Shown: positions 1-64,000 of the stretch, piece by piece
How positions within the stretch are numbered: the stretch's first letter is position 1
Layout: each line of letters starts with the position of its first letter
Assembly: GCA_020055645.1 (NCBI GenBank)
Contig: CM034546.1
Location: 96,162,001 to 96,226,000, forward strand
Length of the DNA stretch: 64,000 nucleotides
Origin: Tomocerus qinae
Lineage: Eukaryota; Arthropoda; Collembola; Entomobryomorpha; Tomoceridae
Reading direction: 5' to 3'
The notes under the pieces: model-generated
The model's input: only the letters and a program-made list of their open reading frames with translations
The model's database searches: none
What the model was told of the DNA's origin: nothing
Translations under genes and position numbers: made by a program

Positions 1-203
1 CATAAGCTATTATTTTTACTTTAGGTATGTATGTAAATGCTAACCCTAAATTGGTCTTGCCGATTCGACACACACACAACGATCAAATCTATTTTTATTT
101 TATCTATATGTATTCAAGCATTAATATCTGTAATGAAACCGGTAGATATTACAGAAAAGGTTTATAGTCTATTGTCAAATACGTCAATAATGTTGCTACG
201 TAG

Positions 204-586
204 GTTTTGTCTGCAGACAGCAATACCGAAGTCGGTCGAATTGCTAAACATTGGTCGGGTTTTTTAAAGGAAGCCTATGCAGCTGTGGACAATTTTGGAA
301 TTTCTTTCCCTGTTGATTTGGACGTCAGAAATAAAGCCCTCCTCATTGGTGCATGCTTTCTTATTGTAATTATTTTTACCTTTTATAAATTTCATCAAGA
401 AAGCCATAATAATTGTTATTGAAAATTACTTCATAGACACAGACATAGACATATAAATGTTACATATAATATACCAACTGTTTTGTTTTCTTTTAGGGTT
501 TCATGTATTTTAAGCAGGATCCGTCCCCTGAAACTATCGCTGCAATTAACGACAATGCACAAAGGATAAGGTACCCATTTTTCTGA
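204..586 (+). CDS. Scr1: phospholipid scramblase family, 3' part
   Basis: Last two coding exons of a scramblase whose 5' part lies left of the window: 204-365 and 497-586 (stop 584-586). Acceptor gtag before 204, donor GTAATT at 366, acceptor tttag before 497; both junctions are phase 0. The exon encodes the PLSCR C-terminal signature: VLSADSNTEVGRIAKHWSGF, then VDNFGISFPVDLDVR (the EF-hand-like calcium loop) and a hydrophobic segment ending GACFLI, followed by GFMYF. In the family this is the single membrane-inserting helix and short outer tail. Scramblases move phospholipids between membrane leaflets in response to calcium, and some act in the nucleus. Scr3 is a near-identical paralogue; the first bases of the window match the intron after its exon 4, so the window starts inside that intron. 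The tail ends RIRYPFF. Confidence 0.85.
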
Positions 587-1995
587 CCAAAAAATAGGGA
601 CACTTTCTGAGATGAGGGGCAGAGTGTAGAACTAACGATTATGACAGTATTCGATATTATTTGAGCCTGGTCTTAGTTCGCCTGACGTGACGAGCCCTAT
701 TGCATTGCATTGGTGGTTGACACAATGTGTCCACCGGTTTTCATAATATTTAATTTTTGGGATTACTGTTGGTCTAAAGTTCGCCTTTACCGCAATTGCA
801 TTGCAATTATAGGGATAGGAACAAAGACAAGAAATAACCGGTTATAAGACCAAAATGTATCTATTTCGAATTTTATTTCATTGGGACATTTTTTAAATGA
901 CATTTTTCAATTTCTGTTTATTATGATAGTCAATATGGGCGTAATTTTAATTTATGTTCATTTTAAAAGTCAATATTGCTCTACTTTTAATTTCTGGTCA
1001 TTTTTATAGGGTCTTCCCCTTCTAACTATTCTATCGCTAAAGATGTGTACACGCTGCAGTGCACGGTCACTCACTCAAAATGAGCTTCTGTCTTCTGTTA
1101 CTTGATTGCTCGCTGAGCTTGTGGTTAATGTATTAATAATCTATGGTCTATAACTATTAGCCAAATAAAAAGTCCACATAATAAATTGCTTCAATAATAA
1201 CAACCTACTTATAATGATTAAAAATTCTAACTCTTACAATATTTGTATTTGGAAGTAAAATGTATTTTCTTTAGCATTTCAGCCCTTTAATTGAATACAA
1301 TACAAAGAAGAATGGTTGGGCCAATTCATATTCATAATATTGTAATTTGAATACGAAAATGTCACGAACACTTTTGTCATAATCTCTATATTATAATGAC
1401 TATCTTAGATAAAGCAATAAATTTATCTATCTATCTATGTCTGTACTTATTAGAATCAGAGTACAAACATTTTTTTTGTACATGTGGTAGAGATGAAGGT
1501 AAGCTAAAATGGAAAATGTGCAAGCGCTTATGCAATGCATATTACATAAAACAATAATTAATTACAACTACACTCTGAGTTAATTACCATATTTCAAAAT
1601 TAAACCCAAATTGGCAACGATATATTTTGAAATTTAATAGCTGTACTGGTGGGTTAGTCATAAATACATAATTTATCAGGTACTAAATGTTAGGAATTGT
1701 CTACATGTGGTAAGGCTAAGCTACCCAACTATTGTAGACACCCATAGTGATGATCAGGATACAAACCACTTTTTATTTCTATATAAGGAAAAGAGAAATT
1801 ATAAATTTCTTCACAAAAATAAAGATAGTACTACAATGGTATAAGGGGTAGGGGGCATCTTCATTTAATAAATAATGTAATACATGTTTATGCCCCTCCA
1901 ATCCGTCTGTATAGTCTGATCAAATTTGGTGCAGACACTAGACACAGATCCTACCTAAATATTATTTAGTACCTCTATGGATGTAGATAATATGT
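587..1995. other. Intergenic spacer between convergent Scr1 and Scr2
   Basis: No gene seen. The stretch is AT-rich and is recognisably duplicated at about 13740-16970: shared words include the run around 640-660, which is the empty site for the hAT-like insertion in the other copy, and the block around 1840-1855 ending in gggtagggggcat. It supports a block duplication. Confidence 0.6.
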
Positions 1996-4485
1996 TTAAA
2001 AAGAATGACCAATTCCAAAATGATCACTATGTCCAATTCCAATTCCACTGCTGATTCGATGACGACGACGATGCATAAATGATGATGACGAGCGACGAAG
2101 GCCGCCATTAGCATGATCGTGACTTTGAACATACTCAAAGTATTTGAAGTCCTAAAAATAAAGTACATTCAATGCATGTTTAATGTACCTACAGGCATAA
2201 ACTTTCAGTGAATTACAATTTTATAGTTTGTAGTTCATGCACTTATTATGGTGTTTTCACTTTTCACATTGTAATATTATTATGATCAATGACATGACGT
2301 GTCGCTTACCAGAAGAACACAAGCTCCTACTAACGTCGTTTTAGCAAAAATGTTCAAATCCTTAGGGAAAGAAATTACAAAATTGGTAGCAGCAGTGTGG
2401 TTTTCTTGAACCCAACCTGCATATTGTTTGGTGATTGTCCCCAATTGGGTGCCTTGCAAAGTCATAACCTTACAACGTTCACAACAGAGAAAGAGTGTGA
2501 AACGAGCTTACAAATAAAAATAATCGTAGGCAATTTTCTTAATCGTATTAACAAAATTATGCTATAAAGCAAAGGTACAGTACGGGGAAGCACAAATATA
2601 GCATGCCAAATGCCATGCATATCCGCCATATCTTCTTGGATAGGATATCGTACAAAATGTAAAAATTATAAATCTTTTTACCATTAATATATATGCCATT
2701 TTACCACTGTACTTTATGTTGTTATACCATTATAAGGGTAAAATAAAGCACTGTGTGAGTGTGCAATGTATAAGAGCTAATATTCTACTGATATCCTGAT
2801 CCTTGTACTCCATATCAAAATTAGCTATTGAAAATAACCCGAAAATCACTGCGCGTACGAGATTCGAATCCTTAAAAGAATAAATAAATAATAATAATAA
2901 ATCTAGGGACAAGAAAATACAATAGCACTGCGTGCATCATGACAAAGTCTCTTCTATGAATACTTGTATTGTATTCGTTTGTAAGTATTTTTGGTCCTTG
3001 TTCTCTACAAAATTAGAAAATGGAAAAACATCTTAGATAACGAGCTGACATGATAGTATGTATCAATCAATTGGAACCAACAACTAACTCGTTTGCATAA
3101 AAGCACAAATATCATTAAAAATGGAGACCAAAAATCGGACTCCGGTTCACGTCCGCGTTTCTGTATTATCAGCACTTTCAGTTAGGTATAGGTGGGTAGG
3201 GCTTCAAATAGCTATTTCTTACAGAAAGCAATAAAACTGCTCTTACTTTAAAATCTACAGTTCCACAAGTACAGCAATTTGCTCCCAAACCTTGGATTCT
3301 TAAACCAGGCTGACCAATGGAATCTTTTACAAGAAATTCCGAATCACAGCAAGTCTGAGGATCCACAATTCCTACTATATTTCCAGGAGGGGCACACACC
3401 GTTAAAGCCTGGGTGAAATATTGCACAAAAATTAATCTAAGTAATTCACTTAAAAATGCAGACAATAAAAAACTCATTCGTAGTAATGTGTTGCTAAAGA
3501 CAGTTTTCAAGAACATAAAAACTATTTTGAAAACTGCAATGTTAGACTATCCAAGAATTATAGGTGTACTAATAGTTAGCATACAGTAATTTTTTACCTC
3601 TTCTGAGCAGCCACTATATGGTCGGGTTAAACTCATCACTTGCCTGCTCCATAGATCAAAAATAATTATATTAAAATTTCTTTCAGACCCAAGGTACATC
3701 GTTTGAAGTGGATCAGAGATTTCAGTTGCCCGAAAGATAAGTTCTCCATGTATATTTAATAGGTCATATGTGTTGGGCATGTGTCTTCCAGAAATTACTA
3801 AACCCAATAAATGTAATTACGTAATTTATTATGGAAATTTTTCAGTCATCGATCATTGAGGATATCATAATTATTATACTAATTAAAAATTCTTACTTTC
3901 CACTGGTTCAACTTTTTGTCTTACGAAAACTGTATCAATAAGATTCAGGTACTCCAGACCAGGTGGTATGCCAGGTATTATGTCCCGCATTGGAACTGGA
4001 TTAACTGGCGGTCTTCCCATCCCCATTTGGTATTGTGGGCCACCCATTGGCATCCCCATCCCCATTTGGTATTGTGGGCCACCCATTGGCATCCCCATCC
4101 CCATTTGGTTTTGTGGGCCACCCATTGGCATCCCCATCCCCATTTGGTATTGTGGGCCACCCATTGGCATCCCCATCCCCATTTGGTTTTGTGGGCCACC
4201 CATTGGCATCCCCATCCCCATTTGGTATTGTGGGCCACCCATTGGCATCCCCATCCCCATTTGGTTTTGTGGGCCACCCATTGGCATCCCCATTGGCATT
4301 TGAGATTGAGGTGGCTGTCCATTCATTGGCATTTGAGATTGAGGTGGCTGTCCACTCATTGGCATTTGAGATTGAGGTGGCTGTCCATTCATTGGCATTT
4401 GAGATTCAGGTGGCTGTCCATTCATTGGCATCTGAGATTGAGGTGGTTGACCATTCTTTGCCATTTGGGATGACTCCCCACCCAT
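1996..4485 (-). CDS. Scr2: scramblase with Met/Pro/Gln-rich N-terminus
   Basis: Five exons on the minus strand: 4485-3897, 3797-3598, 3408-3247, 2468-2310, 2151-1996; about 421 residues; phases 1,0,0,0. Start chosen at MGGESSQMAKNG, equivalent to Scr4, Scr7 and Scr8. Residues 1-160 are repeats of GQPPQSQMPMN and of a 13-residue Met/Gly/Pro/Gln unit. Then comes the family signature IPPGLEYLNLIDTVFVRQ, the barrel exons (ISGRHMPNTYDLLN; DLWSRQVMSLTRPYSG; CAPPGNIVGIVDPQTCC) and the C-terminal helix NIFAKTTLVGACVLL. The cysteine cluster typical of palmitoylated PLSCRs is reduced to one Cys in YSGCSEE. The calcium-loop acidic positions are mostly replaced (AATNFVISFPKDLN). The last exon encodes a basic, Ser/Arg/His-rich tail ending HSF. 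The acceptor of exon 4 is the weak tgtaag. A BEL/Pao element sits about 430 bp upstream. Confidence 0.85.
4017..4290 (-). repeat. 39-bp coding minisatellite in Scr2 exon 1
   Basis: Seven head-to-tail copies of a 39-bp unit encode a 13-residue Met/Gly/Pro repeat centred on GGPQYQMGMG. Successive units alternate PQYQ and PQNQ over most of the array, giving a 78-bp higher-order unit. The array is in frame, so copy-number changes keep the reading frame. An adjacent 33-bp array (4300-4460) encodes GQPPQSQMPMN. Scr4 keeps one 39-bp unit and Scr6 about one and a half. Confidence 0.9.
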
Positions 4486-4674
4486 TGGTACAGATAGGTA
4501 ATATTGCTGGTGGACTTATTACAATTTAAGGCCCATACAATGCAATGAACAGTCTATGCTTACTTACTTTATGATTAGTACTGTTAGTGACCCAACGCTG
4601 CCATCAATGTTCAGTGCTGGTGCTGACTGCGATCCAAAGTCACGGGACATTTTGACTTCGACTATCAAATTAGC

Positions 4675-4910
4675 CCTTTATGTTTTTCGGAAACTGCATA
4701 AACTTGGAGGATACTGGTCGTAGAAAAACAAGGTTGGTCTCTAAATCGTAGAGAAACAAGGTTGGTCTCTAAATCGTAGAGAAACCTGGTCTAGGGCTGC
4801 AACTCTTTGTTTCTTGATATTCATCTCTGATTTCGAGATATTGCAATTTTAAATTTAAAACATAGAGTTGCATCCCAGCCATAGATCACAGGTTATTCTA
4901 CGACCATTAT
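4675..4910. repeat. Left part of a foldback element split by the BEL/Pao insertion
   Basis: The run 4680-4725 (aaactgcataaacttgg, then ggtcgtag) is repeated inverted at 4890-4910 plus 11313-11345 (ctacgaccattat, then gagtttatgcagtttt). Inner arms around 4775-4810 and 4860-4885 pair as well (gctgcaactct / agagttgcatcccagc). A 28-bp tandem duplication lies at 4720-4790. The retrotransposon landed in the right arm. The outer borders are fuzzy. Confidence 0.6.
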
Positions 4911-5297
4911 TGTTGTTTTTAAGGTACAAATTCAAACTCTAGGAACTGGGAGGTACACTGACAATAATGCTGGGTCAAATAAATGTGACAATGACGAAAA
5001 AGTGAAATACATTCACACAAATCAGTCACACTATTTATTCAATTCAATTCTCTGCTTCTTTCAGCAGACAAAATATGAGTAACGACCCAGAGCACGTTCG
5101 GACAAGTAATGAATATTCTAGAGAAAAAGACGCTCTTGGATCGACACTAAATTATTAACGGCTAATGCTTACTTACTATTGGTTCAATCTCAAATCAATT
5201 AGCCTATTACAAATAAAGTAGCTTAAATTAAACTAGGTGGCACTTAATACCCTAAACTACTTTGTAAACTGTTTACTACTTACTAGCAGTTCTAACA
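4911..5297 (-). repeat. 3' LTR of the BEL/Pao element (element sense)
   Basis: 387 bp, starts tgttgtttttaagg and ends cagttctaaca on the plus strand. A short purine run (GGTGGGAG in element sense, 5301-5308), three bases inside the LTR, is the likely polypurine tract that primes plus-strand synthesis. Confidence 0.93.
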
Positions 5298-5525
5298 TTA
5301 CTCCCACCATTAAGTTCGTCAAACAATTCAGAACTTAATCAAATTAACTTAGGAATAAATTGCATTTAAATAAACACGCGTAAGCGCTTACCAGACATGT
5401 CATATCAATTCAATCACACAAAAGACATACTAAGGTAAACTACAATTAAAATGGAAACTTTACTAACACGTAAAAGCGTTTACCAAACATGAAAAATTCA
5501 ATTATAAATAAAGGTAAATGGTAAA

Positions 5526-7439
5526 CTAAATATCAAGTCGATTTGGCGTCTTCACTTTTCGGCCAAAACGTGTAGTAACTTCCGGTTTATCTTTGATGAG
5601 TTCCTTCCGTTGATTATCTGTCACCTCCAACGGATACACACGTTGAACTGGTCTCGTCACTTCACCGCTGGCAGTCTTGAGACGTACGACACGAACGACT
5701 CCATCATGGCCGGGATATACCTCCATGACTTTCGCCAACTTCCAGTCCAACCGCTTGTGGTTGTCGTCCCCAATGAGTACAATTTCTCCAGGACGAATTG
5801 ACTCGTAATTCTTCTTTGCATTTCCGGGCCCCACAAGCATGCCCAAATATTCCACTCGGAAACGCTTACGTAGGTCATCTCTGATCTTCTGCTGTCGAAG
5901 TGCTCTTCTGTTTAACCCTTTCCCATCCAGAACATCTATGTCAGCGACTCCAGCTTCCTTGACTTCTTGTAAAAACATTGATGGGGTCAAAGGAACCAGA
6001 TCTTCTACATCTTCGGAGACATAAGTCAAAGGACGATGATTGAGGACACACTCCGCATCACACAAGACAGTTAATAATTCTTCATATGTTAGGGATGCTT
6101 TCCCCAACACTCTTCGGAGGATTCTTTTCACGGATTGTATCAGCCGCTCCCACCAGCCTCCCCACCAAGCTCCTGTCGGGGGTATGAATTTCCACTGTAT
6201 CTTCTTGAGAGCAGCTACTTCCTTTACTAGTTTCCAGTCCAATCCTCGAAACAAATTGACGGCTCCAACAAAATTCGTACCATTATCACTGTATACAGTG
6301 GTAAGCCGTCCTCTTCTGGATACGAATCTTCTAAATGCCTGTAGAAAAGCTTCAGTGGATAATGATGTCACCAGCTCCAAGTGTACAGCTCTATAAACTG
6401 CACAGGTGAACAGCACTATCCAAGTCTTTTCTCCTCCTTTCAGTTGCAGTGGTCCTGCTAAGTCGACACCGGTAATCTCGAACACGGCCGCATCACGAAC
6501 TCTGTCCATTGGGAGTGAGGCGGGAGTCGTTTCTATGTGTTGAGCATCATATCTTCGGCATCTAAAACAAGTTTTAATAACTTCTCGGATCGTCTTCTTC
6601 GCACTAAGGATCCAGAATTTCTCACGAAGTCTGCATTGCACCGTTTGAACTCCTGCATGGCTCATCTCTCTATGCTTGCTTTCAATCATGAGTTTCACCA
6701 ACGGATGCTGAGGAGGTAGGGCGATAGGATTCTTAAAAGTCTGGAAATCATCCCTCAACTGTAATTTGGTTTTGACTTTATAATATCCATCTTCATCTTT
6801 AAATAACGTCACTCCTCTCTTCACTTCCTTTTCCTTAGTGAAAGTTTCTTGTTGAATAGAGTAGACCAATGACATCTCGGCTCCTTCTATTTCATTTACA
6901 TCCAACTGGCCCATCTTTCTGTCAATGGCTTTCTTCTTACAGTTGGAGTAGAACCGACGGATGTAGGCTACGATTTTCAGAATACCCTCATAGGTATTAT
7001 TTCTCAATGGGCTTGACAAAAGTCTTTCAGTAAAATAATCTTGAGCCGGAATACCAAGATGGGCTGCCACGACAGTCTTCCTCTTCTCTGAGTTCACTAT
7101 TTCATCATCCGGCGCAAACTTACTTTTGGGCCACATATTTTCTGGGTTCTTCAGCCAGGTAGGTCCCTCCCACCATGCAGACTCAATCAATTGCTTTGGG
7201 GTACATCCCCTCGAAGGCAGGTCAGCAGGGTTCAGGATTCCAGAAATATGTTCCCAATTATTATAATCACTCAGCTTACGGATTTCTTTCACTCGGTTTG
7301 CTACGAAGACTGCCCACTGTTCGTCCTTCCTAATCCAAGATAAGGCGTTCGACGAATCTGTCCAATATCGTGTAGGCATGTCCAAACGATTTAAAATCTT
7401 CTTCACAGAATATGCTAACCGAGCTCCTATGCAGCTCAA
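5526..7439 (-). CDS. BEL/Pao pol 3' part: RNase H end, integrase, C-terminal domain
   Basis: 637 codons open, with no ATG at the 5' edge (the frame opens with a TTG), so it must be made as a fusion with the upstream frame. It begins in RNase H (RYWTDSSNALSWIRK carries a catalytic Asp). Then comes an integrase zinc-binding H2C2 region (HREMSHAGVQTVQCRLREKF, then CFRCRR), and the integrase core with the D-D-E triad: TGVDLAGPL, VYSDNGTNF and the Glu in GGWWERLIQSVKR. The final 150 residues resemble the DUF5641 domain common in BEL/Pao. It overlaps the upstream frame by 110 bases in a different frame. The overlap starts right after the conserved PRLEL motif. Confidence 0.9.
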   Translation of the reverse strand: MSCIGARLAYSVKKILNRLDMPTRYWTDSSNALSWIRKDEQWAVFVANRVKEIRKLSDYNNWEHISGILNPADLPSRGCTPKQLIESAWWEGPTWLKNPENMWPKSKFAPDDEIVNSEKRKTVVAAHLGIPAQDYFTERLLSSPLRNNTYEGILKIVAYIRRFYSNCKKKAIDRKMGQLDVNEIEGAEMSLVYSIQQETFTKEKEVKRGVTLFKDEDGYYKVKTKLQLRDDFQTFKNPIALPPQHPLVKLMIESKHREMSHAGVQTVQCRLREKFWILSAKKTIREVIKTCFRCRRYDAQHIETTPASLPMDRVRDAAVFEITGVDLAGPLQLKGGEKTWIVLFTCAVYRAVHLELVTSLSTEAFLQAFRRFVSRRGRLTTVYSDNGTNFVGAVNLFRGLDWKLVKEVAALKKIQWKFIPPTGAWWGGWWERLIQSVKRILRRVLGKASLTYEELLTVLCDAECVLNHRPLTYVSEDVEDLVPLTPSMFLQEVKEAGVADIDVLDGKGLNRRALRQQKIRDDLRKRFRVEYLGMLVGPGNAKKNYESIRPGEIVLIGDDNHKRLDWKLAKVMEVYPGHDGVVRVVRLKTASGEVTRPVQRVYPLEVTDNQRKELIKDKPEVTTRFGRKVKTPNRLDI

Positions 7440-10400
7440 GACGGGGAATAGAAACTACTTTCACCGGGGCCACTCTCGCTTTCGCCAATATCAGTTGGAC
7501 TGTGACTCCCTGCTCTGTTTCTCCTCGCATATAAACACAAGCTGCATATGCATCCTTGCTGGCGTCTACAAACACATGTAGGCTTTTCTTCTCTTCATCA
7601 CAATAGGAATTGAAAAGCCATCTCGGGATTTTCACCTTTTCCAATAAAGGCAGTGTCCGTTTCCAATTTTCAAATTTCTTTGAAATATTTTCAGGCAGCT
7701 CGTCATCCCATCCTACTTTTAGACTCCAGGCCTCTTGAAGTAACTTCTTCGGAAACAATGTAACCGGACAAGAAAAGCCAATCGGATCAAAAATACCATG
7801 AGCTGCTGATAAGATTTTCCTCTTAGTCACTGGAAAATCCACTTCTGGAGAAAGTCCTCTGGTGTCGCAAGTCAAGCAATCTTCTTCCAAGTTCCACGTC
7901 AGTCCTAGCACTGGAAAAGACTTCCTATCCTTTTCTTGACTTGATATCCAACCACGGAGATCGAATTTTGCTGTCGACATTATTTCCGTAGATTCTCGCT
8001 GGAACACATCGACTTCCTCTTGACTACCAAGACTAGTCACGCAGTTGTCCACATAGAATGAGGACTTCAATCTTTTTGCTGTCTCCTGCAAATGAGTCGG
8101 AGCTCTGTCCAAATGCAAATTAATTGTTGCTCCCAACAAAAAGGGACTCGAGGAGACACCAAATACAACTCGGCGGTGGCGGTACTCCTTCATAACATCG
8201 TTGCAATTTTTCTCCCACCACAGAAATCGAAGATAATTTCGATCTTCTGGACGCACACTTATCTGGAGAAAAGCTTTTTTAATGTCCGCCATAACGCCAA
8301 TTTTTTCTAGTCGAAATCTGGTCATTACATCGGGAATAATTTCTAATAAGTTTGGACCTTTCTCCAAACAATCATTCAGTGAGGGAGAGAACTTTTCCTT
8401 TGCTGAAGCGTCGAACACTGGGCGGACAGGGGTCGTCTCACTATTAACTTTGAGGACAGCACGGTGGGGGAGATAATGACCAAAAGAACTCACTTCCTCC
8501 GCCGGAACTTTCTCTATGACTCCTTCCTCCTCCCAGGTGTCAATAATCTTCTGATATGCTTCAGTCAATCCTTCTGCTCTAATTTTCTTAGTAGCTGACA
8601 CCAATCGTTTTTCTGCTAAAAACTTGTTACTCTTCAATTCACCATGAGAAGATATCCAGGGGAGAGCAACTTCATAACGACCCTCGGAATCTGTTTTAAT
8701 AGTCTTCAGAAAATTATCCATGGCGGCTTGCTGTAATTCTTCGCGAGTCTGACTTTCTGCAGGGTCGGTAATACCGATGGTATCGAGTTTCCACAAATCT
8801 TGGATCTCAGCATCTTTTACGAACATCGAAGTCACTAAGAGGGTACTGTCTCCATTCGAATTTCCCGGAGCTTTTCCACATAAAGTCCACCCTAAGTGAG
8901 TTTCGACAGCTGAAGGTCCAACGTCGAAATCATATTTCCTGCCTGTTTCCAGTTTTTTACAGACGTCAACACCAATGAGAAGTTGGATTTCAGGACAATC
9001 TTTCCCAAAATCTGAAATTGGAATTCCCAACTTCTTCACTTCCTGCATCCACGGTCCACTCTTCACTCTAGGCAAGTCGCCACAAATCTGAGCTTCATCT
9101 AACACTGCAAAAGTACAGGTGTATTTTCTGTCCATGCTACTAACTCGGATCTGATACTTTTTATGCAGACGGGTCTTGGACACAGAACCACCAAAGAGAT
9201 TATGCTTTACTCTTTCTTCTCCTTGAACTGGGTAGCCAATAGCTTCTGCTGCATCCTCTCGGATATAAGACCGCTGCGATCCAGAGTCTAATACTGCACG
9301 GACTAAAATTTCTTTCCCCTTGTGGAGAAGTCTCACCATTAATGTCTGCATCAACACCTCAGGAGAACAAGTTTGATTGGCCAAGTTGGTGTCACTCTTC
9401 TCTTCTTTATTACAACAGGTAGTGTCCTCCTTGGAAATTTTCGTTCCTTTATGAGTAGGTAGGTCGGGACACATCACAGTAAAATGACTGAGAGGGCACA
9501 CAAGACACTTGGGCTTCGGTTTGCACGGCTTAGGAAAATGTTTCTTCAAACAACTATAACACTTTTTCTTTTCCTTCAAAATTGCCTTCTTTTCATTCAA
9601 ACTCATCCCTTGGGCTGCAAAACAATCTTGACTGGCGTGAGATTTTCCACAAAAGGCGCAACAATTTTCATTCCACCCTTTTCCTTTTTTCTGATTGGAG
9701 TCACCACTAAATAAGCCTGCAGCGGTAGGAACCTCGGTACAAATATTTTCAGTTTTGACTTTCGCTTTCTTGCCCTTCTCTTCTTTTTCAATTCCAAATC
9801 CTTGTCGGGCCATAGATATGCGTTCTTCTCCCTCAACTTCATTCCGTAAAAATGACATCAAAATTGTCAGCTGATTGGGATTGGAACTAACACTAGCACT
9901 GGTCAACTGAATCCGACTTCTTTCCCACGCACGCATGACCTCTTCTGGCAAACAGGACTCCACCAAAGGGTATAACATTGCTGCATATTTGTCACTTGTG
10001 ACATTTAAACTTTCCAATGCCCTCAGGTAAGTTTCTAATTTGTCGTATAAACTAGAAAGTACAATTTTCACCTTACAATTTTGGGCGTTCTGGAGTACTA
10101 ACCGTAAAAGCTCTCGAACATAAACTTCTACTAAAATATCTTCACGTCCAAATCTGTTCTTCAGGCTCTCTATAGCTTTCGGATAGCAAGACGCACTCGG
10201 AGGGAAGCTTTCCACTAAATCCCCTGCTCTTGATCCTTTTTCAACTGCCTGCATCAGATATTGGAACTTATCTGCATTGTCGATATTCTGATCGTCGTCA
10301 ATCTTTTGAAATTGGCCCCAGAATCCAAGCCAATCCTTAGGGTCGCCGGAAAACTTCATCCATTCCAATTTGGGCAGTTTGAATTTTCTCTTCGAATTTG

Positions 10401-10761
10401 GCGATCCAACATGACTCACTGAGCTTCCAGCATCTACTTCTTCAGTTGACTTACTTTCATCTAATAGGATATTTTCCATCAGAATACGGCATCTGTCCAT
10501 CCGGTCTCTATCTTCTTCCGCTCTGTTGAATTCTGTCTCGTATGCATCCACATCTAGATCTTGACTGCATTTCATCGCGCCGAGAATTGTATTGTTCAAT
10601 CCGTCCAATGTAACAAAACGCCTTCCCATCTGAGCAAATTTGGCTTTCACATCCAAAATGATGCATTCTTCTCTGGACAGCTCATCCTGTAGGGTTAGGG
10701 CTAACGCAGTGAACTTCGACCTCACAAGGTCACGATCCAATCTCGTACGTTCCACAGCCAT
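7330..10761 (-). CDS. BEL/Pao gag-protease-RT-RNase H polyprotein
   Basis: ATG at 10761 (MAVERTRLDRDLV); about 1143 residues to the stop at 7330. A gag-like DUF1759 region covers roughly residues 1-350 (LPKLEWMKFSGDPKDW is its hallmark). Cysteine-rich zinc knuckles follow near 365-415 (CCAFCGKSHASQDC, CYSCLKKHF). An aspartic protease with the AVLDSGSQRSYI active site lies near 495. Reverse transcriptase runs about 750-950, with RPVFDAS, the catalytic ADIKKAF, and FYVDNCV for the YxDD-like box. RNase H starts near 1080 (HVFVDASKDAYAA). After PRLEL the sequence loses similarity (HRSSVSIF), and the true continuation lies in another frame from about 7430. This is most simply a small indel in a recently active copy. 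Confidence 0.93.
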   Translation of the reverse strand: MAVERTRLDRDLVRSKFTALALTLQDELSREECIILDVKAKFAQMGRRFVTLDGLNNTILGAMKCSQDLDVDAYETEFNRAEEDRDRMDRCRILMENILLDESKSTEEVDAGSSVSHVGSPNSKRKFKLPKLEWMKFSGDPKDWLGFWGQFQKIDDDQNIDNADKFQYLMQAVEKGSRAGDLVESFPPSASCYPKAIESLKNRFGREDILVEVYVRELLRLVLQNAQNCKVKIVLSSLYDKLETYLRALESLNVTSDKYAAMLYPLVESCLPEEVMRAWERSRIQLTSASVSSNPNQLTILMSFLRNEVEGEERISMARQGFGIEKEEKGKKAKVKTENICTEVPTAAGLFSGDSNQKKGKGWNENCCAFCGKSHASQDCFAAQGMSLNEKKAILKEKKKCYSCLKKHFPKPCKPKPKCLVCPLSHFTVMCPDLPTHKGTKISKEDTTCCNKEEKSDTNLANQTCSPEVLMQTLMVRLLHKGKEILVRAVLDSGSQRSYIREDAAEAIGYPVQGEERVKHNLFGGSVSKTRLHKKYQIRVSSMDRKYTCTFAVLDEAQICGDLPRVKSGPWMQEVKKLGIPISDFGKDCPEIQLLIGVDVCKKLETGRKYDFDVGPSAVETHLGWTLCGKAPGNSNGDSTLLVTSMFVKDAEIQDLWKLDTIGITDPAESQTREELQQAAMDNFLKTIKTDSEGRYEVALPWISSHGELKSNKFLAEKRLVSATKKIRAEGLTEAYQKIIDTWEEEGVIEKVPAEEVSSFGHYLPHRAVLKVNSETTPVRPVFDASAKEKFSPSLNDCLEKGPNLLEIIPDVMTRFRLEKIGVMADIKKAFLQISVRPEDRNYLRFLWWEKNCNDVMKEYRHRRVVFGVSSSPFLLGATINLHLDRAPTHLQETAKRLKSSFYVDNCVTSLGSQEEVDVFQRESTEIMSTAKFDLRGWISSQEKDRKSFPVLGLTWNLEEDCLTCDTRGLSPEVDFPVTKRKILSAAHGIFDPIGFSCPVTLFPKKLLQEAWSLKVGWDDELPENISKKFENWKRTLPLLEKVKIPRWLFNSYCDEEKKSLHVFVDASKDAYAACVYMRGETEQGVTVQLILAKARVAPVKVVSIPRLELHRSSVSIFCEEDFKSFGHAYTILDRFVERLILD

Positions 10762-10903
10762 TGTCAATCGCAAACAAACAGAACCAACTCAAATTAACGA
10801 ACGGAAGTTGACACACGATGGCACAAAGACACAACTGTTACTGTTCAATAAAGTAACGATCACTTGTCTATTACTGACTAGTCAAATGTCCTTACCCCAG
10901 ATT

Positions 10904-10920
10904 CCTAACCAGGGGCGCCA
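10904..10920 (-). promoter_or_regulatory. Primer binding site of the BEL/Pao element
   Basis: Minus-strand TGGCGCCCCTGGTTAGG, starting three bases inside the 5' LTR. The leading TGG pairs with the universal CCA end of a tRNA; which tRNA cannot be decided here. Confidence 0.75.
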
Positions 10921-10923
10921 GAA

Positions 10924-11312
10924 TGTTGTTTTTAAGGTACAAATTCAAACTCTAGGAACTGGGAGGTACACTGACAATAATGCTGGGTCAAATAAATGTG
11001 ACAATGACGAAAAAGTGAAATACATTCACACAAATCAGTCACACTATTTATTCAATTTAATTCTCTGCTTCTTTCAGCACAGACAAAATATGAGTAACGA
11101 CCCAGAGCACGTTCGGACAAGTAATGAATATTCTAGAGAAAAAGACGCTCTTGGATCGACACTAAATTATTAACGGCTAATGCTTACTTACTATTGGTTC
11201 AATCTCAAATCAATTAGCCTATTACAAATAAAGTAGCTTAAATTAAACTAGGTGGCACTTAATACCCTAAACTACTTTGTAAACTGTTTACTACTTACTA
11301 GCAGTTCTAACA
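10924..11312 (-). repeat. 5' LTR of the BEL/Pao element (element sense)
   Basis: 389 bp, almost identical to 4911-5297. Differences seen: a C/T change at the ttcaat(t/c)aattc site and an extra CA in cagcacagac. It would hold the element's promoter. The leader between it and the gag ATG (10762-10923) shows no ORF of note. Confidence 0.93.
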
Positions 11313-11602
11313 ATTATTCTCCGAGTTTATGCAGTTTTCAGAAGAAAAATATTTTTTAGTTTTGTCATAGAGTAAACTCAGAGTAAACTATGTCCTTATG
11401 TGTTTTTAAATCGTAGCCATAGATACTTCCCTATAACCTTTACTTGACCTTCATTTATTGTATTCTCCATTCTCCCAAGGATAGGTATTCTCCGGTATTT
11501 TGAAAAACGCCAACACAAGTCCAAGGGTCTGAATTCAGTTTCTCAAAATTCTGTTGTATTCTCTGTCTCTATTTCGTAGGTTCAGCAGAAACAGAATTGA
11601 AA

Positions 11603-13646
11603 ATGGCAGAACAGGCTTTGGATAATCAGCCAAAATCAAACAGTATATAATCTTACTGTTTCTTACTCTTGATTATAAATATTTAAACCTAATTTATAAT
11701 GAGAATGAGAATTTCTAACATTTATACATGATCTACGTTTTAGTTAATCAGCCTCTACCTCCGATTCCAAATCCAACTCAGGTTCAAGCCATACCTTTGG
11801 ATGTTCCACAGGGTTTAGAGCGTCTGACAACAATCGATATTGTGTTTGTCAAACAAAGGGTTGAAATTTTGGAGGGTAAATCATCAGTTTATCCACATAA
11901 TATTATAATAATGTTTTGTCATCTAAGATATTTGAGTAAAAGTATGGTCACTGGTAGTCAGGAGTCTGAGTACTTTTTGCTCCACCGTGCTCTTTTTTCC
12001 CCTCAAATTTCATTTAGCATAAGTTGGTACACGGAAGTACTACCATGTACTACCATTATATAGTATGCTTTTGTGCCAATTTATTCTGAAAAGAAGGGGT
12101 GGGATTTTAAACAAAAATACCTCGTAATTAGTTAGTAACTAAGGTAATTTTCAAAATATTTGACTCCGACTCTTGATTCTCTTATTACGAAGTGATAAGA
12201 ATAGAATACAGGAAATCTTGATTAGGTCACTGGTCAGTTTATGCTCAGCCAACCCCAGATCATGATTCTTGATATGGTTTACTGTCACTTCATACTGTAC
12301 ATACTGTGTTAAAATAAGAACGATTCACATTTTCACATTCACAAGCAGATTGATGAGTAAAGAATTTCGGAAGATAATTCAAATGAAAAACTTCTCTTTT
12401 TCCAATACAAAATTCTGTTCAGAATACGTATAATTACATCAAGGAGGGGATGGGAAAATATTCTTACTTATGATTTATCACATGTACTTTTCTGTTTTAT
12501 TTTGCTAACACAGTGGCTCTTGGCTGCGAGATTAATAACATGTATGATGTAGTAAACAGTATAGGAGAATTTCTTTTCGAAGCAAAAGAAACTACGACGT
12601 GTTGTGCAATGAAATGCTGCAGTCCAAAAAGACCTTTTAATATTGAAATAAAAGATATGTATGGAGAGCAGATTATTCACTTCGACCGACCTCGGGCTTG
12701 TGGCTTCGTTTGTTTCCCGTGCTGTCTCCAGGTATTTGATTATATGCACCGAATTAAACTGTCTTCTGCTTCCTGTTCGATAATAAACTGATTTCAATTT
12801 ATTTATGTTGAAATTGGTTTATATATACTTCATTTTTAGACTTTGAATGTATCAGCACCTCCCGGACGAGTTTTAGGAAGCGTTCAGCAAAATTGGAGTT
12901 GCTTTCCTTCTTATGTGGTAAGGGATCAAGCGGGAAAAGTCCTCTTTCGTATTAAAGGCCCATTTGTTCATTCTTCGTGTCTCAAAAATGTGGCTTTTAA
13001 GGTACCTACCATAAGCTACTATTTTTACTTTAGGTGTATGTAAATGCTAACCCTAATTGGTCTTGGCGATTCGACGTATACACCAAGTTATGATCCAAAC
13101 TATTTTTATTCTATCTCTGTATTCAAGCATTAATATCTGTATTGAAATCGGCAGATAATCTAGAAAAGGTTTAGTCTATTGTCAAATGCGTCTTTGTCTC
13201 CGTAGGTTTTGTCTGCAGACAGCAATACCGAAGTTGGTCGAATTGCTAAACATTGGTCGGGTTTTTTAAGGGAAACCTATGCAGGTGTAGACAATTTTGG
13301 AATTTCTTTCCCTGTTGATTTGGACGTCAGAAACAAAGCCCTTCTCATCGGGGCATGCTTTCTTATTGTAATTTTTTTTACGGTTTTTAAACATTTAATG
13401 AACACACATTTCGTTAACAAAACCATAATAACTGTTATTGAAATATATAATATATATACTTGTGTTGTTTTCTTCTAGGGTTTCATGTATTTTGAGCAGG
13501 ATCCGTCCCCTGAAACTATCGCTGCAATTAACGACACTTCACATAGAATAAGGTACTCAGTTTCTGATGAGGGGGAGTGTGTAGAACTAACAAGGTCGCA
13601 GCGAGAGGGGGGGCACGTGCCCCCCCCCCGAAATCGAGAAAAATAA
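11603..13646 (+). CDS. Scr3: canonical-like phospholipid scramblase
   Basis: Six exons: 11603-11642, 11744-11875, 12514-12731, 12840-13001, 13206-13367, 13479-13646; about 293 residues; phases 1,1,0,0,0. Short N-terminus MAEQALDNQPKSN. Then PLPPIPNPTQVQ (Pro-rich), VPQGLERLTTIDIVFVKQ (PLSCR PPGLEYL motif, slightly altered) and barrel repeats, including MKCCSPKRPFNIEI and the cysteine cluster CGFVCFPCCLQ. In PLSCR1 that cluster is palmitoylated and directs the protein to the plasma membrane. Next SAPPGRVLGSVQQNW, the calcium loop VDNFGISFPVDLD and the helix KALLIGACFLI. This and Scr1 look closest to the ancestral gene. The predicted tail past residue 270 reads into a hAT-like element (13591-13739) before the stop. 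Alternatively a donor at AAG/GTACTC (13552) leads to an unseen exon. Confidence 0.88.
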
Positions 13647-13739
13647 CGAAAATTTTGTCTAAAATCGCAAAAAATCGCAAAAGAAAATTAGCATATTTTT
13701 TCTAGGCCCCCCTTAAATTCTTTTCTGGCTGCGGCCCTG
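13591..13739. mobile_element. hAT-like MITE in the Scr3 tail
   Basis: 149 bp. Termini CAAGGTCGCAGC and, inverted, CAGGGCCGCAGC are imperfect inverted repeats; 8-bp target duplications AGAACTAA lie at 13583-13590 and 13740-13747. The Scr1 paralogue (about 634-650) has a single gtagaactaacgatt, that is, the empty site. An 8-bp duplication and a CAGGG end are typical of hAT elements. No coding capacity. A relative with similar ends lies at 60157-60301. Confidence 0.85.
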
Positions 13740-14093
13740 AGAACTAACGATTATGACATTATTCGATATTATATTTGAACCTGGTTTTAGCTCGCCGGAC
13801 AAGGGCTTGTGACGAGCGGTTGACAAATGACAATGGTTGACAAATGTGTCCACCGGTTCGCAATCGAACATAACAGCACAAAAAACTTATTTAATTTTTG
13901 GTATTATTGTTGGTCTTAAGTCAGCTTCTACCGTAATTGCATTGCAATTATTATAGTGGAAAACAAGAAATAACCGTTATAAGACCAAAACGTATCTATT
14001 TCGAATTTCTTTTCATTTGGGATATTTTTAAAATGACATTTTTCAATTTCTGCTCATTTTGGTAGTCAATATGCCAATATGGATCTACCTCAA
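13740..14093. other. Scr3 downstream spacer
   Basis: No gene seen. Similar to about 640-960 downstream of Scr1, as expected for a duplicated block. Confidence 0.6.
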
Positions 14094-14212
14094 AGTGCGG
14101 TTGTTATTGTTAATTTGGACTTTATTGCCTTCTCAAGAGAGGACAATCCGGAGTTGGTTCTGAAAGAGTCGATATCAGGCAAAAGTCCAAATTAACAATA
14201 GCAACTACTTTA
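14094..14212. mobile_element. Small foldback element
   Basis: Arms ttgttattgttaatttgg at the left and the inverse ccaaattaacaatagcaa at the right, about 28 bp each, around an unrelated centre of about 60 bp. No clear target duplication. Absent from the corresponding place after Scr1. Confidence 0.6.
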
Positions 14213-14224
14213 GTCTACCCTTAA

Positions 14225-14646
14225 GAGCCCAGTGCCTCACATGTGGAAATCTCCGATGACTATCGAAATACATGTAAAAATTGCTTTACAACTCTTGGAA
14301 TTCTGTCTAAAGTTCTTACCCGATTTTCTTGTGTGGCACATCTTGAATATATTATCGACCACCCCATTGTATAAAATATACGATATGATTTCTCATAAAT
14401 ATATCTTATTGCGATTATAATTTTGTAAACGACAAAATCTGTTAGAAAATTCTAATTCGTGATAACGGAAGACAACAATAACATATCGTATATTTTATGC
14501 AATGGGGTAATATATTCAGGATTCCAAAAATGTTCCACACAAGAAAATCGGGTAAGAACTTTAGGCAGAATTCCAAGAGTTGTAAAGCAATTTTTACATG
14601 TATTTTGATAGTCATCGGAGATTTTCAAATGTTAGGGACTGGGTTC
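14225..14646. mobile_element. Palindromic MITE with TTAA target site (piggyBac-like)
   Basis: Two arms of about 190 bp face each other: left arm starts GAGCCCAGTGCC, right arm ends GGGACTGGGTTC. Each is flanked by TTAA (14221-14224 and 14647-14650), the target duplicated by piggyBac-type transposases. The short ORF inside is a by-product of the palindrome. Confidence 0.75.
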
Positions 14647-14650
14647 TTAA

Positions 14651-16060
14651 TTTCTGTTCATTTTGATGATCAATAACATTGATTTATTTTCAATTTTTGT
14701 TCATTTTGATAGGGTCTTCTACTTCTAACTATTCTTTCGCCAAAGATGTGTGCACGGTCACTTTTACTCAGATTCGAGCTTGTTACTTGCTTGCTGACTA
14801 AGATTGCGGTTAGTTTTTAATGCTAAAGGTTATTCTAAAATTCAAAATTTAAAGAATGAATGGAACGATGGTTATAATAAGAGCCAGATAATTAATTAAG
14901 TGCATATAACATAAATAGCTTAATTGCTTCAATAATATAACTACCCACCTATAATGATTAAAAATCTAACTTATGGCTAATTTTCTTACAATAAATTGAA
15001 ATAAATCAATGATAGTACAAAAAAATACATGAGTTCATTGACTTTTACCTTTGTCATTGCCTTTACTGTTTTTACGAGCATAGAAGTTTATATCAAGTGT
15101 CTATAAATTGCAAACTAATAAAAAACCGTTCCACTATAGAACTTGTTCCCGGCATTGTAAGTTAAAATTCTACCAATAATAACCGGGTTTGTAAGTTCCA
15201 ACATTATTCCAATCCGCAGCCTTTTCTTTGGAAACATAATAGTTTTACCCATTAAAATTATTCGAATACTACATTACGAATTGACAATTTTTTATGGAAA
15301 AAATCAATTACATTACATTTCCGAACTTCATTCTATTCGGGTGTTTTATCATCAAGATCAAGATGTAGCAATGTAAACGGCTGAGTTGGATTGGAGCAAA
15401 CGGGCCGCAGAGGACTAACGGACCATGTAGTGGTTTCTGACTCTGGATTTTATAACATACGGGCAGCTATTGTCACGACCGAGGGATAGCAGGTAGCAAC
15501 AGCAACTACCAACGTAATGTTTCGACGAGATGTGGATTAAAATTAAATGATCAAGGACAAATAATTTATGATTCATGAACTCAGCTGCGTATAAATTCAT
15601 ATATTCATATTGTAATTTGAGTACGAAAATGAAGAAACGAATTTCTACTAACTTAAATATCTTATGTTTCAGTTGTCATCTGAAGCGCAACGGAAGGAAA
15701 TAATTTTCTTAGTTAACACTTTTGTCATAATCTGTATATTATAACTACAGTCTTAGATAAAGCATAAGAAAACCTATATATCTATCTAATATGTCTGTAC
15801 TTATGGTAGACATTTTTAGTACATGTGGTAGGGTGCACAGGTGACCCAAAATGAAAAATGTGCAAGGGCTTATGCAATGCGGTGTATCTATTAATGTTTT
15901 AAATTGGGAAGTTGCTTTTTTAATGGGGGGAAGCCTATATTTTCACTTACCCTAGTAATAGAAACAAAATGCCACCCTTTTCGTTTCTTGTGACAAATAG
16001 TTATTACAATTCGTTCTTTCTTCCCCTTTCGTCCTGGGGGATTTAAAAAGAAAAACTTAT
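14651..16060. other. Intergenic spacer
   Basis: No gene recognised. AT-rich; parts around 14700-15000 and 15720-15860 are duplicated from 1000-1500. Confidence 0.5.
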
Positions 16061-16325
16061 TCGATTTCATCTGAATTCATCCGATTTTATCTGAATTCAT
16101 CCGATTTCATCTGAATTCATCCGATTTCATCTGAATTCATCCGATTTCATCTGAATTCATCCGATTTCATCTGAATTCATCCGATTTCATCTGAATTCAT
16201 CCGATTTCATCTGAATTCATCCGATTTCATCTGAATTCATCCGATTTCATCTGAATTCATCCGATTTTATCTGAATTCATCCGATTTTATCTGAATTAAT
16301 CCGATTTTATCTGAACTCATCCTAT
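16061..16325. repeat. 20-bp minisatellite, about 13 copies
   Basis: Tandem unit gatttcatctgaattcatcc. The central copies are identical and the edges decay (tttat for ttcat, attaat for attcat). It is absent from the paralogous spacer before Scr2, so it arose or expanded after the block duplication. No coding frame: each frame meets TGA or is unsupported. Confidence 0.95.
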
Positions 16326-16968
16326 GTACATTGTAAAATTGTAGGGTGTATCAATGCATATTACATAAAACAATATTCTAACTTTGTAACTACACTCTGA
16401 GTTTTAATTTAATTTCGAAATTAAACCCAAAATTACTAAAATTAGAAATTTAATACCAGTACTGCTGATGGCCTAGTCATAGGTATTTATTAGAAATGTT
16501 AGAAACTGTCTACATTACTCACGTTTTCAGAAAATTCTAATGCACTTAAAACCTGTAGAAATGGATAAGTGATAACGTGATAAGGCTATAAGTACCAAAC
16601 TAAAAATGCATGGTTAGGATCAGGATACGATGATACAAACCACCTTTTCTTTTACAAAATTTTTACTAGGATTTCTGAAGGAATTCATCGGTATATTAGC
16701 GTAAGTTAAAGAAAAGAGAAATGATGAATTTCTTGACAACTATATACAGAGAGTACTACAATGTATAAGGGGTAGGGGGCATAATTGATTCAATAAATTA
16801 TGTATAATAATACATGTCCCTCCCCTCCGTACTAAATAGTCTGTCAAGTCTGGTGTCTGGTGTAGACACAGATTCTATTATATTATATAATAGTACTTAT
16901 AACTATGGATGTCAATATGTTTAAAAAGTATGACCAATTCCAAAATGACTGCTTTGTCCAATTCAAAT
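16326..16968. other. Spacer 3' of Scr4
   Basis: No gene seen. Similar to 1550-1995 downstream of Scr2 (for example the ggggtagggggcat stretch at 16770), consistent with the block duplication. Confidence 0.55.
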
Positions 16969-19465
16969 TCAACTACTTCTGCGATGCATAAATGATGATG
17001 AGCGACGACGATCGTGACTTTGAACATACTCAAAATATTTGAAGTCCTAAAAATAAGGATACATTAAATGTATTAAATGTTTAATGATTAATGTAACCAA
17101 AGGCATAAGCTCCAGTGAATTATAATTTTGTAGTTCACTTATTATGTTGTTTTTCACATTGTAATATAATAATTATGATCATGACATGACGTGTCGCTTA
17201 CCAGAAGAACACAAGCTCCTACTAACGTCGCTTTTGCAAAAATGTTCAAATCCTTAGGGAAACAAATAACAAAGTTGGTAGCAGCAGTGCTATTTTCCTG
17301 AACCCAACCTGCATACTGTTTGGTGATTGTCCCCAATTGGGTGCCTTCCAAACTCATAACCTGACAACAGAAGGTACTAAACGAGCTTACAAATAATCGT
17401 AGATAATTTTCTTAATCGTATCAACAAAATTATGTTATTGTTATTACGCAAAGGTAATTACATTATGGGGAAGTAAAAAATAACATGCCATGCCGTTGGC
17501 TAGTGGTTTGGCAGTGGCTAAAATGACTTACATTAGTTAAAAATTACCTCAAGGTGAGACAATGTTTCAAATAATTGTAACATTTGTTAGCAAGAGTTCA
17601 GAAGTTGGTTAATAAATCAACTTTGGATCCACTATACATATATGTATGTTTGAAGTAAATAGGTCCATCTTATACCACTCTTACCACTGTATGTAGAATG
17701 TAGACCATTATAGGGGTAAAATAAAACACTGTGTGCAATGTGTAAGTGTAAGAGCTAATATTCTACTGATATCCTGATCCTTGTACTCCATATCGAAATT
17801 CGCTATTGAAAATAAACCGAAAAAGCACTGCACGTACGAGATTCGAGTTCTTAAAAGAATAAATAAATAATAATAATAAATCTAGGGACAAGAAAATACA
17901 ATAGCACTGCGTGCATCATGACAAATCCTGTTCTCTACAAAATTAGAAAATGGAAAAATATCTATTATACTTCTACTATATAAATAGAGGACGAGCTGAC
18001 ATGATATGTATCAATATCAATCGATTGGCCCAAAACAACAACTAACTCGTTTGCATAAAGAGACAAATATCATTAAAATGGAGACCAAAAATCGGACTCC
18101 GGTTCACGTCCGCGTTTCTGTATTATCATTAGCAGTTTCAGTCAGGTATAGGTGGGTAGAGCTTCAAATAGCTTTTCTTACAAAAAGCAATAAAACTGTT
18201 CTTACTTTAAAATCTACAGTTCCACAAGTACAGCAATTTGCTCCCAAACCTTGGATTCTTAAACCAGGCTGACCAATATAATCTTTTACAAGAAATTCCG
18301 AATCACAGCAAGTCTGAGGATCCACACTTCCTACTATACTTCCAGGAGGGGCACACACCGTTAAAGCCTGGGTGAAGCATTACACAAAAATTATTCTAAG
18401 TAATTTACTTAAAAATGCAGATAATAAAAAAACTCATTCGCATATAGTAATGTGTTCGGTATTGCTACTTCATTTTTGCGCACATCTGTCTGCATATGTC
18501 TTAGCACCACTGCCCCCCAATATATCCTACAAAACGAGTCCTAGGTCCTAAATATATTTATTCTTACTGCTTTTATGTAAATGAATACATTTCAGGCCGG
18601 TACCGAATAACATATTTGTATAAATAATTATGACACTGATTGTTGCGAAATCATGCAACTTTTCTGTGCACCATTTTTGTCATATCATATCATATATCAG
18701 CAATCACGGCAATCAGCATGGTACTTGATATGGTACATACAATACAACAGCACAGACAGCAGTTTTCAAGAACATAAAAACTATTTTGACAATATTATAC
18801 TATGCAATGCACGCATTATAGGTGTACTAATAGTTAGCATACAGTAATTTTTTACCTCTTCTGAGCAGCCACTATATGGTCGGGTTAAACTCATCACTTG
18901 CCTGCTCCATAGATCAAAAATAATTATATTAAAATTTCTTTCAGACCCAAGGTACATCGTTTGAAGTGGATCAGAGGTTTCAGTGGCCCGAAAGATAAGT
19001 TCTCCATGTATATTTAATAGGTCATATGTGTTGGGCATGTGTCTTCCAGATATAACTAAACCCAATAAATGTAATTACGTAATTAATTTTGAACATTTTT
19101 CAGTTATCGATAATCGAAAATAATATAAATTAAAAATTCTTACTTTCAACTGGTTCAATTTGTTGTTTCACGAAAACTGTATCAATAAGATTCAGGTACT
19201 CTAGACCAGGTGGTATGCCAGGTATAATTTTCGGTATTAGAGCTGGATTTACTGGCGGTTTTCCCATCCCCATTTGGTATTGTGGGCCACCCATTGGCAT
19301 CCTCATTGGCATTTGAGATTGAGGCGGTTGCCTACCCATTGGCATTTGGAATGGCGGTGGCTGTCTACCTATTGGCATTTGGAATGGCGGTGGCTGTCCA
19401 TTCTTTGGTATTTGGGATTGTGGTGGTTGTCCATTCTTTGCGATTTGCGACGACTGTCCACCCAT
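16969..19465 (-). CDS. Scr4: scramblase, duplicate of Scr2
   Basis: Five minus-strand exons: 19465-19144, 19055-18856, 18367-18206, 17360-17202, 17046-16969; about 306 residues; phases as in Scr2. The start MGGQSSQIAKNG aligns with Scr2. The N-terminal repeat region is much shorter, with QPPPFQMPMGR units and only one 13-residue unit. Exons 2-4 are nearly identical to Scr2 (SGRHMPNTYDLLN, CAPPGSIVGSVDPQTCC, NIFAKATLVGACVLL). Differences are SIVGSV for NIVGIV, and a Cys in place of Ser in the degenerate calcium loop (TNFVICFPKDL). The tail is truncated to SHDRRRSSSFMHRRSS by an early stop relative to Scr2. It lies convergent to Scr3, just as Scr2 lies convergent to Scr1. Confidence 0.87.
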
Positions 19466-21481
19466 TGGTACAGATATGCAATTTGTTTGTGGACTTATTA
19501 CAATTTAAGGCCCACACAATGCAATGATTTTTTCTGCTAAGCTATACCTCATGCTTCTGCTGACTCCTGGCTACTATGTAGCATGAAATGTTCGCAACAT
19601 GATTTGATTATGTAGTTTTAGGCCTACATTTATACAAGGTGACATTCCTAGCAACGGCCATTTTATAATGCAAAATGTTGAACATCAACAATAAATTCAA
19701 CATGTTTTAGAATATGGGCTGAGTATCCTCATTTTACTTTTTATCGGGAGACAGCGGAAACAGCTGCAGTTTCTTTCTATGAGCGTCAACATCGTTCTTC
19801 AGTGTGTGTTGAAACAGTCCCCAAGTATGCACTTGTAGACTGCAGCCGATTTCGAACGTTCGAACACATGCATGCCATGTACATGGCTTTATTACAGATT
19901 GGACTTGGGAGGGCACAAATATATACTTTTGAAAGAAATCTTCATATCCCTGCATTCTACGCATTTATTCATTCGTATATGTATAAAATCAGTTTCAAAA
20001 ACTTTCTGAATTATTCACAAGCATTTGAAAAAAATGTTTATTAATATCACATTTGTGTCACAAGAAATTGGAAGTTTGTTTCAGAATGCAATGTAAGGTA
20101 GAAGGAACTAAGTTAAGACATTTGAAATAGAAGCGCATTTCAGCGTAAGTCAAAAAGGGCTTCGTTTGAATTATAGAAAAATAAACATTCGATTTGGAGA
20201 GTACTACTGTTATCTTCTGTATAGGCCTCATCTTGGCATATATTATGTGAGTGTTGGATCAAAGGTTATAATATTTTACCCAATAATAGTTCCAGTACAA
20301 GTCAAACGTCCACTTTTATCAAAAGGCAACCTTTCAAGGACTGAAAAATTACTATTTACTGTATACCCCTGAATGAATAAACTGAAATGCTAATGCGTAT
20401 TTATAAATCATGTGTTAATATAATTCCCAATCATGCACTCTGGCATGTACATAATAGTATACCATGCTAATTATTGAATCGTCTGTGTCTGTCAAGTGTA
20501 AATATTTAATCAACTCATTACACTCACGATCATGCGTCACCGTGCATGCATGATTTCTTTAATTAATTAAACATTTACAATTTGATTAAACCTTGTAATT
20601 TCCAATGGGCCTAAAAGCATCCTTGAACTTTTGCTCAAGAAAGACTCTAACACCCATGCACCTTAAAGAAATCAAAGTTTGATTCAACATTGTGATAGTA
20701 AAAGGCATGAAGCAGTTCCACCATTAATTAAACCATACCATGGGTGAGCCATGAATTCAATTCAAATGGCTGTAATCAAAAGTAAATCAAGGACTGCAAC
20801 TACAACTATAGAAATAAGAATTACAAGTTTTATTACAGAAAAGAAAAGTCTTACTAATTGAGGTGAGACAAATATTGTAGTGACACAATCACCATATTTG
20901 TCTATGAATGCATGCACGTCGTAGTCACAAAGTATATTCTTCACTCTCCAAACCGCAGTAAATTCAATTCCACCTATATTATAGCACTTCTAGCACACCG
21001 AATGTTGTGATAATAAGCACAAGTAAGTGGACTACACACAAATACTACATCTCTTGGGTTTCAACAGTTTTTATTTGTGTTCCAAATACAAAGTGATTAG
21101 TGACACTCCAACATCTAAAACTTATCTTATATCTTTGTGCTTGGATGCATTCACTACCAATAAATGTTTTTTAATGTCAGAAACCCTTCGACCTGGAATT
21201 TGGAAAGTAAAATTTGCTGAACAAATAGCGCTGGATATTTAATAACTCTGAATTAATGCACAGAGGCAGCATATATAATTCTTTAGTTTACAATTCAATT
21301 GAAATTGATACTTATTGTGATTTATTTTCCTAATCTATTTTAACATAACCCGAGTTTGTACTATTATGGTTTGTATAGTATACGGTATACACGCTCATTA
21401 ATTATAGAGAAGTATCAGAAATCAAATTTTAATTACTGTTATAGATGACAGAGTATATTTGAGAAATATCTGGAGACCAGA
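19466..21481. other. Intergenic, nothing convincing
   Basis: 2 kb without a supported gene. The first 200 bp share words with the upstream regions of Scr2, Scr7 and Scr8 (ctgctgactcctggctac; tatacaaggtgacattcctagcaacggccat is a diverged match), so they are probably old 5' flank. A hydrophobic minus-strand ORF tail at 20762-20944 looks weakly membrane-like but has no splice-supported partner. Confidence 0.5.
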
Positions 21482-22508
21482 ATGAAAAAATTGAGTCCTT
21501 GTTGTGGACTTGCGAATTCTACTGCTACAACAGTGATTGCAATTGTTCAGCTTGTAAGATTAGCGATATCCCTGCTAAAAATAGAAATTCACTTATGTAA
21601 CAATTAATTAAGAATTGTCACTATAAAATATTAAATAGATATCCAGTTCAGTTCTCTGCGCTGCTTATTTCATGGGATACAAGATTCTTTACGAAGACAG
21701 TCAATCAGTAATTCTCGAAAATAGTACCGACGCAGTTGTTGATTTCATAAGAAGCACAGGACTCCTAAGTAAAAATGGTAATTATTATGAACAGTTATTA
21801 TAGCTGTTTCAAAAAACATTTAGACTGCACTGCATTGCATTAGTTTGAATTTTGAAAATTTACAATATTTTACACCTGTTTTTTCGCAGAAGTTGCCGTT
21901 ATTAATATTACTATTCTTTACATGATGCTTTATTCTTTAAAAATCATTTTCGCAACTGGATTACTCTTAGCCATTTTTAAGGTTCAATAAAAATTTGCAT
22001 ATATTTTCACTTCAAAGCTTAATTTACAAATAAAAGTTCCCAAAAAGGTAAAATTGTTATTTTCATGTTTCTGTCTCAGGATTCCTGTTTGTGGGTAAAA
22101 ATATGGCTCATTCTGGATATTTCTGCATTTTCCTTTCGTCTCGGATTGTTCGTAGCTTCTTCGTTACTCACATTTTCGTCTTTTACTACAGCCTTGATTA
22201 ACATTATTTCGTTCCTCTTAGAATCATTCTGCATTTGGATTGTCTACTTGTTTGCTACGGAATTAAGCAACCCAAATTTGGTAAGCCGAAAAGTCAGATT
22301 AATAGCAAAATCATATAATTTTACCATCATATTGTATGCTAATTTAGTGTAATTCGGTAATTAAATTCTGATGATTTACTTTTGCTAGTTTCTCAACGCA
22401 TTGTTGTTCACTGAGCCCCTACGTATTCATTGCTCATTCAAAGGAATAAAGAGGCCATCAATGTCAAACAGATGTATTCGTAAACAATCACTACTGTTAA
22501 ATAAATAA
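21482..22508 (+). CDS. Four-transmembrane protein of unknown function
   Basis: Assembled from five exons: 21482-21553, 21639-21777, 21890-21981, 22080-22280, 22389-22508; 207 residues; phases 0,1,0,0. All donors are GT and acceptors AG, though the exon 3 donor (AAG/GTTCAA) is weak. The N-terminus MKKLSPCCGLANSTATTVIA runs into a first membrane segment (IAIVQLISSSVLCAAYFMG). A short loop with a possible N-glycosylation site (ENST) follows. Segments two and three lie in exons 3 and 4 (LYSLKIIFATGLLLAIF; LGLFVASSLLTF), and the fourth ends FCIWIVYLFATELSNPN. A basic cytosolic tail follows. The CC start, four helices and WIVYLF..EL ending recall small insect tetraspan proteins such as the DUF4728 group, but I cannot assign a function. 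It stands alone between scramblases. Confidence 0.7.
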
Positions 22509-22858
22509 TCAGGAAAATGGTGGGCTAAAAATTTTGTAAATGCTGCTGATCAGGAGTTTTTGGTATACATAAATTACTTATGCACACGACTTGCTAGTTT
22601 TTACTTTATAGCCATAGTCGGTTTCGGTCTAGGTATTATTAATTAAAGCGCAAAATTTAACATAATATATTCTCAGTTAGTACAACTCAACTTTTGATGA
22701 TTAAAAATAATTAATCTTCATTGCAGATATATTTTTATTTTAAGGACGCAGTTTACCGCTGGTTGCTAACGAAATAAATATGGTTTCCAAAATTTATCTC
22801 CGAAAATTGCGTCAATTGTCACAGCCGAAACCCCATAGTTAACCTGCCCGGCTATTCC

Positions 22859-23293
22859 ATTAGTAGTAATCAAAAGTAGAATCGAATCCGATTTGATTTA
22901 CTTTTTTGCATCAAAACTGCGTCTGCTCATGCGCGAACAAGAAAATCGTATCGTTCTCATCGGAATTTTTCGAATCGTCTCCTGGGACGATTTAGATTCG
23001 GATTAGAAAGATTTTGGTTGGAAAATCGCAGGTTGTAGTGTTAAAGTGCGAAATCAGCCTAACACTTTTTAGCTAAACTCAAGGTGAGTGAAATTGTTAT
23101 GGGGACAATTACCATGACAATTTCACTAACCTTGGCTAAGCTGTAGAATATCATTACTTTTGTTATTGAATCATCATAGTTGTCAAATTATTTTAATCAG
23201 AGCACTCAAAAGCTATGTTGGATTTGATCCATTTTCTTCAATCTGAATCTAAATCAAATCCCCTTCGATTTTACTTTTGATTACTACTATTGC
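22859..23293. mobile_element. Foldback element
   Basis: Outer arms tagtagtaatcaaaagtaga (left) and the inverse ctacttttgattactacta-like right end (around 23270-23292). Subterminal pairs (atcgaatccgatttgatt / aatcaaatccccttcgat) and an inner hairpin at 23085-23140 extend the palindrome. No ORF; target duplication not resolved. Confidence 0.65.
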
Positions 23294-23346
23294 CTCAAGG
23301 GCAGTGCAATTTTGATAAACAGTGCAGTGCAGTGCTATCAAGTTAA

Positions 23347-23440
23347 ATGCGACATAAACGGCCGTCTTACGGTTAGTATTATTATCACTATGACTACGGC
23401 GTCAATGCTTGTATTTGACGGCCGTTTATGTCACAGGGAC
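23347..23440. mobile_element. Short palindromic element
   Basis: Arms gacataaacggccgtc and the exact inverse gacggccgtttatgtc bracket about 60 bp with no coding potential. Confidence 0.65.
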
Positions 23441-23734
23441 AATAGACATCCTTGATAGTAGTTATAACAACCATGGTTATAACTTAAACTTGTACAAGTA
23501 TGAATGCATTGGAGAAAGATGCAAACAAAAAAGTGTATACTGAAGTAATAACATTGCCAATGACGACAGGTGGAAATGCTATTACAAGTCATAGTATAGA
23601 AATATTTATAACATAATACACTTCCCCATTTCCTAGAAACTAATTTTTTGGAATTACGTTGACTTATGCCCTCGGATATTCCGTCAACAGCAATTCGGGT
23701 CAACCTCTGTTGCATTTAAAATCCATCATAGCAT

Positions 23735-24052
23735 CTTCATATCGGCTTTTATTTCTCCCGGAGGATGAGTCCGATTTTTATGGGACCTACATTTTTGGAA
23801 CCGTGAACTATCCAGGAACAAAAGTTGCCATTCGGAATTTCGATATAGTTGTTTTAAATGCATTTAAAAAAATCAAATTCTCAAAAAATTTAGTCATTTT
23901 TAGTTTTTTATAAAACGTTGAAGTTTTTGGTCGATTCAAAGCAACTATATCAAAATTCCGAATGGCAACTTTTGCTCCTGGATAGTTCAAGGTTCCAAAA
24001 ATGTAGGTCCCATAAAAATCGGACTGATCCTCCGGGAGAAATAGAAGCCGAT
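23735..24052. mobile_element. Palindromic MITE
   Basis: Arms of about 125 bp: left contains tttatttctcccggaggatg and tgccattcggaattt; the right arm is its inverse (cctccgggagaaatagaagc, aaattccgaatggcaac). The centre is A/T-rich (23850-23935). ORFs on both strands are reflections of each other. Confidence 0.75.
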
Positions 24053-25391
24053 GTAAAACATTTTTTAACATGCGTTTTGATAGTCCCTTGTGGTTGCTAT
24101 GCAGGTATGAAGTAAAACCTTAAATGCCAATACCAAGCGTGTTGCAAGGAATCTTAGGAAATTACATTTAACAGCTAAAAGTGCACTGTTTGACGACCCA
24201 TATCCATTAGGGCTAACCCATGATGTCACTATTTCAATTTCCATGAGAATGGAGAAAATGGCTACACTGAATGCCACATTCTAAATTCTGACCTATTCCA
24301 ACAATTTCTATAAAAACCAAGCAGCTTGGATTAAAGGCAGAATAAACCTACCCGCCCGCAGCACAATAAGGAACAAAGAAGATCTCCGCATTCTGAAATT
24401 ATCACATCGTTGTAGATGTAGAGCCAGATGGAACTTCGTGAATTGTCTATCCGTGTACTGACTGGGTGACCGTGGTGGCTATCCCCTATAGTAAAGGTGC
24501 CTGTCACCATCCAACCTATTACCATCCTATCCCCAAGGGCGCGTGTCAAAACCAAGTCGTGACGTCATAATTTAGGTACTTTTACATGTGTCTAGTCAAC
24601 TCCGGTATTGTGGTTGTAAGGCGACTTGAAAGCCACTATACAATGTCATGTGCCGTTGGGGGCAAGGATAATAGAAGTATATAGGGATAAAGGTTCGGAC
24701 AAAAGAGTATACTTTTACATGTATTTCAAAAATGACGGCAGCTGACGTCACTGTCAACATGTATCTAGTGGGACGGTGGGACGGAAATCACGGTCCATTG
24801 TCATGGATATTTTGACTTTGTTTTGAGGACACTGAAAATGCCTATCAAAATACATGGTCAACCCCCGACCCCCTAAGTGTGACGGCAGCTTACGTCATCA
24901 AAATTGACCCAAAATCCCACTTTTCATTTTAGTTGACATTGTCCCCAGGTTGGGGGTAGGATGGTATTGTTCAAAAGCTGGTGATAGAATGCTTCTCATT
25001 TCAAACTGCAGTAATCTCCTTGGTCGCAAAATTGGATTATAGTACTATATAACAATCAAACTGACTTAATAAGTTCGGCTTATTTATTGACATAGCAATT
25101 TAATTCATAATGCCTGGATGAAATTGTGATGTAATAGCGTTCAAATAACATTGGTGTGTTGTGCAATGCAATGGTAAAGTAAGAGTATAGTAATTTAATC
25201 CCCTTGGGGTGCATAATAATGTGTAACTTTGTGTTCCAAAATTTCAGACCACGAACTAGACCGTTCTCACTGGGAATGGGAATGGGTCTTTAAATGTAGA
25301 CTAGAAGTAACTCTCTTATACCACAAATATTTTTCTCAAATCGGTAAACCGTGAAAGTCCTAAATTCTAGTTTAAGCATAGGGTATTCGCA

Positions 25392-27143
25392 ATGGATGTA
25401 GCTCCTACAACAAGCAGTGGACCCCCTTTCTTCCGTAATCATAATTACATTTTTCAATAATTTTCATTACTGATGACTTAAAATACAGTGTTTATTGATA
25501 AGTGTAGCAAAACATTTGTAATAATCATTTCCGATATTTAGATGAACCCAATGGAACCGGAGCACCCAATCATGTTTCCTGTGTAGACACGTCTCACCCC
25601 CTCACGGCTAGATGTTCAATATCGGTGATGGGCTTAAACCTTCTTGCTTGCGTCGATAACTTTGTTGTGAAGCAGCAAGTACAGATAATGGAAGGTTTGT
25701 TAATCAAATTGTAGTCTAATTTCTACATGAATTATGATTGTTCCCTCAAAGAGACTCCCGGGAGTTCAAGATTCTTTTGCATGTAGTACAATTAATGCCA
25801 AATTTTATAATAATAAGGATCATTGTTCCAACGAACATCCGTTGAGTCATTGAGGAAAATAGAATTTGAGATTTTTTACTTGTATTATATGCTACATTTT
25901 ATTATTACACAGAGCTATCAGGTTGTGAAATAAGCAACACGTATGATGTTCGAACTGACAGTGGTCACCTAATTTTCCGTGCGGTTGAAAATTCTACCGA
26001 ATGTGCGAGATTTTGCTTTGGTTCAGGGCGAACATTTGGCGTCGAAATATATGACTCTCATGGCCATCTTGTAATGCATTTGACGAGACCCATGGCCTGT
26101 TGTTGTCTAGGGGTAAGTATATTCTTTCCCGAAATTAACAATGGTTAAATTCTATAAATAGAATACCACGAGTGTGGAAAAATCTTTTTTTCTGAACGAT
26201 TATAAGTCGGAGGGACATATTTATTTATGTAGTCAGTCAGAGTCGAGATACTTATCCTTATCGTTTGTAATTTGCATAATATTACAATCAAAGTTGTTCT
26301 TATTATTTACTACCACTACAGGTACTAACCGCTAGTTCCGTATCAGGAGAAGCAATAGGAACGGTCCAGAAAAGTTGCTGCTCATCGTCATTTTCTGTGA
26401 AAAACAAAGACGGTAAAATTCTTCTTCAAATTAAAGGCCCATTCTGCAGTCAACCTTGTTGTCGTGGAATAATCAAATACCGGGTAATACATAGCTTTTA
26501 CCTGTTACACTAACACATTGATGACAAGGAAATCATATTTAGATAAAGAAACATGATATTCATCGAAAGTTGATTAAATTAAATGCTGTCTTTTGAGAAA
26601 ACAGCGTATATTATTATAACTATACTTTAAACACACAATCTTACAAAAATTGGCAATCTGTAAAGAAAAAACAGTATTACATATTTTATATTCAATCATC
26701 AATCTGGATGTGAAGTCTATGAAGTAGTATGAAAGTATGAAGTATAAAATATTTTTCATAAATATATTGTTCCTAATTGTTTAATTTCAGATTTTCGGTG
26801 AAGATGGCACAAAGGAAATTGGGAATATATCAAAGGAGTGGGCTGGGGAAGTTCTTGAGGCTCATTCTTCTACCGATAATTACGATGTTTCTTTCCCTAT
26901 GGACTTATCGACTGATTTGAAAGCGCTTTTGCTCGGAACTACCATATTAATAGTACCTAATATTCTAATAATTCGCAACATTTCTATAATAATACACATA
27001 CTTTGCTCTCATACTAATCAATGTTATAACAAAACATAATAGCTGTGTGCTTGAGAGTATGATTCATTAGCCCATTATTTTTTTGATGATAGGATTGCCT
27101 GTACTACGAGAAGAGACATAGCAAAAAATCTCGCCGTCATTAG
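25392..27143 (+). CDS. Scr5: scramblase, intermediate type
   Basis: Six exons assembled by phase: 25392-25434, 25542-25694, 25913-26112, 26322-26483, 26791-26952, 27093-27143; about 256 residues; phases 1,1,0,0,0, the same as Scr3. MDVAPTTSSGPPFF starts it. The PPGLEYL-like signature is diverged (VMGLNLLACVDNFVVKQQVQ). The barrel region retains GCEISNTYDVRTDSG and a cysteine group (ARFCFGSGRTFG; PMACCCLG), and exon 4 has SVSGEAIGTVQKSCC and FCSQPCCRG. The calcium-loop exon keeps an Asp (STDNYDVSFPMDLST) and the helix reads LLLGTTILI. The tail is a short basic YYEKRHSKKSRRH. Retained cysteines suggest lipidation, unlike the Met/Pro/Gln class. No exon is a recognisable ORF of useful length, so it is easily missed. 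Confidence 0.82.
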
Positions 27144-28149
27144 TTCATTCACTTTCAAACGAAGCTGGGACCTTAATTTAATTTAATCTTTAAATGAATG
27201 AAATCCTGATGAACATCTCCATTCTTCAAAGCTATTATAGTAATATTTTCTGGAAAATGCTCTTGAAACTCCTCAAACGAATAATTTATAAATCTTTCTT
27301 GTATACGTATAAAATAGTCCTAACTGCAATGATGAATTAGTATTTTTGGTTTAACTAACTTGCAAGCATTGAAATTACTATATTATTCACCATTTTCACT
27401 GAATATACGTAACGTGCACCGTCAAATAGTACCGAGTTTTTAGCAATAAACATGAGGTACTATTATTGATTTGTTTGACTTTCCCTACTGTGCTGATCAT
27501 ATCGTAAATAACTAGCTGTAACATACATGTATTGCACTCTTTAAACCGTGTTAATTGTTAAAAGATCATGAAATGTCATGAGGATCATGATGTCATGTCA
27601 CTTAGCACAGGTGAAGAACCTGTTGACCGTCTGTCCTTTCATGGTACGCTGCCTGCTGTATTCATTTAAAATCTCAAAGTTACCAAAGGATTGTTTCGAA
27701 TTTGTGTAATAGAAAAATCATCTCTTTCATTATAGTAGCGGCAATTAGCAACAGCGCTCGTAATACTATAGATGTAAGATTAATACCCAGGAAGACGACC
27801 CTTCTCCCAAAAAAATATTATCCCAGGGATTCCAAATTATTTAAAACGTGAATAATGCAATACAATAACAGAATTTCCAAAACTTAGAATATCATCTAAA
27901 ACAAAATAGATAGACGTAGATATACATAGATGTTTTGGAAATTTTAATATAGTCCAACTTTTGTTAGTCAAGTGGATCTAGATTGGTTGGGTAGCATCCA
28001 GAGTCAATCTCAGTCCAGAATACAGTTGAATCGGAGAGTCAGCCGGAGCAGAGACAGAAGATGAGGTGAGAGAGTGCATGTCGTAAGTAGCAAGTGCATG
28101 CATGAATAATTTAATAATAACAAGTGTAATAGTATGAAGTACGAATTTA
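27144..28149. other. Intergenic
   Basis: About 1 kb, AT-rich; no gene or clear repeat recognised. Confidence 0.5.
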
Positions 28150-28268
28150 ACGAGCAACAAAGAAATGCACGAATTTACAAGAGCAACAAAGGAATGCACG
28201 AATTTACACGAGCAGCAAAGGAATGCAAGAATTTACATAATGAGCAACAAAGAAATGCACGAATTGTC
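28150..28268. repeat. Short tandem repeat, about 3.5 copies
   Basis: Imperfect units of about 31-36 bp containing gcaacaaagaaatgcacgaa followed by tttaca. The plus-strand ORF over it is a consequence of the repeat and has no other support. Confidence 0.8.
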
Positions 28269-28399
28269 TACTACATGAGCCAATGTGGTTCGAAAGTACC
28301 GATTACAATCCCTCCCACGTTCGAATCACATTGACATGATCAACAGGTTAGATTTAGATGTCCCTTTCGTCTAAAATATGATTTTGATGCGACCATGGA

Positions 28400-28640
28400 A
28401 GCCAACCCGAGGCAGATCCCTATGGAAAAATGAAAAAATGAAAAGTGGGTGGGAAAGCTCGCCAATGACGTCAATTGGCGAGTGTGTATTTAAATAGGGA
28501 TCCCCAAGTGGGGGGAATTAGGGATCGGCTGTTGTCATGTAAATTTTCCACTTATTTTCACTTGTTCCGAACCCCCAATAAATCGAACAATCTGCCATTC
28601 CTTTTCTAAAATATTATATTCTATATTCCTTGCATGGAAG
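28400..28640. repeat. Dispersed repeat, copy 1 (inverted partner at 30885-31060)
   Basis: The words gttccgaaccccc and gccattccttttct recur inverted at 30925-30980 (gaaaaggaatggc, ggggtttcggaac). Both copies also carry an aatgacgtca motif. The pair flanks the Cys/Pro-rich gene. Confidence 0.6.
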
Positions 28641-28858
28641 CGTGTGTATTTGTGTATCCAAGAGAAACAAAGAGAAACAAATATAAAATGTCTAACTTCT
28701 TTTCTTGACCGAAATGGTCCATTTCTAGTTTTCTAATCATCGAATCCATACGCTAAAATTCTTCCTCTCGAAATTTCCATTTTCTAAATTTCCAGTGCGA
28801 TTTTATTGATAATATTTGTTCCAAGAAATTCAGGATTGTGATCTAATACGACGTAGAA

Positions 28859-29965
28859 ATGCCGTGTGGTCCAAAAAATTGCTGTTCGGTAAGTCTTAGG
28901 TCTATTTTTCAACGTTAAAAGAATAAAAATCATTCGTATTAACTGATGTGAGGATTGCTGCTGCATAGTATCGAGGCGTCTTTTAATGTCGGTTATATTG
29001 TTTATTGCAGCCGATAGTAATTAAAACAACTAGTCCTAGGGGTCCACCTCAATGTGTTTCCGTCCAAGTTCCTTCACAAACTTTGCAATGCGGTAATTTG
29101 CCTCTAACACTTTCACTGTTGACGTTTACTTTTTTTAAATGTTAATGATTTGTATTATCAATTTTTATTAAAAATTAAGTGGTTCCACCCGCACCGAGGC
29201 CACAGAAAACAACATGTTGCAATATACCAGTGGTGATTTGTGACAGAGAAGAAAGATGTCCTAAAGCTAATTGTCCACAACCTTGTTGTATTAAAGCCTG
29301 CCCTAAACCCTCATGTGGTGGGCAGGATTCTTGCTGTCCTCCACCACCATGCTGTATTCCAGGTTGTCCACCATCTTGCTGTCGTCCGGCTTGCTGTATG
29401 CCACCGATGAATTTCAGTTCGACCAATTCCAATAAAAAGTGTCCCGATAATGGTTGCCCTAAAAAGTAATAATATTCTAAAATCATTGATTCTAATGATC
29501 CGATTGAATTGGTATTGTAAATTGTTACGGTTTTTTGTATGCAGAGTTCGCCGAGAAAAGAGATGGCCAATGTGCAACTTCATGAAGCCTTGCATAGACA
29601 CCAGAATATATCGTGATGGGGTACAGAATTTAAGAATTATTTATGATTCATTGATATTTTGATTCATCTTTTATTTATACCTTGCTATTGTTAATATTTT
29701 GTAGGAGGCCATGACTATTTCATATGCTGGTCACATTCCTGGAGAACAGTTTATTCATGGAAGGAATCTTCCTACGTCAACAACTTTCGCCAAAAGGTTT
29801 TGGGAATATTTCAAATTTTCATATTGTAGCATTTAGAACTGTCGCCACAAAATTCGATTTTTCTTTTCAATGAATTAAAATATTTCTATCTTACATTATA
29901 GACGACTTTGCCAATATACTCCTTACGAATTTATCGATCCCGACGGTTGTTGTACCTTTCCGTGA
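28859..29965 (+). CDS. Cys/Pro-rich protein with a GHIPG motif
   Basis: Six exons: 28859-28888, 29011-29092, 29180-29465, 29545-29620, 29705-29796, 29902-29965; about 209 residues; phases 0,1,2,0,2 all consistent. The N-terminus is MPCGPKNCCS. Exon 3 encodes a low-complexity block with CPPPPCC, CPQPCC and CPPSCCRP motifs, in all more than 20 Cys. Exon 5 encodes ISYAGHIPGEQFIHGRN, which recalls the YxGHxPG motif of ciliary microtubule inner proteins of the CIMIP2/FAM166 group. The end is FIDPDGCCTFP. Such proteins bind the inside of axonemal microtubules, and paired cysteines would suit a sperm-tail structural protein, but this is a weak inference. An alternative reading terminates exon 3 at TAA 29467-29469, giving a 133-residue protein. 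A poly(A) signal aataaa lies near 30193. Confidence 0.65.
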
Positions 29966-30884
29966 GCAGTACGCACTCAGGGTAGTTGACAATTGGAGTG
30001 CTGTTCATCTTTGAATAACCTCAATCATTTCAATCTATGTACGAAAATCAAATTATATGTTGAAGATTTTAATTATTATTATGATTTTCATTGTCCAAAG
30101 ATTTAGTATATCAATAATCAAAATCATTGTCGAATACGTTTTAGTAGCAATTTGTCATTGTCGTATTGTTTCCCTTGTGATCTACAAACTGCAAATAAAT
30201 CATTGTCCTAAAGAAGAACACAACACTCAAATGTGATGTTAGCTTTTTTAATGTTTCCTTGTTAATTTCGGCTATTAAAATTACAGATAGCTTCAGATTA
30301 CAATTATTTGTAATCTAATTATTAAGCTTAGTTATTCCTACCTAAGTTATAATAATATGAATTCAAAAAATACTGAGATATATGAAAATAAAATACTAAA
30401 GAGTGAATAATTTATTCAATTGAGGCGTGGCTGGATAGGATGATGGCAAAAAACTGGTAGTTGAAAATTTCTCACGGGTTCAATGAACTAGTGCTAAAAA
30501 TCCTGAAACATTTTCTTAATTTTCTGTACACATGCATGAACACATGTCCGAAGAAGTAAAAGAAAGATATGCACACTCCTAAAAGTAGTCGACATTGATA
30601 TTTATTTTACTCTGGATAGAGAAGTAAAATCCGCAATACTAGTTGGTGAGATATTGGTGTATATGGTAGCTGCCTGGCTGTCGGAGGAATTGAGTCTTTT
30701 GAGTATGTCTGACTTATTCAAGGCCGTTCCAAGTTCAAAGCATTCCCTGAGAAAGTTTTATCTGCAAAATGAAAAAAATCGCAAATTCGCGAATGATTTT
30801 TTAGAGTACTCCCAAAATGTTTTCCTGTGGGGTTTGTGACTTGATTCAGTCTTAGCATGGCCTCAGCCTGCTGATCATATTGAT
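29966..30884. other. Intergenic
   Basis: 3' flank of the Cys/Pro-rich gene; AT-rich. A 61-codon ORF at 30654-30839 has no splice partner or recognisable motif. Confidence 0.5.
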
Positions 30885-31060
30885 AATAATACATCAAGGA
30901 AAATAGTAGGAAAATAGAATATACTGAAAAGGAATGGCATACAAAATAAATCTATTGGGGTTTCGGAACAATCAGGTCACCCCTCGGGGGTTGCCATTTA
31001 AAATACGTTGTGACGTCATTGGGGAAAATGACATCATTGGTGAGCTCGCATACTGTAATT
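30885..31060. repeat. Dispersed repeat, copy 2
   Basis: Inverted relative to 28400-28640; shares gaaaaggaatggc and ggggtttcggaac. A related fragment may lie near 38690 (ggtcacccattggaggttgc). Confidence 0.55.
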
Positions 31061-31275
31061 GAGAGAAATCTGTGAATACCCACTTATCATAATTTTTGTA
31101 TGTATTGCATTATTTATTTAATATGTAGTCAAGGGAAATATCGAAAGTTTCAATGTTTCGTAACTGGAAAACTTTCAGTGCGGCAAATTTTTAAAATTTG
31201 AATTTAGAAATACGTAAGCTAGTATTCCAAAAGCAGCGCAAACTGTATTTCAACTTAAAAAATAGTAGTATTAAA

Positions 31276-33339
31276 ATGGCCGAATCAATAAAAATAACTT
31301 TAAATCGTGAACATCATTTAAATTCCTACAAGAAAAGACCCCTTCATATATCTGACAGTAAGGACGCATTAGCAAAAAGACTGAGGAATTCAGGTCAAGG
31401 TTATACTGGGCGTAATGGACAAGAGCACCTGGGAAAAGATCCACCGGCCAATGTAATGACCAATAGAAATTTATTTTCATTTAAATGAAAAGATTGCAAT
31501 ACCTATTATTGTGGAAAATAAATGTTGCTTCAATTTTTGGAAGGGAAAAGTATGCGGCTACAAATGTAACAAACTAGGTTGTGACATGAATCCAGAAGCT
31601 AAACAAAGACTCTTCAGTTTATTCTACCGCAATGGAGACTGGGAGCTTCAGAGCACATTTTTGATGAGATGCATCAGAGAGATTCATGTAGAAAATAGAA
31701 GCATTCCTGCTGGTGAGAGCAGAAGAAAATGCTCAATTAGGTATATATTCTTTGAGTTGGTTTTAAAATTTAAAAAAATACGAGAGGTGAATATAAATTT
31801 TAGCCATTATTCCTATTGTACAGGTATCTAGTACCATTAGAAGGGGAATTGCTTCCTGTGTGCAAAAAGACATTTTTGAACATTTTTAAAATAACAGAAG
31901 AAAGAGTAAAGACAATCCGAAGAAAATTATCAGGGGGTGAAATTATGGCTAAAGACGAAAGAGGATTGCATGCCAATCGCCCACGAACAATTTCTGAAGA
32001 GTTAATTGGAATAATAATGGAACACATTAGTCGGTTTCCCAGATACATAAGCCATTATACCCGTGCCCGAAACGGTGATCAAGAATTTCTCACCAGTGAT
32101 CTCACTTTATCTAAAACTTTTCCAAGATGAATATTCTGATGCGTCTTTAGGACATAACATTACTAACATATACTCCATGCAATTAAAAGAAATGGGATTA
32201 AAAATTGGCCAACCGAAATCAGACACCTGTGCACAGTGTGATCGACTGAAGGTAGAAGTAAATCATCTACAAGGACCAGCAAGAGACGCTGCTGTCACTG
32301 AACAAAACCTTCATTGGGCAGTATCACAAGGTGGTTATGATCAAATGTCGCTAGATATTGAATTATCACGGCAAACAGAAAATATGATTGTTCTTTGCAT
32401 CGACTTGGAGCAGGTATAATACAACCTTTTGTAAAAACTCCACTACTATGCTAATTATCTGATACAATTTTTTAGCTCGCCTGACAAGCTTATACATTTA
32501 AAATATTTTAGGTTTTGTTTTCACAAACTCTATCTCATGCAGATGTATTTTACAAGCGACAGTTCAGTTCTTTTAATTTATGCATTTACAACGCAAAAGA
32601 AGATACTGGTACTATGTGCGTTTGGCATGAACACGAAGGAAAAAGAGGTTCTGTTGAAATTTTAAACTGCTTGCACACATATCTGACTCAAAAATTTCAA
32701 GCGTTAACAGAAGGCGAAAGAAGTTTGATAGTGTGGTCCGACCGGTGTGGTGGGCAAAATAATAATTGGCTTACCTTATGTTTCTATCAATACTTGTTAA
32801 CATTGAAACTTTTCACAAAAGTCGAGCAAAAGTTCTTAACTACGGGTCATTCTTTTCTCCAATGTGACCGCCTCTTTGCGCTTATAGAAAAACAGAAGAA
32901 AAGGAAGCCAGTTTATGTCCCTGACGATTGGATTGGTGTAATTTTAGATGCACAGCCTATAAAACCCTTTTTAATTCAACGGATGCCTAGAGAATCTTTT
33001 TTGGCCATTGAAGAACTTTTAAACATCATTCCAAAGCCACAATCTCTGAAAGTTCAAGCAATACTGTATGCTTGTATAGATTCACAGTACCCAGGGATTA
33101 TATTTACTAAAGAGTATCATAATCTACCAACAGCACTGAATGCACACTTGATATTGGGTCCTGGACAATTTGGCGTTCCTTACAATCAGAGGCTACCCTG
33201 GGTAGAACACTACCTAGATGGTCTGGAATTTATTAAAAAATATGAACATCCATTGCCTATAACTGTCCAGAAAAAGAACGATTTGCTTGCGATGTGTCCG
33301 TACCTCCTCCTGTCTACAGAGATTTCTACACTAACTTAG
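31276..33339 (+). pseudogene. DUF7869-family (transposase-like) gene, frameshifted
   Basis: Segments 31276-31488 (MAESIKITLN...GYTGRNGQEH), 31511-31740, 31824-32413 and 32512-33339. Introns 31741-31823 (phase 2) and 32414-32511 (phase 0) have good GT-AG ends. Family hallmarks: HISRFPRYISHYTR followed by a YL-like stretch, KSDTCAQCD, VWHEHEGKRGS, and the acidic box IVWSDRCGGQNNNW, which resembles an RNase-H/integrase fold motif. DUF7869 proteins are numerous and lineage-specific in arthropods and probably derive from mobile elements. Breaks: the frame changes within an AAAA run at 32113-32116 (one base too many), and segments 1 and 2 lie in different frames without a convincing intron. The C-terminal 274-codon part is intact to its TAG, so decay is recent or an assembly slip is possible. 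Confidence 0.7.
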
Positions 33340-35386
33340 TTTCGATTTAAAATCTAAATATATTATTTGTTATGTTGTTATTACTATCATGTAGATACAC
33401 TTGTCCGCTTTGTTACGTTTAGTTTACCGTTACGTTATTTAGCATTCAATATAATGTCAGGAGGATTGTGATTGTGATAAATTCATCTATTAGCAATGGT
33501 ATAATAATATTAATCTGCGTTTGGAAATGTTTATTCCCATTATTAATCACGATATTATTTTTCAACTGGAAAATGGCAGAATTATTTAGTTAACGAATTT
33601 CCCCTTGGAGAAACCTTTGTTATATTCCATGACTACTATTTAATTCGCAATTCTAAAAATTATGATAAGTGGTTATTCACAGTAAAGATTCAATTGAAGT
33701 TGCTAGATGAAGAAGTCGACATTTCAATTTTATTTTCGTTGCTAACCGAAATATAAAATTTTGAAATACAAAATACCCGAAAATCCGGCGTAAGTATGCA
33801 TAATGGAGAATCATTGTAGCAATTCTATACACCCAGAGTCAAAAATGTGACCCTGGTGGATGACCGCACTAAATTCCATTCTATTCGAAACTTGACCGTT
33901 TTTTTGACGTTCGCAATTGATATTTGGTGTGGACCATATAAAATACCTTGAATGATATTATATTTTAAGTTACCCACTAGCCAAAGTAAAATGTAGCCGA
34001 CGACTGAAGGATATCACACAAAGTCGTATTCTTCAGTACACATAACCAGACATGGCACTTATTTCTCGGAAATAAATAGTCGAAATTTTTGAAACATTTC
34101 GAGAAATATTTCATCCTCTTCCTTGAAAAATGAAATACTGAAATAAATAGGGTACATGGCATTTATTTCAAAATTTTCGATAAATTTAATTTCACTTGAA
34201 ATATACGAATTACGCAAGCGTGTACACATGCGCATTGTATTTTTTTACGTTCCTAGAAAAATTATCAAGACTTGGTTGATTGATTGGTTGAAATTTAAAC
34301 CTCATAAACTATTCTGAGACCTGATCTTTTAAAGTTATTCAAAATGACCAAAATACATTGTCCTGAGTCTTATGAAAATAAATAATGCCCCTATGCAAAA
34401 TAAATTTGAATATAGATGTATCAATTTGGAATTCTGAATTTCTAACTTTGGATTTAACTAAAATGACTTGAAATTAATGCTCAATTTTCAAACCTTTCTG
34501 ATTAAGAGTTGTAACTAATATTTTAGTGTTTGTAACTTTTAAATCGTGATATCTTCAATACAAATGACAAATGAAACAACAAGTTCAGATCCTTAGGGAC
34601 TTTGATAAAAATGTCATACAATTTTTTCACTTGTATCTCTTGTCCAAGATGAACATGGTAATCAAGGGGCATAGTGATAAGTATCCATATAGATTTTCTA
34701 ATTTGCGAATCTAAACACTTTTGGATTGCTTTGGTTCAGTTTGCATATAGTTGTGCACCTTAAAAGATTGACATCCTCATATTAAGTAAAAATTCAGGAC
34801 TGCAGTTGAAAGATAAAAATTTTTTTTGTAATAAACCCGAAATTATAATTTACCGAAAAATGATGGATGTAAATAAACTCAACATAATCTTCAGATTTAG
34901 TTCCAGATTTTTGATGATTGTGACTACTTTATAAAATATCTTTTATACATTTTATGGTTTCGAATAGAAAAGATTTCTTATGGTTGAAATGACTACGTTT
35001 AGTTGTCTGGTATAGGAGCGGGACATATAAAAGGGTCCAGATAATAAATTATTTTTGGTTCATTCGAACTATTTAAATCTGCTGACCTTGTTTTGTATTG
35101 TAATCTATATAGTGCAGTTTCGAAGGAGATTTTCCATACTCTTTGTTAGTTGTCGGCTACCTTTCAACTCGGAATTCCACTACTTTGTATTTCAAAATTA
35201 TATATTTTGGTTGTCAACGAAAATAAAATTGAAATCTCGACTTCTTCATCTAGCAACTTCAATTAATTATTTTAAGGCAATGGTGCATGTTTCAAAAGAC
35301 TCAGATTGTTTTTGCCACAAATGGGGATGTTGCTGGGCAACCAGCAAAAATTATCATAGAGGGTAAATGGGAATCGGAAAAATTCG
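33340..35386. other. Intergenic
   Basis: About 2 kb, AT-rich, many short ORFs, none splice-supported. The word cagatccttaggga at 34585-34600 resembles the ends of the palindrome at 35387-35721. Confidence 0.5.
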
Positions 35387-35721
35387 TACTTTTTTTTGGA
35401 AATTCCCTAAGGATCTGAGACCACTGGTCCTACAGTCGTACAATAATTTTTTAAAAATTCTTCGATACTTATTCTATGGTAGTTATATTTAAAATTCAAC
35501 ATTTTGGTCTTCGACTTGAAGATATCATTGTTTGAAACCGAAAAATGTGTGTTTTTTTGTGAATTATATATTGCGAATTTATATCTTCAAGTCAAAGCCC
35601 AAAATGTGGAATTTTCAATATAACTACCATAGAATAAGTATCGAAGAATTTAAAAAAAATTAATGTACGGCTGTAGGACCAGTGGTCTCAGATCCTTAGG
35701 GAATTTCCAAAAAAAAGTTAC
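35387..35721. mobile_element. Palindromic MITE
   Basis: Arms of about 150 bp: left begins tttttttggaaattccctaa and runs through gatctgagaccactggtcct; the right arm is its inverse ending ttagggaatttccaaaaaaa. Small centre at about 35540-35580. Target duplication not resolved; outer bases gtac/gttac pair. Confidence 0.75.
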
Positions 35722-36137
35722 TGGCAAATATGATAGTCGAGAAATTATTTTCGTTTCCAGGCACCTGGGCTTTAATCATTTTTTAGTACCACTTTTCATT
35801 TTCCATACAGATCTGCACCGGGATGCAGGTACTACAACAGGTGCGACACTATGGGAACGTTATTATAACACTTCCGATAATGCGGACTTTTCATACATCA
35901 AATCAACCACTGACCAAGTGACCCCTGAGAAATGAAAAGAAGGTAAAATTGGTCTAAAGGAATCGGAAAAATCCCATATGTAACCTTTAGGGGTTGATAC
36001 CATAAAACGTTTCTTAAACTAGATTGGGAAGACTCTCATCAAATTGCGTTTGAAAATCGAATCCTCTATTTTTGGGTCCTCCACCTGCTTTTTACAAAAG
36101 ATTGATCCATAAGGGAGAGATAAGCAGCTACAATAAA
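35722..36137. other. 5' flank of Scr6
   Basis: No separate gene. The reading frame of Scr6 exon 1 stays open back to 36072 but has no upstream ATG, so ATG 36138 is preferred. Confidence 0.5.
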
Positions 36138-38237
36138 ATGGCTGAACAATCGTCTCATATGTCAAAGGGTCCAAATCCGCCTCAAAATCAAATGCCAATG
36201 GGCGGACAACAGTATCAAATGGGGGCGCCTGGGATGTCGTTGGGTGGACCACAGTATCAAATGGGAATGGGAATGCCACCAGCAAATCCAATTCCAATGC
36301 CTAACCTTATACCTGGCATACCCCCTGGCCTGGAGTATCTGAATCTTATTGACACAGTTCTTGTGAAACAACAACTTGAAACATTGGAAAGTAAGAATTT
36401 AGCAATAGCTAGTATCGACGAAATGGTCGCTATACTTAAAATCTCCAAAAAGATTACGATATGACTATGACTTGCAGTACAACATGCAGAAATATCAATC
36501 AATTGACTATTGTCAAAAACGTTTGATTAGGTAACATAAAACTTAAAAGTGATTAAAGAGTTTTTTTGTTTATTATAGTAATAACAGGAATACACACCCC
36601 CAACAAGTACGACCTGTTAAATATACACGGAGAACTTATCTTTCGGGCTATTGAAGTTACTGATGCACTTCGGACTATGTACTATGGATCATCCAGAGAC
36701 TTTAATATATGCGTCTTTGATCTATGGGGAAGGCAAGTAATGAGTTTAAACCGACCATGGAGTGGCTGCGGTCAAAAAGTAAGTATAATTTAATTAACTA
36801 TTACGTATCGTATAAGTTTTTTGTGTAGTAATGAACGAGCTACCGCCTGTTCTACGATACAGATAGAAGTTTACATTGACTTAATATTAGTATACACAGT
36901 ATCGGTATTTCCATAATGCGACTCGCCATATGATAAAGCTCTTCCACCGAGTATATTTTTTTAGCGCCCCAATTAATTATTACTCCCAACAGGAAAAGGC
37001 TGCTGCCTAAACTTTCACTTCCTTTATGCTAATTCCTATAAAACTTTCACCATTACTTATAGCATAGTTTTAATAAACTCGAGCAAATAGTGTGGTGAAA
37101 TTGAGAAAGATAATGTTGAATGTCATCTGCCTTTTGGATCGTATTGCAGTTAGTATTTGTTTAGCTAAGTGTTCAATACAAACTGATACAATAATCCGTA
37201 AACCATATCCTATTAAAACTATTGGATTGCATTCATTTCTGTGGAATATTTCATCAAGCCTTTGACGGTGTGTGCCCCTCCTGGAAATGTGGCAGGAGTT
37301 GTAGATCCTCAATCCTGCTGCGATTTGGAATTTTTGGTAAGAGATACCACTGGACAGCCTGCTTGCAAAATTCAAGGTTTGGGAGCAAATTGCTGTACTT
37401 GTGGAACTGTGAATTTTAAAGTAAGAATGTTATTATAATCTCCACAATAAAATTAAGCTATACTTAATATTTTACTTCACAACAAATTACTTTCATGCTT
37501 TAACGAAACCTATAATATTATGGTCTCTGGAAAATCAAGTTCTCAACTTTGTTTACGGCAACACTCGACTCGATTTATCGTTAATGTTTCTACATGGGGT
37601 CTCATTTTGTGCTATTCGGGGGGGGGGTGTCATGATGATTGTTTTAATCTTCAGGACATTAACGAGTTGCATTGCTTGCATTTAGTCAGACTCATTTTGA
37701 TTTTTGATGCTAGCAAGCAGAGCAGAGAAAGTACTGACAATAATATTATGAGCATTTCATCATGTATCAAGTTAATACGTCATCCCCATCATAGATGATT
37801 TGCGAAATCCACCAGTAACAACTGCAAACGAGTCCTCCTGACTTTGTTATACTCATTTATATGGCCCTTTCGCTCACTAATTACTTGTTTACTTTCTTCT
37901 GATGATAGGTATTGACTATGGCAGGTGCTGAAATAGGGGCAATCACTAAACAGTATGGAGGCTTCATTCAGGAAATGCGCACTGCTGCCACCAACTTTGT
38001 TGTTTCTTTTCCTAAAGATTTGAACATTTTTGCAAAGGCGGCTTTAGTTGGAGCTTGTGTACTAATGGTAAGCAAAACCAACATGATGGTCATGCTGTTC
38101 ATACTAAAAGGTCAAAAAGTCGTAACTTAGCTTTCTGCTTGTGGTCTTAAATGTTTAAATGTACATTTTAGGACTTCATGTACTTTGAAAACACTGGTGA
38201 AGGTCGTGAACACCATCATAGTCATCGTCATCATTAA
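36138..38237 (+). CDS. Scr6: scramblase, Met/Pro/Gln class, His-rich tail
   Basis: Five exons: 36138-36390, 36579-36778, 37259-37420, 37909-38067, 38172-38237; 279 residues; phases 1,0,0,0. The start MAEQSSHMSKGP matches Scr3 MAEQ, which makes it the bridge between the canonical and the Met/Pro/Gln classes. N-terminal repeat region residues 15-55 (PMGGQQYQMGAPG, GGPQYQMGMG), then IPPGLEYLNLIDTVLVKQ. Barrel: ITGIHTPNKYDLLN, DLWGRQVMSLNRPWSGCG; CAPPGNVAGVVDPQSCC. C-terminal exon: AGAEIGAITKQYGGF, degenerate calcium loop ATNFVVSFPKDLN and helix FAKAALVGACVLM. The tail GREHHHSHRHH has seven His, a possible metal-binding tail. Exon 3 uses an unusual acceptor atcaag. A poly(A) signal aataaa follows at about 38277. 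Confidence 0.9.
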
Positions 38238-39774
38238 TTTTGAATACATCTCTAATCAATCTTTTAAACTATGTAAAATAAAATGATTCACTTCATTTAT
38301 TTAGCAATTGTTATGTCGAGGAAGTTTTAAATGTGTATAGATTTCTATCGGGACTGTCTCAAAAATACACTAGATGGAAATCACAGAAAAATAAAGACAA
38401 AGTTGTGAGGAGTTATATGGGTCAGACTATTGTATCTGATTTGATGATTTCAACTAAAATCTTCAGAAATTACTGCCAATAACTTTATTAAGAACCATCA
38501 TAATTAGAGATGACAATGGTAAATCTTCCACGACATTTTTTATAGAGGAGAGCATTGGAATTGTATTTATCATAATTTATTAAAGCATTGTAGTTCCAGA
38601 TCCAGACTCAATTCAGTCATATCAATCAGCTTCCCCAAAAACTCTCCTAACTCCTAAGCTATCCCAATATTGTTCAAATGGCTGATGGCTTCCGGTCACC
38701 CATTGGAGGTTGCAATTGAGCAAAAGATAATACACATATCCAATAACGATTTTCGTCATGAAAATATGTATTTTTATTGAACGGTCAAAATTTGAAAACT
38801 GGTTGACGTATTAAAAATAAATACCATTCATCCACACAAAAACATACAGAGACAATTTTGACATGGAACCTAACACACAGCATAGCGCCCGCGTACCTAC
38901 ATATTGTACATTCATACTTACTTACATGCCTACTAATGTACATCATCGAAATCATCCAATTTTGCTTACCTATATAATTATGTGTTTATTAGATAGATGC
39001 TCTCATTGCAATGCAGGTAGATTTCTCTACTACGAAGTCATTGTGTCTATCTGATTCACAGATAACAAGTGTACTCTGTCCAATGGTGTTTATGTTAACG
39101 ATCTAGTAAAAATTGTTGTAAAAGTGCCTTTCCAGTTCCACAATTGATTGAATTGTTTTGTTGTTCACAAAAATTATTTGTTTATTATTATTATTATCTT
39201 AGCTACGCGTTAGGCCGATAGTAATGCTAATAAATGTAGATTTCAAAGCGATTTTGAGGAGGAAGAGATGCATAGTAAGGCATATCAAGAAGTGGAAACA
39301 ACCTATCCCCACTGACCCCCCCAGTCATACCTAAAAGTCAACCAAACGTGTAAGTCATTCGTTTCCTATTTTGCATTTGTAGTATTCATTCATTAGTTGT
39401 TCAATGAATAAACTTTAGACAAAGAGGTGTTTAATAATTTATGCAATGGGGGTATCATGGTGGACTACAGTATGTAATGGTGCTGGAAAATAGGGGGAAT
39501 ACAATCAATCAACCAGTCGTGCCACCAGTTAATCCATTCAGAAAATGGCCATTGCTAGGAATATCACATTTTTTAAATATCTAGGTTTAAAACTAAATAA
39601 TATGTTGCGGACTTTTCATGCTACACAGCAGTCAGCACCAGCACTGAACATTGATGCGATGGCAGCTTTGGGTTACTATAATCATAAAGAAGCATGAGAT
39701 AGCTTAGCAGAAGAATTCATTGCATTTGTATCCTTAAATTGTAATAAGCCCACAAGAAATATTACGTACCAATA
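38238..39774. other. Spacer between Scr6 and Scr7, with duplicated 5' flank
   Basis: The part from about 39030 on is repeated upstream of Scr8 (42510-44140). It includes the empty target site (TA at 39104-39105) for the Tc1/mariner-derived insertion there. A relic exon is listed separately. Nothing coding in 38240-39030. Confidence 0.65.
39441..39545 (+). pseudogene. Relic scramblase N-terminal exon upstream of Scr7
   Basis: The sequence atgcaatgggggtatc, then gtggactacagtatgtaatgg, then gtgccaccagttaatcca, resembles the coding repeat in live Scr exon 1 (aaatggggatgcc, ggaccacagtatcaaatggg, ccaccagcaaatcca), but frame and stops show it is dead. The same relic stands before Scr8. Confidence 0.55.
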
Positions 39775-41888
39775 ATGGGGGGAAAGTCATCCCAAATGGC
39801 AAAGAATGGACAACAGCCTCAATCTCAAATGCCAATGAGTGGACAATCGCCTCAATCTCAAATGCCAATGAGTTGGCAACCGCCTCAATCTCAAATGCCA
39901 ATGAGTGGACAACCGCCTCAATCTCAAATGCCAATGAGTGGACAATCGCCTCAATCTCAAATGCCAATGGGTGGACAACCACCTCAATCTCAAATGCCAA
40001 TGGGTGGACAACCGCCTCAATCTCAAACACCATTAGGTGGACCACAATATCAAATGGGGATGCCAATGACCGGACAACAAAATCAAATGGCGGCTATGGC
40101 GATGCTAATGGGCGGAAATATGGGTGCAATGGCATTGGCAATGGCAATGGGTGGACAACAAAATCAAATGGGGATGGAAATGCCACCTAATCCAGTTCCA
40201 TTACCTGACGCTATTCCTGGAATACCACCTGGCCTGGAGTATCTAAATGTTATTGATACAGTTTTTGTGAGACAACATATTGAAGTACTGGAAGGTAAGA
40301 ATCAACTTCAATTGAAAGTAGTCCACACCAAGACCATGTGGCAAAATTTGAGATTTTTGTGGTCCTATTAAAACTGATTAGCCATTAAGTAAGACTCTCT
40401 CTAAAACGAATTCCGTGACTGTGGCTTACTGTGGAGAGCTGCAAGGTTTTTTTTATGAATTATGCGATACTGATGATGGATGCATAACTACATGACTACT
40501 TTTCAATTTTTACCCCTCTTTGGGAACCCTCCAAACTCGAATGTTGAAGAAGGGATTTATATTTAGTTGGGCCGTTTGACAAAGTTGCTGTAGTTATAGT
40601 TGCTCTACTTTAGTAAAATAGGAGAACAGTACTTGCACTAACTACTATAGTCTTTTTATAGCAGATGGGTTTGTTTGTGTGTTTATTTAGTGGTAGCTGG
40701 ACGACACATGCCCAACACGTATGACCTTATGAATCTACACGGAGAACTTTTCTTTCGAGCCATTGAAGTCACTGATCCACTTAGTACCATATACCTTGGG
40801 TCTGACAGAAATTTTAGGATAATTATTTATGATCTGTGGAGCAGGCAAGTGATGAGTTTAAGCCGACCATGGAGTGGCTGCATTGAAGAGGTAAATAAAT
40901 ATAGGTACATTGTGGTACTACATCTAAACTAACATCTACTGTTCTGTGTATTTAATTATTGGAATATTATTGCATTTAATTATTGGAATATTATTACATT
41001 TAATTATTGGAATGCGATCGGAAGGCTGTTCGATCGTTTACCGAAATCTTAGAAGTGTATTACACACCCCTGAGTCTGTCAATTTAAATATTTATAAGAA
41101 CAATAGTAGTCAATACCCCCTGTCTCCTTAACTGATATACATGACATGTGTACTCTGAAAGGGTGCCTTCCAACTCTGCATTGGATTAACATTTTTATAC
41201 TCTTTCATTTAGGCTTTAAAGGTGTGTGCTCCTCCCGGAAATTTAGTAGGAATTGTGGATCCTCAGACCTGTTGTAGTCCTGAATATCTGGTGAGAGATG
41301 CTACTGGACAACCTGCTTTAAGAATCCAAGGTTTAGGAGCAAATTGCTGCACTTTAGGAAATGTAGATTTTAAAGTAAGAATATTACATGTAATTACTAC
41401 TTATTCACAGCACAAGAAACTATTTTAAGCCCTATGATTGCATCTTTCCCAATATTATCACTTTTTAAAATGCTCAAATAGCATTACAATAGCGAGTCAA
41501 TACGACTAACAAAATTGCTACTTAGGATTGAACGTTGCTTTTGACATTATTTTCTCATAAAGGTGTGGACTATGGCAGGCACGCAGGTGGGGACAATCAC
41601 CAAGCAGTTTTCAGGCATAGTTCAGGAATTGCACACTGCTGCTACCAACTTTGTTATTACTTTCCCTAAAGATTTGAACATTTGTGCAAAGGCGACATTG
41701 GTTGGAGCTTGTGTGCTTTTGGTAAGCAACATACATATAATAATGATGACATTACCAGATTCAAAATATCAAAAACCTATTCATTATTGTTTCAATAAGA
41801 AACTGGAAGCTGGAAACTAACATGTTGTTGTTGTACTTATTCTTAGGACTTCATACACTTTGAGAAGACTGATGGCGAGAAACAATAA
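39775..41888 (+). CDS. Scr7: scramblase, Met/Pro/Gln class
   Basis: Five exons: 39775-40294, 40691-40890, 41213-41374, 41563-41721, 41847-41888; 360 residues; phases 1,0,0,0. The start MGGKSSQMAKNG is shared with Scr8. Residues 12-95 repeat GQPPQSQMPMS (33-bp DNA unit, 7-8 copies), followed by Met/Ala-rich QNQMAAMAMLMGGNMGAM. Then IPPGLEYLNVIDTVFVRQ and the barrel (VAGRHMPNTYDLMN; DLWSRQVMSLSRPWSGC; CAPPGNLVGIVDPQTCC). The C-terminal exon has TNFVITFPKDLNICAKATLV, with the calcium loop degenerate and an extra Cys next to the helix. The tail is short and acidic/basic (EKTDGEKQ), without His. Scr7 and Scr8 share about 750 bp of 5' flank and are tandem duplicates. Confidence 0.9.
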
Positions 41889-42585
41889 TGTCCCCAGCCA
41901 CTCATCTAAAATTTCAAACACCGTAGTATAGGTGTTCAAAGTAATGATGCTCCAATGCTCCCACTACTGCCAGTAGCGTACTGAGTGCTGGTCTTCATCG
42001 GATTTAGTTTAAAAATTATGAGACTTAGATTGGATTATTGGATCAACAATATTTGTATAACTTTAAATTGAGGAGAGTTGCCATTTAACTTTCCTTTCCA
42101 TTTTCAGCTCTGCTTTCTCTCAAAACCAGACTACTGTTCTTCCCCGTAAAAGTTTTGTATGTAAAGAAAAAGTGGTTTGTATCCTGACTGTTTTTATATT
42201 GTACTGTAAAGTAAGGCTAAAGAAGATCACAGAAAAATAAAAGAATTTTATGCGAACATAAGATGTAATATCTATATATGATATAGCACTATAGTAGCAG
42301 ATTTAAATACTACTATAGTGTTTTGCCTTATCCATATCCACCATTTTAAATTGGATCGTCTTTCTTTTGAAATATTTTTGAAAACTCTGTCCTTTCAGGG
42401 CGATAGCGACCAGGACCGGTTTCCAGGGATCAATTTCCTCCAGTTATACGAATATAAGATTTAGCGGTCAGTCTTGAGTTGGCTAAGTCGTTTTCGCTTG
42501 CCTTTTTCTGCGAACCTCGATGTGTCTATCTGATTCACTGACAACAAAGTGTACTCTGTCGAATGGTGTTTATATTCACCATCTA
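41889..42585. other. 3' flank of Scr7 and 5' flank of Scr8
   Basis: No gene. From about 42510 the sequence matches 39040-39104 upstream of Scr7. Confidence 0.6.
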
Positions 42586-43513
42586 CAGTATGTATCAAAA
42601 GTGGGTATACATAGGAGTTTATGGGTATACGTATACATAGTAGTTTAGTATCCATAGCACTTTCATTGTTAGTTCACAGTTCAATATTATGCAATTTTTA
42701 CTAGCCAGATTTCCATTTTATCATTTCATTGTTTGTCTCTCTTTCCTTCTTTTCGCAATAAATAATGCGTTGCTTCAATCTGAAGAACTCATTATGGATA
42801 AGCTGTCAATAAGTGAGCGAATTGAAATTGTGAAGATGCGGACAACAATATCGTTACAAAAGGTGGTTGAGAAATTCACTATCCTGGAAAGACAGTTAGC
42901 ATCAGAAAAGCTCGGTTTGATAGGACTGGTTCCGTCAAAAACTTACCAAAAGTAGGAAGACAATTTCTGAATTGGATGCTAAGGGAGTGGATCCTTACAA
43001 CATTTGGTTTCAGCAAGACGGTGCTCCCCCACATTATGCCATACAATTTAGGAATTGGTTAGATGAAACTTGATCATGATGATCATGATCAAGTGACCAT
43101 GATGATCATGATCAAGTGACCATGCAAGATGATCATGATCAAGTGACCATGATGATCAAGATCAAGTGATCATGATCATTATGATCTGTGGTAACTGCTA
43201 CAGTTCTGATGCTAACAGTCTTTCCAGGATAGTGAATTCCTCAGCCACCTTTCGTAACGACATTGTTGTCCGCATCTTTACATTCAATTCGCTCACTTAT
43301 TGACAGTTTATCCATATTGAGTTCTTCAGATTGAAGCAACGCATTGTTTATTGCGAAAAGAAGGAAAGAGAGACGAACAATGAAATAATAATTGGCTGGT
43401 AAAAATTGCATATTGAACTTTTGTACTGTGAACTAACAATGAAAGTGCTATGGATACTAAAATTCTATGTATACCCATAAACTCCTATGTATACCCACTT
43501 TTGATACATACTG
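42586..43513. mobile_element. Tc1/mariner-derived foldback element
   Basis: 928 bp flanked by TA (42584-42585, 43514-43515). Termini CAGTATGTATCAAAAGTGGG and its inverse. The left arm encodes the start of a Tc1/mariner-like transposase (MDKLSISERIEIVKM, helix-turn-helix type). Remnant residues WFQQDGAPPHYAIQ (43000-43045), a motif of the DDE catalytic domain, precede the centre. The right arm (43207-43513) is an inverted copy of the left arm (42586-42907), so the element is a rearranged, transposase-dead foldback. The catalytic region is otherwise deleted. Confidence 0.85.
43072..43192. repeat. Tandem repeat at the centre of the mariner foldback
   Basis: Imperfect units of about 23 bp containing gatgatcatgatcaagtgac; each is itself nearly palindromic. 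Sits between the transposase remnant and the inverted arm. Confidence 0.85.
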
Positions 43514-43515
43514 TA

Positions 43516-44141
43516 GTCAAAATTCTTGTTATAAGTGCCTTTATAGAATTGATTGAAACAAAAAAAAACACAAAAACAATTTGTTTATTATTATTACTAT
43601 AGTTAGCTACGGGTTGTTAGTACCTACGCAGTAGGCCACTTTCATTTTGAGGAGAAAGATGTGTAAGTAAGTGGAAACAACCCATCCCCACTGACCCCCC
43701 AGTCTTACCTAAAAGTCAACCAAACGTGTAAGTCATTTGTATATATCCCATTTTGCATTTGTAGTATTCATTCATTAGTTCTAAAGTTCATTCAGTGAAT
43801 AAACTTAAGACAAATTAGAGGTGTTTAATAATTTATGCAATGGGGGTACCAAGGGTGTACTACAATATGTAATGGTTGTTGGAAAATAGGGAGAGTACAA
43901 TCAATCTACCAGTCGTGCCACCAGTAAATCCATTCAGAAAATGGCCTTTGCTAAGAATGTCACATTGTTGTAGGTCTAAAACTACATGATATGTTGAGGA
44001 CTTTTCATGCTACGCAGCAGTCAGCACCAGCACTGAACATTGATGGCAGCTTTGTGTTACTATACTCATAAAGAAGCATAGACTGTTCATTGTGCGAGCC
44101 TTAAATTTTAATAAGCCCACAAGAAATATTACGTACCAATA
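43516..44141. other. 5' flank of Scr8 with relic exon
   Basis: Duplicate of 39105-39774. A relic scramblase repeat exon like that before Scr7 lies at about 43834-43938. Confidence 0.6.
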
Positions 44142-46622
44142 ATGGGGGGAAAGTCATCCCAAATGGCAAAGAATGGACAACAGCCTCAATCCCAAATGTC
44201 AAAAAAAGGACAACCACCTCAATCTCAAAGTCCAATGCGTGGACAACCACCTCAATCTCAAATTCCAATGGATGGACAACCGCCTCAACCTCAGTCTCAA
44301 AAGCCAATGGGGATGCCAATGAGTGGCCCACAATACCAAATGGGGATGCCAATGAGTGGTCCACAATACCAAATGGGGATGCCAATGAGTGGTCCACAAT
44401 ATTCAATGGGGATGCCAATGAGTGGCCCGCAATATCCAATGGGGATGCCAATGGGTGGGCCCCAATACCAAATGGGGCCAATGCCACCAGCAAATCCAAT
44501 TCCAATACCAGACATTATACCTGGCATTCCACCTGGTTTAGAGTATCTGAATTTCCTTGATGCAGTTTTTGTTAGACAACAGCTTGAAGTACTGGAAGGT
44601 AAGGCTTTCTAATAAAAAATGAATTAGGTAACTTTTAGTATCTGAGTATTTAATAATAGCCCAGGATCTGAGGATAATAATCCAGTTGTTCTTAGATGCT
44701 AAAAGTAACACCTAATTAAAGCATTGCTGAATATAATATGATATGACGGTATATTGTGTTTGGTAAAACCAACGATACTCATGGCACTTTCTCTTTTCGT
44801 ATGATATCTCCATACAGAACTTTCGCTTACCTTTCTTTCTTTCGCCAGGATTTTAATAAGCCTTAATCTAACGTGGGAAAAAGTTTAGTACAAAAACGAA
44901 TGTAATAGTATCGTTGGCTTACGTTCATTAGCTATATTTACGTAAATTAAAATTAAAGACGATAGCTGAATTGCCACAAAAACTTTTGTTAAAGAAAACA
45001 TGATGGTTTTATTTAGTAAATGAATGCTTTGGTTTAGTAATATCCGGGAGACACACGCCCAACAAATATGATCTATTTAATATGCAAGGAGAACTTATCT
45101 TTCGTGCAGTTGAAGTTGCTGATCCAATTATTACAATGCACCAACTATCTAATAGGAATTTTAATATAGTTATCTTTGATCTGTGGGGGAGACAAGTCAT
45201 CAGTTTAAATAGACCATACAGTTTCGCTCTCTCTCAACAAGTAAGCATTTATGTGTTACACCATTTGCCATTTTAGCCATTAGCTAATCGATCAAAATCT
45301 GCCTTCTGATGGATAAAAATAGTAATATTATTTTAATCAAAAGCCTGTTTTTGAATGAATGGGCATGTTTTCCATCCTTTGAACACTTTAATAGTTTATA
45401 TTGTGTAGTGTATGTGTAGTGCTTGCCTAATACCTTTTAGTATGATTGTTTAATTGAATATGACATTAATCCTTCTGTGATATTTCATGAAGCCATTAAC
45501 TGTGTGTGCTCCTCCTGGAAATGTAGCAGGAATTGTGATTCCTGTTTCTACCTACTGCAGTTCAGAATTTTTTGTAAAACAACCGAATGGACAGACTATT
45601 TTGAGAATTCAAGGTGTGGGAGGAATGTGTGTTAGCAATTGGGGAGCTCGTGGTTTTCAGGTAAGCATTTATAGCCTTATTATTCTCTACCAATCTGAAG
45701 AAACTGATTAGATGTAAAAATAATAGCTGAAAAGTTGAATAATAGTTTTCCATTTTAGTTTGAAGACCACGATTTTTTCTATAGTAAAATTTCATTAAAC
45801 ACTGGCACACTATTAAACATATTGAAAGAATTGAGTTAATCCTCAAAACAGGAAATTAAGTGCTGACATAGATCATAAAAATCAGTGAATTGAACGTATG
45901 TAGTACGTATGTTTCAATTTGTAATGCCGGCCGGTAAACAGGAATGGAATGAAAGGGAATTCTATATTTTTAAATACAAGCTTATTCGGCAATATTATTA
46001 GCAACGCACTTACGTCCAACAGCCCAACACGATACTGTGTCTAATTTTCCTTTTCGTTTAGTTTCCTTATCGTTTGTGTGGAAATGTGCCAAAAGTTGTT
46101 CCCGATATTGTCTGTGCATATAAAGATGTAGCATAATAATATATTTTATGTTAATACGGAATGTTGAAATCGTTTTTAACCATTTAAAAGTTAATTTTGA
46201 CACTATTTATCTCTGATGATAGGTACTGAGTATAGGAGGTGGTGTGGTGGGGTCAATTATCAAACAGTATGCAGGTATCGTTCAGGAAGCTACCACTTCT
46301 GCTGACAACTTTGTTGTTACTTTCCCTAAAGATTTGGACATTTTTGCAAAGGCGACATTAGTTGGAGCTACAGTACTTCTGGTAATTCATACTAAAAATG
46401 TTAACATAGTACCTTGTATTATTACAATACTATACATTATCAGGAAGCTAAGTGTGCACAGGCTCCACACTCCACAGTTATTATTTAATGCTATATAAAT
46501 ATGTTTATTTCTAGGACTTTATATACTTTGAGAATGCTTATGGACAGAATCAACGTAGAGGTTATCATCACGGTTATGGACATCGTCATCATGGTTATCA
46601 TCATGGTGGCATTTTATTGTGA
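44142..46622 (+). CDS. Scr8: scramblase, Met/Pro/Gln class, Gly/His-rich tail
   Basis: Five exons: 44142-44598, 45038-45240, 45493-45660, 46223-46381, 46515-46622; 364 residues; phases 1,0,0,0. N-terminal repeats: first GQPPQSQ-type units, then five 10-residue units around GMPMSGPQYQM (30-bp DNA unit). Then IPPGLEYLNFLDAVFVRQ. Barrel exons diverge most in this class: SGRHTPNKYDLFN, RPYSFALSQQ (the last cluster Cys is lost) and IVIPVSTYCSSEFFVKQ. C-terminal exon: IIKQYAGIVQEATTSADNFV keeps one Asp of the calcium loop, and helix FAKATLVGATVLL. The 36-codon last exon gives a tail of GYHHGYGHRHHGYHHGG type, a Gly-Tyr-His repeat with eight His. Such tails in other proteins bind zinc or copper; here that is inference. 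Poly(A) signal near 46853. Confidence 0.9.
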
Positions 46623-47819
46623 AAATTTTATATAATCCTTAATCGAAAGCAAAGAAAAGAGAATGCGAATTTGTGAATCCTCAAAAAGAAAAGAGGATGT
46701 GTGTGAATCCTCCAAGTCCTTGTTGTTTATTATATTATATATATTGCTGTATCATCACAGAAAACGGAACGAATTTTTGAGGACATAAAAGTAATATACT
46801 AGGATTAAATTGAATAGAGAAATATAAAGTCGCTATAAGATAGTAATTACAGAATAAATTCCGTTTATTCGAGTTTTACCTGAAGCCTTTTTACAGAAAA
46901 TGGACTGCTTGCTTTTCATGTGCGTTTATTGTGCAAATAATATTATTGGTGACCTGCTATATTGTACCATATTACATGCTTTGCATCAACAAGAAATGCC
47001 CATTTTATGATAAAAACTTCTTTTTACTTGGCATTTAATAGATATTATGTACTGCATTATATACTCTATTATACACATAAGTATACGATAGATAAGAGTT
47101 AAGAGTATAATAAAGTCTTATCTGATGTCTTGACATGACTCATCGCGTAATCATTTATTATCCTGATAGATGCATGTAAATAGCATTATGAGAACATCTT
47201 AATTTAGTACATAGGATGACAGTTCTAGTTTATTTCCTTCTTAGAGCAGTCTACATTTATTAAGAAGCAATTAGTACACTAATATTAGTTATCCAAAGAA
47301 CAACTGAAATCACTTTTACTAAATAGGTATTTGTTATTAGCTTCTGGAAAATTGTTGCCGTATACGTGTACTTAATAGCTCATGGGGCTAATTCACTAAC
47401 TTGCATTATAAATAAATCATATAATCGTTAAGCATGATACCACGGCAGAAGTATTTTTCATCGTTTCTGTGATGTGAATGTCGTGTTATGTAATCCTGTA
47501 CCGAACACGGTAATAAAACTATTGTAGGAAAGTATATGTTATGCATACCTGTATGCATAAATTCCATGCATAACAAGTACATAGATAATCTTGACGTAAA
47601 CACTTGATGTCTCCCACGGTAGATCATAGTCGTCAACCGGATAATCCCATTAGCTTAATTACCTTCATTAAAACTTACATGAAATAACAACCATCTATGT
47701 ATATAAGAAAGAGCATTATTAAGAAATACGTCTTATCCAAATTTCCAAAATAGTACCTACTCAACTCGTTCTAAAGTGTGTAGTTGCAACAAAGCATCTG
47801 AAGACATCAGAAATCCAAA
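46623..47819. other. Intergenic; likely promoter near the 3' end
   Basis: No gene. A TATA-like gtatataagaaa at 47699-47710 lies about 110 bp before the next ATG and could be the core promoter of the peritrophin gene. Confidence 0.5.
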
Positions 47820-48731
47820 ATGTTTTTATTATTTTTAATTTTTGTTCCTTTTGTAATGGCCCGACTTGATTTGGCTCCTTTACAAGCTGAGCCTGTTGTC
47901 ACATTTTGTATAGGAGACGGATGCCCCTTTGCCAGGTACTATGTTTTGTACTATTCTTGGCATATTGATGAGATAATGTATATTTATATTATTCAAAGTT
48001 ATTATCAGTTTTGTAGAAACAGTCAGAGAGACAAATTTCAGCTGTAATGGTACTACGGGAAGTTTGTATCCTGACGAAAAGGACTGTCACAGCTACTACA
48101 AATGCGAAAATGGAAATGCCACAAAAATAGTAAAATACTCCTTCCTTTCATAAATGGTATCTTTGTGTATATTGTGGCATGTTTTCTAATTCTCATTTAC
48201 AGACTTGTCCACCTGGCTACGGATTCTACAGACTAGGAAAAATTTTCGGTTATTGTACTCTGGAGGTGTATGTAAAGTCTTGCAAGACGATAGACTGCCG
48301 TTTCAATGGACCTGTACCAGACCCGGTAGATTGTACTCAGTTCTACGTGTGTCTTCACGGCTACCCCCACAAATTTCAATGTCCTAATGGGACATTATTC
48401 AATACAATTGTTGGGCAGTGCGTGGCCATCCCGAATGGTTTGGATAATCCTTGTCCTAAAGGTAATTCTAACTTTTGATTTAATTTTTGTTAAACTTTAT
48501 TTACATTCTTTATTATTTATTTAATTACTTTATTTTGCAGAGGTTATTTCAACAACTACACCAGTCGTACCAACAGTGACTCAAGAAATTTCAAATACTA
48601 CAGGATTTCCCCAGGAAGCCACTACGGGACAACCCGTAGAAGTCACTACATTACAACCAATGGAAGTCACTACACAGAATGCGACGAATGTAACAACCCC
48701 GAGTCCATCAATTCAATCGAATGAGATATAA
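47820..48731 (+). CDS. Peritrophin-type protein, two chitin-binding domains
   Basis: Four exons: 47820-47935, 48027-48129, 48203-48461, 48541-48731; 222 residues; phases 2,0,1. Signal peptide MFLLFLIFVPFVMA. Domain 1, about residues 40-90: FSCNGTTGSLYPDEKDC, HSYYKCENG, TCPPGYGFY. Domain 2, about 100-145: DCRFNGPVPDPVDCTQF, YVCLHGYPHKFQC, NTIVGQC. Spacing and the YxxC core fit ChtBD2 (peritrophin-A). The C-terminal 70 residues are Thr/Val-rich (PVEVTT-type repeats), suited to O-glycosylation. Such proteins are secreted into cuticle or gut peritrophic matrix, where they cross-link chitin. The exon 2 acceptor is chosen at cagtcag before 48027, because the upstream AGs lead to a stop. Confidence 0.85.
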
Positions 48732-49786
48732 TTTTTCCTCTTAAACCAATACATATTGTTATTGTAAATGTACAACATGCAGTATCTTAGAAATAGCACT
48801 AAATAAGGATTGTATATAATGTGTACAGTATTCATTCATTAGTTTCCCAGAGAAAAAAGACCCAAATTCTTATTACCAGAAAATAAACCAAGCCTTTTCT
48901 GCATTAATCCTCAAAAGTTAAATTTACTGATTCGATAGAAAAACCAACTAATAGTACCATAATATCATACATTAGTAGAAACTGCAATGCATCCGCAGAA
49001 TACTTTTGTCTTCTTCATGTCACAGATTTCACCGGCGGCTAACATTTAACTTCCCTCAAAAATCGGAATCTGTAACTTGTTAACCAATATTAAGCTTCTC
49101 TTACCTGCTTATTGAGACTTGAAAAGACACTGAATAATGTGACACTACATTGATACTATCGTTCTACTGTGTTTTTGGTCAGATCTAAAATCATAGGCAT
49201 TTTATGATAAATAAATAGATAGAGAAAGTTTAGAGATGAAATTATTATCTCATTGATAGTAAACGAGGAATCTCAGCATCCGTCTCGAACACGCCGATGT
49301 TCTTAATTTCATTTCCAAACATGAGATAAGAACGTCCAATTCACTTGCGCGTCTCTAATTACATGTTAAAATTGGATTCGTAGACAAGGACAAGGTCATG
49401 ATTTCAATATACGCAATTGTATCTACATATAGTACATATTTGAATCCAGATCCTGTTAATGTCAACACACAACTTGGTACAACCACCGCAAACTGAAAAC
49501 TCAATTTGGCCTGCTTAGGTATACGCAGTTTAGTAACGACCTGGTCATTGTCAGTGTGATAACGACCCAATAAAATGAAAATTAATGTTAATTCACAAGC
49601 TCAGGTTGACCATGCATGGAAAACCTATGCACTATTGTACATGCAATATCTCAGTTACTAATTCCACATAAACATGATTCCCCAATAAATTATCTTTAAA
49701 TGATGCTTTCTCAAAATGTTAAACAATTTCTTTACATCGTTCATAAATAGCCACACAACGAAGACCGACTGTGAACAGGCAGCATC
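48732..49786. other. Intergenic between the two peritrophin genes
   Basis: No gene seen. A TATA-like cataaatagcc at 49742-49752, 35-45 bp upstream of the next ATG, is a possible core promoter element. Confidence 0.5.
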
Positions 49787-52031
49787 ATGCAGCTCTTTAC
49801 AAATTTTCTTCATTTCTACCTGTGCACCGTTTTAATTACGGTATTTGTCTCTGCTGTATCCCCTTTCGAAGATGACAGCAGCAGTGAGGAAATTGTGGAC
49901 AGTGATTCTGATGAATTAACTGATAAACAAGTCAATTTCAAATGTCCAAATAATGACATCTGGAGTGTTTTCCCTGACCCGAAAGACTGTAAATTTTACT
50001 ATGCGTGCACATTGGGAAAAGCTAGGAAACTAAGGTCATTAATAATTTATTTTAAAAATTATATACACTGAAATCAATATAATTAAATTTTTTCATAAGT
50101 TTCATAAGATAGTTTCAAAATTGTATGCATAATTAAGTACTTTTGAGAAAGTTAGACATAATGTATTGATTACAGCTGCGGAGAAGGATTTGGATTCGAT
50201 CCGAAATCAAAAGGTTGTCAGACTGCAAATAAAATCCCCGGTTGTGCCCAATTCAACTGCACTGAAGACGGTAGCGTGGCTGATCCAAAGGATTGCAGCA
50301 AATACTACTTTTGCATTGATGGCAATCCTTATGCCTTCAATTGCGGAAAAGGATATCTTTTTGACCCTCAAGCTAAATACTGTAAACCAAAATCTAAAGT
50401 GAAATGTTCTGTCGGTAAGGCATCTTACTTCTGAAATATGATAATGTTTCATTATTTCAAGAGATATAAACCCTAAATCTGTTGCAGTAGCGCCACAGCC
50501 AACCAGCTCACCAGCTCCTGTAACAACATTAGCACCTGCTGAATCTTCTGAGGCTCCTGTTACAACATTGGCACCTGCTACATCCTCTGAGGCTCCGGTA
50601 ACAACATTGGCACCTGCTGCATCCTCTGAGGCTCCTGTTACAACATTGGCACCTGCTGCATCCTCTGAGGCTCCTGTTACAACATTGGCACCTGCTGCAT
50701 CTTCTGAGGCTCCTGTTACAACACTAGCCCCTGCTGCATCCTCTGAGGCTCCGGTAACAACATTGGCACCTGCTGCATCATCTGAGGCTCCTGTTACAAC
50801 ATTGGCACCTGCTGCATCCTCTGAGGCTCCGGTAACAACATTGGCACCTGCTGCATCCTCTGAGGCTCCGGTAACAACATTGGCACCTGCTGCATCATCT
50901 GAGGCTCCTGTTACAACATTAGCACCTGCTGCATCATCTGAGGCTCCTGCAACTACCTTAGTACCTGCAGCATCCTCCGAGGTTCCTGCAACCACTTTAG
51001 TACCAGCCGCATCATCTGAGGCTCCTGTTACAACATTAGCACCTGCTGCATCATCTGAGGCTCCTGTTACAACATTAGCACCTGCTGCATCCTCTGAGGT
51101 TCCTGTAACAACATTGGCACCTGTTGCATCTTCTGAGGCTCCTGCAACTACCTTAGTACCTGCAGCATCCTCCGAGGTTCCTGCAACCACTTTAGTACCA
51201 GCCGCATCCTCTGAGGTTCCTGCAACCACTTTAGCATCTGCGGCATCCACTGAGGTTCCTGCGACCACTTTAGCACCTGCCGCATCCTCTGAAGTTCCTG
51301 CAACTACTTTAGCACCTGCCGCATCCTCTGAAGTTCCTGCAACTACTTTAGCACCTGCCGCATCCTCTGAAGTTCCTGCAACCACACCTGCCGCATCCTC
51401 CGAGGTTCCTGCAACCACTTTAGCATCTGCGGCATCCTCTGAGGTTCCTGCGACCACTTTAGCACCTGCCGCATCCTCTGAAGTTCCTGCAACTACTTTA
51501 GCACCTGCCGCATCCTCTGAAGTTCCTGCAACTACTTTAGCACCTGCCGCATCCTCTGAAGTTCCTGCAACCACACCTGCCGCATCCTCCGAGGTTCCTG
51601 CAACCACTTTACCACCTGCCGCATCCTCTGAGGTTCCTGCAACCACTTTACCACCTGCCGCATCCTCTGAGGTTCCTGCAACCACACTTGCCGCATCCTC
51701 TGAGGTTCCTGCAACCACACCTGCCGCATCCTCTGAGGTTCCTGCAACCACACCTGCCGTATCCTCTGAGGTTCCTGCAACCACACCTGCCGCATCCTCT
51801 GAGGTTCCTGCAACCACACCTGCCGTATCCTCTGAGGTTCCTGCAACCACACCTGCCGCATCCTCTGAGGTTCCTGCAACCACTTTAGCACCTGCTGCAT
51901 CTTCGGAAGTTCCTGCAACCACTTTAGCACCTGCCGCATCTGCTGAGGTTCCTGCAACTACTGTGGCCCCCGCCGCATCTGCTGAGGTCCCTGTGACGAC
52001 ATTAGCGCCCCAAGCTGCCCCACCAGCTTAA
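49787..52031 (+). CDS. Mucin-like peritrophin, two chitin-binding domains and a long repeat tail
   Basis: Three exons: 49787-50034, 50176-50414, 50488-52031; 676 residues; phases 2,1. Signal peptide about residues 1-24 (MQLFTNFLHFYLCTVLITVF). An acidic Ser/Asp/Glu linker follows (DDSSSEEIVDSDSDE). ChtBD2 domain 1 has Cys at 53, 68, 74, 84, 97 and 106 (six, as expected). Domain 2 spans about 110-160 (FNCTEDGSVADPKDC, YYFCIDGNPYAFNC). The remaining 500 residues are Thr/Ser/Ala/Pro repeats, TTLAPAASSEVPA and variants, a typical mucin domain. It is tandem to the other peritrophin in the same orientation, and both have ChtBD2 pairs plus a Thr-rich tail, so they are paralogues. The large opposite-strand ORF is a shadow of the repeat. 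Poly(A) signal aataaa at about 52178. Confidence 0.9.
50510..52010 (+). repeat. 39-bp minisatellite encoding a mucin repeat
   Basis: About 35-40 in-frame copies of a 39-bp unit (13 residues, TTLAPAASSEVPA). Copies lacking LAP (30 bp, TTPAASSEVPA) are concentrated near 51370-51870. Sequence blocks of the EAPVTT type (5' half) and the EVPATT type (3' half) indicate regional expansion. Near-identical units make copy-number polymorphism and assembly collapse likely. Confidence 0.93.
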
Positions 52032-52965
52032 TAATTTCATTGTTACCACCTTTTCCAGGATTTTCCAGTAATTTTAGGAAATCATACTTTTTGGTTTTAT
52101 ATTCCAACCTCCAATCTTTAAAATAATACGATCATTGTGTACCCATAAGTTTGTTAATGTGTTGTATTTCTAAAGCAATAAAGCTATAACTTCTATAACT
52201 TCCGTTACATTTAGTAATCATGATCCAAAAAATACATAATACATTATTCATAGATATTACATTGCATGGATATTTTAAGTGCCATTTACATTGCTAAGTT
52301 TGACGCTTTTATTGACATTCTAGCGGGACGTAAAGTGCACCTATAAAAGTACAATAACTACGTTACCCGCTTTGAACTATTGACTTCCTATCCCCAAGTT
52401 GCATAGCGATACGCTTTCTGATTGGTTGATAATTTTTGAAATCCTGCAATCTGATTGGTTATTTCTATGACAAAAATTCTATAGGTTACCTAAATGGGGA
52501 CACATTTTCAAAAGACATTGTTGCAAAACTCAACCAAGTCGTATTATGAATCATCTGAACGATCTATTTACCTACTAGTTTCCCTTTCAATGTACATATT
52601 TCTGAGAATGGTGAATCGAGCTATTTACATACACAATATTATGCAATTATTTAACTATGACTCTGGTACAAGTGAACAATCGGTACTACTTTATTCCAAT
52701 TTATTACCAAATGAAGGTTATATATAATATAGGTCGGTTTGAAGAGTAATATCATTCAGTACTAGTACTGTGCTATAGTAGCATAGAACAAAATATTTTA
52801 TAGTAAAATAACGATTCCATTTTCTGGTTATTTTTGAAATCCTATATCTTGTGGAGCATTATTTTTATCCAAGTGGAAGTTTTTTTAAAAATAATTTATG
52901 GTATTTTACTGAGTTCAGTATTCGGGACGTTTCAAATCATTAAGATTCATCTTTTTTCATTTCAG

Positions 52966-53111
52966 CCCTCTTGTTTAGCCTAGGAGTCCTTTTGACCTGG
53001 ATTCGACGAAAATTAAAAGTTAGTCGCTTGAGTGTCATTGAGGAGTTTTCCAAGAAAGGGTACAGTCAGCTAGCAAATACTGATAAAGCATCAGCTTATG
53101 AAACAGTGTGA
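52966..53111 (+). CDS. Orphan last exon of a membrane protein
   Basis: After a good acceptor (ttttcatttcag) the frame reads LLFSLGVLLTWIRRKLKVSR and continues 28 residues to GYSQLANTDKASAYETV then TGA: one hydrophobic segment followed by a basic, then polar cytosolic tail with a C-terminal ETV, a class I PDZ-ligand form. It needs one base from a preceding exon (phase 1). None is found nearby; the only upstream ORF (52494-52727) lacks a good donor. It lies in the 400-bp segment present only in the left palindrome arm. It may be a captured or relic exon; the family is not recognised. Confidence 0.4.
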
Positions 53112-54389
53112 TCTGATTGCTTATATACAGTCCAAATTATCTCATGGAGATAATTTTCAAATCGAAACGGAAAAATCTCTGGCTTCTCATTGGTCGATGC
53201 ATTTTTGAAATTGACCAATCAGAGCACAGCATTTCATTTCAAATTTTATATGATTTTCATAAAGCATTCCCAGGGGAAATATTTATTGAAATACTGAACT
53301 TTGCATTACAGAATTGTGACTTGTGATATAAACAAATGCGGACTAACTTTTTTAGCATGTATGATTACCAATACCAACATCGTAAATTGAAAAAAATGCA
53401 GACTTACACTTTAGCATAACATCATCCGCATCCTATAAGCTTCAATACTATTGCATTGTGTACTAATCCGATGAAATGATACAACTAAATTTCGAATTTT
53501 AATAAAAACACCATAAGTAGACTAGACTATAGCTTTGCTGAAAGGAGCAATGGTTGACACTTGGTTTTCAGTTCTGCATAGTGTTTTACTCTGAAACAAT
53601 ACAATTACAAGATATCAAAAGTAATGTCGGTGGATGTGTGACAGTCGGATGACACGTAGTTGTGTAAATAGCCCAATAATAGATTTCTAATTTGTATTTG
53701 TAATATGTATACGTGTTTATCAAATAGGTAATCATTTTGTAATGTTATAATGTCCAAATGATATATGATATATAATTAAGCTAGTCCAGTCTACTGATGT
53801 ATTATACGTCAAAGTTGTAGTTGTAACCAAGTTGTAACAATAATTTAGCTAAAGTCTACTCTATTATAACGTTCTCACAGTTTAAAGTTAATCCATTAGC
53901 GTGTTTTAATTACATGAGGTTAGTACAGTGTATCTATACGATTTATGATGGTGGTGATGGTATCCATATCCATACATGCTAAAAATAGTTAGTCTGCATG
54001 TCTTTATACACAAGTCACAGTTCTGTAATGCAAAGTTCAGTATTTCAATAAATATTTCCCCTGTTAATGCTTTATGAAAATCATATAAAATTTGAAATGA
54101 AATGCTGTGCTCTGATTGGTCAATTTCAAAAATGCATCGACCAATGAGAAGCCAGAGATTTTTCCGTTTCGATTTGAAAATTATCTCCATGGGATAATTC
54201 GGACAGTATATTTATAAAGATCAATTAGTAGTTTATTCATTTTGTGTAAAAATATTTTCTAGAATACAGTGCAATTTAACTAGTTAGTTACATAGTTAAT
54301 CCTAAATGCATTTCTTCATTTGGTAATAAATTGAAATAAAGTAGTACCGATTGTTCACTTTGTTGTGTATGTAAATAGCTCGATTCACC

Positions 54390-54605
54390 CAAGGAGCTTT
54401 AACTGGTTTAGGTATCCCTTGGTTTCTCTTTGGCTGTTTTTTCATAAGGAGGGTTCAGTTAGGCACTTTGCGTGAATATCTATAAGGGACGTTTTTCGTC
54501 CCTTATCCGATTGTTGCCAATGACAACTGGTAGGATTTGTCCCTTATAGATATTCACGCAAAGTGCCTAGCTGAACCCTCCTGTTGAAACTGTTGACACT
54601 CCTTG
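54390..54605. mobile_element. hAT-like insertion in the right palindrome arm
   Basis: Ends CAAGGAG and CTCCTTG; 8-bp duplication GATTCACC at 54382-54389 and 54606-54613. The left arm reads gagaatggtgaatcgagc (52608-52625) without interruption and serves as the empty site. Contains a second element. Confidence 0.8.
54448..54581. mobile_element. Nested MITE inside the hAT-like insertion
   Basis: 134 bp with terminal inverted repeats of over 40 bp, starting GGAGGGTTCAGTTAGGCAC and containing gaatatctataagggac, around a loop of about 45 bp. Target duplication not clear. Confidence 0.75.
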
Positions 54606-55229
54606 GATTCACCATTCTCAGAAATACGTACATTGAAAGGGAAACTAGTAGGTAAATAGATCATTCAGATGATTCATAATACGACTTGGTTGAGTTTTGC
54701 AACAATGTCATAAATTTTGAAAATGTGTCCCCATTAAGGTAACCTATAGAATTTTGTCATAGAAAAAAGCAATCAGATTGCAGGATTTCAAAAATTATCA
54801 ACCAATCAGAATGCGTATCGCTATGCAACTTGGGGATAGGAAGTCAATAGTTCAAAGCGGGTAACGTACGTACTGTTAGAATCATCATAGTACTAAGCGT
54901 ACTAAGCTAACACTAAGCTTAGCTTATTTCATTGAAGCTTCCATGGCCATGGTTCCTTTTCAAGGCCATGAATTTTAGGTGACTATAGTGACATTGACAT
55001 GAATCTGTTTGGTTTCTGAACACGAATCCATATTGTAGAAGTAGTTTTTCAGTTTTTAGAAAGTTGAGACTGTTGTTCATAAACGTTATTCAAAATAATA
55101 TGATTTGGTAGCTTTTGGGTGTGTCGATGTACATGAACGTTTTGATAAATCCCTTAGTGCGGCCTTGTATTGAGCATATTGTACATGATGATGACTTTCT
55201 TCAGCACCTCCTCTAGAGTCTTCGTAAAG

Positions 55230-56409
55230 ATGGTCTGCATCTCTAATGTAGCCAAGGCACAGATTTCCAACTTAGCTACGAATCTTAAACAAGTGCCAGC
55301 AGGAGCTAGCAGTACTCATTAATATTCAAAGATCTTAAGCATTCCACGAATTAGGAAACATTGACATGGGATTACTAATAAATATTTCATTTTTTTGCAA
55401 CTTCCAGGATTAAGTCACAACTGTGATATTCGTTCTGTTAGAAGCGCTAGACCAATTAGTCGGTTTTCGTTGACTACAACCAGCCCTAATGACGATTTTG
55501 ACAAACAAATATTGCGATTAGCGGAAGTTGATGAGTTGTACATTGTACAGAAAGAAGTGGAAAACGTTGGTATGCCTAAGATAATAAATTTATAGATATT
55601 TTTGCTCTTTTCCAGACATTTATTTTCACCTTTCTAATTTTATGACTCTTCTTGAAGGCTCACTTCTTGAAGGGATGTCACAGTATGGCTACGACATCAA
55701 GGATGGCAAAGGTGAAGTCCTTTACACAGCCAGCCATATCCACGGGCCACATGACCCTTTCTTCGAATTAAAAATCTATGGATCTGACGGACAACCGATA
55801 CTAAAAAAGCGACTATACCAAACAGTCCCAGCTGGCATGTTGGTAAGTTTTCATTAAATGGTGCATCCGGAAAAAAGTGATTAGACCAAAGTTACTCCTC
55901 TTTTACAGCATATGCAAGTTCATAGTATGAAAGGAAAGAGTCCTCTCGTTGGGATCGTGCAAGAAAGAAATGTCGACAACGGAGGAAAGAAATTCTTTGA
56001 ATTAAGAACTCCTGATAATGAAATTACTTGCATCGTTAGCAGCCACATTACTGGAAGAATGATGTCTCGACATCACAAAGTAGGCATTTTATTACTCTGT
56101 TGACAAAACTGTAATTAGTTGATATCTCCATGTTTTCTCGAACATTTTGCCTTCACAGATATTATCATCTGACGGTCATAGAGAAGTCGGGAAAATATTC
56201 AAAAGATGGAATGCGCTGTTCTCAGGTGACAATCTCAAGATTGCTATTGATGTCCCTCGACATCTGAAGCCATCTGAAAAGGCTTTGTTAATTGGAGTGC
56301 CTATACTTTTGGTAATGCTATAATAAAAGTAGCATTATCGTTAATGAATAGGACACTTTTGACCATTTTTAATTATTTTTGAACATAGGGACAGAGATAC
56401 ACCAAATAA
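55230..56409 (+). CDS. Scr9: highly divergent scramblase
   Basis: Six exons: 55230-55311, 55408-55569, 55658-55842, 55909-56079, 56159-56311, 56389-56409; 257 residues; phases 1,1,0,0,0, exactly the Scr3/Scr5 pattern. Little sequence identity remains. LAEVDELYIVQKEVE replaces the PPGLEYL..VDQ helix. Barrel strands are YGYDIKDGKGEVLYTAS and FELKIYGSDGQPILKK, then MKGKSPLVGIVQER. The C-terminal exon HREVGKIFKRWNALFSGDN aligns with VGKISKHW of PLSCRs; the calcium loop is gone; helix EKALLIGVPILL. The tail is only GQRYTK. No cysteine cluster. The exon 3 acceptor is uncertain: gaag/GC at 55658 is preferred, gaag/GG 15 bases later is possible. Confidence 0.78.
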
Positions 56410-57202
56410 AATGAGGTGAATCTATCAAATTGGAAAATGTCTCCTGTTCAAAATATATTTCAGATAAAACAAGGAAGTTCGATAGACTATATAAATCTTA
56501 ATGACTACGGGGAAATAATTTTTACCCTTTTGGTTATATCTAAACCTATCTTCTATATTCCAGATCCTCATCCTACACAATCAGTTGTATATCTATTGCT
56601 ATGCATGCATGTGCACTTCATAATTGCTAACATAACAGATCTTCAACATTGAATGCTTGAACGCTTTAAAACTAAAAGTAAGCACGTACTATACCGTACT
56701 ATAATTGGACTAGGTACTATTAATTAGCATGTAGTGTGAGTGTAGTGTGATTTGATATAGTATTATTGACTCCTTCATTATTACTGTACTTCAAATCAAT
56801 TTTCATAATAAAATGCTTAAATTTTTGATTACAACTTTAAGTTTTCTGTATTAATATGCATATGCAATACACTATTCAATAATACACTGTAACCACCTGT
56901 GCAAGATTGTGACAAAATCGTTCAGTCAGACTTGGATATAAAAATATTTGTCTGAAATAAAATACGCTCTAAGTAAAGCCATTACCAAAGTAATGTTACT
57001 ATGAAGATTTATTTGATGAAAACAAATCAAACTTTCGACAAAAACCACCTCAATCTTCTTGAAACTTGATTTAGACATGACTGATTCACTCACAACTCTT
57101 GAGTGAATTTTTATTACCGATTGCATTCTCTCTATCTTAACAAACTATCAGTGACTGGTTAGCAGTTAGTCCAGTGATAGCAATAACTCAAAATTGGGGA
57201 AA
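56410..57202. other. Spacer between Scr9 and Scr10
   Basis: Nothing recognised in about 790 bp; AT-rich with several possible poly(A) signals. Confidence 0.5.
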
Positions 57203-58591
57203 ATGTCTACTTTGAGAAGAATTGTGGCTGGGATGAACAAACGTTACTTAAGTCCCTATTGTAATCTTTTTCATGGTAATAATTATAGCTTTTTGGTATA
57301 CGAGAAAAACACATGCATTTTATCGCTCATTTATGAATTAATTTCATTAAACTTGTTGCAGTTCAGCCAACAGTGCGTAGAACTCCAAGTATCGTCAGGT
57401 TTTCTTCAAATTCTGAAGAAATTCTTCCTGCACAATTTAACGTTTTAAAAGATGTAGGTATAATGTTTATAGAACAGAAAAAGTCAACTAATTTAGGTAA
57501 AATATTGACAATACTTAACTAAATTTGCATTATGATCAATAGAGCAGTACTTAAGTAATTGTACTTTTCATATTAAGGGTCTGGCTTCGGGAGATTAGTG
57601 GACTACAATGTCCAAACTAAAGACGGAACGGTTTTATTTGTCCTAGAGCATTTCTATGGAAGATCATCTCCTTATTTTTATGTCAAAATAAAGAAAAGTA
57701 TTCAGGAGCAGAAGCCCTTGATACATATGGCTCTGATAAGAGATACACACAACAACGTTAATGTAAAATTATCTAAAAATCTCTAAACCTAAATTTCAAA
57801 AAATCTGTCAGCACTAAATAGTACTTACTCTGCCATTATGTATGAAACTTTCAACGACCATAGAATTTTTATCTTCACGAAAAAACGGAATTGCTGCTGT
57901 AAATATTAGGAATATTTTTATTATTATGTTGATATTGACGGAGGTGTAAAATACTATATAGTGACTGTCTTTGCATATTTGTTGATATCCCAAATTTGTA
58001 TCAATTAGGGCATGACATATTTTGTTCATCCAAGCACAATAATTGGCACTCTGGAACCAACTCATGGAGACTTAACATTGGGAGGAAATGCATACGCGTT
58101 GAAATGTGCTTCAGGAGATATTAAAGCTAGATTATTTTCCAATGGAGCCTATGGTGAAGCAACTAAAATCAGAGTAAGTTCAACATTCATTAATTATAAG
58201 TGAAAATAAAATTTCCTCGAAAGAATTTATCTAATACTAACTGATTTGTAATAAAATGCTAGCTACTGACACCAGAAGTGAAGATAATCGGAAAACTCTC
58301 AAAAATAAAGCAACTAATGATAAGGTCATGGTTAGATGCTGAGCTTCATTTTCCTGTCGATCTCGAAATTATTGTCAAAGTAAAACTGATTGGAGCAGCT
58401 ATCTATTTAGTAAGTTTCATTTGTGCCCATCTTTGGGGAATACTATTATGCTTACTGCAAATGAAAGTTCATTCCTGTACTCATTATCTATATTTATCGT
58501 ATCTGATGATGCATGACGATTAAATGCATTTTTACTTTTGCTGATTCTTTAACTACTTAATTAGATGGGTCCAGGTCCACTTATGGAGTAA
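57203..58591 (+). CDS. Scr10: highly divergent scramblase
   Basis: Six exons: 57203-57275, 57362-57496, 57578-57762, 58009-58173, 58263-58409, 58565-58591; 243 residues; phases 1,1,0,0,0. MSTLRRIVAGMNKRY starts it. Exon 2 has LKDVGIMFIEQKKS in place of IDTVFVKQ. Exon 3 has GRLVDYNVQTKDGTVLFVLE, recognisable as the Y(D/N)V...G.LF motif. Exon 4 carries HPSTIIGTLEPTHG in place of APPGNIVGIV. Exon 5 has VKIIGKLSKIKQLMIRSWLD, ELHFPVDLEIIVKVKLIGAA; the FPVDL of the calcium loop survives, but the upstream acidic positions are changed. Tail MGPGPLME. Similar in size to Scr9 and probably its tandem relative. Confidence 0.78.
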
Positions 58592-59052
58592 ACTTTGGAC
58601 GAGAGACTACTGTACGCACTAACAAGATAAGCCGATTAAAACCTTCAAGCTCATACGGAAAACTTAATTCGTTTTGCGAATAGTAGTAAGATTTCAGTGA
58701 TTTTCGATGCAATTAAATATACTTCTGCTAGTCTCCCTGCTTTGTACCTTTCTAAAGAGAATGTTTTAAAAATAATAAGTTTTTTAAAAATGGAATACCA
58801 ATAAAACTCAATTAAAGATGTGGGGAAAGTTGCTAAAACAAAAATTATGGCATAAATGTTAAGTCAATACATTACTAATTACTGAAAGGAGAACACAATT
58901 ATGATTAGTTTGTATAATTGGTCTATGAATGACTCTTTTGTCAATTTCGGAAATGAGAACATTTGTTTGACACCCTAACTATAATTGCACGAGATAATAG
59001 GAGCAATACTAAGTATATTAAACAAATATTGATTCTTTGCGTCCATCATTCA
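58592..59052. other. 3' flank of Scr10
   Basis: No gene or clear repeat. Confidence 0.5.
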
Positions 59053-60721
59053 TCTATATAATAAGAGCAATTCATTTCCTCTTTAACATCAACATACAAG
59101 CTTCAAATTTTTACTGGATGTTCATATCATAGTCAGAACCCCAAACCTCAAGTTTCAAAACGATATCTTTCATAGAAATCGTTTTATGAATTTTTGAATT
59201 TCGAATTTTAACATTGAAGGAGTGGGAGAAAACGCTCCGATCTGTCGCGCTTTGTCCAGATACTCCTCCTACAGTTTTCATCCGATCTTTACCAAACTTT
59301 TTCCTGACCTACTCGACTTAATAAAGAAGACGGTAGCGACTCCAGTTTTTTATTTTTTAGTAGAAAATATTTTGCCAGTGAATTTCAAAAATTTGACAAA
59401 GTCCTACTCTTTAAGCAGGCAGGCCTCCGCCATTTATAGGGATTAGTGTCCCTTTCACTTCGAACAGGGCGACCGCAGCGGAGTCAAACTATTAATAGCA
59501 AGGCAACGTTTATTTAGTCATTTGGTTGTGGATTGAATAGGTTGACTTGACATAGAATTGGTTAGTTAATGTAACATGGTAAGAAAATAGATATAAATAA
59601 CGAGGACGATTAAAATAGTGGTAGCTAATTAAAATAACAGAGCTACTTAAAATGAAAAGGTGAAAATGACGGAATATTTAAAATGACGGGAATATTTAAT
59701 ATAGAGATTATTTAAAATGACGAGATTTAAAAAAAATGACATTTATAGATTTAAAACAACGAGGTTAATCAAAATGAAGGGGTGATTCTAAACGACGAAA
59801 TTATTTAAAACGACGGGGTCATTTAAAACGACGGGGTTATTTACAATGACGTCAATTTAAAATGCGAGGTCATTTACAAAGACGTCTATTTAAAATGACG
59901 AGATTTAAAAAAATGACATTTATAGATTTAAAACAACGAGGTTAATCAAAATGAAGGGGTGATTCTAAACGACGAAATTATTTAAAACGACGGGGTTATT
60001 TACAACGACGTCAATTTAAAATGCGAGGTCATTTACAATGACGTTTATTTAAAATGACGGGGTCATTTACAATGACGGGGTCATTTACAATGACGTCTAT
60101 TTAAAATAACGGGGTCATTTACAATGACGTCCATTTAAAATGACGGGGTCATTTACCACGGCCGCAGCCAGAAAACAATTTGGGTGGGGGTCGACAAATT
60201 ATCAGTGAAAATATGAAATTTTTTTGGGTTTTAAGGCAAAAATTCCTTTCTTTTCTTCGATTTCTAGGGGGCGGGCCCCCTGCCCCCTGGCTGGGACACT
60301 GTCATTTACAATGGCATCTATTTACAAAGACGTCTATTTACAACTACGTCAATTTAAAATGACGGGATTATTTAAAATGATGGGATTATTTAAAATGATG
60401 GGATTATTTAAAATTATGTATTATATCCATATAATATTAATGATGATATAATGAAAATCATGCGCTTATGAAAGGACTTCAAACATTTACTTTGTTTAGT
60501 TAAATGATGTTGAATTTGGTTCACTGTTATTATGTTGATTCGATAAGTATTGTATTTTGTTCCCCGTCCATAGAATATTGTGTAACAATGTAGCAAGCAA
60601 TTTTTTAAACATTTTAATCTGTTAATTTTCATACTTTTTTAATGCATAATGCATACTCATGATCTACCGTCCCCATTAAGGGGTTACCCATTTTCCGTTC
60701 GGAGAACGGGCCTATTACTAG
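59053..60721 (+). mobile_element. Helentron/HINE-like element, copy 1
   Basis: Starts tctatataataagagc; a conserved head of about 500 bp (the ggagtgggagaaaacgctcc block at about 59217) is followed by a minisatellite of atttaaaatgacg(gg/tc) units (59560-60420), then a tail ending in a hairpin (ccgttcggagaacggg) and ctattactagt. Head plus internal minisatellite plus 3' hairpin plus CTAG-type end is the layout of DINE-1/HINE rolling-circle elements. No target duplication is expected. Interrupted by a hAT-like MITE at 60157-60301. Confidence 0.7.
60157..60301. mobile_element. hAT-like MITE inside the HINE minisatellite
   Basis: 145 bp, ends CACGGCCGCAGCCAG and, inverted, CAGTGTCCCAGCCAG; flanked by TCATTTAC on both sides (60149-60156, 60302-60309). 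The flanking word also occurs in the satellite, so the duplication alone is weak, but the ends match the family at 13591-13739. Confidence 0.75.
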
Positions 60722-63147
60722 TCTATATAATAATAGCCGGAGAAATGTTCTTTAACATCAACTTACGACTTTCAAATTTTTACTGCATGGGCACATCATA
60801 GTCAGAACCCCAAATTTCGAGTTTCAAAACGATATCTTTCATAGAAATCGTTTTATGATTTTTTGAATTTCGAATTTTAACATTGAAGGAGTGGGAGAAA
60901 ACGCTCCGATCTGTCACGCTGTGTTCAAATACTCCTCCTACAGTTTTCATCCGATCTTTACCAAACTTTTTCCTGACCTTCTCGACTTACTAATAAAGAC
61001 GGTAGCCGCTCCAGTTTTTTTATTTTTTAGTAGAAAATATTTTGCCAGTGAATTTCAAAAATTTCATAAAGTCCTACTCTTTAAGCAGGCAGGCCTCCGC
61101 CATGTAAAGAGATTAGTGTCCCTTTCACTTCGAACGGGGCGACCGCAGCGGAGTCAAACTATTAATAGCAAGGCAAGGTTTATTTAGTCAGTATTATTTG
61201 GTTGTGGGTTGTATAGGTTGACTTGACTTGACATAGGATTGGTTCATAATTGTAGCGGGGTAGGTAGAAAATAGATAGAAACAACGAGGACGATTAAAAT
61301 AGTGGTAGCTAATTAAAATAATAGAGCTACTTAAAATGAAGAGGTAAAAATGACGTGAATATTTAAAATGACAGGAATATTTAAAATAAAGAAATTATTT
61401 AAAATGACAGGAATGTTTAAAATGGCGAGAATTTTTAAAATGACGAAATTTTTTAAAATGACGTTTATAGATTTAAAACAACGGGGTTATTCAAAATGAA
61501 AGGATGATTCTAAACGACAAAATTATTTAAAACTACGGGGTTATTTAAATGACACCTATTTAAAATGTGGGGTCATTTACAATGACACTTATTTAAAATA
61601 TGGGGTAATTTGCCATTACGTCTATTTAAAATGATGTCTATTTAAAATGATGTCTATTTAAAATGACGTCTATTTAAAATGACGTCTATTTAAAATGATG
61701 TCTATTTAAAATGACGTCTATTTAAAATGACGTCTATTTAAAATGATGTCTATTTAAAATGACGTCTATTTAAAATGACGTCTATTTAAAATGACGGGGT
61801 CATTTAAAAGACGTCTATTTAAAATGACGTCTATTTAAAATGACGCGGTCATTTAAATGACGTCTATTTAAATGACGTCTATTTAAAATGACGGGGTCAT
61901 TTAAATGACGTCTATTTAAAATGACGGGGTCATTTAAATGACGTCTATTTAAAATGACGTCTATTTAAAATGACGGGGTCATTTAAATGACGTCTATTTA
62001 AAATGACGGGGTCATTTACAATGACGTCTATTTAAAATAAATGACGGGGTCATTTACAATGACGTCTGTTTAAAATAAATGGCGGGGTCATTTACAATGA
62101 CGTCTATTTAAAATAAATGGCGGGGTCATTTACAATGACGTCTATTTAAAATAAATGGCGGGGTCATTTACAATAACGTCTATTTAAAATAAATGGCGGG
62201 GTCATTTACAATGACGTCTATTTAAAATAAATGGCGGGGTCATTTACAATGACGTCCATTTAAAATGACGGGGTCATTTAAATGACGTCTATTTAAAATG
62301 ACGGGGTCATTTAAATGACGTCTATTTAAAATGACGTCTATTTACAATGACGTCTATTTAAAATAAATGACGGGGTCATTTACAATGACGTCTGTTTAAA
62401 ATAAATGGCGGGGTCATTTACAATGACGTCTATTTAAAATAAATGGCGGGGTCATTTACAATGACGTCTATTTAAAATAAATGGCGGGGTCATTTACAAT
62501 GACGTCTATTTAAAATAAATGGCGGGGTCATTTACAATGACGTCTATTTAAAATAAATGGCGGGGTCATTTACAATGACGTCTATTTAAAATAAATGGCG
62601 GGTCATTTACAATGGCGTCTATTTAAAATAAATGGCGGGGTCATTTACAATGACGTCCATTTAAAATGACGGGGTCATTTAAATGACGTCTATTTAAAAT
62701 GACGGGGTTATTTGCAATGACGTCTATTTACAATGATGGGGTTATGTAAAATGACGTATATTTACAATGATGTGGTAATGTAAAATGACGCGGGGTGATG
62801 TAAATTGACGGGGGGATTTAAAATTATATATTATGTCCATGTAATATTAATGATATAATAAAAATCAGGCGCTGATGAAAGGACTTCAGACATTTATTTA
62901 CTTTAATTTCGCTGTTTAGTTAAATGATGTTAAATTTGGTTCACTATTATTATGTTGATTCGATAAGTATTGTATTTTTTCCCCGTCCGTAGGATGTTAT
63001 AGCAATGCAGCAAGCAATGTTTTAAACATTTTAATCTGTTAATTTTCATACTTTTTTAATGCATAATGCATCCTCATGATCTCTGATCTACCGTCCCCAT
63101 TAAGAGGTTACCCATTTTTCCCGTTCGGAGAACGGGCCTATTTCTAG
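60722..63147 (+). mobile_element. Helentron/HINE-like element, copy 2
   Basis: Starts tctatataataatagcc immediately after the end of copy 1. The head (60740-61250) is about 90% similar to copy 1; the minisatellite is larger (61310-62820); tail and hairpin (cccgttcggagaacggg) end at tttctag. The satellite shows higher-order blocks, such as runs of tgacgtctatttaaaa alternating with aaataaatggcggggtcatt. The short ORF common to both heads (about 59222 and 60891) has no known motif and is not called a gene. Confidence 0.72.
61310..62820. repeat. Expanded HINE minisatellite
   Basis: Roughly 1.5 kb of 15-45 bp units built from atttaaaatgacgtct and atttacaatgacggggtc. Units around 62030-62260 recur almost exactly at 62360-62690, a duplicated block of about 250-330 bp. 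CpG-containing acgtc/gacgt cores occur in nearly every unit. Confidence 0.9.
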
Positions 63148-63555
63148 TAATCTAATAATTAATTTACATGCATTAGATCACATACTGCTTTGTATTATCC
63201 CTATTAATTGCGTGCTTAAACAACTTTAAGCTATGTCGATGAAACCATTTGTGCCACACTTAATAAGACAGTAAGTTAAACAGTGCAAATTACTATTGGT
63301 GTACAATACCATTCGTGATAAGGAGCAACAAATGCATTACTTATTAATGATACACGTCAGAAGAGACAGGAGTTTCCACTCCTATGTTTTATGTTTATTG
63401 TGCTACTGAATTGTGGAAGGATACATATCCGATATAATGTCATATTGTAGTGTACTACCAACTTTGCCTTTGAAATCATGACTTTTCATTAGTAAAATGC
63501 AACACCTGATGAGAGACAACTATTACCATTAGCTGCTTTGCAGATTTACGAAATA
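63148..63555. other. 5' flank of Scr11
   Basis: No other gene seen in about 400 bp. Confidence 0.5.
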
Positions 63556-64000
63556 ATGAGTGAGAAACATCGACAGCCTGTTGCTAAAATTAACCGCATC
63601 ACGTCAGTCAACCTCACGTCTTCATTTACTCCGACAGGTTTTTCAAATTCCTTTAATCATATCTAAAATGATACAATTATTGTTTTGTACAATCATGACA
63701 TATTTTCTCATTGGTAATGCAATACCAACAGATACCACCGTTAGTAGTGGAACCATTTTTGATGTACTACTTAAAATGGATAAAATATTGGTCAAACAAA
63801 GCCACACGGGTAGGATTTGAAACAAACTTTGAAGAAACTATTTACCTAATGTGAACCACTTAATTGCAACTGTAATGTGTATATTTTCTTTGTGTTCATA
63901 TTATCTAGCTGATTTGGCCAGAAAGAGGAGCCGATACGATATTTACGATCAAAATGGATTTCCTTTACTAAGGGGTTTCCAGCGCTCGAGGAGACTTTGC
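63556..64000 (+). CDS. Scr11: divergent scramblase, 5' part
   Basis: Exons 63556-63637, 63732-63809 and 63909 to beyond the window; phases 1,1. Exon 1 MSEKHRQPVAKINRI has the same length (82 bp) and phase as Scr9 exon 1. Exon 2 contains TIFDVLLKMDKILVKQS, the counterpart of GLEYLNLIDTVFVKQ. Exon 3 has LARKRSRYDIYDQNGFPLLR, matching the YD(V/I)..(N/S).G..LF strand. A competing reading starts at ATG 63668 and runs unspliced into exon 2 with a signal-like MIQLLFCTIMTYFLIG. I prefer the spliced form, because phase and exon length match the other genes. Confidence 0.65.

What the first reader, a model, noticed from the sequence alone, without database searches (positions are those of the whole stretch)
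1..64000. Tandem cluster of at least eleven scramblase genes in several structural classes
Seen: eleven gene models with the same core intron positions and phases, on both strands. Known: most animals have a handful of PLSCR genes. Inference: a lineage-specific expansion with functional splitting, open at both window ends.
Basis: partly seen in the sequence, partly recalled or inferred. Interest (0 to 1): 0.85.

Follow-up and report, generated by a model that had tools for sequence, protein, structure and literature searches.

The report
Eleven-gene scramblase cluster, mostly non-canonical
A stretch of an arthropod-like animal chromosome carries eleven neighbouring copies of a membrane-lipid (scramblase) gene, most of which lack sequence features tied to calcium and fatty-acid control in known relatives, so part of the family may have been reused for something else.

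Summary
Eleven phospholipid-scramblase-family (PLSCR) gene models, A-K, lie in the window, nine on + and two on -; the edges cut A and K. All 42 introns inside the window are GT-AG, and core phases are 1,0,0,0 wherever testable. Pfam PF03803 matches B-I; J and K fail Pfam but pass leave-out profile tests, K only when completed from neighbouring DNA. A has a frameshift left of the window, so it is probably a pseudogene.

The family runs past both edges; the unnamed 334 Mb genome holds about 31 scramblase-like loci, against 2 in fly, 3 in an ant, 5 in human and 8 in nematodes (PMC12458967, passages).

0 of 11 window genes keep all three calcium-loop Asp tested; 8 of 18 other loci examined do. 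B, D, F, G and H form one clade (97/100) that also lacks the palmitoylation cysteine cluster and was not found elsewhere. Exons are constrained.

Best reading: a local radiation of scramblase-fold proteins loosened from calcium and palmitate control. Expression, activity and lineage-specificity are untested.

The parts
204..586 (+). Gene A, last two exons (e4 204-365, e5 497-586); the rest lies left of the window and carries a frameshift, probable pseudogene
1996..4485 (-). Gene B, 5 exons (3897-4485, 3598-3797, 3247-3408, 2310-2468, 1996-2151); Cys-loop-less class, 173-aa Met/Gly/Pro/Gln repeat tail
   Evidence: (PF03803 3.8e-45)
4911..11312 (-). BEL/Pao-type retroelement (not a scramblase part) between B and C; flanking direct repeats 4911-5297 and 10924-11312, 99.2% identical, taken as its LTRs
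11603..13646 (+). Gene C, 6 exons; keeps 4 Cys in the loop (CFPCC), lacks the first calcium-loop Asp
   Evidence: (2.3e-63)
16969..19465 (-). Gene D, 5 exons; recent duplicate of B
   Evidence: (3.6e-46)
25392..27143 (+). Gene E, 6 exons; intermediate class (CCCLG loop, STDNYDVSFPMD)
   Evidence: (8e-48)
36138..38237 (+). Gene F, 5 exons; Cys-loop-less class, His-rich C-terminal tail
   Evidence: (1e-50)
39775..41888 (+). Gene G, 5 exons; Cys-loop-less class, 33-bp repeats in e1
   Evidence: (1.5e-45)
44142..46622 (+). Gene H, 5 exons; Cys-loop-less class, His-rich C-terminal tail
   Evidence: (2.4e-47)
55408..56409 (+). Gene I, 5 exons found (first exon unknown); hyperdivergent
   Evidence: 4.5e-6
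57203..58591 (+). Gene J, 6 exons; hyperdivergent, no Pfam match
   Evidence: 6e-9, leave-out profile
63556..64000 (+). Gene K, first two exons and part of the third; continues to window-frame 64674; hyperdivergent
   Evidence: 1.8e-7, leave-out profile, complete K

Best explanation
The window is the core of a large radiation of PLSCR-fold genes in an arthropod-like animal. SHOWN: about 31 loci in the genome; eleven here with one shared exon plan; a copy with all three tested calcium-loop Asp (Z) 2-3 kb to the left; B, D, F, G and H form one clade, not found outside the window; that clade has 0-1 Cys where the palmitoylation cluster should be, has lost one (H) or two (B, D, F, G) of the three Asp, and carries long Met/Gly/Pro/Gln repeat tails; I, J and K have lost the Cys cluster and the first two Asp but keep reading frames and intron phases; coding sequence of the recent copies is constrained. 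INFERRED: the proteins keep the scramblase fold with its C-terminal hydrophobic stretch but are loosened from calcium switching and palmitate anchoring. The most likely job of the B/D/F/G/H class is as partners or modulators that act by protein contact or joint oligomers with canonical scramblases such as Z, not as calcium-triggered lipid scramblers. The hyperdivergent genes have probably been recruited to another role.
For: Gene models and phases; Pfam; leave-out profiles for J and K; genome-wide loci; clade B/D/F/G/H 97/100; motif table, 0 of 11 window genes against 8 of 18 other loci with Asp at all three positions (2 of the 31 loci were not in the table); the hits of an F query at 60% identity or more all lie in this window (whose counts are lower bounds); dN/dS 0.30-0.48 for the 10 pairs among B, D, F, G, H; B/D exons e2-e4 92.5-98.0% identical without indels against introns at 78.7-87.5% with 24 indel events. 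Literature: palmitoylation and the calcium loop are both needed for Drosophila Scramb1 to build slit diaphragms though not for colocalisation, and Scramb1 can oligomerise (PMC11335299: abstract, passages, section 9).
Against: No transcript, localisation or activity data. In Scramb1 the single mutants D372A and F374A still rescued; F378A rescued partly and only D372A+F378A failed, so loss of one or two Asp does not prove loss of calcium control; the loop's two Phe and last Asp are kept in B, D, F, G and H. Motif loss is not confined to the window: 10 of the 18 other loci also lack Asp at all three positions. Cysteines elsewhere in these proteins could be acylated. The tails have 1-4 PxxP and no PPxY motifs, so the usual proline-motif scaffolding is little supported. 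B/D exons e1 and e5 are only 86.3 and 84.6% identical, about as low as the introns. In the tree K and L fall with the C4/C5 loci and I and J do not, so I-L need not be one class. The partner step is conjecture.
Confidence: 0.5

Rival explanations
1. Ordinary dosage or subfunctional expansion: all copies are still working scramblases, split by tissue or stage, and the motif changes are tolerated drift.
For: Purifying selection; single loop mutations D372A and F374A still rescued in Drosophila; hydrophobic C-terminal stretch kept in the complete models (by eye).
Against: In one clade the Cys cluster and acidic loop residues are both gone, while 8 of 18 other loci of the same genome keep Asp at all three positions; I, J and K are 20-31% identical to the other window genes where compared (I and J).
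Confidence: 0.25
2. Immune radiation: the array is a birth-and-death family of antiviral or antimicrobial effectors, as vertebrate PLSCR1 is interferon-induced and a sand fly scramblase is secreted after dsRNA.
For: Array with recent duplicates, a probable pseudogene (A) and long divergent branches; sand fly LL5 cells secreted over 8-fold more scramblase 24 h after dsRNA (PMC5795456, passages).
Against: The same paper also reports scramblase among molecules reduced in mRNA and secreted protein after transfection. Recent pairs show dN/dS of 0.30-0.48, no sign of positive selection over the core (single sites were not tested). No induction data here.
Confidence: 0.15
3. Much of the array is dead: divergent copies are decaying pseudogenes.
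For: A has a frameshift relative to C; no transcripts available.
Against: B-J read open through all exons with GT-AG junctions and shared phases even where synonymous change is saturated; B/D exons e2-e4 have no indels while their introns have 24 events.
Confidence: 0.07
4. Assembly artefact: uncollapsed alleles counted as paralogues.
For: A/C and B/D are near copies in a segmental duplication.
Against: dS of 0.13-0.16 for the closest pairs and 0.37-0.68 for the other nine pairs of the B/D/F/G/H class; different intron lengths.
Confidence: 0.03

Closest known systems
Phospholipid scramblase family (PF03803): human PLSCR1-5, Drosophila Scramb1/2, nematode SCRM proteins
   Same: PF03803 match for B-I, low-complexity N-terminus, C-terminal hydrophobic stretch followed in B, D, F, G, H by DF.(Y/H)FE as in human DFMFFE (recalled)
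   Different: Copy number (about 31 loci here); no window gene keeps Asp at all three tested calcium-loop positions; B, D, F, G, H, I, J and K have 0-1 Cys in the loop; repeat tails with few PxxP and no PPxY; 6-7 His in the C-tails of B, F and H
Nematode scramblase set (8 genes, per passages of PMC12458967)
   Same: An invertebrate with more scramblases than fly (2) or ant (3)
   Different: Fewer copies; whether they form an array or lose the motifs was not examined here
Plant LURP-one-related (LOR) family (36 genes in soybean, from the abstract start of PMC8624885 in the listing)
   Same: Related fold family (recalled) that expands to dozens of copies
   Different: Plants; another subfamily, not compared here

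Membership tests
Scramblase family by homology (PF03803) | Match to the Pfam Scramblase model above its cut-off | tested here: met
   Met for B-I, 8 of 10 proteins scanned; J and the window part of K no match at E<=1; A not scanned
Scramblase family by homology (PF03803) | J and K: homology by a profile that excludes them | tested here: met
   J 6e-9, 0 of 1000 shuffles; complete K 1.8e-7, 0 of 1000; window part of K alone weak, 22, 47 and 1 of 1000
Scramblase family by homology (PF03803) | C-terminal hydrophobic helix | tested here: inconclusive
   A hydrophobic stretch is seen by eye in the complete models; no helix or topology prediction was run
Scramblase family by homology (PF03803) | Tubby-like barrel fold (recalled) | not tested
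   No structure job was sent, as the tool's stated input rule seems to exclude spliced proteins; a profile of alignment A1 matched no scramblase chain in the PDB, only two OspA chains at 0.015 and 0.31
Canonical calcium-activated, palmitoylated scramblase (PLSCR1 type) | Palmitoylation cysteine cluster (CCCPCC in PLSCR1) | tested here: not met
   Not met for 8 of 11: B, D, F, G have 1 Cys, H, I, J, K have 0; A and C keep 4, E 3
Canonical calcium-activated, palmitoylated scramblase (PLSCR1 type) | Asp at the positions of human 273, 275 and 284 in the calcium loop | tested here: not met
   0 of 11 window genes keep all three; A, C, E, H lose the first; B, D, F, G the first two; I, J, K the first two (J keeps the last) (human letters and numbering recalled)
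Canonical calcium-activated, palmitoylated scramblase (PLSCR1 type) | Calcium-triggered lipid scrambling | not testable with these tools
   Needs an assay

The most novel reading that the evidence does not exclude
The genome has turned the scramblase fold into a large, fast-diversifying family whose majority no longer answers to calcium or palmitate: a general protein- or lipid-binding barrel used for immune or partner-recognition roles, with the window as the place where the uncoupled B/D/F/G/H class arose.
Probability: 0.2. Interest if true: 0.7.

Novelty: new variant of a known kind. Interest (0 to 1): 0.45.

Why it matters
Whether PLSCR proteins are true lipid scramblases or calcium-regulated adaptors has long been argued (recalled). 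A natural series in one genome, from a copy with the tested motifs (Z) through partly stripped copies (A, C, E) to largely stripped ones (B, D, F, G, H, then I, J, K), would let each feature be tied to activity, localisation and phenotype without designed mutants. About 31 loci would also exceed the counts for fly, ant, nematode and mammal given in the one paper I saw on this (PMC12458967, passages).

Tried and rejected
A signal peptide for K (hydrophobic run after an in-frame ATG at 63668) was dropped: a phase-1 e0|e1 intron as in C, E and J explains the exon better, and the complete gene then fits the family. A Cys-rich ORF at 29179-29466 and weak motifs at 29.9-30.7 kb were considered as a further scramblase and rejected. 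Weak profile hits at window-frame 159.7-160.2 kb (0.024-0.29) were not followed. A mealybug was guessed from the contig sizes; a search for the biotin synthase BATS domain, expected there (recalled), found nothing, so no taxon is claimed. Paper searches that showed me no report of an arthropod scramblase expansion: 0 papers each; 98 papers, 40 listed; 46, 30 listed; 11 listed; 4 listed. Of listed papers I saw titles and abstract starts; six were opened, for passages and one whole section. The two stick-insect papers held nothing on an expansion. In the tree, groups other than B/D/F/G/H are unresolved, the copies I call canonical are not a clade, and the bootstrap had not settled.
Full report
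WHAT WAS CLAIMED AND WHAT IS THERE. An all-against-all comparison of open frames inside the window, with no outside query, gave one component of nine frames (exon e4) and two of seven (e2, e3) that are recognisable PLSCR exons. Profiles built from these found e1, e2 and e3 in seven genes and e4 in the same nine, with a tenth e4 (gene J), which the model had not seen, next at 0.0023. Reading the DNA gave the other exons of I and J and an eleventh gene, K, at the right edge. Explicit models are: nine genes on + and two (B, D) on -. All 42 introns inside the window are GT-AG. Junction phases are 1,0,0,0 at the four core positions in B-J (9 of 9; for I the frame is fixed by its exons because its first exon was not found). 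A further phase-1 intron near the start is seen in C, E, J and K; B, D, F, G and H were modelled from an ATG in the exon that holds the repeat tail, and an earlier non-coding exon is not excluded. I chose splice sites at homologous places, so the independent point is that GT and AG are there, in frame, each time.

FAMILY MEMBERSHIP. PF03803 matches B (3.8e-45), C (2.3e-63), D (3.6e-46), E (8e-48), F (1e-50), G (1.5e-45), H (2.4e-47) and I (4.5e-6, 26.6 bits against a cut-off of 25.4); J and the window part of K have no match at E<=1; A was not scanned. Against a profile of B-I plus the recalled human row, J scores 6e-9 and 0 of 1000 shuffles reach it; against B-H, 7.2e-7, again 0 of 1000. The window part of K scores 0.011 (22 of 1000), 0.021 (47 of 1000) and 9.3e-4 (1 of 1000) with the B-I, B-H and B-J profiles: weak. 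With DNA from the right, K has six exons, all junctions GT-AG, and a complete protein that scores 1.8e-7 against B-I and 1e-5 against B-H, 0 of 1000 each; its phases, counted from the exon lengths, are 1,1,0,0,0.

SURROUNDINGS AND GENOME. The window is C1:96162001-96226000 of a 334 Mb assembly in 115 contigs; PF03803 finds 47 exon-level matches there at E<=0.001. Left of the window lie Z and the rest of A; right of it L, then M and N about 170 kb on. The count: Z and A-N (15); C1:93.07M and C1:98.09M; three on C4:11.5M; nine on C5; one single-exon place at C2:41.94M; and C1:95.79M, found with J as query. That makes 31 loci, one of them probably dead (A). It may be too low, since I, J, K and L were not among the matches, and some loci outside the window, which were not modelled in full, may be broken. 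PMC12458967 (a preprint, passages) gives 8 for nematodes, 5 for human and mouse, 2 for Drosophila and 3 for the ant C. floridanus. TTAGG runs give 400 (partly overlapping) matches against 0 for the reversed pattern, and chitin-binding domains lie in the window; this suits an arthropod, but no taxon is established.

CLASSES. A tree of 29 genome rows and one recalled human row puts B, D, F, G and H on one side of a branch with 97/100 support. Two halves of the tree are split with 90/99: one with the C4 and C5 loci (but C5:5.016M), C1:98.09M, K and L, the other with the remaining C1 genes, C5:5.016M and human. K, L, I and J are long branches whose places are unsure, the copies I call canonical are not a clade, and the bootstrap had not settled. 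The motif table shows Asp at the positions of human 273, 275 and 284 in 8 of 29 genome rows (Z, M, N, C1:93.07M, three on C4, C5:5.016M) and in 0 of the 11 window genes: A, C, E and H lose the first; B, D, F and G the first two; I, J and K the first two (J keeps the last). L and 9 loci elsewhere also lack one or more, so the loss is not unique to the window; two of the 31 loci were not in the table. The cysteine loop has 4 Cys in A and C, 3 in E, 1 in B, D, F and G, and 0 in H, I, J and K; counts for rows that I trimmed (Z, M, N) are minimal. Hits of an F query at 60% identity or more all lie within this window, counts there being lower bounds. Tails differ: 61 to 173 residues rich in Met, Gly, Pro and Gln in B, D, F, G and H, with 1-4 PxxP and no PPxY; C-tails with 6-7 His in B, F and H.

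SELECTION AND AGE. NG86 estimates: A/C dS 0.16, dN/dS 0.33 (83 codons); B/D dS 0.13, dN/dS 0.30; the other nine pairs among B, D, F, G and H have dS 0.37-0.68 and dN/dS 0.32-0.48; all other pairs tested have dS of 1.66 or more, or none that can be computed. B/D exons e2, e3 and e4 are 98.0, 97.5 and 92.5% identical without indels, e1 and e5 only 86.3 and 84.6% with 1 and 2 indel events; the four introns are 78.7-87.5% identical with 24 indel events. G/H exons e2-e4 (68.5-76.7%) and F/G (75.5-80.5%) also exceed their introns (45.9-62.2% and 44.2-59.6%). Window 1-4.5 kb matches 13.0-19.5 kb in pieces, so A+B and C+D are a duplicated pair, now separated by a BEL/Pao element whose flanking repeats are 99.2% identical. 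A carries a one-base frameshift relative to C in its first core exon, outside the window: a probable pseudogene, or an assembly error.

HOW IT MOST LIKELY WORKS. Published work describes PLSCR1 as a tail-anchored type II protein with a proline-rich N-terminus holding PXXP and PPXY motifs, a cysteine-rich region and an EF-hand-like calcium loop, and says that palmitoylation at CCCPCC controls nuclear location (PMC9158361, passages). In Drosophila, Scramb1 needs its palmitoylation sites and its calcium loop to build slit diaphragms, though not to colocalise with their components; its proline-rich region probably mediates contact with Pyd/ZO-1; D372A and F374A alone still rescued, F378A partly, and D372A+F378A failed (PMC11335299, abstract, passages, section 9). 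From this I infer that the B/D/F/G/H proteins are uncoupled from palmitate, probably less calcium-dependent, and act by contact or joint oligomers. The loss of motifs is shown; the consequence is inferred; the partner is conjecture. Rivals are weighed in their sections.

VERDICT. A real, well-built gene cluster of a known family, unusually large and with an unusual class that lacks two regulatory features. It is of moderate interest: surprising in size and in the coordinated motif loss, unproven in function.

Noticed in passing
window 4911-11312: BEL/Pao-type retroelement on the - strand with flanking repeats 99.2% identical, ending about 290 bp before the start codon of gene C; a recent insertion that may affect C's promoter.
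   Followed up: partly
window 48134-52028: Frames with chitin-binding peritrophin-A domains (PF01607: 1.1e-12, 2.1e-16, and one at 0.019 under its cut-off) followed by a mucin-like tandem repeat of 39 bp, about 39.5 copies (50516-52006); probably one peritrophic-matrix or cuticle gene, not modelled. The repeat frame also nears the Lysostaphin_N cut-off (59.2 of 60 bits), likely through composition.
   Followed up: partly
window 32512-33339: Open frame matching DUF7869 (3.5e-11), possibly part of a mobile element together with frames at 31.5-32.4 kb (two of those scanned, no Pfam match).
   Followed up: partly
window 29179-29466: Cysteine- and proline-rich open frame of 96 aa with no Pfam match at E<=0.05.
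   Followed up: partly
window 59629-62824: Satellite-like blocks built on an ATTTAAAATGACG motif, with a duplicated unit of about 1.1 kb (59053-60145 and 60722-61877, 82% identical).
   Followed up: no
window 14221-14650, 23741-24052, 35388-35718: Three long imperfect palindromes (310-430 bp, 80-85% self-complementary), possibly foldback elements.
   Followed up: no
window 39166-40299 and 43569-44603: G and H share about 1.1 kb covering upstream DNA and the first exon (75% identical), so the duplication may have carried the promoter region along.
   Followed up: no
L022-L024, L026-L033: Scramblase loci of the C4/C5 type and C1:98.09M have e3 and e4 in one open frame, so they differ in intron plan from the window genes.
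   Followed up: partly
window-frame 70.4-70.6 kb (L003): Gene L, right of the window, has e4 and the end of the protein in one exon (no e4|e5 intron), unlike A-K.
   Followed up: no
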